From Nocardioides seonyuensis (GTDB taxonomy: Bacteria; Actinomycetota; Actinomycetes; Propionibacteriales; Nocardioidaceae), in NCBI RefSeq assembly GCF_004683965.1, contig NZ_CP038436.1:1116001-1180000 (forward strand): a stretch of DNA of 64,000 nucleotides. Direction: 5' to 3'. Position numbers and translations under genes: made by a program. Under the pieces are notes generated by a model, which searched no databases, was not told the DNA's origin, and was given only the letters and a program-made list of their open reading frames with translations. Numbering within the stretch: the first letter of the stretch is position 1; each line of letters starts with the position of its first letter. Shown here in pieces: positions 1 through 64,000 of the stretch.

Positions 1-841
1 CAAGTCCACGACCCTGAAGATGATCAACCGGCTGATCGAGCCGACCACCGGGCGGATCTTCCTCGACGGCCAGGACGTCACCGACGCCGACCCGGTCGAG
101 CTGCGCCGCGGCATCGGCTACGTCATCCAGCAGGTCGGGCTCTTCCCCCACCAGCGGATCATCAACAACGTCATGACCGTGCCGCTGCTCTACGGCGAGT
201 CGAAGGCCACCGCGCGCGAGCGGGCGCGTGAGCTCCTCGACACCGTCGGCCTGGACCCCGACCAGTACGCCGACCGCTACCCCCACCAGCTCTCGGGAGG
301 CCAGCGCCAGCGGGTGGGCGTGGCGCGAGCGCTCGCCGCCAACCCGCCGGTGCTCCTCATGGACGAGCCGTTCGGCGCCGTGGACCCCGTGGTCCGCACC
401 CGCCTGCAGGACGAGTTCATGCGACTGCAACGGGACCTCGGCAAGACCGTCGTGCTCGTGACGCACGACATCGACGAGGCCGTCCGGATGGGCAACCGGG
501 TCGCGATCTTCGCCGCAGGCGGTCGGCTCGCGCAGTACGCCACTCCCACCGAGCTGCTCGCCCGCCCCGCTGACGACTTCGTCGCCGACTTCGTCGGGTC
601 GACGCGAGGGCTGCGTCGCCTGGCCGTCACCCCCCTGCGCGAGGAGCACCTCGAGCCCCTCGACGGGGTCACGGGAGGCGCGCTGGGCTCAGCGATCGAC
701 CTCGACTCCTCGCTCGAGGAGGCGCTGGCAGCCCTGCTGCGCGACGACAAGCCGATGATCGGGGTGAAGGACGGCGCACGCTTCGTGGGCGTCCTCACCC
801 CCGCCGGCGTGCACCGGGCGCTGCGGGAGTCGCTGCGCTGA
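1..841 (+). CDS. ABC transporter ATP-binding protein, osmoprotectant (OpuCA/ProV) type, 5' end cut
   Basis: The reading frame is open from base 2 and begins inside the Walker A motif (KSTTLKMINR), so the N-terminus lies outside the window. Visible in order are the Q-loop (VIQQVGLFPH), the ABC signature (LSGGQRQRVGVARAL), Walker B (VLLMDEPFGAVD) and the switch histidine (VTHD). The last ~65 residues look like one degenerate CBS-type repeat, as in glycine betaine/choline importer ATPases, where CBS domains sense ionic strength. By family it energises uptake of quaternary-amine osmoprotectants at the inner face of the membrane. Permease and binding-protein genes would lie to the left. The substrate is inferred. 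Confidence 0.85.
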   Translation, partial: KSTTLKMINRLIEPTTGRIFLDGQDVTDADPVELRRGIGYVIQQVGLFPHQRIINNVMTVPLLYGESKATARERARELLDTVGLDPDQYADRYPHQLSGGQRQRVGVARALAANPPVLLMDEPFGAVDPVVRTRLQDEFMRLQRDLGKTVVLVTHDIDEAVRMGNRVAIFAAGGRLAQYATPTELLARPADDFVADFVGSTRGLRRLAVTPLREEHLEPLDGVTGGALGSAIDLDSSLEEALAALLRDDKPMIGVKDGARFVGVLTPAGVHRALRESLR

Positions 842-843
842 GG

Positions 844-1911
844 TCAGACCCGCACGTCCTTGTGCCATGACTGCGTGACGTACTTGGTGCCCCAGCCCAT
901 CGCGACGTACATCCCGTCGGCGCCGGTCGGCGAGTCGGCGTCGACCTCGAGGCCCACGCGGTCGCGGCCCTGCTCGGCGGCGTCGGCGATGATCGTGTGG
1001 AGCAGCCCCTTGGCGACGCCCCGGCCCCGGGCCGACCCGAGCACCCCGAGGTAGGAGACGTAGGACCCGTCGGGACCGCTGACCGACTCGCTGACCGTCC
1101 CCACCAGGGCACCCGCGGGCTCGCCGTCGACCTCGGCGAGCCACCAGTGGTCCCAGCGGTGGCCGGGGTCCTCCCGCAGCCGGTGGATGAACTCGTCGAA
1201 GGTCTCCTCGGCGGAGTTGAAGTGGTCGGTGAAGGCACCCTCGAGGACGTCGTGGACCGCGCGGAGGTCGCCGTCCTCGGGCATGCCGTCGCCCTGCTGC
1301 TCGACACGCCGGAAGACCACGCCGTCAAGCTCCCAGCGCGCGGGGTCGGGAACGAGCTCGGCCTCCTCGGGGACCACCGAGCGGCTCATCTGCCACCAGG
1401 TGCGCACCTTCTCGAAGCCGGCCGCGGTCAGCCAGCCCGCCAGCCGCTCGTCGTCGGCGAAGGTGCCGGTGTCGATCTGCTGGACCTCCAGGCCGCGGGC
1501 GGCGCCGACCGCCCTGGCCTGGGCCTCGGCCCACGCGAGGAGCACGCGCGAGCAGCGGGTGGCCAGGGCGTGCTCGAGGTCGCGCGCGACGACGTGGACG
1601 AAGAGCATCCGGCCGACCGCCCGGTCGTGCACGCTCCCCCACGCACGGATCCGGTCGGACTCGTCGCGGACGACGAGGTTCTCGCGCATCGACAGGCCTC
1701 GCTCGGACACCTCGACCAGGACGTCGTCCTCGCTCGCACCGGCCCACCCACGGCCTGCTCGCTCGTGGTTGCGCAGGAGCTCGGTCAGCTCGGCGACGGT
1801 CGCGGGGTCGGAGCCGTCAGGGGCGGCGGCGGACCAGCCCTCGGGCAGTCCGGGATCCTCCGGCAGGACGCCGGCCGGGTCGCTCTCGAACCTGTTGTCC
1901 TCGGGGATCAC
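844..1911 (-). CDS. Tandem-domain GNAT family N-acetyltransferase
   Basis: This 355-residue cytosolic protein has two GNAT-like halves, roughly residues 25-175 and 190-350. Only the second shows a clear acetyl-CoA loop (LGVLGSARGRGVAKGL), the R-G-x-G/A pyrophosphate-binding motif. The two-domain plan recalls mycothiol synthase (MshD) and other actinobacterial tandem GNATs, where one half is often inactive. The GTG start at 1911 has no strong ribosome binding site. It converges tail-to-tail with the ABC ATPase, with 2 bases between them. The acceptor substrate cannot be told from sequence. Confidence 0.8.
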   Translation of the reverse strand: MIPEDNRFESDPAGVLPEDPGLPEGWSAAAPDGSDPATVAELTELLRNHERAGRGWAGASEDDVLVEVSERGLSMRENLVVRDESDRIRAWGSVHDRAVGRMLFVHVVARDLEHALATRCSRVLLAWAEAQARAVGAARGLEVQQIDTGTFADDERLAGWLTAAGFEKVRTWWQMSRSVVPEEAELVPDPARWELDGVVFRRVEQQGDGMPEDGDLRAVHDVLEGAFTDHFNSAEETFDEFIHRLREDPGHRWDHWWLAEVDGEPAGALVGTVSESVSGPDGSYVSYLGVLGSARGRGVAKGLLHTIIADAAEQGRDRVGLEVDADSPTGADGMYVAMGWGTKYVTQSWHKDVRV

Positions 1912-1956
1912 GTCACGACATTGTGCCGTACACCCACGTGGGGGTGACGGGAGCGG

Positions 1957-2574
1957 TCAGGCCGAACGGGTGGAACGGGCGGCGTGCGCCGACTTCAGGG
2001 AGGCCAGGTCTGCCTTCAGCACGTCGATCTCGGCCTCGAGCTCGACGACGCGGACGGCGGCCTCGGAGGCGCGCGACTCCGCCGCCTCCAAGGCTCGACC
2101 CAGCCCGGCGACCGCGCGCTCGGCACCGTCGGCACGGCGCGCTTCGTTGCCCAGCTTGAGGGTCTGGTCCGCGGCCAGGCGCTGCGCCTTGGAGAGGGCG
2201 ACCTCGAGGACGGAGATGGCCTCCTGCCGGTCGATGATCTTGCGGCGCATGTCGGCAGCGAAGGCTTCGTTCTCGGCCGTCCGCTGCGCGGTGATCTCGC
2301 GGTACTGCATCGCCTGCACGGCGCGGTCGCGCGCAGCGGTGCGGCGCTCCGCGAGGAGCTCGGAGTGGGTGATGCGGGTGGCGGCAGCCCCGAGCACTAC
2401 GGCGACGACCGCAGCCACGCCCTGCAGCCACGCGGTGCCGTCGACGACCGCCCAGCCCACCAGGAGCGCGGAGAGGACCAGGAGCGCAGCCGCGACGGTC
2501 AAGCGCGTGCTGCGCTGGCGTCGTCGGGCGCTCGTGCGTGGCGCGTGTGACTGCTGGGGCTGAGGGGAAGACAT
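1957..2574 (-). CDS. Membrane-anchored coiled-coil protein of unknown function
   Basis: This 205-residue protein has a basic, Gln/Ser-rich N-terminus, two adjacent hydrophobic helices (about residues 25-45 and 49-66) and then a long Ala/Glu/Arg-rich helical region with heptad character to about residue 195. The likely topology is a membrane hairpin with a cytoplasmic coiled coil. I do not recognise a named family. It lies 9 bases downstream of the DUF3180 gene at the distal end of the folate/ftsH block and may be co-transcribed. A scaffold or cell-envelope role is possible, but nothing in the sequence proves it. Confidence 0.7.
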   Translation of the reverse strand: MSSPQPQQSHAPRTSARRRQRSTRLTVAAALLVLSALLVGWAVVDGTAWLQGVAAVVAVVLGAAATRITHSELLAERRTAARDRAVQAMQYREITAQRTAENEAFAADMRRKIIDRQEAISVLEVALSKAQRLAADQTLKLGNEARRADGAERAVAGLGRALEAAESRASEAAVRVVELEAEIDVLKADLASLKSAHAARSTRSA

Positions 2575-2583
2575 GGGGTCAGA

Positions 2584-3063
2584 CTAGGGGTGACCGTCTC
2601 CCGGTGGGGTGCGACACGCGCTCTCCAGCGCGAGGGATGCGCCCATCACACCCGCCGACGCGGCGGCAGCGACCAGCGAGCGCGTGGTCCAGCGATCCGC
2701 CAGCACGGACGCGTCACCAATCCAGCCGACCGCGAACCCGACGTATGCCGCGGCGACCAGCGCGCCCACGAGTGCGCACGCACGGGCCAGGACGAGCCGG
2801 TTGACGGCGTGCTGCGGGTCCAGTCGATGACCCTGCACCTGCACCGTGCGCCACGTGTGCCAGGCGAGGAACGCCAGGATCACCGCCACGAGGGTCAGCG
2901 CCAGGGGTTGCAGCCAGGAGACTCGCGGCGCCTCCCCTGTCGCTGCTCGGCCGAGCGGATGCAGCCCCCACCCGAGGGCAAGGCCCACGACGGCGCTGAT
3001 CGCCAGGGCACGACCCGAGGTGGGGCGCAGCGAGCCGCGCGGCTCGTCCTCGGGATCGCTCAC
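2584..3063 (-). CDS. DUF3180 family membrane protein
   Basis: The frame is open further upstream, but coding character starts at GTG 3063, giving 159 residues and a 10-base gap after folK. About four hydrophobic segments are visible (near residues 16-34, 49-67, 87-107 and 120-145). It matches the DUF3180 family, which sits directly after folK in many actinobacteria. Function is unknown; the conserved position suggests a link to the folate/ftsH operon, perhaps in the membrane. Confidence 0.8.
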   Translation of the reverse strand: MSDPEDEPRGSLRPTSGRALAISAVVGLALGWGLHPLGRAATGEAPRVSWLQPLALTLVAVILAFLAWHTWRTVQVQGHRLDPQHAVNRLVLARACALVGALVAAAYVGFAVGWIGDASVLADRWTTRSLVAAAASAGVMGASLALESACRTPPGDGHP

Positions 3064-3073
3064 CCAGGAGCCC

Positions 3074-3646
3074 TCACTCGACCTCGAGCGCGAGGTCCTC
3101 GCGCCGGGTGAGGCCAGAGGAGTCGGAGCCCTGGAGCAGGTCGGCGATGGGTCCGTGGTCGGGAAGCGTCGCGTCGGGCTCCAGGTCGTGCCACGGCTGC
3201 AGGACGAAGGAGCGCTCGTGGGCGCGCGGGTGCGGCAGGCGCAGGAAGTCCTCGTTCGAGCGGCGGTCACCCACCACGATCAGGTCGACGTCGAGCGTGC
3301 GGGGGGCGTTGCGGACCTCGCTGCGCTCACGGTCGAAGGCGTCCTCGATGGCCAGGGCACGCTCCATCAGTCGCGCGGCCGGCAGCGTGGTGTCTGCGAG
3401 CACGATCGCGTTGAGGAACTTGGGCGCGTCCTCGACGGGAGAGCCGACGGGGTCGGACTCGTAGACGGGCGAGACCCCGGTGACGAAGAAGTCGGGTGTG
3501 TCGGCGAGCGCGTTGACAGCCCCCTGCAGCGCGGCGAACCGCTCACCCAGGTTGGCGCCCAACGCCACCACGACGCGACGGATCGGGTGCATCTCTCCGG
3601 TGATCGAGTCGGCGTCGACGATGTTGGGGTTGGGGGTCTCAGTCAT
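3074..3646 (-). CDS. folK: 2-amino-4-hydroxy-6-hydroxymethyldihydropteridine pyrophosphokinase (HPPK)
   Basis: FolK transfers pyrophosphate from ATP to 6-hydroxymethyl-dihydropterin in folate synthesis. HPPK hallmarks are the N-terminal ALGANLG motif (about residues 28-34), the pterin and ATP site region with YESDPVG, and RTLDVDLIVVGD with the metal-binding Asp pair. LRLPHPRAHERSFVLQP is the conserved C-terminal signature. The 190-residue length is slightly long because of an N-terminal extension of about 22 residues. Its start overlaps the end of folB by 8 bases, so translation is probably coupled. Confidence 0.95.
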   Translation of the reverse strand: MTETPNPNIVDADSITGEMHPIRRVVVALGANLGERFAALQGAVNALADTPDFFVTGVSPVYESDPVGSPVEDAPKFLNAIVLADTTLPAARLMERALAIEDAFDRERSEVRNAPRTLDVDLIVVGDRRSNEDFLRLPHPRAHERSFVLQPWHDLEPDATLPDHGPIADLLQGSDSSGLTRREDLALEVE

Positions 3647-4013
3647 CTGCGGGACCTCGCGTTCTGGTGATCGTCAGGGCGACGTCGCGAAACGTCGCCT
3701 CGATTGGTGCGTCAGGTTTGTGGAGCGTGATGCGTGCCCATTCAACACGACGGTCCTCCAGGCACACATCGGCGATGCGCTGCGCCACCGTCTCGACCAG
3801 GTCGACAGGGTCCCGCTCGACCGCAGACTTCACTGCCTCCACGAGGGTGCCGTAGTGGACGGTGTCCTTCAACTCCCCGGACCGCGCCGCGGGCGCTGTG
3901 TCCAGCCCCAGCACCAGGTCGACCACGAAGACCTGCCCCTCGCGCCGCTCGAAGTCGAAGACCCCGTGGTGGGCGAAGCACTCGATGCCGTGGATCGCCA
4001 GCTCGTCGGTCAC
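3639..4013 (-). CDS. folB: Dihydroneopterin aldolase
   Basis: FolB cleaves 7,8-dihydroneopterin to 6-hydroxymethyl-dihydropterin and glycolaldehyde, the step before FolK. The 124-residue product fits the family. It begins VTDELAIHGIECFAHHGV, with the conserved H-G-V near the N-terminus, and ends with the typical ARITLHKPDAPIEATFRDVAL. The GTG start at 4013 is chosen because it forms a GTGA overlap with the folP stop and because family homology begins there; the frame stays open well upstream. Confidence 0.93.
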   Translation of the reverse strand: MTDELAIHGIECFAHHGVFDFERREGQVFVVDLVLGLDTAPAARSGELKDTVHYGTLVEAVKSAVERDPVDLVETVAQRIADVCLEDRRVEWARITLHKPDAPIEATFRDVALTITRTRGPADD

Positions 4014-4867
4014 GGGTCCTCCCGACCGGGTGGCCACATCGCACCCGCGTCCGTCGTGGCGCCCATGGCCGCCACCACCGCCAGCGCGTCGGCCGTGGCG
4101 CGGACGTCGTGCACGCGCAGGCAGTCCACCCCCCTCTCGGCGAGGAGTGCGACCAGGGCCACGTGGGCGTGCTCGCGCTCGTCGACCGGCCGGGGCCGGC
4201 CCGCCACGCCGAGCAGCGACCCCAGGAATGACTTCCGGCTCGCGCCGACTAGCAGCGGACGACCCAGCACACGCAGCGCCTCGAGGGCGGCGAGCAGCTC
4301 CCAGTTGTGGCGCGGCTTCTTGGCGAAGCCGAGGCCCGGGTCGAGCGCGACGCGGTGGGGCGCGATGCCCGCCGCCTCCGTCGCCTCGAGGCGCTCGGCG
4401 AGCTCGCGGCACACCGTCTCGACGACGCCGTCCGGGTAGACCGCGAAGTCGCGCATGCGGTCGCTGTGGGCACGCCAGTGCATGGCGACGTACGACGCCT
4501 CGGTCGCCGCCACGACCTCGAGGATGCGCGGGTCGGCCAGCCCCCCGGAGACGTCGTTGACGATCGTGGCGCCCGCCGCGAGAGCCGCCTCGGCGACCTC
4601 CGAACGCATGGTGTCGACCGAGACGACGGCCCCCGCCGCGGCCAGCTCGCGGATGACCGGGACCACGCGGTCGAGCTCCTCGGCGACGAGGGGACGGGTC
4701 GCGCCCGGGCGGGTGGACTCGCCGCCGATGTCGAGGATGTCGGCTCCCTCGGCCAGCAGGGCCCGGCCATGGGCCACGGCGCGCTCGGTGTCGTCGTACC
4801 GCCCGCCGTCCGAGAACGAGTCAGGGGTGACGTTGACGATCCCCATCACGCGCGGACGCACCGGCAT
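4010..4867 (-). CDS. folP: Dihydropteroate synthase
   Basis: FolP condenses hydroxymethyl-dihydropterin pyrophosphate with p-aminobenzoate and is the sulfonamide target. The 285-residue TIM barrel shows both signatures: GIVNVTPDSFSDGG near residue 8 and DIGGESTRPGA near residue 45. Further conserved blocks are the N-D-V-S-G loop, DPGLGFAKKPRHNWELL and the C-terminal RVHDV. ATG 4867 is used because it overlaps the folE stop as TGATG. It overlaps folB by 4 bases. It belongs to the folE-folP-folB-folK run. Confidence 0.96.
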   Translation of the reverse strand: MPVRPRVMGIVNVTPDSFSDGGRYDDTERAVAHGRALLAEGADILDIGGESTRPGATRPLVAEELDRVVPVIRELAAAGAVVSVDTMRSEVAEAALAAGATIVNDVSGGLADPRILEVVAATEASYVAMHWRAHSDRMRDFAVYPDGVVETVCRELAERLEATEAAGIAPHRVALDPGLGFAKKPRHNWELLAALEALRVLGRPLLVGASRKSFLGSLLGVAGRPRPVDEREHAHVALVALLAERGVDCLRVHDVRATADALAVVAAMGATTDAGAMWPPGREDP

Positions 4868-5475
4868 CAGCGCCTGCTGTGGATCAGCGCCATCGCCTCG
4901 GCGCGAGTGGCCTGGTTGGTGAGCATGGCGCCGCGAACCGCCGAGGTGATCGTGCGCGCCCCCGCCTTGCGGACGCCCCGCATGGTCATGCACAGGTGCT
5001 CCGCCTCGATGACCACGATCACCCCGCGCGCGTCGAGGATCTCCATCAACGAGTCGGCGACCTGGGTGGTGAGGCGCTCCTGCACCTGGGGCCGCTTGGC
5101 GTAGACGTCGACCAGGCGGGCGAGCTTGGACAGGCCGGTGATCTTGCCCGTCTCGGCCGGGATGTAGCCGACGTGGGCCACGCCGGTGAACGGCACCAGG
5201 TGGTGCTCGCACATGGACCACAGCTCGATGTCGCGCACCAGCACCATCTCGTCGTGACCGATGTCGAACGTCGTGGTCAGGACGTCCTCGGGCTCCTGGC
5301 GCAGGCCGGAGGTGAGCTCGGCGTAGGCCCGCGCCACCCGTGCGGGGGTCTGCAGCAGGCCCTCGCGATCGGGATCCTCGCCGATCGCGAGGAGCAGCTC
5401 GCGGACGGCCGCCTCGGCCCGGGCGTGGTCGAACTCGGGCACCTGCCGGTCCGAGATGCTGATCGGATCGGTCAC
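4867..5475 (-). CDS. folE: GTP cyclohydrolase I
   Basis: FolE converts GTP to dihydroneopterin triphosphate, the first committed folate step. The 202-residue length is standard. Zinc ligands are visible in MCEHHLVPF (Cys89, His92) and in EHLCMTMRG (second Cys), with the conserved [20 protein letters not shown] segment between. The GTG start at 5475 overlaps the ftsH stop as GTGA, which decides the start; upstream residues in the open frame are not family-like. Translation is therefore likely coupled to ftsH. Confidence 0.96.
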
Positions 5476-7535
5476 GTCGAGGGTCCGGGCGGCTGCGGGG
5501 CCTCGCCGTGGCCCCCCACCGCCGGGTCGCCGTGCAGGTCGCCGCCCGCGCCGGGCGGGGTGATGATGGCTCCGCCCTCGTTGTGCTGGTCTGCGACCGC
5601 GCCGTTGATGCGGTCGCGGATCTCCTGGGGGATCTGCACGGGCGGGACCGTCGAGGGAACGCGCAGGTCCGACCCGGTCCACGCCGGGCGGGTCGGGTGG
5701 AGGCGCAGGGGCTCGAAGATCGCGGCGATCTCGGCCTTGTCGAGGGTCTCCTTGTCGAGGAGCTCGAGCACGAGCGCGTCGAGGACGTCGCGGTTCTGCT
5801 CGAGGATGTCGTAGGCCTCCTGGTGGGCGTTGCCGAGCAGCGTCTTGACCTCGGAGTCGATCACCGCGGCGACCTCCTCGGAGTAGTTGCGCTGGTGGCC
5901 CATGTCGCGCCCCAGGAAGGGCTCGGAGCTGTTGTCGCCCAGCTTGATGGCACCCAACCGCTCGCTCATGCCGTACTGGGTCACCATCGCGCGAGCCAGG
6001 CCGGTGGCCTTCTCGATGTCGTTGCCGGCGCCGCTGGTCACGTCGTGGAAGATCAGCGCCTCCGCCGCCATGCCGCCGAGCATGTAGGCGAGCTTGTCGA
6101 GCATCTCGGAGCGGGTCTGGCTGTACTTGTCCTCGTCGGGCAGCACCATCGTGTAGCCCAGCGCGCGCCCGCGCGGGAGGATCGTCACCTTGTGGACGGG
6201 GTCGGTGCCCGGGAGCGCCGCGGCCACCAGGGCGTGCCCGCCCTCGTGGTAGGCCGTGATGAGCTTCTCCTTCTCGCTCATCAGGCGGGTCCGGCGCTGT
6301 GGCCCGGCGATCACGCGGTCGATGGCCTCGTCGAGGGCGCCGTCGGTGATCAGCTTGGCGTTGCCGCGCGCGGTCAGCAACGCGGCCTCGTTGAGGACGT
6401 TGGCCAGGTCTGCGCCGGTGAAGCCGGGCGTGCGGCGCGCCACGCTGAGCAGGTCGATCTCGCCTGCCATGGGCTTGCCGCGCGAGTGGACCTTCAGGAT
6501 CTGGTGGCGCCCATTGAGGTCGGGGGCGTCGACCTGGATCTGCCGGTCGAAGCGACCCGGACGCAGCAGCGCGGGGTCCAGGACGTCGGGACGGTTGGTC
6601 GCGGCGATCAGGATCACGCCGCCGCGGACGTCGAAGCCGTCCATCTCGACGAGGAGCTGGTTGAGGGTCTGCTCGCGCTCGTCGTGCCCGCCGCCCATGC
6701 CCGCGCCGCGGTGACGGCCGACGGCGTCGATCTCGTCGATGAAGACGATCGCCGGGGCGTTCTCCTTGGCCTGCTCGAACAGGTCGCGCACCCGGCTGGC
6801 GCCGACACCGACGAACATCTCGACGAAGTCGGAGCCGGAGATGGAGTAGAAGGGCACGCCGGCCTCGCCCGCCACCGCGCGTGCCAGCAGCGTCTTGCCC
6901 GTGCCTGGCGGGCCGTAGAGCAGCACGCCCTTGGGGATCTTTGCCCCCACGGCCTGGAACTTGGCCGGCTCCTGCAGGAACTCCTTGATCTCGCCGAGCT
7001 CCTCGACGGCCTCCTCGGACCCCGCGACGTCGGAGAACGTCGTCTTGGGCATGTCCTTGGTGATCAGCTTGGCCTTGCTCTTGGCGAACTGCATGACACC
7101 CCGGCCGCCGCCTTGCGCCTGGTTCATCAAGAAGACGAACAGCAAGATGATCAGCGCGAACGGCAGCAGCGTCGCGAGGATCGACCCGAGGAAGCTGGGC
7201 TGGGGGTTCTCGGAGTTGGCCTTCTCGATCGTGCCGGCCTCCACCTGCTCGTCGACCGCGGCGAGGATCGACTCCTGCTGCCCGTCGATGTAGTGGGTGA
7301 CGACCTTGTCGCTGCCCTTGCGCGCGCCCTCGTCGAGGGTGGCGCGGATCTCCTGGTCGCCGTCGACGAAGGTGATCTCGTCGACCTCGCCCTCGGCGAT
7401 GTACTGGGACATGCGGGACGTCTCGACCTCGTCGTAGCCGTCACCGGGAGCAAAGAGCTGGATGGCGAGCAGCACGCCGAACGTGGCCAGGACGATCCAG
7501 AGCCACGGGCCCTTGAATATGCGCTTCACGAGCAA
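5472..7535 (-). CDS. ftsH: ATP-dependent zinc metalloprotease FtsH
   Basis: FtsH is the membrane-bound AAA+ protease for misfolded membrane proteins and regulators. In order: transmembrane helix about residues 10-29, extracytoplasmic domain, second helix about 115-138, Walker A GPPGTGKT (208-215), Walker B IVFIDEID (263-270), second region of homology [21 protein letters not shown] (split around residue 320), zinc site HEGGH (430-434) and the third ligand Asp in [10 protein letters not shown] (about 506). The Pro-rich tail, about 70 residues past the protease domain, is typical of actinobacteria. It is the first gene of the GTGA-coupled ftsH-folE-folP-folB-folK chain. Confidence 0.97.
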
Positions 7536-7653
7536 CTTTCACCAGAGTCGAGTCGGAATGTGGTGACGCTACACGTCACCCGGACCACCATTGTTTCAGG
7601 CGGGGTGAAGCGCTGGCGACCCCAAGGCTCTCCGGAGGGCCCGAGCGCGTCGC

Positions 7654-8205
7654 TCAGGAGTAGACGTGGGGGGCCAGCGTCCCGATGTCTCGCAGGTTGC
7701 GGTAGCGCTCCTTGTAGTCGAGGCCGTAGCCGACGACGAACTCGTTGGGGATGTCCCATCCGACGTACTTGGGCTCCACCGGCATCTGCAGCGCCTCGGG
7801 CTTGCGGAGCAGGGTCGCGATCTCGACGCTGGCCGGCCGGCGGCTGCTGAGGTTGTTGACCAGCCAGCTCAGGGTGAGGCCGGTGTCGATGATCTCGTCG
7901 ACGATGAGCACGTGGCGACCGGAGATGTCGGTGTCGAGGTCCTTGAGGATGCGCACGACCCCGCTGGACTTGGTGCCGGACCCGTAGGACGTCACCGCCA
8001 TCCAGTCCATCTCGAGGTGGCCGGGCATCGCCCGGGAGAGGTCGGCCATGACCATCACCGCACCACGCAGCACGCCGACCATCAACAGGTCGTGGCCCTC
8101 GTAGTCGGCGCTGATCTGCTGGGCCATCTCACCGAGCCGATCGTGGATCTGCGCCTCGGTGAACAGGACGTTGACGAGGTCGTGCTCCACGTGGGACGAG
8201 TCCAT
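7654..8205 (-). CDS. hpt: Hypoxanthine phosphoribosyltransferase
   Basis: Hpt salvages hypoxanthine or guanine with PRPP to IMP or GMP. The 183-residue protein has the PRPP loop VLIVDEIIDTGL (residues 99-110), the flexible-loop region TSYGSGTKSSG (about 72-82) and the base-binding WDIPNEFVVGYGLDY near the C-terminus. It lies between tilS and ftsH, the conserved actinobacterial and Gram-positive order. The 164-base gap to tilS holds two matched palindromes (see 8251-8345). Confidence 0.95.
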   Translation of the reverse strand: MDSSHVEHDLVNVLFTEAQIHDRLGEMAQQISADYEGHDLLMVGVLRGAVMVMADLSRAMPGHLEMDWMAVTSYGSGTKSSGVVRILKDLDTDISGRHVLIVDEIIDTGLTLSWLVNNLSSRRPASVEIATLLRKPEALQMPVEPKYVGWDIPNEFVVGYGLDYKERYRNLRDIGTLAPHVYS

Positions 8206-8250
8206 GGCGACAGCCTAGGTCGTGCCGGGTCCTCCCACCTCGCCTCCCCT

Positions 8251-8345
8251 GATGAAGTTCCACTCGCACGCGTGGAAGTTCAGCCCTTCTCAGACGATCC
8301 ACGCTCAGGGGCCGATGGACTTCCACTCGTACGAGTGGAAATCCA
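8251..8345. repeat. Pair of 20-bp palindromes, 63 bp apart, upstream of hpt
   Basis: At 8321-8340 lies a perfect 20-bp palindrome, TTCCACTCGTACGAGTGGAA. At 8258-8277 lies a near copy, TTCCACTCGCACGCGTGGAA. The flanks also match: each is preceded by GATG(A/G)A(G/C) and followed by a xTxCAG tail, so about 33 bp is duplicated. They sit between tilS and hpt, both minus strand. They could be operators, an attenuator, or members of a dispersed repeat family; nothing proves which. Confidence 0.7.
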
Positions 8346-8369
8346 GGCTGGGGGAGCGCGCGGGGAAGG

Positions 8370-9335
8370 TCAGGCGCGCTCGAGCACCAGGGCGTCGCCG
8401 CGGCGCAGGGCGCGGAGGTGTCCGGGGAGGTCCACCCACTTCTGCCCGCGCCAGTCGGTGACGAGCGAGTCGACGGCGACAACGTGCTCGCGGAACAGCT
8501 CGCCGGGAGGCGCGCCGGCCTCGAGGGCAGCACGGTGCAGCACCCTGCGACGCAGCGCGTCGGGCAGTGCCGCGAGGTCGGCCACCGGCAGCGGACGGGC
8601 CATCCGCTCCAGGGCGTCGGCGGCGGTCGCGTCGAGGAGCTCGGTGTCCTCGCGCAGCTGCTCGGCGGTCCGGGCGAGCGCCTCGGCGATGCCCGGCCCG
8701 AGCTCCTCCTCGAGCACCGGCAGCACCCGGTGCCGCACCCGCACGCGCGTGTAGCCGGGGTCGTCGTTGTGGGGGTCCTGCCACACGTCCAGTCCCTCCA
8801 CCTGGCAGGCCGTGACGGTGTCGTCGCGGCGCACGCCGAGCAGCGGCCTGGCGAAGACGTCGTACGACGCCCGCATCCCCGCCAGCGAGCGGCCGCCGGA
8901 CCCGCGGGTGAGGCCGAGCAGCACGGTCTCGGCCTGGTCGTCGAGGGTGTGGCCGAGCAGGACCACGGTGGCACCGAGGCGTTCGGCGACCTCCTCGAGC
9001 ACGGCGTGCCGAGCCTGACGAGCGGCGGCCTCTGGGCCCAGCCCGACGGCCTGGACCTGCACGGCTGCGGTCACGGTCTCGTCGGCCCCGATCGCCACCA
9101 TCCGCTCGACCACGAGGCGGGCCGTGTCGGCGGACCCCGGTTGCAGCCCGTGGTCAACGGTGACCCCGACGATCCGCTGGCCCAGCTTGTGTCCCTCGAA
9201 GACGGCGGCCGAGAGCAGGGCTGTCGAGTCGGCTCCGCCGCTGCACGCGACCACCACGACCGCGCCGGGACCGTGAGTGGCCAGCACCCGCCGCACACCG
9301 AGGCGCACGGCGGCGACGGAGGGGTGGAGGGTCAC
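8370..9335 (-). CDS. tilS: tRNA(Ile)-lysidine synthetase
   Basis: TilS puts lysine on C34 of the CAU-anticodon tRNA-Ile so that it reads AUA. The 321-residue form starts at GTG 9335 and carries the PP-loop SGGADS (residues 32-37) in a VVACSGGADSTALL context, then HTLDDQAETVLLGLTRGSG, a family signature. It is short, as in other actinobacteria, with little of the C-terminal TilS domains. The start overlaps the stop of the upstream metalloprotease gene by 4 bases (GTGA); the frame stays open upstream but loses homology. Confidence 0.93.
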   Translation of the reverse strand: MTLHPSVAAVRLGVRRVLATHGPGAVVVVACSGGADSTALLSAAVFEGHKLGQRIVGVTVDHGLQPGSADTARLVVERMVAIGADETVTAAVQVQAVGLGPEAAARQARHAVLEEVAERLGATVVLLGHTLDDQAETVLLGLTRGSGGRSLAGMRASYDVFARPLLGVRRDDTVTACQVEGLDVWQDPHNDDPGYTRVRVRHRVLPVLEEELGPGIAEALARTAEQLREDTELLDATAADALERMARPLPVADLAALPDALRRRVLHRAALEAGAPPGELFREHVVAVDSLVTDWRGQKWVDLPGHLRALRRGDALVLERA

Positions 9336-10351
9336 AGGACGCGGGCGATCCAGGCGTCCGGGTCGAGGATCTCGGCCCTGCTCGGCAGGGTGTCGGGTCC
9401 CGACCAGACGGTGTTGAACTCGGTCATGCCGACCTTGTCGACGACGTGGCGCACGAACACCGCACCCTCGCGGTACTGGGCCATCTTGGCGTCGAGGCCG
9501 AGCAGCCGCCGCAGGATGCGGTCGAGCGTGCCGACACCGCCTCGGCGCTGGTTGAAGCTGGCGCGGATGGACTCGACGCTCGGGATCACCGACGGGCCCA
9601 CGCCGTCCATGACGACGTCGGCGTGACCCTCGAGCAACGACATGACGCCGGTGACCCGGTCGAGGACCTCGCGCTGCTCGGGGCTGGAGAGGATCTCGAC
9701 GATGCTCGTGTCTCCCCGGATGATCTCGCCGATCTTGCGGGGACCCTCCTCCAGGAACGCGCGCGGCTCGATCGCGTCGGCCATCGACTGCATCAGGTCG
9801 GTGAGGTGGCCGCGCAGCCACGGGTTGGCGGTGAACTGCACGCGGTGGGTCTCCTCGTGCAGGCAGACCCAGAGCCGGAAGTCGTGGGGATCGGCGGAGA
9901 TCTCCCGCTGGACGTGGACGACGTTGGGAGCCACGAGCAGCAGCCGTCCGGCAGGGTCGTGGAAGGGGTCGAACTGCCCCAGCACCTTGCTGCCGAGGAA
10001 CCCCAGCAGGAAGCCGATCTCGGCGCCTGTGACGCGTGAGCCGATGGCGCTGGAGAGGCCCTGCGGGACCCCCTTGCGCGCAGCGAGCTTCTCGATGATC
10101 GGCTCGAGGATCCGGGCGAAGCCGTCTGCGTTGGCCTGCACCCAGCCCGCGCGGTCTACGACGAGCACGGGTGCGGTGTCCTCGGGGGCGACCAGCCCGG
10201 TGAAGTCGCGCACGAGCCCCGTCGACCGAGCCGCGCCCTCGCGGAGCTCGGCGACCACGGCGGCCGCCTCGGCGCTGGTCGTGTCGGGGCCGTCACCGGC
10301 GATGCGGGAGGCGAGCGACACGGCGAAGTCCCAGTCGACCATCTTCGTCAT
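9332..10351 (-). CDS. Zincin-like metallopeptidase, DUF2342 family
   Basis: The 339-residue protein has the zinc-binding HEXXH motif as HEETH (residues 165-169) inside WVCLHEETHRVQF, and the DUF2342 pattern also annotated as F420-biosynthesis-associated or putative hydrolase. No signal peptide is visible, so it is likely cytosolic. It lies between dacB and tilS, with tilS start overlapping its stop, a conserved actinobacterial arrangement. The substrate is unknown; any F420 link is historical annotation, not shown here. Confidence 0.85.
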   Translation of the reverse strand: MTKMVDWDFAVSLASRIAGDGPDTTSAEAAAVVAELREGAARSTGLVRDFTGLVAPEDTAPVLVVDRAGWVQANADGFARILEPIIEKLAARKGVPQGLSSAIGSRVTGAEIGFLLGFLGSKVLGQFDPFHDPAGRLLLVAPNVVHVQREISADPHDFRLWVCLHEETHRVQFTANPWLRGHLTDLMQSMADAIEPRAFLEEGPRKIGEIIRGDTSIVEILSSPEQREVLDRVTGVMSLLEGHADVVMDGVGPSVIPSVESIRASFNQRRGGVGTLDRILRRLLGLDAKMAQYREGAVFVRHVVDKVGMTEFNTVWSGPDTLPSRAEILDPDAWIARVL

Positions 10352-10374
10352 TGAGCCAACCTAGCCCGGGGGCC

Positions 10375-11871
10375 CTATCCGGAGGCGGCGCAGCGGCAGG
10401 CGGCGAGCGCGGCAGCGGCCTGGTCGATCGCCTCCTGGGCGTCGAGGCCGTCGGCCTCGGCGACCTTGTCGGCCGCGACCACGAAGGCCATCACCACCCC
10501 GTCGCGCCCGGTGGCCAGCCCGGCGAGCGCGTGCACGCCGGTGAGGGTGCCGGTCTTGGCGCGCACCACGCCCCGCGCGGCCTTCGGCCCCTCGTCGAAC
10601 CGGTAGGTCAGCGAGCCGGTGAAGGCCGCGACCGGTAGGCCGGTCACAGCGCTGCGGAGCGGCCCACCCTCGCTGCCGGCCACCCGGCGGAGCACGGCGA
10701 GGACGGTCGCGGCGGACACGCGGTTCTGGCGCGACAGCCCGGAGCCGTCGTACAGCCGCAGCCCGGACGTGTCGATGCCCCAGCCCTGCAGGGTGGTCCC
10801 GACCCCGGCCGCACCGGCCGCGAACGAGCCGGTGCCCGAGGTGGCGAGCCCGACGTGGTGACCGAGGACCTCGGCACCCTCGTTGTCGCTGACGTCGAGG
10901 ACGCGCTCGGCGATGTCACCGAGCCTGGCGCTCTCCACCGCGGCGAGCTCGGCGGCGTCGGGGGGTACGACGACGCGCGCCACCTTGCCGCGAACCTTCA
11001 TGCCGGCCTGGGCGAGACCGTCGGCGAACGCGCGGGCCGCCTGCAGGGACGGGTCGTCGGCGCGTGCGTAGCCGTCGGCCTCGCGACCCCCGTCGACCAT
11101 CAGGGCCGTGATCGGGCTGACGATGTCGTCGGGGACGTAGTCGGAGCGCCACCCGGCACTCGCGGTCGGGCCGGTGAAGAGGCCGTCGTCGTAGCTCACC
11201 CGCACCCGGCCGCTGCCGCCGAGGGCCTCGGCGGCCTCGCGCGCCAGAGTGACGACGTCGACGCGGGGCGGGAAGGCCGTGGCCGCTCCGTCCGGGGTGA
11301 GGGGCTTGCTGGCCAGGTAGGGGTCGCCCCCACCCACGAGCACGACCTCGCGCGGCGAGGTGCCGCTCACCACGCGCGTGGTGAAGCGCGCCTCGGGGCC
11401 GAGGTGCTCGAGCGCCGCGGCCACGGTGAGCAGCTTGGTGGTCGAGGCCGGCAGATAGGTGTCGGGCTTCTCGACCGACGTCCACTCGCTGCCGAAGGTC
11501 AGGTCGCCCACGGCGGCCACGACGTGCTTCCCGAGGTCGGGGTCGTCGAGCAGGGGCCCCAGCGCGGCCGCGACCGCCACCGGGTCGATGCGCCCGGTCG
11601 TGGGGAGGGCTGGGGCGATCACGGGTGCGGTCCACTCGGGCAGGTCCAGGCCGGGCGGCGGCGCGACGGCAGCGGGCTCGGTCTCGGGGTCGGCGGAGAG
11701 CCACGGCAGGTAGCGCGGACCGAGGTCGTAGCGGTAGGCGGCGACCGAGCCGCCCAGGAGTGCGAGCACGAGCAGCACCGGCAACCAGTGCGCCACGCGA
11801 CCAGGACCGGTGTAGTGGCGTACGTCACCTCGCACGTCCAGATCCCTCCTCGCTTCGCGCTCACGGGCCAT
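10375..11871 (-). CDS. dacB: D-alanyl-D-alanine carboxypeptidase/endopeptidase, PBP4 (DacB) family
   Basis: A class C-type penicillin-binding protein that trims peptidoglycan peptides outside the membrane. There is a signal or anchor helix at about residues 29-47, followed by a Pro-rich linker. Catalytic motifs are S-T-T-K in LPASTTKLL (near residue 143), SDN in LDVSDNEGAEVLG, and KTG in RAKTGTLTGV. A GTG four codons upstream (11883) is an alternative start; neither has a clear ribosome binding site. It is divergent from ppa across about 65 bases. Confidence 0.92.
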   Translation of the reverse strand: MAREREARRDLDVRGDVRHYTGPGRVAHWLPVLLVLALLGGSVAAYRYDLGPRYLPWLSADPETEPAAVAPPPGLDLPEWTAPVIAPALPTTGRIDPVAVAAALGPLLDDPDLGKHVVAAVGDLTFGSEWTSVEKPDTYLPASTTKLLTVAAALEHLGPEARFTTRVVSGTSPREVVLVGGGDPYLASKPLTPDGAATAFPPRVDVVTLAREAAEALGGSGRVRVSYDDGLFTGPTASAGWRSDYVPDDIVSPITALMVDGGREADGYARADDPSLQAARAFADGLAQAGMKVRGKVARVVVPPDAAELAAVESARLGDIAERVLDVSDNEGAEVLGHHVGLATSGTGSFAAGAAGVGTTLQGWGIDTSGLRLYDGSGLSRQNRVSAATVLAVLRRVAGSEGGPLRSAVTGLPVAAFTGSLTYRFDEGPKAARGVVRAKTGTLTGVHALAGLATGRDGVVMAFVVAADKVAEADGLDAQEAIDQAAAALAACRCAASG

Positions 11872-11936
11872 TGTGCGGGACACTGTTCCACGGCACTGCG
11901 CCCGGGCACCCGGGCCGGACGAGGTGGAGGTAAGCC

Positions 11937-12449
11937 GTGACGCAGCAGGACATCGAGGAGTTCTTCGAGTTCGACGTGGTCATCGAGATCCCCAAGGGCT
12001 CTCGCAACAAGTACGAGATCGACCACGAGTCGGGCAAGATCTATCTCGACCGGATGCTCTTCACGTCCACGGCCTACCCCGAGGACTACGGCTTCATCGA
12101 GAACACCCTCGGCCTCGACGGCGACCCGCTCGACGCCCTGGTCATCCTCCAGGTGCCGACCTTCCCCGGCTGCCACATCAAGTGCCGCGCGATCGGCATG
12201 TTCCGCATGACCGACGAGGCCGGCGGCGACGACAAGGTGCTGTGCGTCCCCACCCACGACCCGCGCATGACCCACCTCCAGGACATCACCGACGTGTCCG
12301 AGTTCGACCGTCTCGAGATCCAGCACTTCTTCGAGGTCTACAAGGACCTCGAGCCCGGCAAGTCCGTCGAGGGCGCCAACTGGGTCGGGCGCCACGAGGC
12401 GATCGCCGAGGTCCACGCCTCCTTCGAGCGCGCCAAGAACGGCCACTGA
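11937..12449 (+). CDS. ppa: Inorganic pyrophosphatase (family I)
   Basis: It hydrolyses pyrophosphate to phosphate in the cytosol, pulling biosynthetic reactions forward. The 170-residue length and motifs are standard: [11 protein letters not shown] near the N-terminus, the D-x-D-P-x-D signature DGDPLDA (61-67), and the C-terminal NWVGRHEAI. The GTG start at 11937 follows a GGTGGAGGTAAG ribosome binding region. It converges with the sigma factor gene, with 10 bases between stops. Confidence 0.96.
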
Positions 12450-12459
12450 GCCCGGGGCG

Positions 12460-13350
12460 CTAGCGCGTGACTTCGCGTGCCAGCTCCACCGCCGCTCCCA
12501 GCCGCCCCAGCTTGTCGGGGTTGCGCACGACGTAGGCGTCGGTGATCACACCGCCGTTGACCGTGAAGGTCACGACCGCCTCCAGCTCGCCGGCCAGCTC
12601 CAGCCGCAGCGCGGGCGTGCCGTTGACGGTGACGACGTCGACCTTGCTGGACAGGTCGTAGACGCCGGCCAGGAAGCGCAGCACCTTCTCCGCGCCCACG
12701 ATCGGGCGCAACGCCGAGCTCTTCTTGCCGCCACCGTCGGTGATGAGCACGACGTCCGGTGCCAGCACGTCCATCAGTCCCTGGAGGTCGCCGGTCGCCG
12801 CAGCAGCGATGAACCGCTGGAAGACCTGCTCCGCGAAGTCCCGCGACACCTCGTTCCGAGGCCGTCGTGCCTCCACGTGCGAGCGCGCCCGGTGGGCGAT
12901 CTGGCGCACCGCGGCGGGTGACTTGTCGACGGCGGCCGCGATCTCGTCGTACTCCACCGCGAAGACCTCGCGCAGCACGAACACCGCACGCTCGACCGGC
13001 GGCAGCGTCTCCAGGACGAGCAGCATCGCCGTCGAGACGCTGTCGGCGAGCACGACGTCGTCGGCCACGTCCGGGGCCGTCAGCAGCGGCTCCGGCAGCC
13101 ACGGGCCGACGTAGTCCTCCCGACGCCTGGCATTGCCGCGAAGCTTGTTGAGCGACTGCCGGGTGACGACGCGCACGAGGTAGGCGCGCGGGTCGCGCAC
13201 CTCCTCGCGCGCGACGTCCGCCCATCGCAGCCAGGTCTCCTGCAGGACGTCCTCGGCATCGGCCGCGGAGCCGAGCATCTCGTAGGCGACCGTGAAGAGC
13301 AGGTTGCGATGGGCGACGAAGTCGTCGGTCGGCGAGTCGGTTGTGCTCAC
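12460..13350 (-). CDS. sigJ: ECF41-type RNA polymerase sigma factor (SigJ)
   Basis: Sigma-70 region 2 is at about residues 8-75 and region 4 at about 105-155, followed by a fused SnoaL-like C-terminal domain to residue 296. The linker carries WLPEP and the extension carries DGGGK, both diagnostic of group ECF41, in which the C-terminal domain replaces an anti-sigma factor. The GTG start at 13350 overlaps the stop of the upstream AhpD-like gene (GTGA). ECF41 factors usually control one adjacent partner gene, here the carboxymuconolactone decarboxylase-like gene. The promoter at 13931-13957 suggests autoregulation. Confidence 0.92.
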   Translation of the reverse strand: MSTTDSPTDDFVAHRNLLFTVAYEMLGSAADAEDVLQETWLRWADVAREEVRDPRAYLVRVVTRQSLNKLRGNARRREDYVGPWLPEPLLTAPDVADDVVLADSVSTAMLLVLETLPPVERAVFVLREVFAVEYDEIAAAVDKSPAAVRQIAHRARSHVEARRPRNEVSRDFAEQVFQRFIAAAATGDLQGLMDVLAPDVVLITDGGGKKSSALRPIVGAEKVLRFLAGVYDLSSKVDVVTVNGTPALRLELAGELEAVVTFTVNGGVITDAYVVRNPDKLGRLGAAVELAREVTR

Positions 13351-13922
13351 GCGTCCGAGGGTAGGGCCAGGGGCAGCTCGCACACGTCGCTGTAGCCCTG
13401 CGACGCCAGGCCCATGGCGGAGTTGAAGCGGGACCGCTCGTTCTCGATGGCCACCATCATCGTCAGCTCCACCACTGCCGCGTGGCCGAGCTGTTGGTCG
13501 AGCCGGGCGACCATCTCGTCGGTGACGGTGGGCGGGGTCGCGGTCATCGCCTCGGCGTACTCCATCACCTCGCGCTCGAGGTCGGTGAAGACCGCTGACT
13601 CACGCCAGCGCGGCACCTCCCGCACCTTGGCCAGGTCGAGGCCGTCCTCGCGGGCCATGAAGTAGCCGAAGTCGAGGCACCACGAGCACCCGATGACTCC
13701 CGCACTGGCCATCACGGCGTAGGTCTTCAGGTCAGGGTCGAGCTGCTTCCACCTCGCGACCTTCTGCTCGTGGGAGAAGGTCGCCCTCATCACCGGCTTG
13801 TTGTGGAAGAGCACGTAGGCGTTGTCGGGCACCTCGCCCCACATCCGCTTCGCGATCGTCCTGAGGGCGGCGCCGTAGCCGCCGCTCAGCTCTGCCTTGG
13901 GGACTCTGAATCTGCTGGTCAT
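13347..13922 (-). CDS. Carboxymuconolactone decarboxylase / AhpD-like protein
   Basis: The 191-residue, all-helical CMD-family protein has the redox pair CSWC (Cys79, Cys82) in GVIGCSWCLDFGYFM, typical of AhpD-like disulfide proteins rather than true decarboxylases. It is the usual type of partner gene for ECF41 sigma factors (the carboxymuconolactone decarboxylase, oxidoreductase or epimerase group). It sits first in a two-gene operon, directly behind the predicted ECF41 promoter. Its ATG lies so close to that promoter that the mRNA may be leaderless. A redox-stress role is inferred. Confidence 0.9.
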   Translation of the reverse strand: MTSRFRVPKAELSGGYGAALRTIAKRMWGEVPDNAYVLFHNKPVMRATFSHEQKVARWKQLDPDLKTYAVMASAGVIGCSWCLDFGYFMAREDGLDLAKVREVPRWRESAVFTDLEREVMEYAEAMTATPPTVTDEMVARLDQQLGHAAVVELTMMVAIENERSRFNSAMGLASQGYSDVCELPLALPSDA

Positions 13923-13930
13923 GCCATGGA

Positions 13931-13957
13931 GACACCGGCCGGTGCAGATCTGTGACA
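13931..13957 (-). promoter_or_regulatory. Predicted ECF41 (SigJ) promoter
   Basis: On the minus strand TGTCACA (13957-13951) is followed after exactly 16 bases by TGTC (13934-13931). As I recall it, the ECF41 consensus is TGTCACA, 16 bases, CGTC, so only one base differs. It points at the AhpD-like/sigJ operon, whose ATG is 9 bases past the -10 element. This implies sigJ autoregulation. Confidence 0.7.
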
Positions 13958-13974
13958 GGCGGACCCGAGGAGAG

Positions 13975-14649
13975 TCAGTCCTTGGTGGCGCGGAAGTAGC
14001 CGAGGCCGCCGCTCATCTCCAGGTGGACCTCGTCCGCACCCGCCTCGAGGAGCCAGGCCCGCGCCTCGGCCGCCGTGCACATCGGTCCGAGCACCTGGCT
14101 CATCCGGCCGAATGCGTGCACGAGGGCGTAGCGCCGCTGGAGGCCCCGGAAGTCACCGGAGAACAGGGCGCTGCCGGTGAGCACGCCACCGCGAGCGAGC
14201 ACCCGCACCATCTCGTGGATCGCTCGGCGCGGGTCGGGGAAGACGTGCAGCCCGGTGAAGGAGACCACCATGTCGAACGAGCCGTCGGCGAAAGGCAGGT
14301 CCCCGACGTCGGCCAGGGCGGTGGTCACCTGGTCGGCGACGTCGTGCCTGCGGGCGGCTGCCTCGGCTCGTCGGAGCATCGTGGGCGAGATGTCGGCGGC
14401 GACGTAGTCGAGCCCGCCGCCGGGGCGCAGGCCGCGCAGGGCGACGCCGCCACCCACGGGCACGTCGAGCACCCGCGCTCCAGCAGGCAGCTCGCCGATC
14501 TCCTCGGCGGCGCGGTAGAGCAGAGCGATGTCGCTGTCCAGCCCGAGCCTCCACAGCGGCGCCCCCAGTACCGGATGCTCGACGAGCAGCGGGTAGACCT
14601 TCGCCCAGGCAGGATCCTGGTCCCATCCGCCGACCAGCGGGAACCTCAT
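13975..14649 (-). CDS. SAM-dependent class I methyltransferase
   Basis: The 224-residue Rossmann methyltransferase has SAM motif I at residues 60-68 (VLDVPVGGG) and post-I region VAADISPTML. The motif IV region near 125-135 (MVVSFTGLHVF) follows. Resemblance is to UbiE/Menaquinone-type and actinobacterial phthiotriol-like methyltransferases, but the substrate is not identifiable. It overlaps the downstream end of the SDR gene by 4 bases, making an operon with the SDR and acyl-CoA oxidase genes. Confidence 0.82.
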   Translation of the reverse strand: MRFPLVGGWDQDPAWAKVYPLLVEHPVLGAPLWRLGLDSDIALLYRAAEEIGELPAGARVLDVPVGGGVALRGLRPGGGLDYVAADISPTMLRRAEAAARRHDVADQVTTALADVGDLPFADGSFDMVVSFTGLHVFPDPRRAIHEMVRVLARGGVLTGSALFSGDFRGLQRRYALVHAFGRMSQVLGPMCTAAEARAWLLEAGADEVHLEMSGGLGYFRATKD

Positions 14650-15311
14650 GACCCGTCGCCGTCGTAGCCGACGTGGGGCGTCCAGCCCTCCTGGGGCCGA
14701 GTGGCGGCGGCGTACAGCGCCTGAGCGACCGCCGGCGGCGCGAAGGGCCCCTCCTTGGCGAGGGCGCCGTTGACCTGGACCGCCACTGCCCGCACACCGC
14801 GCTCGGCGAGCGTCGCGTCGACGCTCGTGACGAGATTGCGCACGGCGGCCTTCTGGACACCGAGGCTGGGCGCCGCGGGCGATGGCCTCTCGGCGGCCAT
14901 GCTGCCCGTAACGAGCACCCGGCCCCCTGGGGGCATGAAGTCGATCGCTGCCTGCAACGCCGGCAGGAGCGGCGCGACGCCCAGGGCGAGGTCCTCGAAG
15001 AGCTCGTCCGGCGTCAGGTGGAGGACGTCGGCCTCACGCCACGCACTCGGGTTGAAGTGGAGCACGTCGATGCGGCCGTGGCGGCTCCCGATGTCGACCA
15101 TGAGCGCGCGGACCGCCGCCTCGTCGGTGAGGTCGACCCCCTCCGCGTCGGCGGAGACTCCCTCGGACGCGAGCGTCTCGGCGAGGGGCGCCATCTGCTC
15201 GGCGCTCCGCCCCACGAGCACGACGTCGTACCCCTCGCGCCCGAACCTGCGTGCCGTCGCCAGCCCGAGGCCGGGCCCGGCGCCCAGGACGACGTAGAGG
15301 GGGGAGGTCAC
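14646..15311 (-). CDS. SDR family oxidoreductase, atypical active site
   Basis: The 221-residue short-chain dehydrogenase-like protein starts at GTG 15311, overlapping the acyl-CoA oxidase stop as GTGA. The nucleotide motif G-A-G-P-G-L-G-L is at about residues 10-17. The catalytic region has a possible Ser in VTGSMAAE, but where the canonical Y-x-x-x-K should stand the sequence reads LGVQK, so the Tyr seems to be Leu. Either it is a non-catalytic or atypical SDR, or another residue serves. Context suggests lipid or acyl metabolism. Confidence 0.8.
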   Translation of the reverse strand: MTSPLYVVLGAGPGLGLATARRFGREGYDVVLVGRSAEQMAPLAETLASEGVSADAEGVDLTDEAAVRALMVDIGSRHGRIDVLHFNPSAWREADVLHLTPDELFEDLALGVAPLLPALQAAIDFMPPGGRVLVTGSMAAERPSPAAPSLGVQKAAVRNLVTSVDATLAERGVRAVAVQVNGALAKEGPFAPPAVAQALYAAATRPQEGWTPHVGYDGDGS

Positions 15312-17338
15312 GAGACAGCGTCCCGGCCGGGACCGCCCACCAGGTCGGCGGCCCGCAGCATCTCGGGCGGTACCCCGAACGCGTCCACGAGGTCGACCGC
15401 GATCGGGCGGATCTTGCGGCAGAGGTCGTTGACCTCGCGGCTGATCGCCTTGGAGCGGGCCGAGGAGAGCCGGCCGTGCTCCATGAACCAGCCCCGGTCG
15501 GTCTCGATCGTGGTGAGGGCGTAGAGGTCGCACAGCAGGTTGAGCGCGACCTTGAGGTCGCCGTCCTCGAGCTCCGCCGCCCTCGCGACGAACGCCTCGA
15601 GCACCAACCGCTCGGTGTGGGCGCGAGCGGTCGCGATCACGTGGTCCTGGACGCGGGAGAAGACGTCGCCGGGGTTGAGGCCCTCGTCGATGCCGCGCTT
15701 GAGCCGCCTGGCGACACCGGCGAGCATGTGCTCCTCGCGGAAGCGCAGCATCGCGAGCTGGTAGTTGGGATCGAGCAGCCCCGCCTCCTGGTCCCACTGG
15801 TCACCGCCGGGCAGCAGGTCGCGCAGCGACTGGAACAGCTTGTGGACCGCAGTGCGCTCGACCACGGTCTCGACGGCGATCCCCGCGACGAACCGGACCA
15901 TCCCGAACTGGTCCATGTCCTCGAACTCGGAGGAGTAGTCGGTGAGCAGCCCCTTGGCCACCAGCTGCAGCAGCACGTGGTTGTCACCTTCGAAGGTGGT
16001 GAAGACGTCAGTGTCGGCCTTGAGCGCGTCGAAGCGGTTCTCACTGATGTAGCCGGCCCCGCCGCACGCCTCGCGACACTCCTGGATCGTCTCGGTGGCG
16101 TGCCACGTGCCGAGCGCCTTGGTGCCGGCGGCCCGGGCCTCGAGCTTGCGCCGCTCCTGCTCGCTCTCGCCTCCGGCCTCGTTCGGGCCCGGACCCGAGA
16201 AGACGTCGTGCAGCTGCTGCGAGACGACGTCCTGGGCGAAGTGCAGGGCGTAGGTGCGGGCCAGCAGCGGGAACAAGCGGCGCTGGTGCATGCCGTAGTC
16301 GAGCAGCAGCGTCTCCTCGCCGTCGGTCGACGCCTCGAACTGGCGCCGCCGGTCGGCGTAGCGGACGGCGATGGCGAGTGCGACCTTGGCGGCGTTGATC
16401 GCCGCTCCCCCGACGCACACCCGGCCTTGCACGAGGGTGCCGAGCATGGTGAAGAACCGCCGGTTGGGGTTCTCGATCGCCGACTCGTAGACCCCCTCGG
16501 GCGTGACGTCGGCGAACTGGTTGAGCAAGGCCTCGCGCGGGACGCGGACCTGGTCGAACCAGATGTGGCCGTTGTCGACGCCGTTGAGCCCCATCTTGCG
16601 GCCGCAGTCCTCGATCCGGACACCGTCGACGACCTGGCCGTCCTTGCGGAGGGGTACGACGAGCGCGTGGACGCCGTGGCTCTCCCCCGCCACCTCCAGC
16701 TGCGCGAACACCACGGCCAGCTCGCCGTGGACGGCGGAGTTGCCGATGTAGTCCTTGCGGCTGGCGTCGTCAGGCGTGTGGATCACGAACTCCTGGGTGT
16801 CGGCGTCGTAGGTCGCCGTCGTCCCGAGAGCCTGCACGTTGGAGCCGTGGCCGAACTCCGTCATGGCGAAGCACCCCATCGTGCGGCCTGAGATCAGGTC
16901 GCGAAGGTGGGCGTCGTGGTGGCGCTTGGTGCCGAGCTGCAGGATCGCGCCGCCGAACAGGCCGAACTGCACGCCGATCTTGACCAGGACCGAGAGGTCG
17001 CCGAAGCCCATCGTCTCGAAGGCGGCGACGGACGCGCCGATGTCGGCACCGCCGCCGTACTCCTCGGGGAAGCCCATGCCGGTCTGCCCGGTCCCGGCCA
17101 TCTGGACCACGACGTCCTTGACGCGCTCGCGGAAGTCGGCGCGGCTCAGCTCTTCGGCGTCGACGAGGATCCCGGCGTGCTCGGCGAGGTTGTCACGCAC
17201 CAGCTGTCGGATCTCGTGGTACCTCCCGTCGAGGAGAAGGCCCAGCGCCTCGACGTCGACGACGGGCTGGGTGTAGCCCGGGGAGTCGGCGTGCTCGGCC
17301 TGGTCGTCTGACGTCACGGGGACCTCTGCGGTGGACAT
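15308..17338 (-). CDS. Acyl-CoA oxidase/dehydrogenase family flavoprotein
   Basis: At 676 residues it is much longer than ordinary acyl-CoA dehydrogenases (about 380) and fits the acyl-CoA oxidase architecture. It contains the flavin-loop signature CFAMTEFGHGSNVQALGTTA (about residues 150-170), a long middle domain, and a C-terminal ACOX-like helical domain. It introduces a trans-2 double bond into acyl-CoA in beta-oxidation, passing electrons to O2 or ETF. It leads a minus-strand operon with SDR and methyltransferase genes and is divergent from the sulfotransferase gene across 54 bases. Confidence 0.88.
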   Translation of the reverse strand: MSTAEVPVTSDDQAEHADSPGYTQPVVDVEALGLLLDGRYHEIRQLVRDNLAEHAGILVDAEELSRADFRERVKDVVVQMAGTGQTGMGFPEEYGGGADIGASVAAFETMGFGDLSVLVKIGVQFGLFGGAILQLGTKRHHDAHLRDLISGRTMGCFAMTEFGHGSNVQALGTTATYDADTQEFVIHTPDDASRKDYIGNSAVHGELAVVFAQLEVAGESHGVHALVVPLRKDGQVVDGVRIEDCGRKMGLNGVDNGHIWFDQVRVPREALLNQFADVTPEGVYESAIENPNRRFFTMLGTLVQGRVCVGGAAINAAKVALAIAVRYADRRRQFEASTDGEETLLLDYGMHQRRLFPLLARTYALHFAQDVVSQQLHDVFSGPGPNEAGGESEQERRKLEARAAGTKALGTWHATETIQECREACGGAGYISENRFDALKADTDVFTTFEGDNHVLLQLVAKGLLTDYSSEFEDMDQFGMVRFVAGIAVETVVERTAVHKLFQSLRDLLPGGDQWDQEAGLLDPNYQLAMLRFREEHMLAGVARRLKRGIDEGLNPGDVFSRVQDHVIATARAHTERLVLEAFVARAAELEDGDLKVALNLLCDLYALTTIETDRGWFMEHGRLSSARSKAISREVNDLCRKIRPIAVDLVDAFGVPPEMLRAADLVGGPGRDAVS

Positions 17339-17392
17339 GGGCCAAACCTAACCCGATCCACCAGCCGTCCGGGCGGTGCTAGGTTCGCCGCG

Positions 17393-18268
17393 ATGACTCC
17401 GCCGGCAGAGGGGCAGATGCCCTACAACTACGCGATCGTCGGCGTGCAGAAGGGCGGGACCTCGACCCTTGCGGTGACGCTGAACCAGCACCGGCTCGTG
17501 TGCCAGCCGCCCACCAAGGAGGCGCACTTCTTCGACGAGGAGGACTACGACTGGTCGTGGCCGGACTACGAGCGCGACTACACCGCTCCGCGCCGCTCCC
17601 CGGTCCACCGCATGGTCGGCGACGCCACGCCGACCTACCTCTACTGGCCGCACGCACTCGAGCGGATGCGCGCCTACGACCCGGCCATGCCGCTGGTCGC
17701 GGTGTTCCGCGACCCGCTTGAGCGACTCTTCTCCCACTGGGTCATGCTCCGCTCGCGCAACCTCGCCTGGCCCGACTGGCCCGGCTTCCTCACCGAGTGG
17801 CCGCACACTTCGCTGCCCGATGAGGTGCCTCCGGCCACCGAGGTGCGGACCATGCGGTGGCGGCACATGACCGGCCTGGCCCGGGGGTTCTACGGCGAGC
17901 AGCTCACCCGCGGCTTCCGGCTCTTCGACCGCGAGCAGTGGCTGCTGCTCGAGATGCGGTCGATGCTCGCGGACTTCCCGGCGGCCGTGAACGCCACGAC
18001 CGATCATCTCGGGCTGCCTCGCTTCGAGCGCGTCCCACCCCTGAAGAACTGGCACGCCGGCGCGGACGTCATCCCCGGCACGCCGCCCACGGCGGCGGAC
18101 CTGTCGGGCCTGGCCCAGCTCTACTCAACCGACCTCGCCGTCTTCGAGCAGCTGTCCGGCCTGGACACCTCGGCCTGGCCGACGCGTCAGATCCTCGACG
18201 GTCGCCTGGACCCGGCCGAGCTGGCCGCGCGGTTCGCCACCAAGGTCGCCCCGCCACCCGCCGGTTGA
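17393..18268 (+). CDS. Sulfotransferase domain protein
   Basis: The 291-residue PAPS-dependent sulfotransferase-like protein has the 5'-phosphosulfate loop QKGGTSTL (residues 18-25) and a 3'-phosphate-binding segment FRDPLERLFSHWVMLR (about 103-118). These are the two hallmarks of the heparan/N-deacetylase-type superfamily. A catalytic acid or base is not certain. In actinobacteria such enzymes sulfate glycolipids or other small molecules; the acceptor is unknown. Its 3' side ends at a strong REP-like hairpin shared with the convergent NlpC/P60 gene. Confidence 0.87.
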   Translation: MTPPAEGQMPYNYAIVGVQKGGTSTLAVTLNQHRLVCQPPTKEAHFFDEEDYDWSWPDYERDYTAPRRSPVHRMVGDATPTYLYWPHALERMRAYDPAMPLVAVFRDPLERLFSHWVMLRSRNLAWPDWPGFLTEWPHTSLPDEVPPATEVRTMRWRHMTGLARGFYGEQLTRGFRLFDREQWLLLEMRSMLADFPAAVNATTDHLGLPRFERVPPLKNWHAGADVIPGTPPTAADLSGLAQLYSTDLAVFEQLSGLDTSAWPTRQILDGRLDPAELAARFATKVAPPPAG

Positions 18269-18287
18269 CGAAGGACGCGCTCCCCCC

Positions 18288-18323
18288 GGTGGTTGAGGAA
18301 GGACGAAGTCCTTCCTCAACCAG
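18288..18323. repeat. REP-like hairpin, possible bidirectional terminator
   Basis: A perfect 15-bp inverted repeat (18290-18304 with 18308-18322; TGGTTGAGGAAGGAC, 3-base loop GAA) lies between two convergent genes. Its left half, GGTGGTTGAGGAAGGACGAA, recurs almost unchanged at 36471. It is therefore a dispersed repeat unit as well as a plausible terminator. There is no clear U-tract. Confidence 0.75.
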
Positions 18324-18332
18324 CGAACGTCG

Positions 18333-19883
18333 TCAGGGGCGGGCGAAGAAGTCGGGGGCGCGCCAGGCGTACATCGACTCCTCGGTGACGTCGCGTCCGG
18401 TGCGCGGGGCGTGGACGATCCTGCCGTCGCCGACGTAGATCGCGACGTGGTAGATCGAGGACGACTTGCTCGACGAACCCCAGAACACGAGGTCGCCGGG
18501 CAGGAGGTCGCTCGAGGTGATCGCGGTGGAGCCGGTGTACTGCGCCACGGAGTAGTGCGGCAGCGACTTCCCGCCGGCCGCCCAGGCCGCCGAGGTCAGG
18601 CCCGAGCAGTCCCAGGACCCGGGACCGCTGGCGCCGTACTTGTAGGGCTTGCCGATCTGGGACCGGGCGAAGGCGATGGCGGCCGCTGCGCCTCCACTGG
18701 CGGGCGGCGGGGTGGTCGCCGGGGGCGGCGTGACGGGCGCGACCGGGTTGACGGGAGCGACCGGGGCGGGCGTCGTCGTGGTCGGCGTCGCAGTGGGCGT
18801 CGCGGTCGGTGTGGCCGTGGCGGTGGGGGTCGGCTTGGACGTGGGGGTGGGGGTCGGGGTCGGCTTGGAGGTGGGGGTGGCGGTCGGGGTGGCGACCGTC
18901 GTGGCCTCCTTCTCCTTCTCCTTCTTCGCCTGCTCCTGCCGCTCGCGCTCCTCCTGGGCGGCCTTCTCCGCCGCCTCCTGGGCCGCCTTCTCGGCAGCCT
19001 TCCGCTCCTCCTCGGCCTGCCTGGCCGCCTCCTCCGCCTGCTTCGCGGCGGCCGCGGCCGCAGCCTCGGCGGCTGCCTCCTCCAGGGCGGACTGACGCTC
19101 GGCGGCCAGGCTCACGCTGATGCCCTGGAGCTCGGCGAGCTCTGCGATCAGCGCCTTCCTGGTGCGTGCGATCGTGGCGGCCTCGGCGCCGGCGGCTGCT
19201 TCGGCAGCCGCAGCAGCGTCACGAGCAGCGACCGCCTGCTGCTCGGCCTCCCGCGCGCGGGTCAGCGCATCGTCGGCGCGGGTGACGGCGACCTCTGCGA
19301 GGGCGGTGGCGGCGGCGAAGGCGTCGTACTGGCTGTCCAGCGCCTCGGAGGTATTGCCCATCGTGACGGTGCGGTCGAGCAGTGCGTCGATGCCGTCGGA
19401 GGCGACGAGCGCAGTCAGGCCCTGGACCTGTGCCCCGCCCTCGTAGTCGGCGACCACCGTCCGGGCGTAGAGCTCGCGCCGCTGCTCCAGCTCGCGGTCC
19501 GCGTCGCGTGCCGACGCTGCGGCCGCGCGCGCCGACCTGCGAGCCTCGTCGGCCTGCCAGAGCGCGCCGTTGTAGGCCTCGGCCGCCTGGGCGGCGGTGA
19601 TGCCGGCCTCGTCGAGTGCGATCGATGCCCTCACCAGGTCCGCCTGGACGGCGGCGACGTCGCGCGCCTTCGCATGGGCGTCGTCCTGGGCCGCGGCGAC
19701 GTCTGCCTCGCTCGGGACCGTGGAGCTGTCCTCCGGCTCGTCGGCGAACGCCGAGCCGAGGCCTCCTGCGAGCACGAGCGACACGCTCAGCACGGCCGTC
19801 GCGGCGGAGCGCGCGCCCGGAAGCGGTGTCGTACGCCAGGAGCGCACGGGGCCCCCGCGTGGTCGCTGCGGCAGTGCTCGCAC
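18333..19883 (-). CDS. Secreted coiled-coil NlpC/P60 peptidoglycan hydrolase (RipA-like layout)
   Basis: This is a 516-residue exported endopeptidase. The signal peptide spans about residues 18-47 (ending SAFADEP), then a long Ala/Glu coiled coil (about 55-330), a Thr/Pro repeat linker (about 335-400) and an NlpC/P60 domain. Catalytic Cys is in SWDCSGLTSAAW and His in YHVAIYVGDGRIVHAP. By family it cuts D-Glu-DAP bonds during cell separation, with the coiled coil as regulatory partner. The GTG start at 19883 has an AAGGGG ribosome binding site. Confidence 0.92.
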   Translation of the reverse strand: MRALPQRPRGGPVRSWRTTPLPGARSAATAVLSVSLVLAGGLGSAFADEPEDSSTVPSEADVAAAQDDAHAKARDVAAVQADLVRASIALDEAGITAAQAAEAYNGALWQADEARRSARAAAASARDADRELEQRRELYARTVVADYEGGAQVQGLTALVASDGIDALLDRTVTMGNTSEALDSQYDAFAAATALAEVAVTRADDALTRAREAEQQAVAARDAAAAAEAAAGAEAATIARTRKALIAELAELQGISVSLAAERQSALEEAAAEAAAAAAAKQAEEAARQAEEERKAAEKAAQEAAEKAAQEERERQEQAKKEKEKEATTVATPTATPTSKPTPTPTPTSKPTPTATATPTATPTATPTTTTPAPVAPVNPVAPVTPPPATTPPPASGGAAAAIAFARSQIGKPYKYGASGPGSWDCSGLTSAAWAAGGKSLPHYSVAQYTGSTAITSSDLLPGDLVFWGSSSKSSSIYHVAIYVGDGRIVHAPRTGRDVTEESMYAWRAPDFFARP

Positions 19884-20113
19884 GAAGTTTCCCCTTGCTC
19901 AGACGTCTCGGAGCTGCCTCATGACTTCCCAATCACGCAGGCAACTCTCGGCACGCTAGTGCTCATTCGTCACAAGGGGAACACTTTTCTCAACTTTTTC
20001 ACCGGCCACCGGCGTGTCGGCTTGACGAACTACAACCTTGTAATTCGCCAGCGCGTCCATTGGAATCCCCGGCTAGCGAGGCGGGGAGGGGCGAGAGCGA
20101 GGTCGTACGACGC
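19884..20113. other. 230-base spacer with an AT-richer core
   Basis: The gap between two minus-strand genes contains a segment (about 19970-20055) visibly richer in A and T than its surroundings, with runs of T on the plus strand. It is the likely promoter and leader of the NlpC/P60 gene. I looked for a c-di-AMP (ydaO) riboswitch, common before such genes in actinobacteria, and did not find its conserved segments. Confidence 0.4.
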
Positions 20114-21160
20114 TCAGTCGACCTCGACGGGCACCTGGGAGGTCGTCGAGGTGGGATGTGAGGAGAGTCCGTGCCGGTCGAACTTCTGACCACTTGCCAG
20201 ACCGCCCACCCAGAACGCGACCAGCGCGATGACCACGCCGGCGAAGTCGTCGGCGATGTAGTGCCAGCCGAAGTAGAGGGTGGCGACGACGGTGATGGCG
20301 AAGTTGATCCAGAAGATCCAGTGGATCCAGCGGTTGCGGAGGGTGTACTGCACCATCAGGGCCACGAGCAGGGTGATGGCGACGTGGAGGGACGCGAACC
20401 CCGCCACCGACTGCACGGCTCCCTCGACCCCGTCGCGGAGCACTCCCTTGCGGCCGTAGAAGAGCCCCTCCATCAGGGCACTCGTCCCGGTCTCGGGGAG
20501 GTCGGTGTAGAGGTAGGAGTACTGGAAGCCGGGGCCGAGCGTCGGGAGGGCGTAGTAGGAGGCGGTGCCGAGCGACCAGGCGATGCACTGGGAGGTGGCG
20601 AACCAGTAGCCGAAGGTGATGTTGCGCGACCACACCAGCCACGCTGCCAGCGCCAGGGGCACCAGGGGCAGGAACCACAGGTAGATCGAGGACAGCACGT
20701 GCGCGGAGATGCCGGTGCCGAAGATCTCGTGGAGGACCGTGGCGGGCTCGTTGCCGAAGAACAGCGCCCGGTCGATCAGGTGCAGCTCACGGTCGTACTT
20801 GTCCTCGCCCATGATGAACGGCAGGAACGACTTGAGGTTGCGGTAGCAGACGTAGGTCACGTAGAAGCACACGAGCCCGAGCACCACCAGGGTGATCCGC
20901 TCGCGGTCCCAGTGGGTCCGGATGCGCTCGGTGGCGACGGCCGGCATGTCCTTCACCCGGAACCGCGAGGCCCACAGCGTGCGGGGCAGGATGTCGAGCA
21001 GGAACGCCCCGAAGACGAGCAGCGGCAGCCGGAGCCAGGAGGGGCCGAGGAAGCCCTCGGGGTCGACCAGCGGACGGTCCAGGGAGATGGATGCGATCAG
21101 GGCGAGCACGCCCATCAGCGCGGCCGTCCCGATCAGCAGAGCGTAGGCCGGTCGATACAC
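20114..21160 (-). CDS. PAP2/Aur1-type membrane phosphatase or inositolphosphotransferase
   Basis: The 348-residue polytopic membrane protein has about seven hydrophobic segments. The PAP2 catalytic His are in SVAGFASLHVAITL and in GWHYIADDFAGVV, matching C2 and C3 of the superfamily. The N-terminal part resembles Aur1/Ipt1-like inositolphosphoryl transfer proteins of actinobacteria. It probably acts on a lipid phosphate at the outer membrane face. GTG start at 21160. It is a single gene, 21 bases beyond the stop of the thiamine ABC operon. Confidence 0.85.
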   Translation of the reverse strand: MYRPAYALLIGTAALMGVLALIASISLDRPLVDPEGFLGPSWLRLPLLVFGAFLLDILPRTLWASRFRVKDMPAVATERIRTHWDRERITLVVLGLVCFYVTYVCYRNLKSFLPFIMGEDKYDRELHLIDRALFFGNEPATVLHEIFGTGISAHVLSSIYLWFLPLVPLALAAWLVWSRNITFGYWFATSQCIAWSLGTASYYALPTLGPGFQYSYLYTDLPETGTSALMEGLFYGRKGVLRDGVEGAVQSVAGFASLHVAITLLVALMVQYTLRNRWIHWIFWINFAITVVATLYFGWHYIADDFAGVVIALVAFWVGGLASGQKFDRHGLSSHPTSTTSQVPVEVD

Positions 21161-21181
21161 GCGGGTCAGTCTAGGGACGGG

Positions 21182-22201
21182 TCAAGCGCCACGACGATCG
21201 GAGACGATCGCGAGCCTCGTCACATCCACCCGCAAGCGGGTGTCGTCACCGGCGGCCACGCGGCTGCCCAGCGCCGCCACCGCGTCGAGCGCGCCCAGTC
21301 CCTCGACGTCCACCACCAGGCGCACCTGCTCGGGCGTCACCCGCGCCGAGAGGACGGAGCCGTGGAGCGGTCCGGAGGCGTCGACGACAAGAGCGGACCG
21401 GCGTACGGCGACCGCGGCGGCGTCGGACTGCCCGGGCACCTCCGTCCCCGCGGCAGCGAGCAGCTGCCGAGCCGCCGACCCACGGAGCACCCGGGCGTAG
21501 CCGAGGAACAGCGCGGTCTCCTCGTCGACCGGCGCCCGCCACACCTCGTCGATCCCGCCCGACTGCACGACCCGGCCGGCCCTCATGACAGCCAGCCGGT
21601 CGGCCAGCGCGAACGCCTCCTCGTGGTCGTGGGTGACCAGCAGCGCGGTGGTGCGGGCGGCGACGAGGATCTCGCGGAGCTCGCCGGCGAGGTGCTCGCG
21701 CAGCGAGCGGTCCAGCGCCGAGAGCGGCTCGTCGAGCAGCAGCAGGCTGGGCTCGACGGCCAGGGCTCGGGCCAGGGCGACGCGCTGTCGCTCGCCTCCC
21801 GACAGGGTGCCCGGGTGGCGGTCGTCGTAGCCCTGCAGGCCGACGAGCTCCAGCAGCTCTGCCACCCGGCCGCGCACCCGGGCGGCAGGGGTGCGGCGGA
21901 GCCTGAGCGCGTAGGCGACGTTGCGCGCGACGGTCAGGTGGACGAAGAGCTGGCCGTCCTGGAACATCAGCGCGAAGCCGCGACGGTGGGTGGGCACGCC
22001 CGCGAGGTCGCGGCCGTCGAGCTCGATCGATCCGCCGCTGGTCAAGGGCTCGAGGCCGGCGACCGCGCGCAGCAGCGTGGACTTGCCGCACCCCGAGGGC
22101 CCGAGCACGGCGAGGACGTCGCCGGCGGGCAGGTCGAGGCTCACGTCGTCGACGGCGAGGGCGTCGCCGTACTTCACCGAGACGTCGCGCAGGGTCAGCA
22201 T
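21182..22201 (-). CDS. thiQ: Thiamine-type ABC transporter ATP-binding protein
   Basis: The 339-residue ATPase has Walker A GPSGCGKST (about residues 34-42), Q-loop MFQDGQLF, signature LSGGERQRVALARAL, Walker B LLLLDEPLSALD and the switch His in VTHDHEEA. A TOBE-like C-terminal domain follows. It overlaps the permease stop as TGATG. It is the third gene of an operon led by a TPP riboswitch, which makes thiamine or a thiamine phosphate the likely substrate. Confidence 0.88.
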   Translation of the reverse strand: MLTLRDVSVKYGDALAVDDVSLDLPAGDVLAVLGPSGCGKSTLLRAVAGLEPLTSGGSIELDGRDLAGVPTHRRGFALMFQDGQLFVHLTVARNVAYALRLRRTPAARVRGRVAELLELVGLQGYDDRHPGTLSGGERQRVALARALAVEPSLLLLDEPLSALDRSLREHLAGELREILVAARTTALLVTHDHEEAFALADRLAVMRAGRVVQSGGIDEVWRAPVDEETALFLGYARVLRGSAARQLLAAAGTEVPGQSDAAAVAVRRSALVVDASGPLHGSVLSARVTPEQVRLVVDVEGLGALDAVAALGSRVAAGDDTRLRVDVTRLAIVSDRRGA

Positions 22202-23847
22202 CAGAAGGAGCCTACGGAGGGGACGCGCAGCCGCTCGACGGCCAGCATCACCACCGCGGTCGTGGTCGCCAGCACCACCGAAGCCGCGAGGGCCATGCCG
22301 TAGTTCATCTCGCCGGGGTGGCCGAGCAGGCGGAAGATCACCACGGGCACGGTCGGGTTGTCGTCACGGGCGAGGAAGGAGGTGGCGCCGAACTCTCCCA
22401 GCGACGCGGCGAACGCGAACCCGCTCGCAGCCAGCAGCGGCTTCCACACCACCGGCAGGTCGACGGTCAGCAGGGCCCGCCACGGGGGCGCGCCGAGCGA
22501 CGCCGCTGCCTGTCTCTGCCGGTCGTCGATGCCGGCAAGGACCGGGGCGATGGTGCGTACGACGAGCGGCAGCGCGACGAGGGCCTGCGCCATCGGCACC
22601 AGCAGCGCGGAGTCGCGCAGGTCGACCGGGGGCCGGTCGAGGGTGATCAGGAAGCCGAAGCCGAGGGTCACCGCGCTGACCCCGAGCGGCAGCATGAAGA
22701 AGCCGTCGAGCACCGAGCGCACCCGTCGCTCGGCCGGCGTGTGCGAGCGCCGCGTCACGATGAGGGAGACAGCCAGGCCCATCGCCAGGGCCATCCAGGT
22801 CGCGTCGACCGCGGTCCGCAGGCTCACCCCGAGCGCCGTCGTGACCGGGACGAGCAGGGCCCCCGTGCCGTCCCGGCTCTCACCGTCACCGCCGAGCGCG
22901 CGGTAGTTGGCCAAGCTCCAGGCTCCGTCGACCTGGAACGAGCCGGCGACCAGTCCGACGATCGGCAGGGCCAGGATGGCGAGCAGGGCAGCGGTGAAGA
23001 GCAGGACCGGCCAGTCCCCAGGACGGATGCGGCGCGGCCGGGCGGTGGTGCGCTGGGTCGTGGCGTCGGGGACGAACCGCAGCCTGGCGGAGACCGCGAG
23101 GAGCCCGACCACGACGACGAGTTGCAGCACCGACAGCGCAGCCGCGGCCTGCAGGTCGAAGACCGTGGTGGTGAGTAGGTAGATCTCGGTCTCCACCGTG
23201 GCGTACCGCACCCCGCCCAGGGTCAGGACGATGCCGAAGGCCGTGGCGCAGAAGAGGAAGACGATGCTGGCCGCACCGACGATCGCCGGCCGGAGCGCGG
23301 GGAGCGTCACGGTGCGCAGCACCTGCACCGGGCTTGCCCCAAGCGCCGCCGCGGCTTCTGCCGGGCGCGGGTCGAGCGACTCCCAGGCTGCGCCGACTGC
23401 GCGGACCACGACGGCGACGTTGAAGAACACCAGCCCGGCGACGATCGCGACGGGAGTGCCGTCGAGGCCGAGGAAGCCCAGCAGGCCACCCTCGCCCAGC
23501 AGCTGGCGGAACGCGACGCCGACCACGACGGTCGGCAGGACGAAGGGCACCAGCAGCGCAGCCCGGATCGCACCTCGGCCGGGCAGCGCCAGTCGGTGCA
23601 GCGCGAAGGCCAGGGGGAGCCCGAGCAGGACGGACAGCAGCGTGGCAGCCCCCGAGGACCAGAGCGTGAACCACGCCACCCGGTGCACCCGCGGCCTGGC
23701 CAGCACGTCGAGCACCCCGCGGGGGTCGAAGTCGCCGTCGACCCAGAACCCCTCGGCCACCATGCCGGTGACCGGGAGCACGAACAGCACGCCCAGCACC
23801 GCCACCGGCGCGGCGGCCAGGGCCAGCAGGCCGATGATGCGTCTCAT
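22201..23847 (-). CDS. thiP: Thiamine-type ABC transporter permease (fused two-domain)
   Basis: The 548-residue protein carries two binding-protein-dependent transport inner membrane domains, each with an EAA-like loop: ESLDPRPAEAAAALGASPVQVLRTVTLP split over the first half, and GIDDRQRQAAASLGAPPWRALLTVDLP in the second. About 12 hydrophobic segments are visible. The fused form is typical of ThiP and of iron(III) permeases. It lies between thiB and thiQ and shares their riboswitch. Confidence 0.88.
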   Translation of the reverse strand: MRRIIGLLALAAAPVAVLGVLFVLPVTGMVAEGFWVDGDFDPRGVLDVLARPRVHRVAWFTLWSSGAATLLSVLLGLPLAFALHRLALPGRGAIRAALLVPFVLPTVVVGVAFRQLLGEGGLLGFLGLDGTPVAIVAGLVFFNVAVVVRAVGAAWESLDPRPAEAAAALGASPVQVLRTVTLPALRPAIVGAASIVFLFCATAFGIVLTLGGVRYATVETEIYLLTTTVFDLQAAAALSVLQLVVVVGLLAVSARLRFVPDATTQRTTARPRRIRPGDWPVLLFTAALLAILALPIVGLVAGSFQVDGAWSLANYRALGGDGESRDGTGALLVPVTTALGVSLRTAVDATWMALAMGLAVSLIVTRRSHTPAERRVRSVLDGFFMLPLGVSAVTLGFGFLITLDRPPVDLRDSALLVPMAQALVALPLVVRTIAPVLAGIDDRQRQAAASLGAPPWRALLTVDLPVVWKPLLAASGFAFAASLGEFGATSFLARDDNPTVPVVIFRLLGHPGEMNYGMALAASVVLATTTAVVMLAVERLRVPSVGSF

Positions 23848-23848
23848 G

Positions 23849-24937
23849 TCATCGCGTGATGACGTCGGTCCACTCGGTCAGCCACTGCTCGCGGTTCTCG
23901 GCGATCGATCCCGGCGCGACCTCGTAGGGGTGCGCCGGCTGCACGGCGAACTTCGCCCAGTCCTCGGGGACGGTCGCGGACTCGCTGACGGGGAAGACGT
24001 ACATCGACTCGGGCAGCGCGCTCTGCACCTCGTCGGTGAGCATCCACTCGATCAGCGCCTCCGCCCCGTCGGGGTTGTCGGCCCCCTCGAGCACGCCGGC
24101 GTACTCCACCTGGCGGAAGCAGGTGTCGAGCAGCGCTGCCGTCGTGGACTCGCCGCCCTCGACCGTGAAGGCCGGGGAGGAGTCGTACGACACCACGATC
24201 GGGCGGGTGCCCTTGTCGCTGCCGGCCGTGAAGTCGCCGTAGTAGGCGTCCTCCCACCCGTCGACGACCTTGGTGCCGTTGTCGAGGAGCTGGGTCCAGT
24301 AGTCGCGCCACGACTCGCCGAAGGCAGCCAGGGTGGCGAGGAAGAACGCCATTCCGGGGCTGCTGGTCGTGGCTCCCGGCGTCACGAAGAGGTCCTTGAA
24401 CGCCGGGTCGGCGAGGTCTTCCAGCGTCTGCGGCGGCTCGATGCCCTGGGCGGCGAACCACGCCTTGTCGATGTTGACGCAGACGCTGGCGTTGTCGATC
24501 GGGGTGAGCCTGTCGGCGCCCTCCTCGAGCGCGTACTCCTCGGCACCCTCGGGCAGCTCCGGCTCGAAGGCCGCGAACGCGCCCGCCTCGATGGGCCTCG
24601 ACGCGAACGTGTTGTCGACACCGAAGGCAGCGTCGCCGATCGGGTTGTCGGCCGTCAGGCTGAGCTTGGTGGCAAGCGTGCCCGCGTCGCCGGCCGCGCG
24701 GACCTCGAGGTCGTAACCGGTCTCCTCCTCGAACGCCTTGACGAGCTTCTTGGGCAGGCTGAACGACTCGTGCGTGACCAGCACGACGGTGCCGGCGGCC
24801 TCGCTCGTCGTCTCGCCGCTGCTGGTGGCCGGCGACTCCGTGGCCGTGCCGTCGTCCTCGGTGCCCATCAGGCTGCAGGCGCCCAACGAGGTGGTGAGCA
24901 GGACCGCTGCGACGGCGCGCATGCGCACGTGGTTCAT
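23849..24937 (-). CDS. thiB: Thiamine-type ABC transporter substrate-binding lipoprotein
   Basis: The 362-residue periplasmic-type binding protein starts with a lipoprotein signal peptide (MNHVRMRAVAAVLLTTSLGAC; lipobox SLGAC, Cys at residue 20). The body resembles TbpA/ThiB and iron-binding proteins: VVLVTHESFSLPKKLVKAFEEETG near the start and FVTPGATTSSPGMAFFLA in the middle. The ATG is 5 bases after an AGGGAG ribosome binding site that is part of the TPP riboswitch. Thiamine is inferred from the riboswitch. Confidence 0.9.
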   Translation of the reverse strand: MNHVRMRAVAAVLLTTSLGACSLMGTEDDGTATESPATSSGETTSEAAGTVVLVTHESFSLPKKLVKAFEEETGYDLEVRAAGDAGTLATKLSLTADNPIGDAAFGVDNTFASRPIEAGAFAAFEPELPEGAEEYALEEGADRLTPIDNASVCVNIDKAWFAAQGIEPPQTLEDLADPAFKDLFVTPGATTSSPGMAFFLATLAAFGESWRDYWTQLLDNGTKVVDGWEDAYYGDFTAGSDKGTRPIVVSYDSSPAFTVEGGESTTAALLDTCFRQVEYAGVLEGADNPDGAEALIEWMLTDEVQSALPESMYVFPVSESATVPEDWAKFAVQPAHPYEVAPGSIAENREQWLTEWTDVITR

Positions 24938-24940
24938 CTG

Positions 24941-25029
24941 GACTCCCTATCGCCGGTGCTAGCCGGATCAGGTTCGGAGGGTCTGCGGCTGGTCCGCACT
25001 CTCAGCACGACTGCTCGTGCTCCCCTGTC
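24941..25029 (-). promoter_or_regulatory. TPP (THI-box) riboswitch upstream of thiB
   Basis: Read on the minus strand, the conserved core elements occur in order: GGGG near 25025, CTGAGAGTGCGG around 25001-24990, ACCCTCCGAACCTGATCCGG around 24982-24963, and AGCACCGGCGATAGGGAG ending at 24943. GAC at 25029-25027 can pair with GTC at 24943-24941 to close P1. The AGGGAG ribosome binding site (24948-24943) overlaps this 3' strand, so TPP binding should block thiB translation. Confidence 0.93.
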
Positions 25030-25090
25030 TGTGTCCGGCCAGCGTACTGCCGCGCGCAGCGCAGAGGGGTGGGGGCCATACGATCCGCTC

Positions 25091-25987
25091 ATGCCGAGCA
25101 GACGTCACGACGCCCTGGCCGTGCTGATCCCCAGGCTGCGCGGGAGCGGAGAGCTCGACTCCGAGCCCGCGGAGCGCGCGCGGGTCGAGGAGTGGCACGC
25201 CGGCCTCGACCGCTCCCTGCCGACCCGGCTGGTGCCGCGGTTCGGCTCGCGCTGGTCGGTCACGACCGAGGACCTCGGGTTCCCCTCCCACGTCCTGACC
25301 CCGCGCAACCGTCCCTGGTCCCGCACGCTCTACTACGTGCACGGCGGCGGCTTCATGGCCCCGACCGACCCGTTCCACGTGCGCTACGCGACGCGACTGG
25401 CCGATGCCGTGGGCGCGCGGATCGTGATGCCGGACTACCCGCTGGCCCCTGCGCACACCTGGCGCGACAGCCACGACGCGCTCGTCGAGGACGCCGCACG
25501 GAAGGCGTCCGAGGGCGACCTCGTCCTGGCCGGCGACTCCGCCGGGGGTGGTCTGGCGCTGGCCATGGCGCTCTCCCTGCGCGACCGCGGGCTCGACCAG
25601 CCGACCCGGCTGGTCCTGCACGCGCCCTGGGTCGACCTGACGACCTCGACGCCGGAGACGGTGGAGGCCGACGCCGTCGACCCGTGGCTGTTCCTCAGCA
25701 AGGTCACCGCCTACGCCGACTGGTGGGCCGGGTCCCCCGAGGACCTCGGGCGGCCGGAGGTCTCCCCGGCGCTCGCCGACCTGTCGGGCCTGCCCCCGAC
25801 CCTGATGCTCTACGGCACGCGCGACCTGCTCGCCCCCGGGTGCCGGCTGCTCGTCCGACGGGCCGCGGAGGCCGGCTGGGACCTCACCGCGATCGAGGAG
25901 CCAGACCTCATCCACGTCTACGGGCTGATGCCGTTCATCCCCGAGGCGCGTCGCGCCTTCGACCAGGTGGTGGAGTTCCTCCGGTGA
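25091..25987 (+). CDS. Alpha/beta hydrolase, hormone-sensitive-lipase-like esterase
   Basis: The 298-residue cytosolic esterase-like protein has the oxyanion motif HGGGF (in YYVHGGGFMAP) and the nucleophile elbow GDSAGG. A late Asp in GTRDLLAPG and a His in LIHVYGLMPF complete a plausible triad. This is the family IV (HSL) carboxylesterase pattern. ATG 25091 is chosen over the much longer open frame because homology starts there. The GNAT gene start overlaps its stop (GTGA). Substrate unknown. Confidence 0.87.
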   Translation: MPSRRHDALAVLIPRLRGSGELDSEPAERARVEEWHAGLDRSLPTRLVPRFGSRWSVTTEDLGFPSHVLTPRNRPWSRTLYYVHGGGFMAPTDPFHVRYATRLADAVGARIVMPDYPLAPAHTWRDSHDALVEDAARKASEGDLVLAGDSAGGGLALAMALSLRDRGLDQPTRLVLHAPWVDLTTSTPETVEADAVDPWLFLSKVTAYADWWAGSPEDLGRPEVSPALADLSGLPPTLMLYGTRDLLAPGCRLLVRRAAEAGWDLTAIEEPDLIHVYGLMPFIPEARRAFDQVVEFLR

Positions 25988-26436
25988 GGCCCACCACCCG
26001 CGTCGTGGGCTTCGACGACCTGGACACCCGGCTGTCGTACGACCTGTGGCGGCTGCGGCAGCAGGTGTTCGTCGTGGAGCAGGGCTCTCCCTATCCCGAC
26101 CTGGACGGCCGCGACCTCGAGCCGGCGACGCGGCACGTGCTCCTCGAGGAGGAGGGCACGTTGGTCGGCTGCCTGCGGCTGGTCGACGACGGTGACGCGT
26201 GGCGGATCGGTCGCGTCGTCGTCGCTGCACAGGCGCGCGGTCGCGGGCTGGCCCGGCTGCTCATGGACGAGGCGGTCGCGCGCTGCGCGGGGCGCGAGGT
26301 GCGTCTCGACGCCCAGACGGGTCTGACGGCGTTCTACGAGGCGTACGGCTTCGAGGTGTCGGGGCCGGAGTTCGTCGAGGACGGCGTCGCGCATGTCCCG
26401 ATGACGCGCCGGACCGGTGGTCCGCGCACGGATTGA
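25984..26436 (+). CDS. GNAT family N-acetyltransferase, ElaA-like
   Basis: The 150-residue acetyltransferase starts at GTG 25984, overlapping the esterase stop by 4 bases. It shows LSYDLWRLRQQVFVVEQ near the N-terminus, typical of ElaA, and the acetyl-CoA loop VVVAAQARGRGLARLLM (about residues 75-91). The end FYEAYGFEVSGPEFVEDGVAH is also ElaA-like. The acceptor is unknown. It is translationally coupled to the esterase gene. Confidence 0.88.
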   Translation: MRPTTRVVGFDDLDTRLSYDLWRLRQQVFVVEQGSPYPDLDGRDLEPATRHVLLEEEGTLVGCLRLVDDGDAWRIGRVVVAAQARGRGLARLLMDEAVARCAGREVRLDAQTGLTAFYEAYGFEVSGPEFVEDGVAHVPMTRRTGGPRTD

Positions 26437-26477
26437 GACGCCCGTCCCGCGGCACGTTCGGCCGCTACTTTCGCTCC

Positions 26478-27125
26478 ATGACCGGCAAGGCGCCCAGGGC
26501 GAGCCACGTCACCCGAGGGTTGTTGACCACTCTGCTCGGGCTCCTCGTGCTCGGCTGTCCTGCGCCTGCCCTCTCCGACGACGCTCTTCCTCCTGCGCGC
26601 TACAACGAGCTGACCTACCGCACCGGCACGCACGCGCTCCTCCTCACCCTCAACACCGACACCCCGGCTGCTGGCGTGGACATCGAGCACAACGTCCGGC
26701 TCCTCGACCAGGACGGCTCCCAGCTCACCTACGACGAGGTCGTGTTCGAGGTGCACGTGCAGGGCACCCGGAGCGACCTCACCCTGCGCGGGGAGACCCT
26801 CCTCCACGAGGAGACCCTCGAGATGCTGCCCACGCGCGAATCGAGGGCGACCTTCACTTATCCCCTCTCGGGGCCCTACATGATCCGGCTGGCCTTCCGG
26901 GCCGACGGTGAGGACATCGCCGCGGGCCAGTTCGGCATGGAGGTGGAGGAGGGGACCGAAGCGGCCGCCTCTGGAGGGTTCCCGTGGTTCCGGTTCGGGC
27001 TCGCGCTCCTGGTGGGCGTGCTGATCGGCTCGGTGCTGCCACGCGGCACCCGGCCCCGGGACGCGGTGGAGGAGCCGCAGCCTGAGCAGCCCCAGCCCGA
27101 GGAGCCCCAGCCAGCCAGCTCCTAG
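26478..27125 (+). CDS. Secreted, C-terminally membrane-anchored protein of unknown function
   Basis: The 215-residue protein has a signal peptide (about residues 10-33, ending PAPALSDD), a beta-rich exported domain (about 40-165), a C-terminal transmembrane helix (about 176-193) and a Glu/Pro/Gln repeat tail. The layout, export signal plus C-terminal anchor, suggests an extracellular domain with a short cytoplasmic tail. I do not recognise a named family. The last 4 bases overlap the convergent MBL-fold gene. Confidence 0.75.
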   Translation: MTGKAPRASHVTRGLLTTLLGLLVLGCPAPALSDDALPPARYNELTYRTGTHALLLTLNTDTPAAGVDIEHNVRLLDQDGSQLTYDEVVFEVHVQGTRSDLTLRGETLLHEETLEMLPTRESRATFTYPLSGPYMIRLAFRADGEDIAAGQFGMEVEEGTEAAASGGFPWFRFGLALLVGVLIGSVLPRGTRPRDAVEEPQPEQPQPEEPQPASS

Positions 27126-28180
27126 GCCGACACGTAGTGCACGACGCCGTCGACGTCGTTCGTCGCCACCTGGCCGCGGGCGCGGAGCAGCTCGAGGTGT
27201 GCCCGGGTCTCCATCGTCGCCATGGCGGCGTTGAACACGTCGAGCTCGGGCAGCCGGCGCTCGTGGCGGGTCCAGGGCAGCTCGCCGGCCACCTCGTAGG
27301 CCGAGCGCGCACCGCCGTCGACGGCTGCCAGGCTCAGCGCCAGCCGTTCCTCGTGGTGGTCGAGCAGCTCGTCGACGCGGGCGTGGGTGGAGTCGGCGAC
27401 CGGGCCGTGGGCCGGGAGCAGCCTGAGGTCCGGAAGGTCGCGCATCCGCGCCAGGGACGCCATGAAGTCGCCCAGCGGCTGCTCGGCCAGTGCCGGCTCG
27501 AAGCCGATCGAGGGGGTGATCGTCGGCAGCACGTGGTCGCCCGAGAACAGCAGTCCCTCGGCGGTGTCGGCGAACACGTAGTGGCCCTGCGTGTGGCCCG
27601 GCGTGTGGATGGCGTCGAGGTTGCGAGCACCCACGGTGAGGGTGGTGTCCCCCTCGAGCCAGGAGTCGGGGTCGGCCCACAGCGCCAGGTCCGGTGTCTC
27701 GACATCGGCGAAGCGCTCCCACTCGAGGGCGATCCGTTCGGCGCCGCCCGCCCGGAACAGCCCGGCGAAGGGGTCGCTCCCGGACCCTCCCCCCCGGATC
27801 ATCTCCAGGTTGGGCCGCTCCTCGAGACCGAGGCTGACGTGCGCGCCGACCTCGCTCCGGATCGTGACCGCCTGCGTGTAGTGGTCGCGGTGCACGTGCG
27901 TGACCAGGAACCTGCGGATGTCGCCGACGCCCGCGCCGATCTCGGCGAGTGACTTGTCGAGGACCGCGCGCGAGACGTCGACGGCCCATCCCGCGTCGAT
28001 CAGCGCCAGGCCGTCGTCGGTCTCCAGCGCATAGACGTTGACCGCCTTGAGGCCGTCCATGGGCAGTGGCAGCGGGATCCGGTGGATTCCCGCAGCCACC
28101 GGCCAGGCGCCGGGCTCGGCCCAGTGGACTCCGGAGTCGGGCGAGACGGCGTGCGCGGTGTCAGGTCGTTGATCGTTCAT
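27122..28180 (-). CDS. MBL-fold metallo-hydrolase (LACTB2-like)
   Basis: The 352-residue cytosolic hydrolase has the metal motif HVHRDH (THVHRDHYTQAV), a second His in HTPGHTQGHYVF, and SGDHVLP as the bridging Asp region. A C-terminal winged-helix-like segment (about residues 260-330) recalls LACTB2 and related thioester or RNA hydrolases. The substrate is not evident. It converges with the upstream exported protein gene with a 4-base overlap of stops. Confidence 0.86.
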   Translation of the reverse strand: MNDQRPDTAHAVSPDSGVHWAEPGAWPVAAGIHRIPLPLPMDGLKAVNVYALETDDGLALIDAGWAVDVSRAVLDKSLAEIGAGVGDIRRFLVTHVHRDHYTQAVTIRSEVGAHVSLGLEERPNLEMIRGGGSGSDPFAGLFRAGGAERIALEWERFADVETPDLALWADPDSWLEGDTTLTVGARNLDAIHTPGHTQGHYVFADTAEGLLFSGDHVLPTITPSIGFEPALAEQPLGDFMASLARMRDLPDLRLLPAHGPVADSTHARVDELLDHHEERLALSLAAVDGGARSAYEVAGELPWTRHERRLPELDVFNAAMATMETRAHLELLRARGQVATNDVDGVVHYVSA

Positions 28181-28234
28181 CGAGGCCGACCCTACGCGGG
28201 GAGGCGTGCCCCCGACCCACCGATCCGGTGGTGA

Positions 28235-28777
28235 CTACTGAGCGTCCTGTCCGAGGAGCCCCAGGAGCGCGTCGTTGAAGGCGGGCAGGTCGTCGGGCTT
28301 GCGGCTGGTGACGAGGTTGCCGTCGACCACGACCTCGCGGTCGACCCATTCGCCACCCGCGTTCCGGACGTCGGTCTGGAGGCTCGGCCACGACGTGAGC
28401 TCGCGGCCCCTGACGGCGTCGGCCTCCACCAGCGTCCAGATCGCGTGGCAGATCGCGGCGACCGGCTTGCCGGAGTCGAGGAAGGACCGGGTGAACGCGA
28501 CGGCTCCGGAGTCGGTACGGAGCTGGTCGCCGTTCGCCACTCCGCCTGGGAGGACCAGCGCCGCGTAGTCCTGCGGCTGGGCGTCCGCGACGGCGCGGTC
28601 GACCTGGAAGGTGTCGGCGGGGTCGAGGTGGTTGTAGGCCTGCACCTCGCCGGACGCGGGTGAGAGGAGCACGGGCGTCCACCCGGCCTTCTCCACTGCC
28701 TCCCACGGCTCCGTCAGCTCGGCCTGCTCGATCCCCTCGGCTGCCACGAGGAAGGCGACGTACTTGTTCTCGGTCAC
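28235..28777 (-). CDS. DJ-1/PfpI family protein (glyoxalase/deglycase-like)
   Basis: The 180-residue protein has the nucleophile elbow AAICHAIWTLVEA (Cys about residue 105), and a Glu near residue 15 in AAEGIEQAEL that usually partners it. LTSWPSLQTDVRNAGGEWVD is a PfpI signature block. The family includes stress-induced proteases, glyoxalases and deglycases; which activity applies is open. GTG 28777 follows a good AAGGAGAG ribosome binding site, which decides the start. Confidence 0.88.
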   Translation of the reverse strand: MTENKYVAFLVAAEGIEQAELTEPWEAVEKAGWTPVLLSPASGEVQAYNHLDPADTFQVDRAVADAQPQDYAALVLPGGVANGDQLRTDSGAVAFTRSFLDSGKPVAAICHAIWTLVEADAVRGRELTSWPSLQTDVRNAGGEWVDREVVVDGNLVTSRKPDDLPAFNDALLGLLGQDAQ

Positions 28778-28883
28778 TGCGACTCTCCTTCGATGAGCGG
28801 ACTGGCGTGCACCCGTATGGCGTACCCAGCCGGCGCAGGCGCATTCGGCGCATGGTTCGGGACCGAACGGATACCTCTTCTCC

Positions 28884-29033
28884 ATGCCTCCACACGACCG
28901 CTCCACGCCAGGCCACCGCAGCGAGGGCCTGGGCAACAGCCGCAACAACCGACCCCTGCTGCTCCTGGGGGTCCTGCTGCTGTTCCTCGTCGTGCTCGGG
29001 ACGATGGCACTGATCGGCGACTGGCAGCTCTAG
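28884..29033 (+). CDS. Small single-pass membrane protein (49 residues)
   Basis: ATG 28884 opens a 49-codon frame ending TAG 29031-29033. The product has a hydrophilic N-terminus of about 23 residues (MPPHDRSTPGHRSEGLGNSR), then one strongly hydrophobic helix (PLLLLGVLLLFLVVLGTMAL, about 24-43) and a short tail GDWQL. Third positions are mostly G or C, as in real genes here. It is divergent from the DJ-1/PfpI gene and ends 3 bases before the convergent YdeI-like gene. Function unknown. Confidence 0.65.
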   Translation: MPPHDRSTPGHRSEGLGNSRNNRPLLLLGVLLLFLVVLGTMALIGDWQL

Positions 29034-29036
29034 GCC

Positions 29037-29690
29037 TCAGCCCCGAGTCGCCTCCCGCGCGGCCAGGGCCGCACGCTCCACCCACCTGGGCACCTCGCCG
29101 TAGCGCTGCGAGGGGATCAGCTCGCCGGCGGCCGAGGCCGCGACGAGCTGGGCCAGACGTCGCTCGCGCGTCTCCTCCTTCTTGGCCGAGGCCACCCAGT
29201 TCTCCGCGATCTTGCGGTAGGACGGGATCGCCGCCTCCCAGAAGGCTGCCGCCGCGGGGTCGGCCAGGATGCGTGCGCGCTGCTCCTCGCTGAGCGCCTC
29301 CCGCGACTCGTGGGAGTAGCCCGAGCGCTCCGGCCTGCGGCGCTCGAAGACGGCGATCCCCGCCGGCCGCATCAGCCCCTCGGCCGTGAGGCGCTCCACG
29401 TGGGCGATGTTCACCGCGCTCCACACCGAGCCCGGCTTGCGAGGTGTCCACCTCTGCCGGCGGGTGTCCTCGTCGATGCGCTGGGCGACCGAGTCGATCC
29501 AGCCGAAGCACAGGGCGACGGGGACAGCCTCCTCCCACGTCAGTCCGCGCTCCGCGACGTGCTTCTTGCGCAGCCCCATCCAGATCTCGGTCTCCGTCTC
29601 GTGGTGCGCCTCGAGCCACGCCCGCCACTCGGCCGCGTCGGCGAAGAACGTCGCCGGCCTCTCCTCGCTGCCCCCCGGGGTGCCGATCAT
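29037..29690 (-). CDS. YdeI/OmpD-associated family protein
   Basis: The 217-residue protein matches the YdeI/OmdA pattern. It begins with PATFFADAAEWRAWLEAHH, contains LTWEEAVPVALCFGWIDSVAQRIDE with the W-I-D-S motif, and the block RWTPRKPGSVWSAVNIAHVERL, then a C-terminal helical part with SYRKIAENWVASAKKEETRERRL. The family is cytosolic and linked to polymyxin resistance in Enterobacteria, but its biochemistry is unknown. ATG 29690 is used because upstream residues in the open frame are non-homologous. Confidence 0.86.
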   Translation of the reverse strand: MIGTPGGSEERPATFFADAAEWRAWLEAHHETETEIWMGLRKKHVAERGLTWEEAVPVALCFGWIDSVAQRIDEDTRRQRWTPRKPGSVWSAVNIAHVERLTAEGLMRPAGIAVFERRRPERSGYSHESREALSEEQRARILADPAAAAFWEAAIPSYRKIAENWVASAKKEETRERRLAQLVAASAAGELIPSQRYGEVPRWVERAALAAREATRG

Positions 29691-29714
29691 GGGAGCCAGC
29701 CTAGGGTCGGTCCC

Positions 29715-30461
29715 ATGCGCGACGACCTCGGAGCGGATGTCCCGCTCGATGCGCCCGCCCGGCGGGTCGTCAGCCTGGTGCCCTCCATCACCGAGGCCCT
29801 GGCGGCGAGCGTCCCCGAGCGCCTCGTCGGTGCCACCGACTGGTGCACGCACCCGGCCGAGCTCGACGTCGCGCGCGTGCGCGGCACCAAGAACCCCGAC
29901 CTCGCCGCCGTGAGGTCCCTCGCGCCGGACCTCGTGGTCGCCAACATGGAGGAGAACCGCGAGCTCGACGTACGACGCCTGCGGGACGCCGGCGTCGCGG
30001 TCTGGGTCACCCGCATCGAGACCGTGGACGAGGCGCTCGACTCGCTGGGGCGGCTGTTCGCCGAAGCGCTCGGCTCGCCCGAGCCGACCTGGCTGGTGGA
30101 GGCGCGCGAGCTGTGGGCGGCGCCGGCCGCCGGCCGGAGGGAGCGGGTCGTCGTACCCATCTGGCGGGATCCGTGGATGGTGGTCGGGTCCCGCAACTAC
30201 ACCACCGACCTGCTCGCCCGGGCTGGCCTGGAGAACGTCTTCTCCGGTCACGAGGACCGCTACCCCGCCACCGACGTCGCCGCGATCGAGGCGGTGGGAG
30301 CAGACGTCGTGCTGCTGCCTGACGAGCCCTACGTCTTCACCGAGGACGACGGTCCGGAGGCTTTCACGGTGCCGACGAGGCTGGTGTCGGGGCGGCTGCT
30401 GACGTGGTACGGCCCGGCGATGGTCGAGGCGCACGCCGTGCTGACCGACCCGACTGGATAG
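29715..30461 (+). CDS. BtuF/FepB-like helical-backbone metal receptor, no signal peptide
   Basis: The 248-residue protein has a cobalamin/Fe-siderophore binding-protein fold: RRVVSLVPSITEAL near residue 15, GATDWCTHP near 40, the helical backbone around residues 85-115, and SGRLLTWYGPAMVEA at the C-terminus. It lacks any export signal or lipobox, and no permease or ATPase gene is adjacent. So it may be a cytosolic corrinoid or metallo-chelate binder, as such stand-alone proteins have been annotated. Six codons upstream of a MarR gene it reads like an operon. Confidence 0.82.
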   Translation: MRDDLGADVPLDAPARRVVSLVPSITEALAASVPERLVGATDWCTHPAELDVARVRGTKNPDLAAVRSLAPDLVVANMEENRELDVRRLRDAGVAVWVTRIETVDEALDSLGRLFAEALGSPEPTWLVEARELWAAPAAGRRERVVVPIWRDPWMVVGSRNYTTDLLARAGLENVFSGHEDRYPATDVAAIEAVGADVVLLPDEPYVFTEDDGPEAFTVPTRLVSGRLLTWYGPAMVEAHAVLTDPTG

Positions 30462-30471
30462 CCTCACCGCC

Positions 30472-30972
30472 ATGCCCGACGCGAGCCGCGACCCCATCGC
30501 CGAGGCCCACCGGCAGTGGGTGACCCACGGCTGGACCGAGGCCGCCGACGGGATGGCGATGGTGACCTCGCTGGTCCGGGCTCAGCAGCTGCTGATGGAG
30601 CGGATCGACGCCGCGCTGCGACCGCTGGACCTGACGTTCGCGCGCTACGAGGTGCTGCGGCTGCTGTCCTTCTCGCGCAGCGGCTCGATGGCGATGACAC
30701 GGCTGGGCTCGCTGCTGCAGGTGCACCCCACCAGCGTGTCCAGCGCGGTCGCACGACTCGAGAGGCAGGAGTACGTCGAGCGCACGCGCGGCGACGCCGA
30801 CCGGCGGGTCGTGCTCGCCACCATCACCGAGGCCGGTCGCAAGGCTGTCGAGGAGGGGACGCTCGCGCTCAACGCCCACGTCTTCGAGGAGCCCGGCCTG
30901 CCCGGGAGTGACGTGCGCGACCTGACGGAGCGGCTGACGCGGCTGCGTGCCGGGCTCGGAGACGCTCTGTAG
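30472..30972 (+). CDS. MarR family transcriptional regulator
   Basis: The 166-residue winged-helix regulator has the MarR recognition region LTFARYEVLRLLSFSRSGSMAMT, then LQVHPTSVSSAVARLERQEYVERTRGDADRRVVLATITEAG (recognition helix and wing, about residues 80-120). Such proteins bind palindromic operators and are released by phenolic or similar ligands. It lies 10 bases after the metal-receptor gene and probably shares its transcript. The target is unknown. Confidence 0.9.
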   Translation: MPDASRDPIAEAHRQWVTHGWTEAADGMAMVTSLVRAQQLLMERIDAALRPLDLTFARYEVLRLLSFSRSGSMAMTRLGSLLQVHPTSVSSAVARLERQEYVERTRGDADRRVVLATITEAGRKAVEEGTLALNAHVFEEPGLPGSDVRDLTERLTRLRAGLGDAL

Positions 30973-30994
30973 CGGGCTCCTGCCGCCCGCACCG

Positions 30995-32332
30995 TCAGCT
31001 GGCGGGCACGAGGTGGCGCACCGTGACGGTGAAGCGCTCCACGTCGAACGAGTCGGTGCCGCTCGTCGCGAACGACCAGACCACGCCCGGAACGAGGGCC
31101 TCGCCGAGGATGTCGCGGTCCCACTGCTCGAGCCCCAGGCACATCCGCGAGCAAGTGACCCACGGCGTCTCGGCACCGGTCGGCGATGTCGCGCTCACGC
31201 CGGGCGCATGGCGCTGCTCCCGGGGCAGCGTGATCGTGCCCTGGTCGGCTGCGGCGTCCTCGGTCGGTCGCCCCGTGAACGACACCTTGGCGCTGTGCAC
31301 CCCGCGGACGCCGGCGGTGTGAGGGAGCGGCAGGTAGTGCAGGCCGTGGGCGCCGTTGGACCAGGCGTCGGTGGAGCACCCGCGCGACCTGTAGCTGAGA
31401 CCTCCCGGGTAGAGGGCGCTCGGCACCACCTCCCCGCAGCGGAGAGGAACCTCGCCGCACCCGTTGGCGGTGCTGAACACACACTCGCTCGTCAGGGACT
31501 CCTGCGGCGAGACGACGTGGACCCGCTCGACCATCTCCAGCGCGTCGCGCGAGACCCAGAGGCGGTATGCGGGTGAACGTCCGATGTTGCCCGCCATGTC
31601 CCTCGCCTTGATGAAGGCGCGATAGCGACCGGGCGCGAGCGGCTTGCCGTGGCGGCGTGCAGTCCACACCACGTCGTCGGGCTGGGGCTTGCCGTGCTCG
31701 CCGAAGGCCGTGGAGCCCTCCGAGCCCGTCACGTCTCGACGCAGCACCGTGCGACCGTCCGGACCCTTGATGAGCAGGGTGGCCCACCTGAACGGCTCGT
31801 CGAGGATTGGCCGCAGGGCGACACTGTCCCGCACGTCGGTCGACCGTGGGTAGACCGGCAATGCCTTGCCCTCGAGCAGGCCGTAGTCGGTGCGAGGGGA
31901 CACCTCGGCGAAGACGAGGGTGTCCAGGACGGTCTCGACACTGTCGACCGTGTCCGCGCTCGAGGAGCCCCGGTGGGCCGTGCGCAGGGTGATCGTGCAG
32001 CCGCAGTAGCTCGGCACCTTGCCGTCGCGACCCTTCCCGTTCCACCGCCAGACGTGCTCCCCCGCCTGCTGGCGGCCGAGCAGCACGATGCGGTGGGTGG
32101 AGCGGCCCTCGCTCACCGTGATCCTGACCGAGGCCGGGTCGACGAGTCGGTAGCGCAGGACCGCCTGGTCGAGGCGGCCGTCAGCGTTGGGCGAGAAGCG
32201 CGGGGTGACGTGGAGGATGGAGTCGGTTGCTGGCTGGGCGCCTGCCAGCGGGAGCAGCGGCACCGGGGCGAGCACCGCCGCGGCGACCGCCACCAGGAGG
32301 GCGCAGGCCGGAGCGGCCAGGCGACGCATCAT
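30995..32332 (-). CDS. Exported protein with FlgD-like Ig repeats
   Basis: The 445-residue secreted protein has a signal peptide (about residues 1-32 from MMRRLAAPACALLVAVAAAV, ending near LAGAQ). The N-terminal region PRFSPNADGRLDQAVLRYRLVDPASVRITV is the typical FlgD Ig-like/CHU_C pattern, and a second such repeat follows near residue 170 (WATLLIKGPDGRT). Several Cys pairs (CGCT, CVFSTANGCGEVPLRCG, CSRMC) suggest extracellular disulfides. The start at ATG 32332 is decided by the signal peptide. Role in envelope or matrix is inferred. Confidence 0.78.
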   Translation of the reverse strand: MMRRLAAPACALLVAVAAAVLAPVPLLPLAGAQPATDSILHVTPRFSPNADGRLDQAVLRYRLVDPASVRITVSEGRSTHRIVLLGRQQAGEHVWRWNGKGRDGKVPSYCGCTITLRTAHRGSSSADTVDSVETVLDTLVFAEVSPRTDYGLLEGKALPVYPRSTDVRDSVALRPILDEPFRWATLLIKGPDGRTVLRRDVTGSEGSTAFGEHGKPQPDDVVWTARRHGKPLAPGRYRAFIKARDMAGNIGRSPAYRLWVSRDALEMVERVHVVSPQESLTSECVFSTANGCGEVPLRCGEVVPSALYPGGLSYRSRGCSTDAWSNGAHGLHYLPLPHTAGVRGVHSAKVSFTGRPTEDAAADQGTITLPREQRHAPGVSATSPTGAETPWVTCSRMCLGLEQWDRDILGEALVPGVVWSFATSGTDSFDVERFTVTVRHLVPAS

Positions 32333-32348
32333 GCACGGACGATATCCG

Positions 32349-33029
32349 CTAGGAGTCGATCCGTCGGACGACCGAGGCCACGTCCGCACGGGACGTGCGG
32401 AACGCGTTGGCCGGGTCGGACTCGTCGGCATGCCCGAACGACACCGCGCACACGACGAGCCGGTCCTCGGGCAGGTCGAGAAAGTCGCGGACGTAGTCGC
32501 TGTACATCGCGATCGCGCCCTGGGCGATGACGCCCAGACCGAGCGACTGCGCGGCGAGCATCAAGGTGTTGACGTAGCCGCCGCAGTCGAGGACGCCGTA
32601 GGTCCCCAGCGCCTTGTCGGTGGTCACGATCGCAGTGTGCGGCGCACCGAAGAACGAGAAGTTCTTGAACATCTGGAGGCCGCGCGCCTCGCGGTCCTCA
32701 CGTGCGATGTCGAGCGCGGAGTAGAGGCCGTAGCCGGACTCCCGCCGACGCTCGGCGTGGACCCCCTCGTACGTTGGGAGCCCGAGGTCGGCGACCTGCT
32801 CACCGGTCAGCACCCGCTCGCCGATGCCCTTGCCGAAGCGGGCCAGGGCCTCACCGCCGAGCAGGTGCACCTGCCACGGCTGGGTGTTGCACCACGACGG
32901 CGTGCGCTGCGCCAGGGCGAAGAGCCGGTCGATGACGTCGTCGGACACGGGATCGGGCAGGAACGCGCGGCAGCTGTAACGGTCGGCGAGGAGCTGGTCG
33001 AGGTGCACGCCGGCCATTGTCCCCGACAT
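32349..33029 (-). CDS. Nitroreductase family FMN protein
   Basis: The 226-residue flavin reductase-like protein shows RYSCRAFLPDPVSDDVIDRLFALAQRTPSWCNTQPWQVHLL split over residues 15-55, the FMN-binding signature, and the C-terminal GLGVIAQGA and ESDPANAFRTSRADV. By family it reduces nitroaromatics or quinones with NAD(P)H. ATG 33017 (MAGVHLD) may be the true start: at 33029 the ribosome binding region would lie inside the arm of the hairpin at 33032-33109. Confidence 0.9.
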   Translation of the reverse strand: MSGTMAGVHLDQLLADRYSCRAFLPDPVSDDVIDRLFALAQRTPSWCNTQPWQVHLLGGEALARFGKGIGERVLTGEQVADLGLPTYEGVHAERRRESGYGLYSALDIAREDREARGLQMFKNFSFFGAPHTAIVTTDKALGTYGVLDCGGYVNTLMLAAQSLGLGVIAQGAIAMYSDYVRDFLDLPEDRLVVCAVSFGHADESDPANAFRTSRADVASVVRRIDS

Positions 33030-33031
33030 CG

Positions 33032-33109
33032 CCCTGTAACGCCGGGTTGGTCGTTGTACCCACCCTGGTGCACGGGGGTGGGTACAGCGACCAACCCGGC
33101 GTTACAGGG
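33032..33109. repeat. Long inverted repeat, 34-bp arms, 10-base loop
   Basis: Left arm 33032-33065 and right arm 33076-33109 are complementary at all but one of 34 positions (that one can pair as G-U). The loop is TGGTGCACGG. The arms start CCCTGTAACGCCGGGTTGG. It lies in the divergent region between the nitroreductase gene and icmF and abuts the nitroreductase start. It has no U-tract. It may be a MITE or REP-type element, a cruciform-forming regulator or a transcript-stabilising hairpin. Confidence 0.85.
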
Positions 33110-33136
33110 TGGGCTGGGGCAGGTGACTCGCGAGTA

Positions 33137-33156
33137 ATACTAGGATGTCCTAGTAT
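33137..33156. promoter_or_regulatory. Perfect 20-bp dyad in the icmF promoter/leader
   Basis: ATACTAGGATGTCCTAGTAT is a perfect palindrome ending 6 bases before the icmF ATG. Its AT content stands out locally and TAATACT around 33135 could be part of a -10 box. A repressor bound here would block icmF. The short gap also suggests a very short leader. The cognate regulator is not in the immediate neighbourhood. Confidence 0.7.
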
Positions 33157-33162
33157 CGAGGG

Positions 33163-36100
33163 ATGGCCGATCTGCACGTCCCTTCCCACCCCGTCCGCAT
33201 CGTCACCGCGTCAGCGCTGTTCGACGGCCACGACGCCTCGATCAACATCATGCGGCGGATCTTCATGAGCCAGGGCTGCGAGGTGATCCACCTCGGGCAC
33301 AACCGCTCGGTCCAGGAGGTCGTCGACGCAGCCGTCGAGGAGGACGTGCAGGGCGTCGCGGTGTCGTCGTACCAGGGCGGGCACGTCGAGTACTTCGAGT
33401 ACCTCGTCGAGTCGCTCCGCGCCGTAGGGGCCGGCCACGTCAAGGTCGTCGGCGGCGGTGGCGGCGTCATCGTGCCCAAGGAGATCACCCGGCTGCGCGA
33501 GTCGGGCGTCCACATCTTCTCCCCCGAGGACGGCCAGAAGCTCGGCCTCGGCGGGATGATCAACTCCGTCGTCGCCGACTGCGACTTCGACCTGTGGGAG
33601 ACCGGCCCGGTCACCGCCGAGCAGGTCCTCTCCGGCGACCGCCACGCCATCGCCCGCGCCATCACCGGCGCCGAGGCGGCCGCGCTCGACGAGGCCATGA
33701 TGGACGAGGTCCGTACGGCGTCGGCGCGCCGCGTGGTGCCCGTCCTCGGCATCACCGGCACCGGCGGCTCCGGGAAGTCCAGCCTCACCGACGAGCTCGT
33801 CCGTCGCTTCCGTGTCGACCAGCAGGACAAGCTCCGGATCGCCGTCGTGGCCATCGACCCCACCCGCCGCAAGGGCGGTGGCGCGCTGCTCGGCGACCGC
33901 ATCCGCGCCAACTCCCTGGACGGCGACCGCGTGTTCTTCCGGTCGCTGGCGACCCGCGGCGCGCACGAGGTGCCCGAGCACCTGCCCGACGTCATCGACG
34001 TGCTCAAGGCAGCCGGCTTCGACCTGGTCGTCATCGAGACGCCCGGCATCGGCCAGGGGGACGCCGGCATCGTGCCGCTGGTGGACCACTCGCTCTACGT
34101 CATGACGCCGGAGTTCGGCGCCGCGTCCCAGCTCGAGAAGATCGACATGCTCGACTTCGCCGACACCGTCGCGATCAACAAGTTCGAGCGCCGCGGCGCC
34201 AAGGACGCCCTGCGCGACGTCGGCAAGCAGCTGGTCCGCAACCGCGAGGCCTTCGGCAAGCAGCCGGCCGACATGCCGGTCTTCGGCACCAGTGCCGCGA
34301 CCTTCAACGACGACGGCGTCACCGCGCTCTACCAGCACCTGCGTGCCGAGCTGGCCGGCGAGGGCCTCGAGGTCGCCGAGGGGACGCTGGCCCCCGTCGA
34401 CGTGCGTCACTCCTCCGGCATCCGCCAGGTCGTGCCCGCCGACCGCGTGCGCTACCTCGCCGAGATCACCGAGACCGTCCGCGGCTACCACGCGCAGACC
34501 GAGCGCCTCGCCGAGGCGGCCCGGCGCGTCCAGCGGCTGAACGTGGTGCAGGGCGAGCTCGTCTCCGCCGACAAGGAGACCGCCGGCGTCGAGGACCTCC
34601 TCGAGTCGGCGCAGCGCGACCTGCCGCACGAGGTGGCCGACCAGATCGAGCGCTGGCCCTCGATCGTGGAGTCCTACTCCGGCGACGAGCAGGTCGTGAA
34701 GATCCGCGACAAGGAGATCCACACCAAGCTGACCCGCGAGTCCCTCTCGGGCAACAAGGTCCGTCGCGTGGCACTGCCGCGCTTCACCGACCACGGCGAG
34801 CTCGTGAGGTTCTGGCGCAACGAGAACCTCCCCGGCTTCTTCCCCTTCACCGCCGGCGTCTTCCCGTTCAAGCGTGACAACGAGGACCCCGCCCGCATGT
34901 TCGCCGGCGAGGGTGACCCGGCGCGCACCAACCGCCGCTTCAAGATCCTCTCCCACGGCAACGACGCGACCCGCCTGTCCACCGCCTTCGACTCGGTCAC
35001 CCTCTACGGCCGCGACCCCGACGAGCGCCCCGACATCTACGGCAAGGTCGGCACCTCCGGCGTCTCGGTGGCGACGCTCGACGACATGAAGGTGCTCTAC
35101 GACGGCTTCGACCTCGTCTCGCCGACCACGTCGGTGAGCATGACCATCAACGGCCCCGCCCCGACGGTCCTCGCCTTCTTCCTCAACACCGTCATCGACC
35201 AGCAGGTCGGCGCGTTCCGGGAGCGGGAGGGCCGCGAGCCGAACGAGTCGGAGCGCGCCGAGCTGGCGTCGTACGCCCTCCAGTCGGTCCGCGGCACGGT
35301 CCAGGCCGACATCCTCAAGGAGGACCAGGGGCAGAACACCTGCCTGTTCTCCACGGAGTTCTCGCTGCGGATGATGGCCGACATCCAGGAGTGGTTCATC
35401 GAGCAGGGGGTGCGCAACTTCTACTCCGTGTCGATCTCCGGCTACCACATCGCCGAGGCCGGGGCGAACCCCATCAGCCAGCTCGCGTTCACCCTGGCCA
35501 ACGGCTTCACCTACGTCGAGGCCTACCTCGCACGCGGCATGGACATCGACGACTTCGCGCCGAACCTGTCGTTCTTCTTCTCCAACGGCATGGACCCCGA
35601 GTACTCCGTCCTGGGTCGCGTCGCCCGCCGCATCTGGGCGGTGGCGATGAAGGAGAGGTACGGCGCCAGCGAGCGCAGCCAGAAGCTGAAGTACCACGTG
35701 CAGACCTCCGGCCGCTCGCTGCACGCGCAGGAGATGGACTTCAACGACATCCGCACCACGCTGCAGGCGCTGATCGCGATCTACGACAACGCCAACAGCC
35801 TCCACACCAACGCCTACGACGAGGCCGTCACCACCCCGACCGAGGACTCCGTGCGTCGCGCGCTCGCGATCCAGCTGATCATCAACCGCGAGTGGGGGCT
35901 GGCGATGAACGAGAACCCGCTCCAGGGGTCCTTCATCATCGACGAGCTCACCGACCTCGTCGAGGCGCAGGTGCTCGAGGAGTTCGACCGCATCAACGAG
36001 CGCGGCGGCGTGCTCGGCGCCATGGAGACGGGCTACCAGCGCGGCCGGATCCAAGACGAGTCGATGCTCTACGAGCACCGCAAGCACGACGGCTCGCTGC

Positions 36101-36393
36101 CGATCGTCGGGGTCAACACGTTCGTCAAGGAGTCGGCAGCGGACGCCCAGCCCAAGGAGGTCGAGCTCGCCCGCGCGACCGAGGAGGAGAAGTCCTCCCA
36201 GCTCCAGCGCGTGCGGTCCTTCCAGCAGGCGCACTCCACCGAGGCGACCGAGGCGATCGCGCGTCTCAAGGAGGCGGCCGTCTCCGGGGAGAACGTCTTC
36301 GCCGTCCTGATGGACGCCGCGCGGGTCTGCTCGCTGCAGCAGGTCACCGAGGCGTTCTTCGAGGTCGGCGGGCAGTACCGCCGCAACGTCTGA
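33163..36393 (+). CDS. icmF: Fused isobutyryl-CoA mutase (IcmF), B12-dependent
   Basis: The 1076-residue single chain combines three modules. Residues about 10-140 form a B12-binding domain with the axial-ligand motif LFDGHDA (His23). Residues about 190-420 form a MeaB-type G-protein chaperone with P-loop GTGGSGKSS (near 199-207). From about 530 to the end is the acyl-CoA mutase barrel, with NLPGFFPFTAGVFPF and KEDQGQNTCLFSTEFSLRM. This order is diagnostic of IcmF, which interconverts isobutyryl-CoA and butyryl-CoA (sometimes pivalyl-CoA). The context is acyl-CoA metabolism; a dyad at 33137 may control it. Confidence 0.96.
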   Translation: MADLHVPSHPVRIVTASALFDGHDASINIMRRIFMSQGCEVIHLGHNRSVQEVVDAAVEEDVQGVAVSSYQGGHVEYFEYLVESLRAVGAGHVKVVGGGGGVIVPKEITRLRESGVHIFSPEDGQKLGLGGMINSVVADCDFDLWETGPVTAEQVLSGDRHAIARAITGAEAAALDEAMMDEVRTASARRVVPVLGITGTGGSGKSSLTDELVRRFRVDQQDKLRIAVVAIDPTRRKGGGALLGDRIRANSLDGDRVFFRSLATRGAHEVPEHLPDVIDVLKAAGFDLVVIETPGIGQGDAGIVPLVDHSLYVMTPEFGAASQLEKIDMLDFADTVAINKFERRGAKDALRDVGKQLVRNREAFGKQPADMPVFGTSAATFNDDGVTALYQHLRAELAGEGLEVAEGTLAPVDVRHSSGIRQVVPADRVRYLAEITETVRGYHAQTERLAEAARRVQRLNVVQGELVSADKETAGVEDLLESAQRDLPHEVADQIERWPSIVESYSGDEQVVKIRDKEIHTKLTRESLSGNKVRRVALPRFTDHGELVRFWRNENLPGFFPFTAGVFPFKRDNEDPARMFAGEGDPARTNRRFKILSHGNDATRLSTAFDSVTLYGRDPDERPDIYGKVGTSGVSVATLDDMKVLYDGFDLVSPTTSVSMTINGPAPTVLAFFLNTVIDQQVGAFREREGREPNESERAELASYALQSVRGTVQADILKEDQGQNTCLFSTEFSLRMMADIQEWFIEQGVRNFYSVSISGYHIAEAGANPISQLAFTLANGFTYVEAYLARGMDIDDFAPNLSFFFSNGMDPEYSVLGRVARRIWAVAMKERYGASERSQKLKYHVQTSGRSLHAQEMDFNDIRTTLQALIAIYDNANSLHTNAYDEAVTTPTEDSVRRALAIQLIINREWGLAMNENPLQGSFIIDELTDLVEAQVLEEFDRINERGGVLGAMETGYQRGRIQDESMLYEHRKHDGSLPIVGVNTFVKESAADAQPKEVELARATEEEKSSQLQRVRSFQQAHSTEATEAIARLKEAAVSGENVFAVLMDAARVCSLQQVTEAFFEVGGQYRRNV

Positions 36394-36447
36394 CCACGCG
36401 GACGACCGCGAGTTCCGCAGCGGTGTACCCGAGTCCGCGAGCCCACC

Positions 36448-36506
36448 GGTGGTTGAGAAGCAGGCCCTTCGGTGGTTGAGGAGGGACGGAGTCTCGTCTC
36501 GAAACC
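36448..36506. repeat. Tandem REP-like units downstream of icmF
   Basis: GGTGGTTGAG occurs at 36448-36457 and again at 36471-36480. The second continues GAGGGACGGAGTCTCGTCTC and ends with AAACC, making an imperfect palindrome (GGTT...AACC). It is near-identical to the first half of the repeat at 18288. A further GGTTGAG lies at 36583, just before the HNH gene. The 206-base gap holds no gene besides these. Confidence 0.7.
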
Positions 36507-36599
36507 CCGATCACGATCAGGTCACGATGACCGAAACCCCCCATGGAATGGGCCCTTCAGGGCCGTCGAGTGTCAGTGCTGACTGGTTGAGTAGTGCCC

Positions 36600-37973
36600 A
36601 TGACCAGCACCGCTCATCACTCCGATCCCGAGGTCTGTGACCTCGCGGACGCGAGCGTGGTCGGCCTGCTGGAGCAGGCAGCAGAGTGCGAGGCGGTGCT
36701 GCGGGAGGCAGCGGTCCACCAGCTGCGGATCGCCTACGAATGGGCGATCTCCCACCCCGTCATCGACGCAGCCGAGACAGTTCGCGGTCCGGTGCTGCCT
36801 TCGGTTCTCGGGGCCCCGGAGACGTTGGGTGGTGCCGGGACGCCGGCGGTGGCGGCGTTCACCGCCGAGCCGCTCGCGGTCGCCTGCGGCATCGCGCCGT
36901 CGTCGGCGACCGCGCTGCTCGCCGATGCCCTGGATCTCCACCACCGGTTGCCGGTGCTGTGGGACCAGACCCGGGCCGGGTCCGTGGCGGTGTGGAAGGC
37001 GCGTCGGGTTGCGGCCCGCACCCGCGACCTGTCCCTGGACGCTGCGTTGTGGGTGGACCGGCAGACCGCAGGCCGAGTCGGGGCGTTGAGCAAGGCGGCG
37101 TTGGACCGGCTGATCGCCGAGGCCGCGGCACGCGTCGACGGCGCGGACTTGTCGGAGAAGGAGAAGTCCGGCCGGTCGCAGTGGGACGTGCGGCTCACCC
37201 ACCGCGACCCGCGAGAGGGTGGCGCCACCTCCGAGATCCACGCCGTCGGCGACACCCTCGACCTGACCCGGTTCCACGACATCGTCTGCGCCGAAGCAGA
37301 AGCACTCGGCGCCCTGGGCGATGGAGACTCGTTCGAGGTCCGCAAGGCCAAGGCCCTCGGTGTGATCGCCGACGCCCAGGCCCGCCTCGACCTCACCAGC
37401 CTGATCGGCGACGACGCCAGCCCGGAGGAGCAGGCCAAGGTCCGCCGCCGGCTCATCGAGCGCCGCGACGCCAAGGTACGGCTCTACCTCCACGCCTCCC
37501 TGGCCGACGTCGCCGCTGGTTCGTCCGGCGCGGTCGGCACCGTCGAAGGCCTCGGTTCGGTCACCCTCGACCTGATCAAGGACTGGGCCGGACGCTCCCG
37601 AGTCACCATCCAGCCGGTGCTCCACGTCGCAGGCGACGACCCCTGGTCCGTCGACCGGCACGACCCACCACCCCGAATGGCCGAGCAAGTCGTTCTCCGC
37701 GACGGCGCGTGCGTGTTCCCGTGGTGCAAACACCCAGCACGCCACGCCGACCTCGACCACATCGAGCCCTACGTCAACCCTGACGAGGGCGGACCGCCCG
37801 GCCAGACGAGTCCCGAACAACTAGCTCCCTTGTGCCGAAGACACCACCGCGCCAAGACAGCAGACGCCTGGAGCTACCAACGCACCGCACCCGGCACCTA
37901 CCTGTGGACCGGACCCGCCGCCCTCACCGCCCTCGTCACCCCCACCGGCACGACCAGCGTGACCACACGCTGA
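36600..37973 (+). CDS. HNH endonuclease with DUF222 (13E12 repeat family)
   Basis: The 457-residue protein has a DUF222 domain (about residues 20-350) and a C-terminal HNH nuclease: CVFPWCKHPARHADLDHIEPY and LAPLCRRHHRAKT, with zinc-type Cys and His ligands and the catalytic D-H. The family is multicopy in actinobacteria and is thought to behave as a mobile or repeat-associated nuclease; its role is unknown. ATG 36600 is used, though GTG 36594 is possible. REP-like units stand immediately upstream. Confidence 0.9.
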   Translation: MTSTAHHSDPEVCDLADASVVGLLEQAAECEAVLREAAVHQLRIAYEWAISHPVIDAAETVRGPVLPSVLGAPETLGGAGTPAVAAFTAEPLAVACGIAPSSATALLADALDLHHRLPVLWDQTRAGSVAVWKARRVAARTRDLSLDAALWVDRQTAGRVGALSKAALDRLIAEAAARVDGADLSEKEKSGRSQWDVRLTHRDPREGGATSEIHAVGDTLDLTRFHDIVCAEAEALGALGDGDSFEVRKAKALGVIADAQARLDLTSLIGDDASPEEQAKVRRRLIERRDAKVRLYLHASLADVAAGSSGAVGTVEGLGSVTLDLIKDWAGRSRVTIQPVLHVAGDDPWSVDRHDPPPRMAEQVVLRDGACVFPWCKHPARHADLDHIEPYVNPDEGGPPGQTSPEQLAPLCRRHHRAKTADAWSYQRTAPGTYLWTGPAALTALVTPTGTTSVTTR

Positions 37974-38045
37974 CGGATCGTGGCGGGCGCAGCCTGAGCG
38001 CCTGTGGACTCCGACCGCGCCGAATGCGGCAGGTGAGTGCGACCG

Positions 38046-38339
38046 TCAGACGGCGGGATCCATCGACTCAACGTGGAAGTAGGCAACCTCACGGCGACCT
38101 TCGGTGACAACGATGACGTCACCCTCAGTCACCCCGTGCGGTGGCACGTTGTCAACGAACAGCCATGCAGCGTCAGTTTGCGAGCGCCAAGCCGTGCGGT
38201 CCTGCACGCGAAGGACAACGGACGCCAACCCGGTGGTCGCGTTCGCCGGAGGGACGAAGCCCGTGGCCGCATAGTCCTGCTCGGGAGGCGTCGGCGGTGG
38301 CCCCGTGTCGCGGCCGCCCTGCTCGCGCGTAAGCCACAC
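38046..38339 (-). CDS. Hypothetical protein, possibly a gene remnant
   Basis: The 97-residue frame reads like protein (QDRTAWRSQTDAAWLFVDNV, VIVVTEGRREVAYFHVESMD). GTG 38339 has no evident ribosome binding site. Coding-like text continues upstream in other frames (AVAFVRIDGPLPFHGT just before, then a stop), which suggests frameshift decay of a longer gene. No family recognised. It lies antisense to the open frame preceding the orphan gene at 38508, in the atypical region. Confidence 0.45.
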   Translation of the reverse strand: MWLTREQGGRDTGPPPTPPEQDYAATGFVPPANATTGLASVVLRVQDRTAWRSQTDAAWLFVDNVPPHGVTEGDVIVVTEGRREVAYFHVESMDPAV

Positions 38340-38507
38340 TACGTACCGTGGAAGGGCAACGGGCCGTCGATACGCACGAAGGCGACTGCCCTACTGCGAC
38401 TTCCGTCGCCTGCTCATCGGCATCCGTGCGCCCGGCGTGGCAGCTGTGTCGCTGCGAACAGATCAGAAGCGCAAGCCCAGGCGACGTCGTTGGAGGTGGA
38501 GACGAAA

Positions 38508-39662
38508 ATGACACGTTCGGAGGGTTGTGCGGTGACGGTCAGTCGTGAGCAGACGATCCGGCGCGATGATTGGTACTTCGTCGTCAGTGACCCATCGTCA
38601 CCATCGGCGGTCGCGACTGACTACGAGCGGACGCTTCGAATCGCTGAGGAGACGACGTCTGATCTTGGGGGAGCACCCAGAGCCGGTCAGTGGATCCCCA
38701 CTGACAAGGGTTGGGCGGCGAAGCTGGAAGCGGTCGCCGAGCCGGACCGCGCTATGGCGTGGTTCGAGGCATTCGCCGGAAGGTGGGCCGACCAGGCCGT
38801 CGTTCAACCTCGACCTCGCAAGCGCTACTCGAGGCACCGTGATCCCCGCTCGACACTCACCCTGGGCGCCGCCTACACCACCAATGACCTCTCGGTGCTT
38901 GCGCCTGACGACAAGGGACGGACGTGGGCGGTCCCGATCGAAGTCACGCATGAGCTGGCTCGCCGCGCGGCGGCGTGGCTGGAACTTGAGGGCGCGACCA
39001 CGTACTACACCCACAGCGAGCACACCATCGTGTGGTCAACCCCCACCCTCGGGATCCCCCCTCTTCGGAGCCTGGTGGAAGCCATCGCCGAGCCGTACGC
39101 CTCCACGAATCTTCAATCCTTGCGCACAGGTCCGGTGCGCCATCGGGCGGTTGTGTTCGAACGAGAAGGTCGGATCGCCTGCCAAGACGTGGACCCGACG
39201 CACAGCACACGGGAACAGCTCGACCTGCTCGAGGAGTGCATCCGGTGGCAGCCGGCAGCATTGGACTATGCGTTCATCACCTTCGAGCCTGGCGGGGCGG
39301 AGAACGTGTGGTGGGGGCAATATGTCCATTACTTCCTACCCCATGGGCTGAGCGAGCCCGACCTTCGGGAACGTCGCTCACTACTGTCCTCGTACGTACC
39401 AGATGCGTTCGGCGTTCAGGTTCTCACTGACGCGCACTTGGCACGCGCCAACGACCTCAGTGACTGGTCTATCGAGGAGATCGCCCCGGGACGCCACCTC
39501 GTCAGCGCACGCGAGCTTGACCCCTGGCTTGTCGCTCCCTCACCACACCCTCAGGCGGAGCACATGATGGGACCGCCCCCGGCCGAACTCGTCGGTAAGG
39601 CACGTTCCGATTTCGGGGACATGATCCTGCCTTCTGAAGCGCCCTCGGTTCACCCAGGGTGA
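38508..39662 (+). CDS. Orphan hypothetical protein, atypical composition
   Basis: The 384-residue cytosolic protein has no signal or membrane segment. The text is acidic and Trp/Tyr-rich and coherent through most of its length (for example DDWYFVVSDPSSPSAVATDY and WWGQYVHYFLPHGLSEPDL), so it is a real gene. I recognise no domain. Codon use includes more A and T at third positions than neighbours, pointing to recent acquisition. GGAGG about 10 bases before ATG 38508 supports the start. Context of REP elements, HNH gene and a decayed frame fits an accessory locus; a defence or toxin-immunity role is only a guess. Confidence 0.75.
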   Translation: MTRSEGCAVTVSREQTIRRDDWYFVVSDPSSPSAVATDYERTLRIAEETTSDLGGAPRAGQWIPTDKGWAAKLEAVAEPDRAMAWFEAFAGRWADQAVVQPRPRKRYSRHRDPRSTLTLGAAYTTNDLSVLAPDDKGRTWAVPIEVTHELARRAAAWLELEGATTYYTHSEHTIVWSTPTLGIPPLRSLVEAIAEPYASTNLQSLRTGPVRHRAVVFEREGRIACQDVDPTHSTREQLDLLEECIRWQPAALDYAFITFEPGGAENVWWGQYVHYFLPHGLSEPDLRERRSLLSSYVPDAFGVQVLTDAHLARANDLSDWSIEEIAPGRHLVSARELDPWLVAPSPHPQAEHMMGPPPAELVGKARSDFGDMILPSEAPSVHPG

Positions 39663-40041
39663 ACGTACCGACGCGACAGACGTCCACGCGCGTTCCGCCG
39701 TCAAGCACACGAGAACCATGTTCGGCGATGAGCAGAACGTCACCGCTTGGCCGACGCAGGACCGCACAGCCTTCCTCGGACACGTCGAGGGTGCCTGTCA
39801 GGGTTTCGGCCGGATACGGCCAGACGTCCACACTTGTGGGCTTGTCATCAGGCCGTCGCGCCCGGTGAGTCGGCGACGGGGGACCTGCACGTTGATCAGG
39901 GTAGATCGCCGACGGCGTCAACGGCAGCATCACGATCCGGATCTCGGCCGCTTGTTCCATTGACCCAGGACCAGATCCGGCAACCGGCGTCGTCACTAGG
40001 GACACACCCAGTGAGCTCGCGGCGCCGAGACTGGTCGACAC
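39502..40041 (-). pseudogene. Possible decayed lipoprotein-like gene
   Basis: The frame encodes 179 residues, of which the middle (TLTGTLDVSEEGCAVLRRPS, then DVLLIAEHGSRVLDGGTRVDV) looks like a real exported-protein domain. The C-terminal ~50 residues are basic, low in coding character, and overlap the end of the convergent orphan gene by 160 bases, as if the original stop was lost. The N-terminus (SLVTTPVAGSGPGS) may be a degraded lipobox. Uncertain. Confidence 0.35.
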
Positions 40042-40138
40042 CGGACGACGAACTGCGGCCGCGGAGCGCGTGGACGCGGCTGGACCTGTCCCGCCGCGGT
40101 TCGTCCGCCCGGGTCGTGGCTTTCGGTGAGGACGTGGG

Positions 40139-40792
40139 TCAGTCGGCGAGCTTCGTCGCGGTGCACAGGAAGACGCCGAAGTCCCGGTCCTCCTTGGTGA
40201 TGCTGGTGGCGTCGACGAACGCGACGTCTCCGAACCCTGCGCTGGTCAGCCGCTGGCGGAGCTCGTCCCGGTCGAAGCCGTGGTGACCGTCGAAGTCGAC
40301 CTTGTTGGCATGGAACGCCCCGTCGGGGTCCTGCTCCAGGTCGGCGATGGCGAGCCGGCCGCCGTCCACGAGCAGGCGGCGCACGGCCGCGAGCATCGCG
40401 TCGAGGTCGCGCACGTGGTGGAGCGCCATCGAGCTCCAGGCGACGTCGTACTCGCCGTCGATGGTGTCGCGCGTCAGGTCGACCTGCAGCGCCTTCGCCC
40501 GGTCCGCGAGCCCCGCGGCCTCGATGCTCTCCTGGGCGACCTGGACCATGCCGGCCGAGGGGTCCGTGATCGTGATCGTGCCGACGTGGTCGGCCAGAAG
40601 GATGCTGAGGCGACCCGTCCCCGCCCCGACGTCGAGGGCTCGCGTCCCGGGCTCGAGCCGCACGGCCTCGCGGATCGCGCGGGCCACCGCCTGTTGACGT
40701 TCCTCGTGACTGGGGTCGTCGTCCCACGTCGCCGCTGCGTCGTCGAAGTCGTCGTGGCGGTGCGGGTGCGGCTCGTGGTCGTGTCCGTGCAT
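40139..40792 (-). CDS. SAM-dependent methyltransferase with His-rich N-terminus
   Basis: The 217-residue class I methyltransferase begins with a histidine-rich stretch (MHGHDHEPHPHRHDDFDDA) before motif I ALDVGAGTGRLSILL (about residues 52-66). VAWSSMALHHVRDLDAML is the motif IV/V region. It resembles UbiE-like or cyclopropane-type small-molecule methyltransferases. The N-terminal His cluster could bind metal and is unusual for the fold. Acceptor unknown. Confidence 0.85.
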   Translation of the reverse strand: MHGHDHEPHPHRHDDFDDAAATWDDDPSHEERQQAVARAIREAVRLEPGTRALDVGAGTGRLSILLADHVGTITITDPSAGMVQVAQESIEAAGLADRAKALQVDLTRDTIDGEYDVAWSSMALHHVRDLDAMLAAVRRLLVDGGRLAIADLEQDPDGAFHANKVDFDGHHGFDRDELRQRLTSAGFGDVAFVDATSITKEDRDFGVFLCTATKLAD

Positions 40793-40825
40793 GCGCTCGA
40801 CCCTAGCCCCGGTCAGTGGTCCCGG

Positions 40826-41692
40826 TCAGTGGCCCGTGTACCCGGCGCACTCACGGTCGAGCCACGCGAGCAGGTCCGCGTGGTCACGCCGTGGCGGTTC
40901 GAGCACCAGGGGCAGCAGCGGTCCGTCGCCCAGGCGCAGCCACACGCGCCAGATGAAGGTCTGCGTGCTCTGGCTGCGTGCGTGCTCGTCGCACCGGCCC
41001 GCTGACAGCTGGACGGGTACGACGACCTTCTCGTCCTCGGCGGCCAGGCCGGCGCCGGCTCCGACCGCGAGGTCGAAGAGCACCGAGCCCTGCACCTGCT
41101 CGACGGCGATCGGGTCGGGGTCGGCCCGTCCCGTCCTGCTGAGCACGAGGCCGTCACCGGCCTCGCCGGCGACGTCCCACCGGACGTCGACCGCGTCGGC
41201 GATGTCCTGCTCGGCGCAGGCGGTCGCGTGCAGCCGCTCGAGGAACCGCCGACCGTCCGCGGGCATGTCGGCGCGGTAGGTGCGCGCTCGCGTCACGACA
41301 ACGCCGCGCATGGGGGCCGCACCCACGTCCGGACCGCAGTCGGGTCGTGACAGCCGGTAGCGCAGGTCGACGATCGACTGGGCGGGCACGTCGTAGTCCG
41401 CGGGCTGCACGTCGCCGGGGAAGCCGGCCCAGTCCACGCCGACGGCCTGCACGGGCAACACCCGGACGGTGCCGTTGGAGACCCTGACCTGGGCGCGGCG
41501 GGTGCCCTCGTCGAAGCGTGACTGGATGAAGGACACGCCGACGCCGGGCGGAACGGTCTCGGGCGCCAGCGTGATGGTCCGGTGGCCGGGGCTGGGCTGC
41601 TGGGCCGGACGGGCGGCGGGGTCGGTCCGCGAGGCCGAGCACGCTGTCGTACCCAGGACGACGGCGAGGGCGAGCCCGACCAGTCGCTTCAT
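40826..41692 (-). CDS. Predicted lipoprotein of unknown function
   Basis: The 288-residue protein has a lipoprotein signal (MKRLVGLALAVVLGTTAC, lipobox LGTTAC with Cys18) and then a beta-rich soluble domain with several Cys (for example RPDCGP, ATACAEQD, GRCDEHA). There is no recognised domain. It is transcribed away from the Excalibur-nuclease gene, sharing a 90-base divergent promoter region. Confidence 0.7.
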   Translation of the reverse strand: MKRLVGLALAVVLGTTACSASRTDPAARPAQQPSPGHRTITLAPETVPPGVGVSFIQSRFDEGTRRAQVRVSNGTVRVLPVQAVGVDWAGFPGDVQPADYDVPAQSIVDLRYRLSRPDCGPDVGAAPMRGVVVTRARTYRADMPADGRRFLERLHATACAEQDIADAVDVRWDVAGEAGDGLVLSRTGRADPDPIAVEQVQGSVLFDLAVGAGAGLAAEDEKVVVPVQLSAGRCDEHARSQSTQTFIWRVWLRLGDGPLLPLVLEPPRRDHADLLAWLDRECAGYTGH

Positions 41693-41782
41693 CCCTCCAT
41701 CATGGCGGTGGCGAGGTGGCCCGTTCGAGTCATTTGGGGCTGATCCGGCCCCTGGCGATCGTCATCGGCGCAGTCTGGATCG

Positions 41783-42508
41783 ATGGTCCTCCGTGTCTTC
41801 GTCCTCGCCCTCGCCCTCCCGCTCCTGGTGCTGATCGGCCAGTCCCCGGCGCAGGCCTCCGACCGCGACTGTGGCGACTTCGCGACCCAGGCCGCGGCGC
41901 AGGCGTTCTTCGTGAGCGCGGGACCGGGTGACCCGCACCGGCTCGACTCCGACTGGGACCGCGTCGTCTGCGAGAGCAACCCGTGCCCGTGCAGCACGGG
42001 CCAGGCCCCCCAGCCGTTCGCCGGCACCAGCCCGACGAGCTCCCCCTCCCCCTCGCCGACCACCAACCCCGAGGGCTCCGGCAACAGCGGTCCGGTACGA
42101 CGCGACGTCGGCAACGTCGTCAAGGTCACCGACGGCGACACCCTCAAGGTGCGGATCCGAGGAGTCGGCATCCGTGACGTCAGGCTGCTCGGCATCGACA
42201 CCCCCGAGAAGTACGGCCGGCGTGAGTGCGGCGGCGAGCTCGCGACCTCGGCCATGCACCAGGAGGCACCCGTGGGTTCGCGGGTCGTGCTGCGCTCGGA
42301 CCCGTCGCAGGCGGCCGTCGACCGCTACGGCCGGCTGCTGCGCTACGTCATCCGCAACGGCCGCGACGTGGGACGGCGGCAGGTGATCACCGGGCACGCG
42401 CAGGTCTACGTCTACCGCGACGACCCCTTCACCAGGACTGCTTGGTACCGCAGCGCCGAGCGCGCGGCGCAGACCCACGCCCGGGGGCTGTGGAACCGCT
42501 GCTGGTGA
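41783..42508 (+). CDS. Secreted Excalibur plus thermonuclease (SNase) protein
   Basis: The 241-residue exported nuclease has a signal peptide (about residues 1-25), an Excalibur domain (about 28-64; DRDCGDFATQAAAQAFF, GDPHRLDSDWDRVVCE with a Ca-binding D-x-D-x-D pattern), a Ser/Pro-rich linker, and an SNase domain from about 110 (VTDGDTLKVRIRG, DVRLLGIDTPEKYGRREC, YGRLLRYV). It would cut DNA or RNA extracellularly with Ca2+. The Excalibur is usually C-terminal in nucleases; here it is N-terminal. Confidence 0.88.
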   Translation: MVLRVFVLALALPLLVLIGQSPAQASDRDCGDFATQAAAQAFFVSAGPGDPHRLDSDWDRVVCESNPCPCSTGQAPQPFAGTSPTSSPSPSPTTNPEGSGNSGPVRRDVGNVVKVTDGDTLKVRIRGVGIRDVRLLGIDTPEKYGRRECGGELATSAMHQEAPVGSRVVLRSDPSQAAVDRYGRLLRYVIRNGRDVGRRQVITGHAQVYVYRDDPFTRTAWYRSAERAAQTHARGLWNRCW

Positions 42509-42546
42509 CTGCATACTGGCTCCGGTAGATCACGATCGGAGCCCGC

Positions 42547-42960
42547 ATGGCGACCTCTCGCATGCTTCTTCTGCGGAGCGCGCTGGTCGCGGTCGGCCTG
42601 CTGATGCTCCTGCTCTACCCGATCAGTGCCGTGTGGCCCTCGGGGTGGGCCTGGCACGAAGGCGCTCCCCACGACTCCCGCTACTTCATGATGATCGTGG
42701 GCCTCTACCTCACCCTGGGCGCCTTCCTCGTCAACGCGGCTCGCAACCCATCGGCCCATCTCAGCCTGATCTGGTTCGCTGTGTGGTCCAGCGCCGTCCA
42801 TGCGGTGATCATGGGCGTGCAGGCCCTCGGGGCCGAGGATCACCGCGGACACCTCTGGGGTGACGTACCCGCGTTGCTGCTGGCGGCGGTGGTGCTGGCC
42901 GTGCTCGTGCGGGCGGCGGACCTCGGGCCCGACCGCCCGGGCGAGGCGACTCGCCGCTGA
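42547..42960 (+). CDS. DUF6632-type small membrane protein
   Basis: The 137-residue protein has four hydrophobic segments (about residues 8-28, 47-66, 71-91, 102-121). The pattern matches the DUF6632 family of small four-helix membrane proteins seen across actinobacteria. Function unknown. Starts at ATG 42547, 38 bases after the nuclease gene, and may be co-transcribed with it. Converges with the epimerase gene. Confidence 0.72.
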   Translation: MATSRMLLLRSALVAVGLLMLLLYPISAVWPSGWAWHEGAPHDSRYFMMIVGLYLTLGAFLVNAARNPSAHLSLIWFAVWSSAVHAVIMGVQALGAEDHRGHLWGDVPALLLAAVVLAVLVRAADLGPDRPGEATRR

Positions 42961-42964
42961 CCCG

Positions 42965-43963
42965 TCAAGGGTGCAGCGGCGGCATCTGGCTCCCGGCCCG
43001 CTCGGGCATACCGAGCAGCACGGCCTCGACCGCGCTGGCGGCATCGTGACGCGGCGTCCAACCCAGCTCGGTGCGAGCGCGGGTGGAGTCCATCAGCGGC
43101 AGCATCTGCAGCGCCGCGAACAGGCTGCCCGGGACCGGCAGGACCCGCGCGTGCCACGCGGCGTCGAGGGCGTGCCGGGTCAGGGTCGGTGACACCTCGA
43201 AGGTCCGCGCCCCCATCAGCTCACCCAGCTCGTGCCGGCCGAGGACCCCTTCGGCGGCGAGGTTGAAGGCACCGCGGGCACCACTGCGCAGCATCGCGGC
43301 CACGGCTCGCGCGACGTCTCCGCTGTGCACCGCCTGGAACCTGAGACCGGCCGGCACGGGCAGCACCGGGATGCGGCGTCGGTCCAGCAGCGACGGCCTG
43401 GCGAGCGCGCCGCCGAAGATGCGTCGCTGCTCGCTGGCGGCCGACCGCTGGAAGACGAACGCCGGTCGCATCCGTACGACGTCGATGTCGGGGTTCTCGG
43501 CCTCGAAGGTGTCGAGCACCCGCTCGACGTAGGCCTTCTCACGACAGTACGCCGCCTCCGAGGCGCCGTCGGTGTGCCAGTCCTCGCGCACGGGCTCGTC
43601 GTGCACGACGGGCGAGTAGGCGGCGATCGAGGAGGACACGATGACCTTCCCGATGCCTGCCCGCGCCGCGGCGCCGAGCACCCGCCGGCTCCCCACGGCG
43701 TTGGTCGTCCACGTCACCTGAGGTTCGTGCGTCGGCTGGAACTTCCATGCCAGGTGCACCAGCGCGTCGCACTTCGCGAGCAGGTCGGTGAGGTCGTCGA
43801 GCCCGACGTCGGCGCTGACCCAGCGGACCGAGGGGTCCGGGTCGGGCGGCTGGCCGGGATTGCGGCGCGCGACCGCGACCACCTCGTGCTCGCCCCCGCT
43901 CGTGAGCTCGCGCAGCACCGCGCTGCCGATGTTGCCGGACGCTCCCGTGACGGCGACTCTCAT
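42965..43963 (-). CDS. NAD-dependent epimerase/dehydratase family protein
   Basis: The 332-residue extended SDR has the Rossmann motif MRVAVTGASGNIGSAVL (G-x-x-G-x-x-G at about residues 7-13) and an active-site segment with IVSSSIAAYSPV and AYCREKAYVERVL (Y-x-x-x-K). Substrate could be a nucleotide sugar or a small oxidoreductase substrate; no specific signature seen. ATG 43963 is selected over the longer frame because the nucleotide motif begins there. Confidence 0.88.
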   Translation of the reverse strand: MRVAVTGASGNIGSAVLRELTSGGEHEVVAVARRNPGQPPDPDPSVRWVSADVGLDDLTDLLAKCDALVHLAWKFQPTHEPQVTWTTNAVGSRRVLGAAARAGIGKVIVSSSIAAYSPVVHDEPVREDWHTDGASEAAYCREKAYVERVLDTFEAENPDIDVVRMRPAFVFQRSAASEQRRIFGGALARPSLLDRRRIPVLPVPAGLRFQAVHSGDVARAVAAMLRSGARGAFNLAAEGVLGRHELGELMGARTFEVSPTLTRHALDAAWHARVLPVPGSLFAALQMLPLMDSTRARTELGWTPRHDAASAVEAVLLGMPERAGSQMPPLHP

Positions 43964-43997
43964 GCGAGGGGTGTACCCCCGTCCCCGGAGTGGATGC

Positions 43998-44014
43998 GAC
44001 CCCCTCGAGGGGTC
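43998..44014. promoter_or_regulatory. C/G-tract dyad upstream of the DUF305 gene
   Basis: GACCCCCTCGAGGGGTC is a 17-bp imperfect palindrome with 6-bp arms and C/G tracts flanked by A and T, of the kind bound by CsoR/RcnR-type metal regulators. It lies 66 bases before the DUF305 ATG. No such regulator is in the window. It could also be a hairpin. Confidence 0.4.
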
Positions 44015-44079
44015 TTTCGACTCTGGTGGCACAGGTCCCGCAGCGGGAGGCTGGAAGCACCCGAGACGTAGGAGGGGTG

Positions 44080-44727
44080 ATGAGGCGCAGCCTGGCACTG
44101 GGTGCAGCCGCCGCGACCGCCGTGGTCGCGAGCCTGGCCACCGTGGCGGCGATGAGTGTTGCCGACGACGACCCGCGGCCCGACCGCGACGGCGTCATGA
44201 TGTCGTACGGAGGTCATGGCGCGACCGGCCACGGCGGCATGCACGGAGGCATGTCATCCGGAGACATGTCGGAGCACGGCATGCACGGTGACATGCAGGT
44301 GACCGACGAGGTCGGCTACCTGTCCGAGATGGTCCTCCACCACGAGGAGGCGGTCGCCGCGGCAGAGGAGCTCCAGCGCTCGGAGCGACCTGAGATGCGA
44401 CAGCTCGGAAAGGACATCGTCGCGTCCCAGACGGCCCAGATCGCCCTGATGGAGGGGTGGCTCGACGACTGGTACCCCGACCGGGGCGAGGCGCCGACCT
44501 ACGACCCCATGATGCGCGACCTGGCCGACCTGTCGGGCGACCAGCTCGACCGGGTCTTCCTCGAGGACATGGTCGGGCACCACATGGCGGCGGTCATGAT
44601 GTCGCAGCAGCTGCTGATGCAGGAGCTCGTCGAGCACGACGAGGTCGCCGAGCTGGCTGAGTCCATCCGCGACGAGCAGCACGTCGAGATCTTCATGATG
44701 CAGGGATGGCTGCGCGAGTGGTGGTGA
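44080..44727 (+). CDS. DUF305 family protein with Met/His-rich spacer
   Basis: The 215-residue exported protein has a signal peptide or anchor (about residues 1-26), a Met/His/Gly-rich linker (about 44-71; HGATGHGGMHGGMS) likely to bind metal, and two DUF305 repeats (YLSEMVLHHEEAVAAAEEL and EDMVGHHMAAVMMSQQLL, each with the conserved H-H). DUF305 proteins such as cyanobacterial CopM bind copper. GGAGGGG before ATG 44080 supports that start over GTG 44077. Confidence 0.88.
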   Translation: MRRSLALGAAAATAVVASLATVAAMSVADDDPRPDRDGVMMSYGGHGATGHGGMHGGMSSGDMSEHGMHGDMQVTDEVGYLSEMVLHHEEAVAAAEELQRSERPEMRQLGKDIVASQTAQIALMEGWLDDWYPDRGEAPTYDPMMRDLADLSGDQLDRVFLEDMVGHHMAAVMMSQQLLMQELVEHDEVAELAESIRDEQHVEIFMMQGWLREWW

Positions 44728-44787
44728 GACGCGATGTGGTTCCCCTAGGGTGACGAGCGGCAAGTCACCCGGGGGAAGGAACACGTC

Positions 44788-46149
44788 GTGCGCGGTCGTC
44801 CAGCTCAGGTCCTGATCAGTGCGTTGATCGCGCTCGTGGCAGCGTTGTCGCCGGGCGCTCCGGCAACCGCCGCTCCTGACCGGGGTCCCGCGCAGGCCCA
44901 GGCCCAGGCCACGGCCGGGCGCATCGTCTACGTCTGCGGGATGGACCTCTGCGCGGTCGACCCCGACAGCGGTGCCAGCGCCAGGATCACCAGCGACTCG
45001 GCCGGCTACCAGCACCCCAGCGTCTCCCTCGACGGCAACCGCATCGCCGCCGCGCGGGGCTGGGACGTCATCGCCGGCCCCTACGGCAGCAACCTCCCCG
45101 AGCAGTGGGCGACCGGCGTCGAGGGGCTCAACGAGGTGGCGATCTCGCCCGACGGGTCAGCCGTGGCCGCGACGTTCTGGTACACCAAGCTCGAGCTTCG
45201 CTACACCTACGTGTGCGGCGGCATGTGCCTCCAGGTGGTCCACTACCGCGCTGCGAGGTACTGGCCGAGCGCCGGGGCGACCCCGGTCAACCACTCCGGC
45301 ACGACCGGGGTCGGCTTCCTGGGCAGCGGTTTGGTGAGCCGTGACCTCGGCGAGGGCGACTTCGGCCCCGAGGAGCAGCTGTGCGTCGTCGCGAACCCCA
45401 CCGACGACGCCGACACGTGCGTCACCCGGGTCCGCGAGCCCTCGCCGCAGGCGCCCGGCGGTCGCGACGTGGTCTTCTCCCACCCGACCGGGTCTCCAGA
45501 CGGCACCCTCGTCGCGGCCGCGCTCGGCCTGCAACCCGAGGCCGCCGGTGCCCTGGCCGACAATCCGGTGGGGGAGGAGCAGGTCGTCAACGTCTACGAC
45601 GCGGCGAGCGGCGCGAAGATCACCCAGGTCGGCGAAGGGCTGAACCCCTCCTTCTCTCCCGACGGCACGCGCATCGTCTTCCAGGGGCGTGACGGCTGGC
45701 TCTACGTCGTGGGGGCGCAGGGTGGCACGCCCCGTCAGCTCGTGCAGGGGACTCAACCCACGTGGGGCGGCGGCTCGATCACTGCCCCGGTGACCGCCCC
45801 GCCGCCGCTCGAGGCCGCCCCGGTGGAGGCCGGCACGGTGAAGGTCGGCCGCAAGCCGCTGAAGGCGAAGGGGAAGAAGCTGACCGTCAAGGTCGCCTGC
45901 CCTGCGTCCGCCGAGGCCGGCTGCGCAGGTCTGGCCCAGCTGCGGACCCAGAAGAAGGACAGGGCGCTGAGCAAGGCGCGCAGCTACCGGATGGCCGCAG
46001 GCAGGACCACGAAGGTCAAGCTCACCCTGACCCGCAAGGGACTCAACGCACTACCCAAGGGCAAGGTGCGCAAGGCGCGCATCACCCTCACGACCGAGGG
46101 GGCCGACAAGCCGACGGTCCGCAAGAAGGTCAAGGTCCGGCGACGCTGA
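44788..46149 (+). CDS. Exported WD40/TolB-like beta-propeller protein
   Basis: The 453-residue secreted protein has a signal peptide (about residues 1-29, ending PATAAPD), about six TolB/PD40-type blades (for example DPDSGASARITSDSAGYQHPS, DGTRIVFQGRDGWLYVVG) to about residue 320, and a Lys/Arg-rich C-terminal beta domain. TolB-like propellers often bind partners rather than act as enzymes. GTG 44788 has a good GGGGGAAGGA ribosome binding site. Function unknown. Confidence 0.8.
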   Translation: MRGRPAQVLISALIALVAALSPGAPATAAPDRGPAQAQAQATAGRIVYVCGMDLCAVDPDSGASARITSDSAGYQHPSVSLDGNRIAAARGWDVIAGPYGSNLPEQWATGVEGLNEVAISPDGSAVAATFWYTKLELRYTYVCGGMCLQVVHYRAARYWPSAGATPVNHSGTTGVGFLGSGLVSRDLGEGDFGPEEQLCVVANPTDDADTCVTRVREPSPQAPGGRDVVFSHPTGSPDGTLVAAALGLQPEAAGALADNPVGEEQVVNVYDAASGAKITQVGEGLNPSFSPDGTRIVFQGRDGWLYVVGAQGGTPRQLVQGTQPTWGGGSITAPVTAPPPLEAAPVEAGTVKVGRKPLKAKGKKLTVKVACPASAEAGCAGLAQLRTQKKDRALSKARSYRMAAGRTTKVKLTLTRKGLNALPKGKVRKARITLTTEGADKPTVRKKVKVRRR

Positions 46150-46179
46150 CGGACCTTCCGTCCCGCCGGCGAGGACCGG

Positions 46180-47439
46180 TCAGACCTGGTCGTCGCGCAG
46201 CCCCCACGGGCTGCCGTACTCCCTGAGCAGGTCGAGGAACGGCACCGCGTCGAAGGCCTCCGGGCCCAGCACGCCGGAGCCCTTCCAGTCACCACGAGCT
46301 AGCAGCTCCAGGGCGACGACGGGGTTCACCGCGGTCTGCCAGACCACGCACTGGTGGCCGTACTCGCGCATGGACCACTCGTTGTCGACCACGTGATAGA
46401 GGTACGACGACCTCGGCCCCGTCGGGTTGCCCTGCTCGTCCTTGCCGGTGCCCGTCACCCAGAGCCCGGCACACGTCTTGCCGGTCATCCGCGGGCCGAC
46501 CGAGGCCGGGTCGGGCAGCACTGCCGCCACCACGTCGCGCGGCGAGACCTCGACGGCACCCTTGGCCGACGGCACCCGGACGGGGTGCGTGCTGTCGAGC
46601 CCGAGCGCGTGGAGGGTGCGGAGCACGCCGATGAACTCCTCGCCGAGGCCGTACTTGAACGTCACCCGCTGGGCGTCGATCCAGCGCGGCATCAGGAGCA
46701 CCTCCTCATGCTCGACGTTGACGCACTCGACCGGCCCGATCCCCTCGGGGAAGTCGAAGACCTCCGGCTCGCTGAACGGCTCGGTCGTGAACCACCCGCC
46801 GTCGGCGTCCTTGCGCGACCGCTCCCAGATCACCGGCGGGTTGAGGCACTCCTCGATCGTGGTCCAGATCGAGAACGACGGCGCGAAGATCTCGTTGCCG
46901 TCCTCGTCATGGACCGCGAGGTTGGCGCCGTCGCGGGTGCCGAGCTCCTCGATCTCGGAGAACAGGTGGTCGGCGGCGTAGCGCGCGAACACGTCGGACA
47001 GCCCCGGCTCGACGCCCATCCCGCAGAGCGCGAGCCGCCCGGCCGCCTCCCACTCGCCGGACTTGGCGAACTGCAGGTCACCGAGCTTCACCCCGACCTT
47101 CTCGTAGGGCACCTCCGGATGCCGCCGCGAGAGCGACATCGCCATGTCGAGGTAGTCGGCCCCTGCCGCGAACGCACCCTCGAAGATGGGCATCACGAAT
47201 CGCGGGTCGACGGCGTTCATCACGTGGGTGATGTCGTGCTCGCGGCACAGGGCGGCCACCGAGTCGGCGGAGGACGCGTCGACGCGCGCACCCCTGAAGC
47301 GCGGATCAGCCTCCGCCGCCCGGTTGGCCCGTCCCTCGTCGTAGTCGGCGACCACGACGCTCTCGAAGAAGTCCCGACGGGCGGCGATGGCACAGAAGGC
47401 CGACCCCACGCCGCCGGCGCCCACCAGCAGGATGCGCAT
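46180..47439 (-). CDS. Saccharopine dehydrogenase-like NAD(P) enzyme
   Basis: The 419-residue protein has an N-terminal Rossmann motif (MRILLVGAGGVGSAFCAIAA, G-x-G-x-x-G) and the saccharopine-reductase C-terminal domain, with SPSFSIWTTIEE-like and WSMREYGHQCVVWQTAVNP blocks. Family members split or form saccharopine or carboxynorspermidine (Lys1/Lys9, CANSDH-like). In this amine locus a role in polyamine or lysine side-chain handling is likely, but the substrate is open. It is 4 bases downstream of the aldehyde dehydrogenase gene. Confidence 0.88.
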   Translation of the reverse strand: MRILLVGAGGVGSAFCAIAARRDFFESVVVADYDEGRANRAAEADPRFRGARVDASSADSVAALCREHDITHVMNAVDPRFVMPIFEGAFAAGADYLDMAMSLSRRHPEVPYEKVGVKLGDLQFAKSGEWEAAGRLALCGMGVEPGLSDVFARYAADHLFSEIEELGTRDGANLAVHDEDGNEIFAPSFSIWTTIEECLNPPVIWERSRKDADGGWFTTEPFSEPEVFDFPEGIGPVECVNVEHEEVLLMPRWIDAQRVTFKYGLGEEFIGVLRTLHALGLDSTHPVRVPSAKGAVEVSPRDVVAAVLPDPASVGPRMTGKTCAGLWVTGTGKDEQGNPTGPRSSYLYHVVDNEWSMREYGHQCVVWQTAVNPVVALELLARGDWKGSGVLGPEAFDAVPFLDLLREYGSPWGLRDDQV

Positions 47440-47443
47440 CGCG

Positions 47444-48880
47444 TCAGTCCTGACCGATGTAGCTCATCACGTGCTTGATCCTCGTATAGTCCTCGAGGCC
47501 GTACATGGAGAGGTCCTTGCCGTAGCCCGAGTGCTTGAACCCGCCGTGGGGCATCTCGGAGATGAAGGGGATGTGGGTGTTGATCCACACGCAGCCGAAG
47601 TCGAGGCGCTTGGACATCCGCAGGGCTCGGGCGTGGTCCTTGGTCCAGACGCTGGAGGCCAGGCCGTACTGCACGCCGTTGGCCCAGCGCAGCGCCTCGG
47701 CCTCGTCGCTGAACTTCTGCACGGTCATCACCGGCCCGAAGATCTCGGTCTGGATCTGCTCGTCGTCCTGCTGCAGCCCCGACAGCACGGTCGGCTCGTA
47801 GAAGTAGCCGACGCTGCCCTGGCGGGTGCCGCCGGTCTCGACCTTCGCGTGGTCGGGGAGCCGGTCGACCATGCCCGAGACGCGGGAGAGCTGGTCGGCG
47901 TTGTTGAGCGGGCCGTAGTAGGTGTCCTCGTTCGCCGGGTCGCCGGTCGGCATCCCCCGGGCCTGCTCGGCGAGCGCCGCGACGAACTCGTCGTGCACCC
48001 CCGGACCGGCGAGGATGCGGGTGGCGGCGGTGCAGTCCTGGCCGGCGTTGAAGAGGCCGGCGCCGGCGATGCCCTCGGCGGCCTTCTCGATGTCGGCGTC
48101 GTCGAAGACGATCACCGGGGCCTTGCCGCCGAGCTCGAGGTGGACCTTCTTCAGGTCGGCGGCCGCCGAGCCGGCCACCTCCATGCCGGCGCGCACCGAC
48201 CCGGTGATGGCGACCATCTGCGGGATCTTGTGGGCGACGAGCTCGCGCCCTGTGTCGCGGTCGCCGGTGACGACGTTGAGCACGCCGGGCGGCAGGAACT
48301 CCTGGGCGATCTCCGCCAGCAGCGTGGAGCTGGCCGGCGTGGTGTCGCTGGGCTTGAGCACGATGGTGTTGCCGGCGGCGAGCGCCGGGGCGATCTTCCA
48401 GATCATCATGAGCAGCGGGTAGTTCCACGGCGTCACCTGGCCGACGACGCCGATGGGCTCGCGTCGCACCCACGAAGTGTGGTCTGCCATGTACTCCCCA
48501 GCGGACTTCCCCTCGAGCACCCGCGCGGCACCGGCGAAGAAGCGGAAGTGGTCGGAGGCGTACGGCATCTCCTCGGCCATCGTGAGCCCGAGCGGCTTGC
48601 CGGTGTCGCGGCACTCGACCTGGTTGATCTCCTCCACCCGCGACTCGATCGCGTCGGCGAGCTTGAGCAGCGCGTTGCTGCGGTCCTGGGGCGTCGTCTC
48701 GCCCCACGTCTCGAACGCTGTGGCCGCCGCCCGGTAGGCCCGGTCGACGTCCTCGGCGCCGGACTTCGGCGCCTGGGCGTAGACCTCGCCGGTGGTGGGG
48801 TCGATGACGTCGTAGGTCTCCCCCGACACCGAGTCGACCAGCTCGCCGTTGACCACGTTGCGGAACGTCTTGTCTGCCAT
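47444..48880 (-). CDS. Gamma-aminobutyraldehyde-type aldehyde dehydrogenase
   Basis: The 478-residue NAD(P)-dependent aldehyde dehydrogenase shows PWNYPLLMMIWKIAPALAAGNT, the active-site Glu block LELGGKAPVIVFDDAD, and the catalytic Cys in NAGQDCTAATRI. Sequence features match PatD/PuuC-like 4-aminobutyraldehyde or betaine-aldehyde dehydrogenases. It would oxidise the aldehyde made from putrescine or similar amines to GABA-type acids. It sits in the polyamine locus and is followed by the saccharopine-dehydrogenase-like gene. Confidence 0.9.
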   Translation of the reverse strand: MADKTFRNVVNGELVDSVSGETYDVIDPTTGEVYAQAPKSGAEDVDRAYRAAATAFETWGETTPQDRSNALLKLADAIESRVEEINQVECRDTGKPLGLTMAEEMPYASDHFRFFAGAARVLEGKSAGEYMADHTSWVRREPIGVVGQVTPWNYPLLMMIWKIAPALAAGNTIVLKPSDTTPASSTLLAEIAQEFLPPGVLNVVTGDRDTGRELVAHKIPQMVAITGSVRAGMEVAGSAAADLKKVHLELGGKAPVIVFDDADIEKAAEGIAGAGLFNAGQDCTAATRILAGPGVHDEFVAALAEQARGMPTGDPANEDTYYGPLNNADQLSRVSGMVDRLPDHAKVETGGTRQGSVGYFYEPTVLSGLQQDDEQIQTEIFGPVMTVQKFSDEAEALRWANGVQYGLASSVWTKDHARALRMSKRLDFGCVWINTHIPFISEMPHGGFKHSGYGKDLSMYGLEDYTRIKHVMSYIGQD

Positions 48881-48987
48881 GCAGGGAGACTAGCCAGTCT
48901 GCTGCGGAATCTGTAGGTCTCGCCCGGAAATGCTGATGAATCCGCCACTCACGACAACCCGGGCCGACTGAATCCCCACCAGGTCGC

Positions 48988-50658
48988 TCACGGCAGCGGC
49001 TCGGCCACCACGCGCCCGGCGACCCACGTCGACCGCACCCGCGTCGCGCCGATCTCCTCGACGGGCCCGGCGAAGGGGTCTCGGTCGAGGACCACCAGGT
49101 CGGCGACCGCACCGGGGTGCAGCTCCCCTGCCGCCCGATCGCCGTCCTGGTGGTTGATCCGTGCAGAGCCCGACGTGTAGGCCGCGAAGGCGCGCTCGAG
49201 GGTGAGGGCCTGCTCGGGCAGGAACGGGTCCTCCCCCTCGCGGCCGGGGGTGTCGTACGCCGTGCGGTTGACGCCGACGTGGATGGCGGCCAGCGGGTCG
49301 GGGGACGACACCGGCCAGTCGCTGCCGCACGCCAAGGGGGCGCCGGCGCGGTCGAGGTCGGCGAAGGGGTACTGCCAGCGTGACCGCTCGGGCCCGAGGA
49401 CGGGCAGCGTCAGGTCGACCATCTGATCGTCGTGGCAGGCCCAGAGCATCTGCAGGTTGGCGGCGACGCCGAGCTCGGCGAAGCGCGGCACGTCGTCGGG
49501 GTGGACCAGCTGGACGTGCGCCAGCTGGTGGCGCGGCTCGCGATGTCCCGCCCGGGGTACGACACCCGCGGTGCCGGCGAACGCGTCGAGCGCCTCGCGC
49601 ACACCGCGGTCGCCGATCGTGTGTACGTGGACCTGGAAGCCCTCCGTGTGCAGCGCCAGCACGGCCTGCCGGAGAACAGCGGCCGGCACGAAGCTGTGAC
49701 CACGGTTGGCCGTGGCGTGGCCACAGCGATCGAGGTAGGGATCCAGCATCGCGGCCGTGCCGTTCTCGGCGACGCCGTCCTGCATGATCTTCACCGAGGT
49801 CGCCCGCAGTCGCCCGTGCGTGTAGGCCTCTCGGCGTGCGACGAGGTCGGCCACCTGCGCCGCGACACCGTCCACCCCGGCCGAGCGGTCCCACCACAGG
49901 GCCCCGACGACGGTCGCCGTGAGGTCTCCCGACTGCGCGGCCCTCAGGTAGGTCTCGGACGGGTCGTCCATCCCTGCGTAGGTGCCGAGGATGGCGTCCT
50001 GCCAGGCCGTCACTCCGGACTCGTGCAGATGGGCCTGGCCCGCGAGCAGGCCTTGTCGGAGCTCCTCGTCCGTGGTGGGCGGCAGGAGCCGCGACACCAT
50101 TGCCATCGCGCCCTCGTGCAGGGTGCCGGTCGGCGCTCCCGAGTTGTCTCGCTCGATGCGACCGTCTGGCGGGTCAGGGGTGCCCGCGTGGATGCCGGCC
50201 AGCGTCAACGCACGGCTGTTCACCCACGCGCCGTGGTGGTCGCGGTTGGGCAGGAAGGCCGGCCGGTCGGGCACGACGGCGTCGAGGTCGGCGGCCGTCG
50301 GGTTGCCGCCCGGGAAGGCTGCCATCTCCCAGCCGCCGCCGAGGATCCAGTCCGCCTCCGGGTGCGCGGCCCCATAGGCGGCGACCGCCTCGACGTACGC
50401 CTCGCGCGACGAGACCCCGGACAGGTCGCAGCGGATGCGCTCCAGCCCGCCCTGCACGACGTGCACGTGGGCGTCGATGAAGCCCGGCGCGACCAGGCCA
50501 CCGTCGAGGTCCACCACCCGGTCGGCGCCGGCGGCGGCGTCGGATGCGTCGCCCTCGGGCAGCACCGCCGCGACTCGGTCGTCCTCGACCAGGAGCGCGT
50601 GATCGGACAGGTGCCGGTGGCCGTCGAAGAGCCCACCACCGCGGAAGAGTGTGCGCAC
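48988..50658 (-). CDS. YtcJ-like metal-dependent amidohydrolase
   Basis: The 556-residue TIM-barrel hydrolase has the metal motif FIDAHVHVVQGG (H-x-H), VHVHTIGDRGVREALD in the middle, and the late metal Asp in ACGSDWPVSSPDPL, diagnostic of the YtcJ/amidohydrolase-3 group. GTG 50658 gives an 8-base gap after potC; a 44-base-longer form starting at 50709 would overlap potC. It hydrolyses an amide or formyl bond of an unknown substrate. Its place directly after the Pot operon suggests it acts on the imported compound. Confidence 0.85.
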   Translation of the reverse strand: MRTLFRGGGLFDGHRHLSDHALLVEDDRVAAVLPEGDASDAAAGADRVVDLDGGLVAPGFIDAHVHVVQGGLERIRCDLSGVSSREAYVEAVAAYGAAHPEADWILGGGWEMAAFPGGNPTAADLDAVVPDRPAFLPNRDHHGAWVNSRALTLAGIHAGTPDPPDGRIERDNSGAPTGTLHEGAMAMVSRLLPPTTDEELRQGLLAGQAHLHESGVTAWQDAILGTYAGMDDPSETYLRAAQSGDLTATVVGALWWDRSAGVDGVAAQVADLVARREAYTHGRLRATSVKIMQDGVAENGTAAMLDPYLDRCGHATANRGHSFVPAAVLRQAVLALHTEGFQVHVHTIGDRGVREALDAFAGTAGVVPRAGHREPRHQLAHVQLVHPDDVPRFAELGVAANLQMLWACHDDQMVDLTLPVLGPERSRWQYPFADLDRAGAPLACGSDWPVSSPDPLAAIHVGVNRTAYDTPGREGEDPFLPEQALTLERAFAAYTSGSARINHQDGDRAAGELHPGAVADLVVLDRDPFAGPVEEIGATRVRSTWVAGRVVAEPLP

Positions 50659-50665
50659 CTGTCGC

Positions 50666-51478
50666 TCAGCCCGCCGCGACGCGCGAACGCCGGCGGCTGT
50701 TGAGCTCACCGAGGACCACCAGCGCCAGGGCGGCGAAGAACATCACCGTGCCGATGACGTTGATCTGCGGCGGCACGCCACGCTGGGCGGCTCCCCACAC
50801 GTACATCGGGAAGGTGACCCGCTGCCCGGCGTTGAGGTTGGTGATGATGAAGTCGTCGAAGGACAACGAGAAGCTCAGCAGGGCGGCCGCCAGGATGCCT
50901 GGGAACACCAGCGGGAACGTCACCTTCCGGAAGGTCTGGACCTCATTGGCGTAGAGGTCCATCGCCGCCTGCTCCAGCCGTGGGTCGAGGCCGGCCAGCC
51001 GCGCCTTGATCGTCACCACCGCGAAGCTGAGGCAGAACAGGATGTGCGCGATCAGGATCGTCCAGAAGCCCAAGGAGCCGGCGAAGCCGGTCGTCACGAA
51101 GAGCGCCAGCAGCGAGGAGCCCATCACGATCTCGGGCGAGGCCATCGGCAGGAAGGTCAGCACGTTGACGCCGGACCGGCCGCGGAAGCGATGGCGCGCG
51201 AGCGCGAATGCCATCAGCGTCGCCAGCGCCGTCGCGACCAGCGTGGCCAGCAGGGCGATGCGGATCGACAGCGAGACAGAGTCGCACAGCCCGTTGGGCT
51301 CGCACGGGGCTCGCCAGTTGTCGAGGGTGAACCCGTCGAACTGGTAGCTGATGCGCGAGGCCTGGTCGTTGAACGACATCAGGATCACGACGAAGACCGG
51401 CGTGAGGAGGTAGAGCAGCACCAGCACCCCGACGCCGAGCACCAGGTGGTCGCCGAGCCACCGTCCGAGCCTGGTCAT
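50666..51478 (-). CDS. potC: Polyamine-type ABC transporter permease (PotC)
   Basis: The 270-residue inner membrane protein has about six transmembrane helices and an EAA loop (GLDPRLEQAAMDLYANEVQTFRKVTFPLVFPG, about residues 163-195), placing it in the PotC/YdcV permease group. It overlaps the potB stop by 4 bases. A short extracytoplasmic Cys pair (EPNGLCDS, CEPN) is unusual for the group. It works with PotB, PotA and PotD. Substrate could be spermidine, putrescine or another cationic amine. Confidence 0.9.
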   Translation of the reverse strand: MTRLGRWLGDHLVLGVGVLVLLYLLTPVFVVILMSFNDQASRISYQFDGFTLDNWRAPCEPNGLCDSVSLSIRIALLATLVATALATLMAFALARHRFRGRSGVNVLTFLPMASPEIVMGSSLLALFVTTGFAGSLGFWTILIAHILFCLSFAVVTIKARLAGLDPRLEQAAMDLYANEVQTFRKVTFPLVFPGILAAALLSFSLSFDDFIITNLNAGQRVTFPMYVWGAAQRGVPPQINVIGTVMFFAALALVVLGELNSRRRSRVAAG

Positions 51479-52386
51479 ACGAGCTCCTCGGTGCCCGCGC
51501 GACGGATGTAGAACAACACCATCGCGGTGATCAGGAGCATCAGGGTCACCGAGAGAGCCGCTGCCTCCGGGTAGGAGCCGCCCTCGAAGAGGTTCTGGAT
51601 GACGTTGCCGATCATCTGCGTCTGGGGATTGCCCAGCAGCTCGGCGTTGATGTAGTCGCCGGCTGCTGGGATGAAGGTGAGCAGCGTGCCCGCCACCAGG
51701 CCCGGGAGCGACAGCGGCAGCGTGACCTTGCGGAATGTCGTGAAGGGCGAGGCATAGAGGTCGGCGCCGGCCTCCATCAGCCGTGGGTCGACCTTCTCGA
51801 GGGAGGCGTAGAGCGGCAGCACCATGAACGGCAGGAAGTTGTACGTCAGCCCGGTCACCACCGCGAAGGGGGTGGACAGCAGCCGTCCGTCCGGGTCGAG
51901 CACCTGGAGCCAGCGCAGGCCGTCCGCGATCCAGGCCTGGTCACCGAGGATCAGCTGCCACGACAGGGTGCGGATCAGGAACGAGGTGAAGAACGGCGCG
52001 ATCACCGCGACCAGCATCAGGTTCTTCCACCTCCCGGCCTTGAACGCGATCGCGTAGGCGAGGGGATAGGCCAGCGCGATGCAGGCGAGCGTCGCGATGC
52101 CGGCGTAGACCAGCGACCTGACCAGCTGCTCGCGGTAGTCGCCGAGGACGTTGAAGTAGTTGGCCACCTCGCCGGTCATGGCGTAGCCGGTCTCCAGCGA
52201 CCCGGCAGGGTCGTAGAGCGAGGTGCCGACCAGGGAGAAGAGCGGCACGATGAAGAAGACCAGGAGCCATGCCAGGGGCAGGGTCAGGAGCAGGACGGCC
52301 GTGCGCGTGCTGCGCCGGCCACGCTCCGGCGGGTCGGCCACCGCCCCCGGGGCACCGCCCGGCGCGATCCCGTGGGCAAGGCTCAC
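51475..52386 (-). CDS. potB: Polyamine-type ABC transporter permease (PotB)
   Basis: The 303-residue permease has about six transmembrane helices and an EAA loop at KVDPRLMEAGADLYASPFTTFRKVTLPLSLPG (about residues 195-226), the PotB/YdcU pattern. The N-terminal ~35 residues before the first helix are a Pro/Arg-rich extension. GTG 52386 is chosen because it overlaps the potA stop as GTGA; the longer frame is non-homologous upstream. Ends in ATGA overlap with potC. Confidence 0.9.
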   Translation of the reverse strand: MSLAHGIAPGGAPGAVADPPERGRRSTRTAVLLLTLPLAWLLVFFIVPLFSLVGTSLYDPAGSLETGYAMTGEVANYFNVLGDYREQLVRSLVYAGIATLACIALAYPLAYAIAFKAGRWKNLMLVAVIAPFFTSFLIRTLSWQLILGDQAWIADGLRWLQVLDPDGRLLSTPFAVVTGLTYNFLPFMVLPLYASLEKVDPRLMEAGADLYASPFTTFRKVTLPLSLPGLVAGTLLTFIPAAGDYINAELLGNPQTQMIGNVIQNLFEGGSYPEAAALSVTLMLLITAMVLFYIRRAGTEELV

Positions 52387-53540
52387 GCGCCCTCCTCGTG
52401 CTCGACTCCCGCGTTGGCGTCCTGGGAGGCGTCGAGCAGGAACGAGTGGTCGGGCATCCAGTGCAGGTCGACCTTGTCGTCTGAACGGAACCGCTCGCGT
52501 GCCCCGGTGTTCTGCTCGAAGACCGTGAGCTGCTGGCCCCACGGCATGCGTACGACGTACTGGGTGCTGACGCCGATGAAGCTCACGTCGGACACGACAC
52601 CGTCACGCAGCGTGTTGGAGTCGTCGCCGGGGTCGCTGCCGGCGGTGGCGAGGTAGATCTTCTCGGGGCGGACCCCGACCCAGACTGCACCCTCGGCGGC
52701 ACCTGCGTCGGAGCCCTCCGCCCGCCGGGCGTGCAGCCGGGCGCCCTCGACCTCGACGCCGACGCTGTGCGGGTCGGACCCGAAGACGCTGCCGCGCAAC
52801 AGGTTGGACTGGCCGAGGAAGTTGGCGACGAACGTGGTGGAGGGCCGCTCGTAGAGCTCCACCGGCGAGCCGAGCTGCTCGATGTGGCCGCCGTTCATGA
52901 CCGCGACGGTGTCGGCCATCGTCATGGCCTCCTCCTGGTCGTGGGTCACGTGCACGAAGGTCAGCCCGACCTCGGTCTGGATGCGCTTGAGCTCCAGCTG
53001 CATCTGGCGGCGCAGCTTGAGGTCGAGGGCACCGAGCGGCTCGTCGAGCAGCAGCACCTTCGGCCGGTTGATCAGCGCACGGGCCAGTGCGACCCGTTGC
53101 TGCTGCCCGCCCGAGAGCTGCGCGGGCTTGCGGTCGGCGTACTCCCCGAGCTCGACGAGCTCGAGCATGTCGCGCACGGGACCCTTCACGTCCTTGCGCT
53201 TCTGCCGGCGCAGCCCGAACGCGACGTTCTCGAAGATGGTCAGGTGGGGGAACAGCGCATAGCTCTGGAAGACGGTGTTGACCGGGCGGCGGTAGGGCTT
53301 GTGGTGGGTGATCTCGTCCTCCCCGAGCCGGATGGTCCCGGCGGTGGGGTCCTCCAGGCCCGCGACCATCCGCAGCGTGGTCGTCTTGCCGCAGCCCGAG
53401 GGCCCGAGCAGGGCGAAGAACTGGCCCTCGGGGACGGTCAGGTCGAGGTCGTCGACGGCCGTGAACGAGCCGAACCGCTTCGTCAGTCCCGACAGGACCA
53501 GGTCGCCGCCGGAGCCCGGCTCGGTGATCTCAGCGTCCAT
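52383..53540 (-). CDS. potA: Polyamine-type ABC transporter ATP-binding protein (PotA)
   Basis: The 385-residue ATPase carries Walker A GPSGCGKTTT (about residues 44-53), Q-loop VFQSYALFPHLT, signature LSGGQQQRVALARAL, Walker B LLLDEPLGALD, and HVTHDQEEA, then TOBE domains typical of PotA/CysA-type ATPases. It forms the inner-face motor of the Pot transporter. ATG 53540 is 5 bases past the potD stop. The TOBE part is unusually long, with an Asp/Ser insert near residue 310. Confidence 0.93.
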   Translation of the reverse strand: MDAEITEPGSGGDLVLSGLTKRFGSFTAVDDLDLTVPEGQFFALLGPSGCGKTTTLRMVAGLEDPTAGTIRLGEDEITHHKPYRRPVNTVFQSYALFPHLTIFENVAFGLRRQKRKDVKGPVRDMLELVELGEYADRKPAQLSGGQQQRVALARALINRPKVLLLDEPLGALDLKLRRQMQLELKRIQTEVGLTFVHVTHDQEEAMTMADTVAVMNGGHIEQLGSPVELYERPSTTFVANFLGQSNLLRGSVFGSDPHSVGVEVEGARLHARRAEGSDAGAAEGAVWVGVRPEKIYLATAGSDPGDDSNTLRDGVVSDVSFIGVSTQYVVRMPWGQQLTVFEQNTGARERFRSDDKVDLHWMPDHSFLLDASQDANAGVEHEEGA

Positions 53541-53545
53541 CGCGG

Positions 53546-54787
53546 TCAGGCGCCGATCACCTGGTTGAACTCCTTGTCGTACTCCTCGCGCACCTTGGTG
53601 TCGAGGTTCATGAAGGAGAAGGTGCCGGCGAGGTCGTCCTCGGTCGGGAAGATGAGCGGGTTGCCGACCAGCGACTTGTCGATCTTCGCCATCTCCTCCT
53701 CCGCCCCCTGCACGGGACAGATGTAGTTGACCCACGCCGCGACACGGGCCGCCACCTCGGGCTCGTAGTAGTAGTCCATCAGCTTCATCGCGTTGGCGCG
53801 GTGGTCGGCCTTGTTGGGCACCATCATGTTGTCGCTCCAGAGACCGAGGCCTTCCTCGGGGGCGATGAACTTGATGTCGGGGTTGTCGTACTGCATGACG
53901 ATGACGTCGCCCGACCAGGCCTCCGCCGCGACGAGGTCGCCCTTGTTGAGCGGCCCGGTGTAGTCGTTGCCGGTGAAGCGGCGCACCTGGCCGGAGTCGA
54001 CGACCTCCCTCAGCCGCTCGATCGCGGCGGCCCAGTCCTCGTCGTCGAAGTCCTCGGGGTCGGCCCCGGTGGTCTTGAGGAAGAAGGCCATCGTGTCGCC
54101 CATCTCGGAGAGCATGCTGATCTTGCCCTTGAGGTCGGGACGGGTGCAGAACTCCTCCCAGCTGGCGATCTCGCCGGTGTACTTGGAGTTGTAGGCGATG
54201 CCGGTCAGGCCGCTCTGCCACGGCACGGAGTGCTTGCGGTCCTCGTCCCAGGCGGGACTGCGCAGCGACTCCACCATGTTGGCCTCGACGTTCGGCATGG
54301 CCGACATGTCGAGCTCCTGCATCCAGCCGAGGCCGATCATGCGAGCAGCCATCCAGTCGGTCATCACGATGATGTCGCGGTCGACCGGCTCGCAGGCGCC
54401 GAGCTGGTTGCGGACCTTGGCGAAGAACTGGTTGTTGTCGTTGATGTCGGTGTTGTAGGTGACGTCGATCCCGGACTGCTTCTCGAAGTCCTCCAGGGTC
54501 GGGAGCCGCTTGCCCTTCTCGTCGATGTAGAGCGGCCAGTTGGAGAACACCAGCTTCGCCTCGGTGTCGCTGAGGTCCTCGCTCTTGCACTCCTCGGCGC
54601 TCTGCTGCGTGCCCGAGGTGCCGCAGGCTGCGAGGAGGTTGGCCGAGGAGAGACCCAGGGCACCGAGCCCGACGCCGCGCAGCACGTTGCGGCGGGACAT
54701 CATCTCGCGGGCCAGCTGCCGTGCCAGCCGGTCCGCCGCGCTGTCGTCGCCTCGGTAGGGCCCGTTCGTGCTCGTCCACCTGCTCAT
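53546..54787 (-). CDS. potD: Polyamine-type ABC substrate-binding lipoprotein (PotD), Tat signal
   Basis: The 413-residue binding protein has an N-terminal extension followed by a Tat signal (SRRNVLRGVGLGALG near residues 31-45) and lipobox LLAAC (Cys near 55). The mature part matches the PotD/PotF family: VFSNWPLYIDEKGKRLPTLE and YNTDINDNNQFFAKVRNQL. The ATG 54787 has a GGAGGATCC ribosome binding site, which decides the start. It leads the potDABC operon and is divergent from the AsnC-family gene. Confidence 0.92.
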   Translation of the reverse strand: MSRWTSTNGPYRGDDSAADRLARQLAREMMSRRNVLRGVGLGALGLSSANLLAACGTSGTQQSAEECKSEDLSDTEAKLVFSNWPLYIDEKGKRLPTLEDFEKQSGIDVTYNTDINDNNQFFAKVRNQLGACEPVDRDIIVMTDWMAARMIGLGWMQELDMSAMPNVEANMVESLRSPAWDEDRKHSVPWQSGLTGIAYNSKYTGEIASWEEFCTRPDLKGKISMLSEMGDTMAFFLKTTGADPEDFDDEDWAAAIERLREVVDSGQVRRFTGNDYTGPLNKGDLVAAEAWSGDVIVMQYDNPDIKFIAPEEGLGLWSDNMMVPNKADHRANAMKLMDYYYEPEVAARVAAWVNYICPVQGAEEEMAKIDKSLVGNPLIFPTEDDLAGTFSFMNLDTKVREEYDKEFNQVIGA

Positions 54788-54946
54788 GCGGATCCTCCTC
54801 GGGGGGTTCACACTCGGTGGACGGATCGTGCCACGCATCAGATTCTCGGACAAGGGAATCCGTCGAACCACGACGCACCTGCAACGAATTCCAGAGGTCT
54901 GGGCACGGTAGTTGTGCGGATCGCCAGCGAGTGCCACGATTCGCCG

Positions 54947-55426
54947 GTGACGACTCGGCCTCATCGCGACTCCGCCCCCGTCCAGCTCGACGACGTCTCC
55001 AAGGCGATCATCGAGCAGCTCCAGCAGGACGGGCGCCGGTCCTATGCCGCTATCGGCAAGGTGGTCGGGCTCTCCGAGGCCGCCGTACGACAGCGCGTGC
55101 AGCGCCTGACCGACAGCGGGGTGATGCAGGTCGTCGCGGTCACCGACCCCCTCCAGCTCGGCTTCGCCCGCCAGGCGATGATCGGCATCCGCGTGACCGG
55201 ACCGCTGGAGCCGGTGGCCGACAGGCTCACCGAGCTGGACGAGGTCGACTACGTCGTGATCACCGCTGGCTCCTACGACCTCCTCGCAGAGGCGGTGTGC
55301 TCCAGCGACGAGGAGCTGCTCGAGCTGGTCTCGCAGAAGATCCGTCGCATCGAGGGTGTGACCGGCACCGAGACGTTCATGTACCTCCAGCTGCGCAAGC
55401 AGACCTACTCGTGGGGTGTGCGCTGA
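54947..55426 (+). CDS. AsnC/Lrp family transcriptional regulator
   Basis: The 159-residue regulator has an N-terminal HTH (LDDVSKAIIEQLQQDGRRSYAAIGKVVGLSEAAVRQRVQRLTDSG, about residues 15-60) and a RAM ligand-binding domain (GIRVTGPLEPVADRLTELDEVDYVVITAGSYDLLAEAVC). Lrp-type proteins bind amino acids or amines and act as local or global switches. It stands between the pot operon and the FAD oxidase genes and most likely controls them. GTG 54947 starts without a clear ribosome binding site; the mRNA may be leaderless. Confidence 0.88.
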   Translation: MTTRPHRDSAPVQLDDVSKAIIEQLQQDGRRSYAAIGKVVGLSEAAVRQRVQRLTDSGVMQVVAVTDPLQLGFARQAMIGIRVTGPLEPVADRLTELDEVDYVVITAGSYDLLAEAVCSSDEELLELVSQKIRRIEGVTGTETFMYLQLRKQTYSWGVR

Positions 55427-56769
55427 CCGGCTCCCGCTGGTCCGGGCTCTCCTTCTGGCACGAGACGGCCGGGACCGACTGGACCCCTCGCCCGTCGCTG
55501 CCTGCGTCGACCCGGGCCGACGTCGCCATCGTGGGTGCGGGCTACACCGGGCTGTGGACCGCCCACTACCTCGCCGAGGCCGCCCCGGGCCTGCGCATCG
55601 TGGTGCTGGAGGCGGAGGTCGCGGGGTACGGCGCCTCGGGGCGCAACGGCGGCTGGTGCTCGGCGCTCTTCCCCTCGCCCTTCGACGCCGCCCAGCACCG
55701 GGCGATGCGCGAGACGGTCGACGAGGTGGCGCGCGCCGCGACCGCCGAGGGCATCGACGCCCACCTCGCCAAGGGCGGCACCATCACCCTCGCGCGCACC
55801 CGTGCCCAGCTCTCGCGGGCGCGCGCCGAGGTGGACGAGGCTCGGAGCCGGGGTCGCGGCGAGGACGACCTGGCCCTGCTCGACAAGGCTGCCGCGGACG
55901 CCGTCCTGCGGGCGACCGGGACACTCGGCGCCACCTACACACCCGACTGCGCGGCCATCCATCCCGCTCGCCTGGTGCGCGGGCTCGCCGACGCGGTCGA
56001 GCGACGAGGTGTCGCGGTCCACGAACGCACCAGGGTCCGCACGATCTCTCCCCACCGGGTCGAGACCGACCACGGCACCGTCACCGCCGACTTCGTGGTG
56101 CGGGCGACGGAGGGCTACACCCCGCGGCTGACCGGGCAGGAGCGCGCCGTCGCCCCGGTCCACTCGCTGGTGCTCGCCACCGCTCCTCTCAGCACGAGCC
56201 AGTGGGACGAGGTCGGGCTGGCGCGCCGCGAGACCTTCGCCGACCACCGCCACCTGATCATCTACGGCCAGCGCACCGCCGACGACCGGCTCGTCTTCGG
56301 CGGCCGCGGGGCGCCCTACCGCTTCGGCTCCCGGATCACGACCGACTTCTCCCGCGACCACCGGGTCTTCGAGAGGCTGCGAGAGACCCTGGTCGACCTC
56401 TTCCCCGTGCTGCGCGACGTCGAGGTCACCCACCGGTGGGGCGGAGTGCTCGGCATCCCGCGCGACTGGTGCGCCTCCGTCGGCCTCGACCGCGACACCG
56501 GGCTGGCCTGGGCCGGCGGCTACGTCGGCGACGGCGTGAGCACGACCAACCTCGCCGGCCGCACCCTGCGAGATCTGGTCCTGGGTCGTACGACGCCGCT
56601 CACCGAGCTTCCCTGGGTCGACCACCGGTCCCCCGACTGGGAGCGCGAGCCGCTGCGGTGGGCCGGCATCAACGCGGGCCTGCGCGCCGCCTCGCTCGCC
56701 GACCTCGAGGAGCGGATCACGCGACGGCCCAGCGTCGTTGCCTCAGCCCTGGACCGGTTGACGCACTGA
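55411..56769 (+). CDS. FAD-dependent amine oxidase (PuuB-like, DAO superfamily)
   Basis: The 452-residue flavoprotein has the dinucleotide motif VAIVGAGYTGLWTAHYL (about residues 31-47) and GASGRNGGWCSALFPSP (about 73-89), matching the DAO/PuuB superfamily of gamma-glutamylputrescine and other amine oxidases. WAGGYVGDGVSTTNLAG near the C-terminus is the second FAD site. GTG 55411 overlaps the AsnC gene by 16 bases, so it is co-regulated. It would oxidise an amine or its glutamyl conjugate to aldehyde with H2O2 release. Confidence 0.88.
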   Translation: MGCALTGSRWSGLSFWHETAGTDWTPRPSLPASTRADVAIVGAGYTGLWTAHYLAEAAPGLRIVVLEAEVAGYGASGRNGGWCSALFPSPFDAAQHRAMRETVDEVARAATAEGIDAHLAKGGTITLARTRAQLSRARAEVDEARSRGRGEDDLALLDKAAADAVLRATGTLGATYTPDCAAIHPARLVRGLADAVERRGVAVHERTRVRTISPHRVETDHGTVTADFVVRATEGYTPRLTGQERAVAPVHSLVLATAPLSTSQWDEVGLARRETFADHRHLIIYGQRTADDRLVFGGRGAPYRFGSRITTDFSRDHRVFERLRETLVDLFPVLRDVEVTHRWGGVLGIPRDWCASVGLDRDTGLAWAGGYVGDGVSTTNLAGRTLRDLVLGRTTPLTELPWVDHRSPDWEREPLRWAGINAGLRAASLADLEERITRRPSVVASALDRLTH

Positions 56770-56774
56770 TCTGG

Positions 56775-56798
56775 GAATCACCGGCCGGCCGGGGATTC
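56775..56798. terminator. Terminator-like hairpin between convergent genes
   Basis: GAATCACCGGCC (56775-56786) faces GGCCGGGGATTC (56787-56798), 12-bp arms with one mismatch and no loop. It lies between stops of the FAD oxidase gene and the PPOX gene. Without a clear U-tract on either side it could still serve as a bidirectional terminator. Confidence 0.5.
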
Positions 56799-56807
56799 AG
56801 ATGCGGG

Positions 56808-57296
56808 TCAGAGCTGTACGACGCCGCTACTGTCGTCGTCCTCGTCCTCGGCCTTGTCGTCGCTCACGAGCCCCTTGACGAGCTTGACCACCATCGCGGC
56901 CTTGCCCGGGTTCTCCCAGTACTCCGCGGTGTCCGCGGTCACCTTGATCAGGCCGTTGTTGGGGTCCTGGGCATCGCCCTTCATGAAGGCCGACACCGAC
57001 GGGTCCCACAGCTCCTCGAGCTTGGCGCGGTCCTCGCTCACCTCGGCGTTGCCGGCCAGCGAGACCCAGCCCTTGTCGCTGGCGTAGGCGACGTTGACGG
57101 CCGGGCGCTGCCTGATCGCGGCAACCTTGTCGGTGTCGAGCTCGGTGATGAACCACACCGTGCCCGGGTCGTCGAAGTCCTGGGTCCCGAGCGGCACGGA
57201 CACGAGCCGGCCGACGTCGTCGACATAGGTGAGGACTGCGATCCGCGTCTTCTCCATGATCTCGGCAACGAGCTCTCGAGGGTCCTGGTCAGGCAT
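56808..57296 (-). CDS. Pyridoxamine 5'-phosphate oxidase family protein (general stress protein 26-like)
   Basis: The 162-residue FMN-binding split-barrel protein has RIAVLTYVDDVGRLVSVPLGTQDF near the start, GTVWFITELDTDKVAAIRQRPAVNVAYA, and a C-terminal acidic tail (KAEDEDDDSS). The GSP26/YdaG branch binds flavin or F420 and not pyridoxamine phosphate. ATG 57296 has an AAGGAG ribosome binding site. A role in stress or flavin redox is likely. Confidence 0.87.
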   Translation of the reverse strand: MPDQDPRELVAEIMEKTRIAVLTYVDDVGRLVSVPLGTQDFDDPGTVWFITELDTDKVAAIRQRPAVNVAYASDKGWVSLAGNAEVSEDRAKLEELWDPSVSAFMKGDAQDPNNGLIKVTADTAEYWENPGKAAMVVKLVKGLVSDDKAEDEDDDSSGVVQL

Positions 57297-57388
57297 GCTG
57301 TGCTCCTTCTCCGAGTGAGGGCAGGTCGACGTGGATGTGCCCACTTCACCCGGCACCTAGCCGGACGGCTGGCTGGCGCTCGCTGCGA

Positions 57389-57499
57389 TCAGTCCATGTT
57401 CAGCAGGAGGGTCAGCAGCACCGACGCCGCGACCGACACCGCGATCATCACCAGACACCCCATCGCGCCGCCCAGCGGCCTCACACGTACCGGACTCAT
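57389..57499 (-). CDS. Small single-pass membrane protein (36 residues)
   Basis: ATG 57499 opens 36 codons ending TGA 57391-57389. The product starts MSPVRVRPLGGAMGC and is hydrophobic from about residue 14 (CLVMIAVSVAASVLLTLLL), ending NMD. A GAGGTGG ribosome binding site stands 7 bases upstream. GC-rich third positions support coding. It lies 93 bases downstream of the PPOX gene. I recall similar actinobacterial small proteins but cannot name a family. Confidence 0.65.
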   Translation of the reverse strand: MSPVRVRPLGGAMGCLVMIAVSVAASVLLTLLLNMD

Positions 57500-57573
57500 G
57501 GACCCACCACCTCTCGAGGACCCCCGTACCCCGGTGCGGCCGTGATGAGCCCTGCAGTCGCGGGACGATCGCG

Positions 57574-57744
57574 TCAGGCGTATCGGCGCCCACTCTGCGC
57601 GGTGAAGCTGACGCTGACCGAGTCGTTCTCGCGGTGATGCCGGCAGATGCCCGCCTCCTGCAGCTCTTCGAGGACTTCGAGCGGCGGCTCCTCATCCGGG
57701 GTGTATGACCTGGGTCGCTGATCACTCGTACCTGGTACGAGCAA
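57574..57744 (-). CDS. Possible small protein, TTG start (56 residues)
   Basis: A frame with coding-like third positions (about 88% G or C by my count over 43 codons) runs SYTPDEEPPLEVLEELQEAG, then ICRHHRENDSVSVSFTAQSGRRYA to TGA 57576-57574. Only TTG 57744 can start it without an upstream stop being passed. The palindrome at 57725-57741 would then lie inside the first codons. It may be a true small gene with a regulated start or a decayed one. Confidence 0.4.
   Translation of the reverse strand: MLVPGTSDQRPRSYTPDEEPPLEVLEELQEAGICRHHRENDSVSVSFTAQSGRRYA
57725..57741. promoter_or_regulatory. 17-bp perfect palindrome
   Basis: CTCGTACCTGGTACGAG has 8-bp perfect arms and a one-base centre. It lies between the FAD oxidase stop (57772) and the small frame at 57574-57744. 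It looks like an operator for a dimeric regulator or a short hairpin. No regulator gene is adjacent. Confidence 0.5.
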
Positions 57745-57771
57745 CGCGCGACCTAGGTGCAGTGGTCACCC

Positions 57772-59160
57772 CTAGAAGTCGAAGCCCACGCCCAGCCGGT
57801 CGAGCGTGCGCAGCCACAGGTTCCTTCGGCCAGTCCGGTCCTCGCGGGCGAAGGCCCAGCGGGTGAGGGTGATCCCCACCCAGGCGAACGGCTCGGGAGG
57901 GAACGGCAGCGGCGTCTCGCGCACCATGCGCAGCCGTGTCCGCTCGGTCTCCTCACCGGTCACCAGGTCGAGCAGCACGTCGGCCGCGAACCGCGACGCC
58001 CCGACGCCGAGCCCGGTGAAGCCGAGCGCGTAGGCGGTCCGCCCCTTGTGGGCGGTCCCCCAGAACGCGCAGAACCGCGTGCACGTGTCGATCACCCCGG
58101 ACCAGCGGTGGGTGAAGCGGATGCCGTCGAGCTGGGGGAACGTCTCGGCGAAGTTGCGGGCCAGCAGGTCGAAGGTCTGGGGGCGGTCGTAGTTGCCCGG
58201 GGCGACCGAGCGCCCGTAGTGGTAGACCGCCTCGTAGCCGCCCCACAGGATCCGCCGGTCGGGCGTGATCCGGTAGTAGTGGAACTGGTTGCCGGAGTCT
58301 GCGACGCCGATCGCCGGGTCCCAGCGCAGCGACGCCAGCTGCTCGGCGGTCAACGGCTCGGTCGCCAGCACGTAGTCGTAGACCGGCACCACCGACCAGC
58401 GCAGTCGTGGCACGAGGCCCTGGAAGGCGTTCGTCGCCAGCACCACCGACTGCGCGTGCACCACCGACCTCGTCCCCCCGCCGCGCACGCGCGCCTCGAC
58501 GCCGTACGACGTCTCGCGCAGCGCCTCGACGCGGGTGCCCTCCGCGATCCGGGCACCGAGTCCCTCCGCCGCCCGAGCCAGCCCCCAGGCCAGTCGTGCA
58601 GGGTCGACGAGCGCGCACCCCTCTGCGTCGAAGCGCCCCGCCAGGTAGGTCGGGGAGTCGACCATCTCGCGCACGGCCTCGGTCGTGAGGAAGCCGGGCT
58701 GGTCCGGCTCGTGGGCCGCCACCTCGTGCGGGGTCCGAGCCACCGACAGCTGGCCGCCGCGGACGAAGCCGCACTCGATGCCGTAGCGGTCGACTGTCTC
58801 CTCGATCTCGTCGAGGTTGCGCAGGCCGAGGGCGTGGATGGTGTCGTACTCCTCGGGCCAGCGGGCGCGACCGTTGGCCTCACCGTGGGTGAGGCTGGCC
58901 TCGCAGAAGCCGCCGTTGCGACCGGTGGCGTGCTCGGCGATGCGGTCGCCCTCGACGAGGAGCACGCTGAGGGTCGGGTCGCGCTCGAGGGCGCGCAGGG
59001 CGGTCCACAGCCCGGTGAATCCGCCGCCCACGACCAGGAGGTCGACCTCGCAGCCCTCGGTGACCGGCGGCCTGGGGTCCGGACGATCGGCGCTGTCGAG
59101 CCACAGGGGAACGAGGGCCGAGCCGGCCCAGCTCGCGTCGACCGTGGCGTCCGAGCTCAT
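57772..59160 (-). CDS. Second FAD-dependent amine oxidase (PuuB-like)
   Basis: The 462-residue flavoprotein is a paralogue of the oxidase at 55411: it has LLVVGGGFTGLWTALRAL (about residues 42-59) and ATGRNGGFCEASLTHGE, echoing GYTGLWTA and GRNGGWCSA. The second FAD motif is FTGLGVGASRFAADV near the C-terminus. It is read divergently from the aminotransferase gene with a 100-base shared upstream region. Two such oxidases imply two different amines or two steps. Confidence 0.88.
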   Translation of the reverse strand: MSSDATVDASWAGSALVPLWLDSADRPDPRPPVTEGCEVDLLVVGGGFTGLWTALRALERDPTLSVLLVEGDRIAEHATGRNGGFCEASLTHGEANGRARWPEEYDTIHALGLRNLDEIEETVDRYGIECGFVRGGQLSVARTPHEVAAHEPDQPGFLTTEAVREMVDSPTYLAGRFDAEGCALVDPARLAWGLARAAEGLGARIAEGTRVEALRETSYGVEARVRGGGTRSVVHAQSVVLATNAFQGLVPRLRWSVVPVYDYVLATEPLTAEQLASLRWDPAIGVADSGNQFHYYRITPDRRILWGGYEAVYHYGRSVAPGNYDRPQTFDLLARNFAETFPQLDGIRFTHRWSGVIDTCTRFCAFWGTAHKGRTAYALGFTGLGVGASRFAADVLLDLVTGEETERTRLRMVRETPLPFPPEPFAWVGITLTRWAFAREDRTGRRNLWLRTLDRLGVGFDF

Positions 59161-59260
59161 GTCGGCACCCTAGACCATCTTCTTCGCATCCCGTTGTCCA
59201 GACGGGCTTGCACCTTCGGAATCGTTGGTGTTCGGCTTGCCAGAAGGGGGATACCAGCCC

Positions 59261-60655
59261 ATGATGGGGCCCATGGCTCTCGATTCGGATGCTCAGCAGC
59301 GCGCCGCCAAGGACAACCTCTGGATGCACTTCACCCGGCAGGGCGGCTACGCGGACCACGACGTGCCGGTCATCGTGCGCGGCGAGGGCGCCTACATCTA
59401 CGACGACAAGGGTCGGCGCTACCTCGACGGGCTGGCCGGACTCTTCGTCTCGCAGCTGGGCCACGGTCGCACCGAGCTTGCCGAGGCCGCGGCCAAGCAG
59501 GCCAAGGAGCTGGCGTTCATGCCGCTGTGGTCCTACGCGCACCCACCGGCGATCGAGCTGGCCGAGCGGGTGGCTGCCTACGCCCCCGGTGACCTCAACC
59601 GGGTCTTCTTCACCAGCGGCGGCGGCGAGGCCGTCGAGACCGCGTGGAAGCTGGCCAAGAACTACTACAAGCTCACCGGCCGGCCGATGAAGCACAAGGT
59701 GATCAGCAGGGCCATCGCCTACCACGGCACCACCCAGGGTGCGCTCTCGATCACGGGGCTGCCCTTCCTCAAGCAGCAGTTCGAGCCGTTGGTGCCCTCG
59801 ACGTTCCGGGTGCCCAACACCAACTACTACCGCGCGACCGAGCACGGCTCCCCCGAGGGGCTGACTCCCGAGCAGTTCGGGCGCTGGGCCGCCGACCAGA
59901 TCGCCATCGCCATCGAGAACGAGGGCCCTGACACGGTCGCGGCGGTCTTCCTCGAGCCCGTCCAGAACGCCGGCGGGTGCTTCCCTCCCCCGCCCGGCTA
60001 CTTCGACCGGGTGCGCGAGATCTGCGACCAGTACGACGTCCTGCTCGTCTCCGACGAGGTCATCTGCGCCTTCGGCCGGCTCGGCCACATGTTCGGCGCC
60101 GACCGCTTCGGCTACCAGCCCGACATCATCACCTGCGCCAAGGGCATCACCTCGGGCTACGCACCCCTGGGCGCGATGATCGCCTCGGACCGGCTGATGG
60201 AGCCCTTCCTCGAGGACGGCGCGATGTTCGCCCACGGCTACACCTTCGGCGGCCACCCGGTGTCGACCGCGGTCGCCCTGGCCAACCTCGACATCTTCGA
60301 GAGCGAGAACGTCCTGGAGCACGTCCGCGACAACGAGGGTGCCTTCCGCGCCACGCTCGAGCGGCTCAAGGACCTGCCGATCGTCGGCGACGTGCGCGGC
60401 GAGGGCTACTTCTACGGGATCGAGCTCGTCAAGGACAAGGACACCAAGGAGACCTTCAGCGACGAGGAGTGCGAGCGGATCCTGTTCGGCGCGGTGTCCA
60501 AGGGACTCTTCGAGGAGGGTCTCTACTGCCGCGCCGACGACCGCGGCGACCCGGTCGTGCAGCTCGCCCCGCCGCTGATCTGCGACCAGTCGCACTTCGA
60601 CGAGATCGAGCAGATCCTGCGCGTGGTCCTCGACAAGGCACACGCGCTGCTCTGA
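59261..60655 (+). CDS. Class III (omega) aminotransferase, putrescine/amine type
   Basis: The 464-residue PLP enzyme has FFTSGGGEAVETAWKLAKNYY, IISRAIAYHGTTQGALSITG-like segment, VLLVSDEVICAFGRLGHMF (Asp of the PLP ring) and the PLP Lys in ITCAKGITSGYAPLGA. Ends RVVLDKAHALL. It transfers the amino group of an omega-amine to pyruvate or 2-oxoglutarate, giving the aldehyde. ATG 59261 follows AGAAGGGGG, which decides the start over the 12-codon-longer frame. It is the likely first deamination step with the ALDH at 47444. Confidence 0.92.
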   Translation: MMGPMALDSDAQQRAAKDNLWMHFTRQGGYADHDVPVIVRGEGAYIYDDKGRRYLDGLAGLFVSQLGHGRTELAEAAAKQAKELAFMPLWSYAHPPAIELAERVAAYAPGDLNRVFFTSGGGEAVETAWKLAKNYYKLTGRPMKHKVISRAIAYHGTTQGALSITGLPFLKQQFEPLVPSTFRVPNTNYYRATEHGSPEGLTPEQFGRWAADQIAIAIENEGPDTVAAVFLEPVQNAGGCFPPPPGYFDRVREICDQYDVLLVSDEVICAFGRLGHMFGADRFGYQPDIITCAKGITSGYAPLGAMIASDRLMEPFLEDGAMFAHGYTFGGHPVSTAVALANLDIFESENVLEHVRDNEGAFRATLERLKDLPIVGDVRGEGYFYGIELVKDKDTKETFSDEECERILFGAVSKGLFEEGLYCRADDRGDPVVQLAPPLICDQSHFDEIEQILRVVLDKAHALL

Positions 60656-60676
60656 CGCTGGCCGCCTCGCGGGGGA

Positions 60677-61957
60677 CTACGTGGTCCGACGATCCGCCGG
60701 GGGCTTGGCGACGAACGTGAGCGCCACCGCGGCCAGGGCGATGACGCCGATCGTGGTGTAGGCCAGCGTGTACGCCTTCTCCTCGCCGATCAGGGCCGAG
60801 GCGATGATCGGGCCGATGATGCCGCCCAGGCTCCAGCCGATCAGCATCAGGCCGTAGATCGCGCCCGCGAACTTCACGCCGAAGAAGTCGCCTGCCGTCG
60901 CGGGCATGGTGCCGAAGGTGCCGCCGTAGCAGAGGTAGATCACCGCGGCCAGCACGGCGAACAGCACCTCGTTGCTCGCCTGGGGCAACAGGATCAGGCA
61001 GATCCCCTGGAGCCCCAGGATGGCGGCGAACGTCTTCATCCGGCCGATCCTGTCCGAGATCGCGGCCCACACGATGCGGCCGCCGCCGTTGAAGATCGCC
61101 AGCACGCCCACCAGCGTCGCGGCCCCGCCCACGGAGTACCCGGCGATGTCGGTCGCGCTCAGCTTGGCCTGCGAGATCAGCGAGATACCGGCCGAGACGC
61201 TGAGCGTGAGGATCGCGGTCAGGAGGTACCACTGGGGGGTGCGCAACGCCTCACCCTGGGTGTAGTCCTTGCGCTGGTCGACGGCGCCGCCCCCCGAGGC
61301 GGACTCGTGCCCGGGCACCGCGTAGTCCGCCGGCGGGTTGCGGAAGATCGAGGCTCCCACCAGGGACATCACGAGGTAGGCGATGCCCAGCGGCAGGAAG
61401 GCGCCGGTGGGGTCGTCGGGGTCGCGGTCGATGAGCCACTGCGCCACCGGCGAGGTGAGCACCGCACCGAAGCCGAACCCGCCCACCGCGAGGCCGGTGA
61501 TCAGGCCCTTCTTGTCGGGGAACCACTTCTGCAGCATCGCGATCGGCACGATGTAGGCGAAGCCGAGGCCGAAGCCGCTGATGACGCCGTAGCCCAGGAT
61601 CAGCAGCCAGTAGTCGTCGGCGCCGTTCGTCATCGAGGCGAGCAGGATCCCGGCGGCGTAGATGACGCCGCCGAGGAGCGCCACCAGTCTCGGGCCCTTG
61701 GCGTCCTGCAGTCGGCCGCCGACGTAGCTGCCGACGAAGATCATGCCGATGGTGACGGTGAACGGCATGGACGCGCGTACCTTGCTCAGCTCCCACGACG
61801 GGGCGTTCTCCAGAGCGCCGCCGAAGACGCTCCAGGCGTAGACCGCGCCGATCGAGAACTGCAGCAGCAGGCCGCCGGCGACCAGCAGCCAGCGGAAGCC
61901 GCCTGAGGGCACCGCGTCGTCGGTCCGACCGTGGGTGGTGTCCTGGTTGCTGGTCAT
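60677..61957 (-). CDS. OFA-family MFS transporter (oxalate/formate type)
   Basis: The 426-residue carrier has 12 hydrophobic segments and the OFA pattern: GAVYAWSVFGGAL near the N-terminus, IGMIFVGSYVGGRLQDAKGPR in loop 2-3, and YGVISGFGLGFAYIVP. The family exchanges oxalate/formate or imports monocarboxylates. ATG 61957 forms TGATG with the NrfD stop; GTG one codon earlier is also possible. GGAGAGG ribosome binding. Next to FDH subunits it is a good formate carrier candidate. Confidence 0.88.
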   Translation of the reverse strand: MTSNQDTTHGRTDDAVPSGGFRWLLVAGGLLLQFSIGAVYAWSVFGGALENAPSWELSKVRASMPFTVTIGMIFVGSYVGGRLQDAKGPRLVALLGGVIYAAGILLASMTNGADDYWLLILGYGVISGFGLGFAYIVPIAMLQKWFPDKKGLITGLAVGGFGFGAVLTSPVAQWLIDRDPDDPTGAFLPLGIAYLVMSLVGASIFRNPPADYAVPGHESASGGGAVDQRKDYTQGEALRTPQWYLLTAILTLSVSAGISLISQAKLSATDIAGYSVGGAATLVGVLAIFNGGGRIVWAAISDRIGRMKTFAAILGLQGICLILLPQASNEVLFAVLAAVIYLCYGGTFGTMPATAGDFFGVKFAGAIYGLMLIGWSLGGIIGPIIASALIGEEKAYTLAYTTIGVIALAAVALTFVAKPPADRRTT

Positions 61958-63099
61958 CACTGGCCTCTCCGGTCGGGGGGCGCGTAGCGCACCGGCTCAC
62001 CTCGGTCGAGCCGCTCCCGCTGCGGCACGACGGTGTACTTCGGGTCCTTCGCTGACGCGATGCCGGCCTCGAAGACGCCGAACCGGGTGCACAGGGATCC
62101 CGCCATGAGCGCAGCACCGGACACCACCGACACCGCCCGGCTGCGTCCGCCGACGAGCGCCCCGACCGCTCCCGCCGCGGTCAGCACCTTGCTGGCGCGC
62201 ATGAGCCGTCCGGCGATGCCCTGGTGCAACGGCTCGGCCATCAGCCCCATGGACTGCTCCATCTTCCGCTCCGCGAGCAGCTCGACGACGGCGCCGCCGA
62301 CGGCGTAGGTGCGCGCCGGCCCGGCTTGGGACGTCGGGGTGCCGACCATCGCCAGGCCCGCGGACGCCGCGGCAGCCGAGCCGCAGAACACGAAGGGCAG
62401 CTCCTCGTGGGCGGAGTGCCACGACGGCGTGGCCGTGTCGGAGAGCAGCACGGCCGTGTAGGCCGCGACCGGCGGCGCCGTCAGCCCGGAGACCAGCCCC
62501 GCGGGGGTGCCCAGCCTCGAGAGCAGCCCGACCAACGGGGCCCACCGCCCCCTCCGCACGGGCTCGGGCAGCATGTCGGCGACCTCCGCGGCGAAGGCGA
62601 GCCCCGCGAAGGGCCCGTGCAACGTGAGGATCCACGTGCCGACCGACATCGGCGAGGTGAGCTTGACGACGCGCATCATGTTGAGGAAGCGACTGGGCCT
62701 CCCGAGGTCGTGGACGAGGAAGCCGACGCTGAGCCCGAGGCCGCCGATCGAGCCGAACCTCGCCACCCGCCGAAGGGCGGGACGACCGGTCAGGTCCGCC
62801 CCGGCCGCGAGCATCGCCGACCCGGCCGCCACCCCGCCGGTGAAGAGGTAGGCGGCGATGTCGTGCTCCCACGGCGCGGGCTTCACGACCTGGCGGCCGT
62901 AGTAGGAGGTGAACTCAGCGTCCGGGACCATCACGTCGCCGACGCCCTCACGGCGCCGCTGGCCGCGGGCGTCCCGGCCGCCGCGAGCACCACGCCCGGC
63001 CCGTCGCGACGGACTGCCGCCGTGGGTGGGCTCGGACCACTCGGCCGGCTGCTGCCGCGTGCTGGTGTCGACCACCCGGTTGTCAGGGGGCTTGCTCAT
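61957..63099 (-). CDS. NrfD/PsrC-type membrane anchor of a formate dehydrogenase-like complex
   Basis: The 380-residue protein starts with an Arg/Gly-rich, disordered N-terminus (about residues 1-55) and then about eight transmembrane helices. PWEHDIAAYLFTGGVAAGSA near residue 72 is the NrfD quinone-site signature, with LVHDLGRPSRFLNMMRVVK. NrfD anchors the catalytic and iron-sulfur subunits and passes electrons to quinone. ATG 63099 overlaps the ferredoxin-like gene stop as ATGA. Confidence 0.88.
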   Translation of the reverse strand: MSKPPDNRVVDTSTRQQPAEWSEPTHGGSPSRRAGRGARGGRDARGQRRREGVGDVMVPDAEFTSYYGRQVVKPAPWEHDIAAYLFTGGVAAGSAMLAAGADLTGRPALRRVARFGSIGGLGLSVGFLVHDLGRPSRFLNMMRVVKLTSPMSVGTWILTLHGPFAGLAFAAEVADMLPEPVRRGRWAPLVGLLSRLGTPAGLVSGLTAPPVAAYTAVLLSDTATPSWHSAHEELPFVFCGSAAAASAGLAMVGTPTSQAGPARTYAVGGAVVELLAERKMEQSMGLMAEPLHQGIAGRLMRASKVLTAAGAVGALVGGRSRAVSVVSGAALMAGSLCTRFGVFEAGIASAKDPKYTVVPQRERLDRGEPVRYAPPDRRGQ

Positions 63100-64000
63100 G
63101 CACGCCTCCCGAGGAACGAGACCGCCGCGCCGGCCAGCATCGCCAGGGCGGCGACGCCCGCGCGGTTGAACATGCGCGGCAGGTCCTTCGTGGTCACCAC
63201 GGGGTCGGGCGGCAGCCCGTAGACCTCCGGCTCGTCGAGCAGGAGGAAGAAGGCGCCGGTCCCGCCCACGCCGTCGTTGGGGTCGTTTCCGTAGAGGCGG
63301 GCGTCCATGATGCCCTGCTCGTGGAGCGCCGCCACCCGCTCGTCGGCGCGGCGACGCAGCTCGTCGACGTCGCCGTACTGGATGGACTCGGTGGGGCACG
63401 CGTTGGCGCAGGCCGGACGCTGGCCGTCGGTGAGCCGGTCGTAGCAGAGCGTGCACTTCTGCGCGATGCCGATGTTCTCGGCACCGTCGGGTCCGCGACG
63501 CCGGTCGATCACCCCGAACGGGCAGGCCGCGACGCAGTAGCCGCAGCCGTTGCAGATGTCGTCCTGCACCACGACCGTGCCGAACTCGGTGCGGAACAGC
63601 GAGCCTGTCGGGCAGACGTCCAGGCACGCTGCGTGGGTGCAGTGCTTGCACACGTCGGACTCCATCAGCCAGCGGAAGTCCGGCTTCGCCTCGTCGGGGA
63701 CGACCGGGGCACCCATCTCCGGCATGCCCAGGTCGACGGCCGGCCGCGGCAGGTCGGCCTGCTGGCCCGGTTGGCCGGCGGTGCCGCCTGCCGGCCCGGG
63801 GCGCTCGATGAACGCCACGTGGCGCCACTGGTTGGCGTTGAGCGAGTGGCTGTTGTCGTAGGAGGTGCCGAGCATCTCGAAGAGGTTCTCCGGGACGTCG
63901 TTCCACTCCTTGCACGCCACCTCGCAGGCCTTGCACCCGATGCACACGGAGGTGTCGGTGAAGAAGCCCTTCCGTGCCGGGGGGTCGGCATATCCCGCGT
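63096..64000 (-). CDS. Four-cluster ferredoxin subunit of formate dehydrogenase (FdhB/FdnH-like), 5' end cut
   Basis: The frame is open to the right edge (about 300 residues visible, KGFFTDTSVCIGCKACEVAC near the start). Four cysteine groups are visible: CIGCKACEVAC, CKHCTHAACLDVC, CNGCGYCVAAC and CTLCYDRL..CANAC, each for a [4Fe-4S] cluster. A C-terminal helix (VAALAMLAGAAVSFLG) may anchor it. The catalytic FDH alpha subunit is probably just off the window. It is coupled to NrfD by a 4-base overlap. Confidence 0.92.
   Translation of the reverse strand, partial: AGYADPPARKGFFTDTSVCIGCKACEVACKEWNDVPENLFEMLGTSYDNSHSLNANQWRHVAFIERPGPAGGTAGQPGQQADLPRPAVDLGMPEMGAPVVPDEAKPDFRWLMESDVCKHCTHAACLDVCPTGSLFRTEFGTVVVQDDICNGCGYCVAACPFGVIDRRRGPDGAENIGIAQKCTLCYDRLTDGQRPACANACPTESIQYGDVDELRRRADERVAALHEQGIMDARLYGNDPNDGVGGTGAFFLLLDEPEVYGLPPDPVVTTKDLPRMFNRAGVAALAMLAGAAVSFLGRRA

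Follow-up and report, generated by a model that had tools for sequence, protein, structure and literature searches.

When considering how polyamines are broken down in actinobacteria, the locus described here raises a specific question: what is the function of a conserved, usually single-copy gene for a dehydrogenase that sits among genes for the uptake and oxidation of amines? The gene occupies positions 46,180 to 47,439 of the analysed stretch of DNA from Nocardioides seonyuensis, a soil-type actinobacterium (64,000 nucleotides; the window), and its product is referred to below as the 46180 enzyme.

Layout of the locus

The core of the locus is one tight run on the minus strand, comprising PotDABC, a YtcJ-like amidohydrolase (YtcJ), an aminobutyraldehyde-type dehydrogenase (ALDH) and the 46180 enzyme; this run is flanked by an Lrp/AsnC regulator, two DAO-type FAD enzymes (FAD1 and FAD2) and an aminotransferase (AT) (Table 1). 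The gene positions given by an earlier, sequence-only reading of the window are right, open frames and families being in agreement, and its description of an amine-catabolism locus is supported, with the addition of an extra NAD(P)-type enzyme that is kept beside the set. Since the same arrangement recurs across genera, it cannot be put down to chance. The ALDH gene lies 4 bp upstream of the gene for the 46180 enzyme, and the FAD1 gene overlaps the regulator gene by 4 bp. Matches of the AsnC regulator at 60–82% adjoin AT or Pot genes in other loci, and relatives of FAD2 follow potC in several. Both FAD enzymes belong to the DAO family and share 31% identity; the name "PuuB-like" given to them earlier holds as a family-level label only. 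FAD1 scores 194.7 bits against TIGR03329, under the cut-off of 632.8, and matches only glycine oxidase and dimethylglycine dehydrogenase in the PDB, where FAD2 has no relative at 1e-5.

Table 1. Genes of the locus, in window coordinates, with the matches on which each assignment is based
Feature	Position	Strand	Evidence
CASDH-like NAD+-type dehydrogenase, 419 aa (key enzyme)	46180..47439	-	databases name: saccharopine dehydrogenase
Aminobutyraldehyde-type dehydrogenase (ALDH)	47444..48880	-	PRK13473, 709.7 bits (cut-off 615); PDB 1wnb, 6c43
YtcJ-like amidohydrolase (Amidohydro_3), separable member	48988..50658	-	PF07969, 325.7 bits
PotC-like polyamine ABC permease	50666..51478	-	NF007047, 210.3 bits (below cut-off 326)
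PotB-like polyamine ABC permease, start approximate	51475..52341	-	NF007044, 206.5 bits (below cut-off 348)
PotA, polyamine ABC ATPase	52383..53540	-	TIGR01187, 366.9 bits (cut-off 355.6)
PotD-like substrate-binding lipoprotein	53546..54787	-	NF007048, 90.1 bits; NF007962, 82.6 bits (both below cut-off)
Lrp/AsnC regulator, divergent from potD, start approximate	54914..55426	+	own translation and neighbourhoods
FAD1, DAO-family FAD oxidoreductase, start approximate	55423..56769	+	PF01266, 194.7 bits
FAD2, DAO-family FAD oxidoreductase	57772..59160	-	PF01266, 177.8 bits
Class-III omega-aminotransferase (AT), PRK06541 type	59261..60655 (scan start 59225)	+	820 bits (cut-off 574); PDB 9gh9 "Streptomyces aminotransferase", 773 bits

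Comparison with known polyamine gene sets

The base set is not new, because its Pot, AsnC, FAD, AT and ALDH genes match the polyamine-assimilation set described in Streptomyces coelicolor, whose genes are of the same kinds and serve uptake and transamination as well as aldehyde and FAD oxidation. Specifically, that set includes SCO5655 (AT), 5656 (Lrp/AsnC), 5657 (ALDH), 5658 (binding protein), 5667–5670 (Pot), 5671 (FAD oxidoreductase) and 5676 (GabT) (PMC9397018; PMC5403932); AT, Lrp/AsnC, ALDH, the Pot ABC transporter and an FAD oxidoreductase are likewise found together in the window. The 46180 enzyme and YtcJ, in contrast, are absent from the description of the S. coelicolor set in the available part of PMC9397018, and the words "saccharopine" and "carboxyspermidine" have no occurrence in this review.

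As had been noted from the sequence, neither PuuA nor PuuD is visible in the window, which is free of PF00120 (glutamine-synthetase-type) and PF07722 (Peptidase_C26, PuuD-type) matches; these occur elsewhere in the genome. Four PF07722 matches exceed Pfam's low cut-off of 20.5 bits genome-wide, the strongest of them covering half the model at 40 bits, and matches to this family turn up in 14 of 14 control genomes as well; being weak and non-specific, these matches provide no clear PuuD. This bears on the explanation by gamma-glutamylation in trans, whereby a GlnA2-like glutamine synthetase (GS) encoded elsewhere would start the pathway, FAD1 and FAD2 would take the part of PuuB, and side roles would be left to the 46180 enzyme and YtcJ. 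There is a precedent, GlnA2 and GlnA3 of S. coelicolor being gamma-glutamylpolyamine synthetases (PMC8998196; PMC5403932), and the genome itself contains a GS gene with a class-I amidotransferase gene downstream (G000:C1:3147.6-3149.7 kb). However, this GS gene reads in two frames, and its upstream piece, the one scanned, falls below the cut-offs of all five models that it matches (182.9 bits against 650 for NF045547, gamma-glutamylputrescine synthetase). Together with the lack of a clear PuuD, this led us to reject PuuA and PuuD elsewhere as the full explanation; gamma-glutamylation would also leave the conserved 46180 enzyme unexplained, and we regard it as quite unlikely to account for the locus. 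It can run parallel to the route proposed below. In the S. coelicolor papers the steps after glutamylation are postulated, and an aminotransferase route is left open (PMC5403932; PMC9397018).

Family placement and active site of the 46180 enzyme

The earlier label "saccharopine-dehydrogenase-like" names the right superfamily and general fold, and the 46180 enzyme carries saccharopine-dehydrogenase Pfam domains, but the label is too loose: the nearest characterised family, by sequence and by fold, is carboxyspermidine dehydrogenase (CASDH), at 23–30% identity (references 8deb and 8h4z/8h52, along with 4ina and 4rl6 by PMC10413350, and SMb21630 of S. meliloti). The score against the curated carboxynorspermidine synthase model NF043000 is 147.8 bits, the cut-off being 800. 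In the fold comparison, the VIA-align rows represent a re-examination of Foldseek's list; the model is weak at substrate segments (mean pLDDT 60 at 191–200, 56 at 241–250 and 52–53 at 101–120), and fold similarity as such shows no function. Neither L-lysine 6-dehydrogenase nor homospermidine synthase (HSS) is closest by fold or by sequence; lysine dehydrogenase and HSS are absent by sequence at E<=1 and by profile at E<=10.

The active site can be read against BfCASDH, where H228/E229/E230 and E188 are found along with the ligands of the 2'-phosphate, S34 (through water), T36 and K39 (PMC10413350). In the alignment these places are taken in the 46180 enzyme by H244/E245/E246 and E197, and by D32, D34 and R37, respectively. 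Among 199 relatives (201 gathered, two overlong ones dropped), D32, H244, E245, E246, E196 and E197 are each present in 199/199 and D34 in 184/199; the His-Glu-Glu motif with the deep Glu is also complete in the 57 sequences of a wider set. Eight CASDH-type sequences, hand-picked from 40 of 121 plasmid records, served for comparison. Position 32 is Asp in 57/57 versus Ser in 8/8 of these, position 196, next to the deep Glu, is Glu in 57/57 versus Arg in 8/8, and position 243 is Glu in 57/57 versus a non-acidic residue in 8/8. Ser34 is present in 8/8 and Thr36 in 7/8 of the comparison CASDHs, and these ligands of the NADPH 2'-phosphate are missing from the 46180 enzyme, which, judging from the changed cofactor site, most likely uses NAD+. 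His-Glu-Glu is not strict in CASDH, six of the eight sequences having His-Asp-Glu, and the proton relay proposed for CASDH includes a Ser that is found in 195/199 relatives, 48/57 of the wider set and 2/8 CASDHs. Neither the weak segments of the model nor the variants with His-Asp-Glu affect the evidence from cofactor, linkage and decarboxylase.

A plain saccharopine or lysine dehydrogenase was rejected, given the invariant His-Glu-Glu and the greater proximity of CASDH. The same triad speaks against a related possibility, namely, oxidative deamination of a primary amine (putrescine, cadaverine or an amino acid, e.g. lysine) in the manner of L-lysine 6-dehydrogenase, with the aldehyde handed to ALDH: lysine and saccharopine dehydrogenases are without His-Glu-Glu (PMC10413350), and the neighbouring AT is predicted to cover the deamination of putrescine already. 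Such a deaminase is possible, if on the unlikely side. A third kind of chemistry is suggested by bacterial HSS, a member of the same superfamily in which NAD+ accepts hydride from a polyamine at a His/Glu catalytic pair; this enzyme oxidises putrescine with NAD+ via H296/E298 and can use spermidine (PMC4725965). The NAD+-type site and the His/Glu pair of the 46180 enzyme would fit an HSS-like transferase moving an aminobutyl group, with NAD+ bound as cofactor and no net redox change; we consider this very unlikely.

Could the 46180 enzyme be an ordinary biosynthetic CASDH, making carboxyspermidine from aspartate semialdehyde and putrescine for an unrecognised decarboxylase? CASDH is its nearest family and the catalytic His and Glu are kept. 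The identity, however, is low, the NF043000 score is far below the cut-off, the ligands of the NADP phosphate are replaced by Asp, and the gene sits among catabolic genes in many actinobacteria. Furthermore, the partner is not in evidence. The search, which covered nspC-type decarboxylases (CASDC), gave none at E<=0.01 in this genome and none over the cut-off in the 61 genomes of the window's family, so no pairing with CASDC was found; the control searches, run over 14 genomes, gave matches in 8 and 6 of them, and in all four CASDH-type records with annotation a carboxynorspermidine decarboxylase lies directly upstream. Another PLP decarboxylase could stand in for the nspC type. Polyamines are undetectable in Mycobacterium smegmatis (PMC8503589), a species that may or may not carry the gene. 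On balance, a biosynthetic CASDH appears improbable.

Conservation of the neighbourhood

Of the 61 genomes from the window's family (presumably Nocardioidaceae), 39 encode the 46180 enzyme, this genome included. ALDH lies within 300 bp of it in 31 of the 39 carriers; in two more (G001, G025) ALDH adjoins the enzyme but runs off the contig end. AT is within 10 kb in 30/39 (49 of 52 AT rows were used; by coordinates, the three dropped rows are not near the enzyme). AT is present in 37/39 genomes with the enzyme versus 10/22 without it (Fisher p 2e-5, a value that ignores relatedness); its retention in these ten indicates that the enzyme is not essential to the gene set. In G005, G016, G036 and G049 the enzyme accompanies AT with this ALDH not nearby, and in G057 it is near neither.

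The neighbourhoods of relatives were drawn with a codon-score gene caller trained on the window genes. This caller did not recover every gene: it called nothing in L111 or L127 and overlooked the enzyme in L126. Among the named loci, the top 80 of at least 526, with neighbour clusters at >=45% identity, ALDH is found in 46/80, AT in 45/80, PotC in 34/80, a GabT-like gene in 23/80 and a ureohydrolase in 9/80, one representative of the latter scoring 221.8 bits against the agmatinase model, below the cut-off of 302. A GabT-like gene follows the 46180-type enzyme in many relatives. The four Agrococcus loci of this set have the enzyme with AT, this ALDH not nearby. On a Mycobacterium ulcerans plasmid, AT-AsnC is divergent from ALDH-enzyme, the ALDH being another one (49%); an APC permease, a regulator and the enzyme occur together on one plasmid each from Streptomyces and Kitasatospora. 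A ureohydrolase directly adjoins the enzyme in L104 and L105, and ALDH-type or APC genes do so in L115, L117, L122 and L124. Three APC permeases match broad amino-acid transporter models only, all below cut-off, and a regulator-sized gene beside the enzyme in Nonomuraea has no match at 1e-60.

In all 16 Mycobacterium loci among these 80, the ten marked neighbour clusters are missing from the surroundings of the gene, L041 and L054 showing only weak (31–39%) ALDH- or AT-type matches, and in several deeper-branching loci of the phylum the enzyme lies among unrelated genes (leuS, GGDEF, ilv-type, hemD). Hence the core function may be broader, and the guess at the substrate is weakened.

The YtcJ-like amidohydrolase

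The sequence-only reading had placed the dehydrogenase and YtcJ in one route. Neighbourhood conservation, chosen beforehand as the test of this idea, separates the two: YtcJ is within 10 kb of the 46180 enzyme in only 8 of 39 carriers (22 of 33 YtcJ rows were used; by coordinates, the 11 dropped rows are not near the enzyme), whereas ALDH remains the neighbour of the 46180 enzyme. As the two do not travel together, a single pathway using both is unsupported, and YtcJ was rejected as a partner; it is an accessory amidohydrolase outside the proposed route.

Of nine unlinked YtcJ places (L129-L137), two have an amine-type neighbour: in L133 a ureohydrolase lies 4–5 kb away, and in L134 an FAD2-like gene adjoins YtcJ and an aldehyde dehydrogenase is close by. 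Relatives of YtcJ on Streptomyces-type plasmids belong to a TetR-YtcJ-ABC-transporter module (L153 and L154 by annotation; L155, L159 and L160 by gene layout only). In L156 YtcJ immediately adjoins a DAO-type FAD gene, and in L155 a single gene separates the two. Because YtcJ thus occurs elsewhere beside DAO-type FAD genes and transporters, it may hydrolyse an imported amide on behalf of the FAD enzymes, which is a lead only.

Proposed role and implications

From the variant route envisaged in the sequence-only reading, we retain oxidation as a proposal; reductive coupling is less likely in view of the NAD+-type cofactor site, the lack of a recognised decarboxylase and the catabolic neighbours, and joint use with YtcJ is abandoned. 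Our preferred reading, to which we assign a probability of roughly 0.4, is that the locus is a polyamine uptake and breakdown operon in which the 46180 enzyme would be an NAD+-linked, catabolic offshoot of the CASDH lineage, most likely oxidising a polyamine. PotDABC would import the polyamine, and the PRK06541-type AT together with ALDH would convert a diamine to an omega-amino acid, e.g. putrescine via 4-aminobutanal to GABA. The 46180 enzyme, with its catalytic His and Glu kept, probable NAD+ in place of NADPH and no recognised decarboxylase partner, would oxidise the polyamine at a C-N bond. Our best guess is the reaction spermidine + NAD+ + H2O yielding an aminoaldehyde (4-aminobutanal or 3-aminopropanal) and a diamine, both of which would then be consumed by the neighbouring ALDH and AT. 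The proposed net reaction resembles that of SpdH of Pseudomonas aeruginosa, which converts spermidine to 1,3-diaminopropane and aminobutyraldehyde; unlike the 46180 enzyme with its SDH fold and NAD+, SpdH is a polyamine oxidase whose fold binds haem (PMC9397018).

More tentatively, and with greater doubt, the proposal might extend to the large actinobacterial family as a whole, mostly named saccharopine dehydrogenase: its members would be soluble NAD+-dependent spermidine (polyamine)-cleaving dehydrogenases that arose from or beside the CASDH line by a cofactor switch and one active-site charge reversal. The titles and beginnings of abstracts that were searched (no preprints, few subscription journals) hold no link between a 46180-type enzyme and actinobacterial polyamine catabolism. 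If true, the proposal would give bacteria a further means of opening spermidine at its secondary amine, in addition to gamma-glutamylation and SpdH-type oxidases, and many entries named saccharopine dehydrogenase or ATP-binding protein would be misnamed. A biosynthetic enzyme line would then have a catabolic branch, with cofactor and charge changes testable by single mutations. In actinobacteria, the later part of polyamine breakdown is for the most part a matter of prediction, and the 46180 gene would be a direct and cheap target.

Gene organization of the locus

Nocardioides seonyuensis has a genome of 3.97 Mb on a single contig, in which the window carries a minus-strand run of seven genes, from potD to the gene for a dehydrogenase resembling carboxyspermidine dehydrogenase (CASDH), referred to below as the 46180 enzyme (see table). 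The successive intergenic gaps in this run are 5, 41, -4, 7, 107 and 4 bp, and such close spacing makes a single transcript likely.

Genes of the amine-catabolism locus (positions in the window)
Feature	Position	Strand	Remark
potD	53546-54787	-	first in minus-strand run
potA	52383-53540	-	second in run
potB	51475-52341	-	third in run
potC	50666-51478	-	fourth in run
ytcJ	48988-50658	-	fifth in run
Aldehyde dehydrogenase (ALDH)	47444-48880	-	sixth in run
46180 enzyme (SDH-like)	46180-47439	-	last in run
AsnC gene	~54914-55426	+	divergent from potD
FAD1	55423-56769	+	4 bp overlap with AsnC gene
Small protein	56808-57296		between FAD1 and FAD2; by eye resembles pyridoxamine-phosphate-oxidase/F420-type flavin proteins
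FAD2	57772-59160	-	divergent from aminotransferase
Aminotransferase (AT)	59261-60655	+	100 bp gap to divergent FAD2
MFS transporter	60677-61960		adjoins AT; L-lactate transporter model SfMCT, 416 bits (cut-off 320)

According to PMC9397018 and PMC5403932, the polyamine-assimilation genes of Streptomyces coelicolor encode a Pot transporter, an Lrp/AsnC regulator, a PatA-type aminotransferase, an aminobutyraldehyde dehydrogenase, an FAD oxidoreductase and GabT, and the window has genes of the first five kinds. Its AT scores 820 bits with PRK06541 and 773 bits with a PDB entry named 'Streptomyces aminotransferase', and its ALDH exceeds the PRK13473 cut-off and matches PDB entries 1wnb and 6c43 (gamma-aminobutyraldehyde dehydrogenase).

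Elsewhere in the genome, a glutamine-synthetase-like gene (L088:9609-10950; G000:C1 about 3147.6-3148.9 kb), presumably GlnA2-like judging from its neighbour pattern, reads in two frames in this assembly: the Pfam model breaks at position 208, its two parts falling in open frames that overlap each other, which may reflect a real pseudogene or a sequencing error.

Distribution and neighbourhood of the 46180 enzyme

A protein search (E <= 1e-20) of 61 genomes of the window's family, presumably Nocardioidaceae and with its own included, found the 46180 enzyme in 39, at 73-85% identity without the query itself; it is in two fragments in one genome (G007) and in two copies in another (G002), and no weaker relatives were listed in the 61 genomes at this threshold. 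The closest among 120 relatives listed, itself excluded, is that of Nocardioides piscis (88% identity). ALDH lies within 300 bp in 31 of the 39 genomes and within 10 kb in 32, and adjoins the enzyme, truncated at a contig end, in two further genomes (L141, L142); AT lies within 10 kb in 30 of the 39, the distance in the window being 11.8 kb. Comparing genomes with and without the enzyme, AT is present in 37/39 vs 10/22 (Fisher p 2e-5), ALDH in 34/39 vs 9/22 (p 3e-4) and YtcJ, counting the rows used, in 19/39 vs 3/22 (p 0.01), the p-values being only nominal because the sampled genomes are related.

Among 80 loci, the best of at least 526 and selected solely by similarity to the enzyme, its neighbours include ALDH in at least 46, AT in at least 45, PotC in at least 34, AsnC in at least 24, a GabT-type gene in at least 23 (one representative scanned: PRK06058, 763.6 bits, cut-off 639), YtcJ in at least 22, the FAD2 type in at least 18, a ureohydrolase in at least 9, an APC permease in at least 6 and the FAD1 type in at least 3, all lower bounds since some loci end at contig ends. 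None of the 16 Mycobacterium loci among these 80 has any of the ten marked neighbour types; all four Agrococcus loci have AT, AsnC and APC permease without ALDH; and the remaining 60 have ALDH in 46 and AT in 41. Translations from Mycobacterium loci (e.g. L017, L025, L031), inspected by eye, resemble tgt, a P450, a glutamyl-Q-tRNA-synthetase-type gene and a polar amino-acid ABC transporter, with no Pot genes near. In six loci (L010, L012, L018, L028, L049, L056) an additional Pot-like ABC system lies on the downstream side of the enzyme; its PotA is about 50% and its PotB/PotC about 32-42% identical to those of the window.

Plasmid records hold 13 matches at 60-80% identity, the five listed being all actinobacterial, and 108 below 60%. 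On the M. ulcerans plasmid, AT-AsnC diverges from ALDH-enzyme (the ALDH there being only 49% identical); Streptomyces NBC_00158 and Kitasatospora plasmids show the order APC permease, regulator, 46180-type enzyme; and in S. goshikiensis only a TetR gene adjoins it. In a sample of the phylum, 27 of 149 genomes, own included, carry the enzyme (E <= 1e-60; 48-81% identity without own). There it adjoins a ureohydrolase directly (L104, L105) and lies by an ALDH-type gene (L115, 49%; L117, 66%) or an APC-type gene (L122 and L124, 44%); in other loci it adjoins leuS, ilv-type, GGDEF or hemD genes, which is evidence against a fixed polyamine role.

YtcJ lies within 10 kb of the enzyme in 8 of the 39 genomes, the window included. 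Of the seven other linked genes, six lie in the stretch from ALDH to AT, and the remaining genome has no AT match; unlinked relatives occupy varied places. On Streptomyces/Embleya plasmids (L153, L154, L155, L159, L160) YtcJ relatives adjoin a regulator, TetR in the annotated L153 and L154, and an ABC transporter made up of a large binding protein, a pair of permeases and a pair of ATPases. A DAO-type FAD gene directly adjoins YtcJ in L134 and L156 and is one gene off in L155, a tentative lead towards a tie between the two.

Departure from carboxyspermidine dehydrogenase

Aligned with BfCASDH (numbering of PMC10413350), the 46180 enzyme has D32/D34/R37 for S34/T36/K39, E197 for E188, and H244/E245/E246 for H228/E229/E230. 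Of 201 relatives gathered, two longer than 450 aa were left out; in the 199 counted, D32, W192, E196, E197, H244, E245 and E246 are each invariant, D34 occurs in 184 and S148 (BfSer144) in 195. When 57 sequences of the 46180 type are set against eight of the CASDH type, position 32 is Asp (57/57) vs Ser (8/8), position 196 Glu (57/57) vs Arg (8/8), position 243 Glu (57/57) vs Gly/His/Ser/Tyr, and position 192 Trp (at least 93%) vs Glu (8/8). An acidic residue ending the second Rossmann strand is a classic mark of NAD+ use. The extra Glu at the place of the CASDH Arg suggests a substrate more positively charged or lacking a carboxylate. One of the eight, a gene on pSymB of S. meliloti 1021, is taken to be SMb21630, which mutants show to be required for spermidine (PMC13293326). 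Six of the eight have Asp for the middle Glu of His-Glu-Glu, and six have Val at 148, so that the motif is looser in CASDH than in the examples of PMC10413350.

The annotated CASDH-type records have a carboxynorspermidine decarboxylase immediately upstream in 4/4, four more records, without annotation at that place, standing outside this count; in S. meliloti, the two genes form a two-gene operon (PMC13293326). In contrast, no genome of the 61 in the family has a match to TIGR01047 (nspC) above cut-off; there is one stray match of 23 bits, and the own genome has none at E <= 0.01. The model matched in 8/14 and 6/14 control genomes, with one match above cut-off each time; the search covered decarboxylases of the nspC type.

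Proposed reaction

We envisage that NAD+ would accept a hydride from the carbon adjoining a polyamine nitrogen, with H244, together with E246, serving as base; the imine would then be hydrolysed by water, releasing an aminoaldehyde and an amine, products that would suit the neighbouring ALDH and AT. The first half would be the same as in homospermidine synthase, which uses NAD+ and H296/E298 with putrescine as substrate and accepts spermidine too (PMC4725965). In the weakest step of this scheme, spermidine is favoured over putrescine as the substrate, because the AT is expected to take diamines and because of the kinship with CASDH, whose product is spermidine bearing one extra carboxylate. 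Taken together, we hypothesize that the locus is a familiar polyamine-catabolism set with one widespread, biochemically pointed and apparently uncharacterised addition, the 46180 enzyme.
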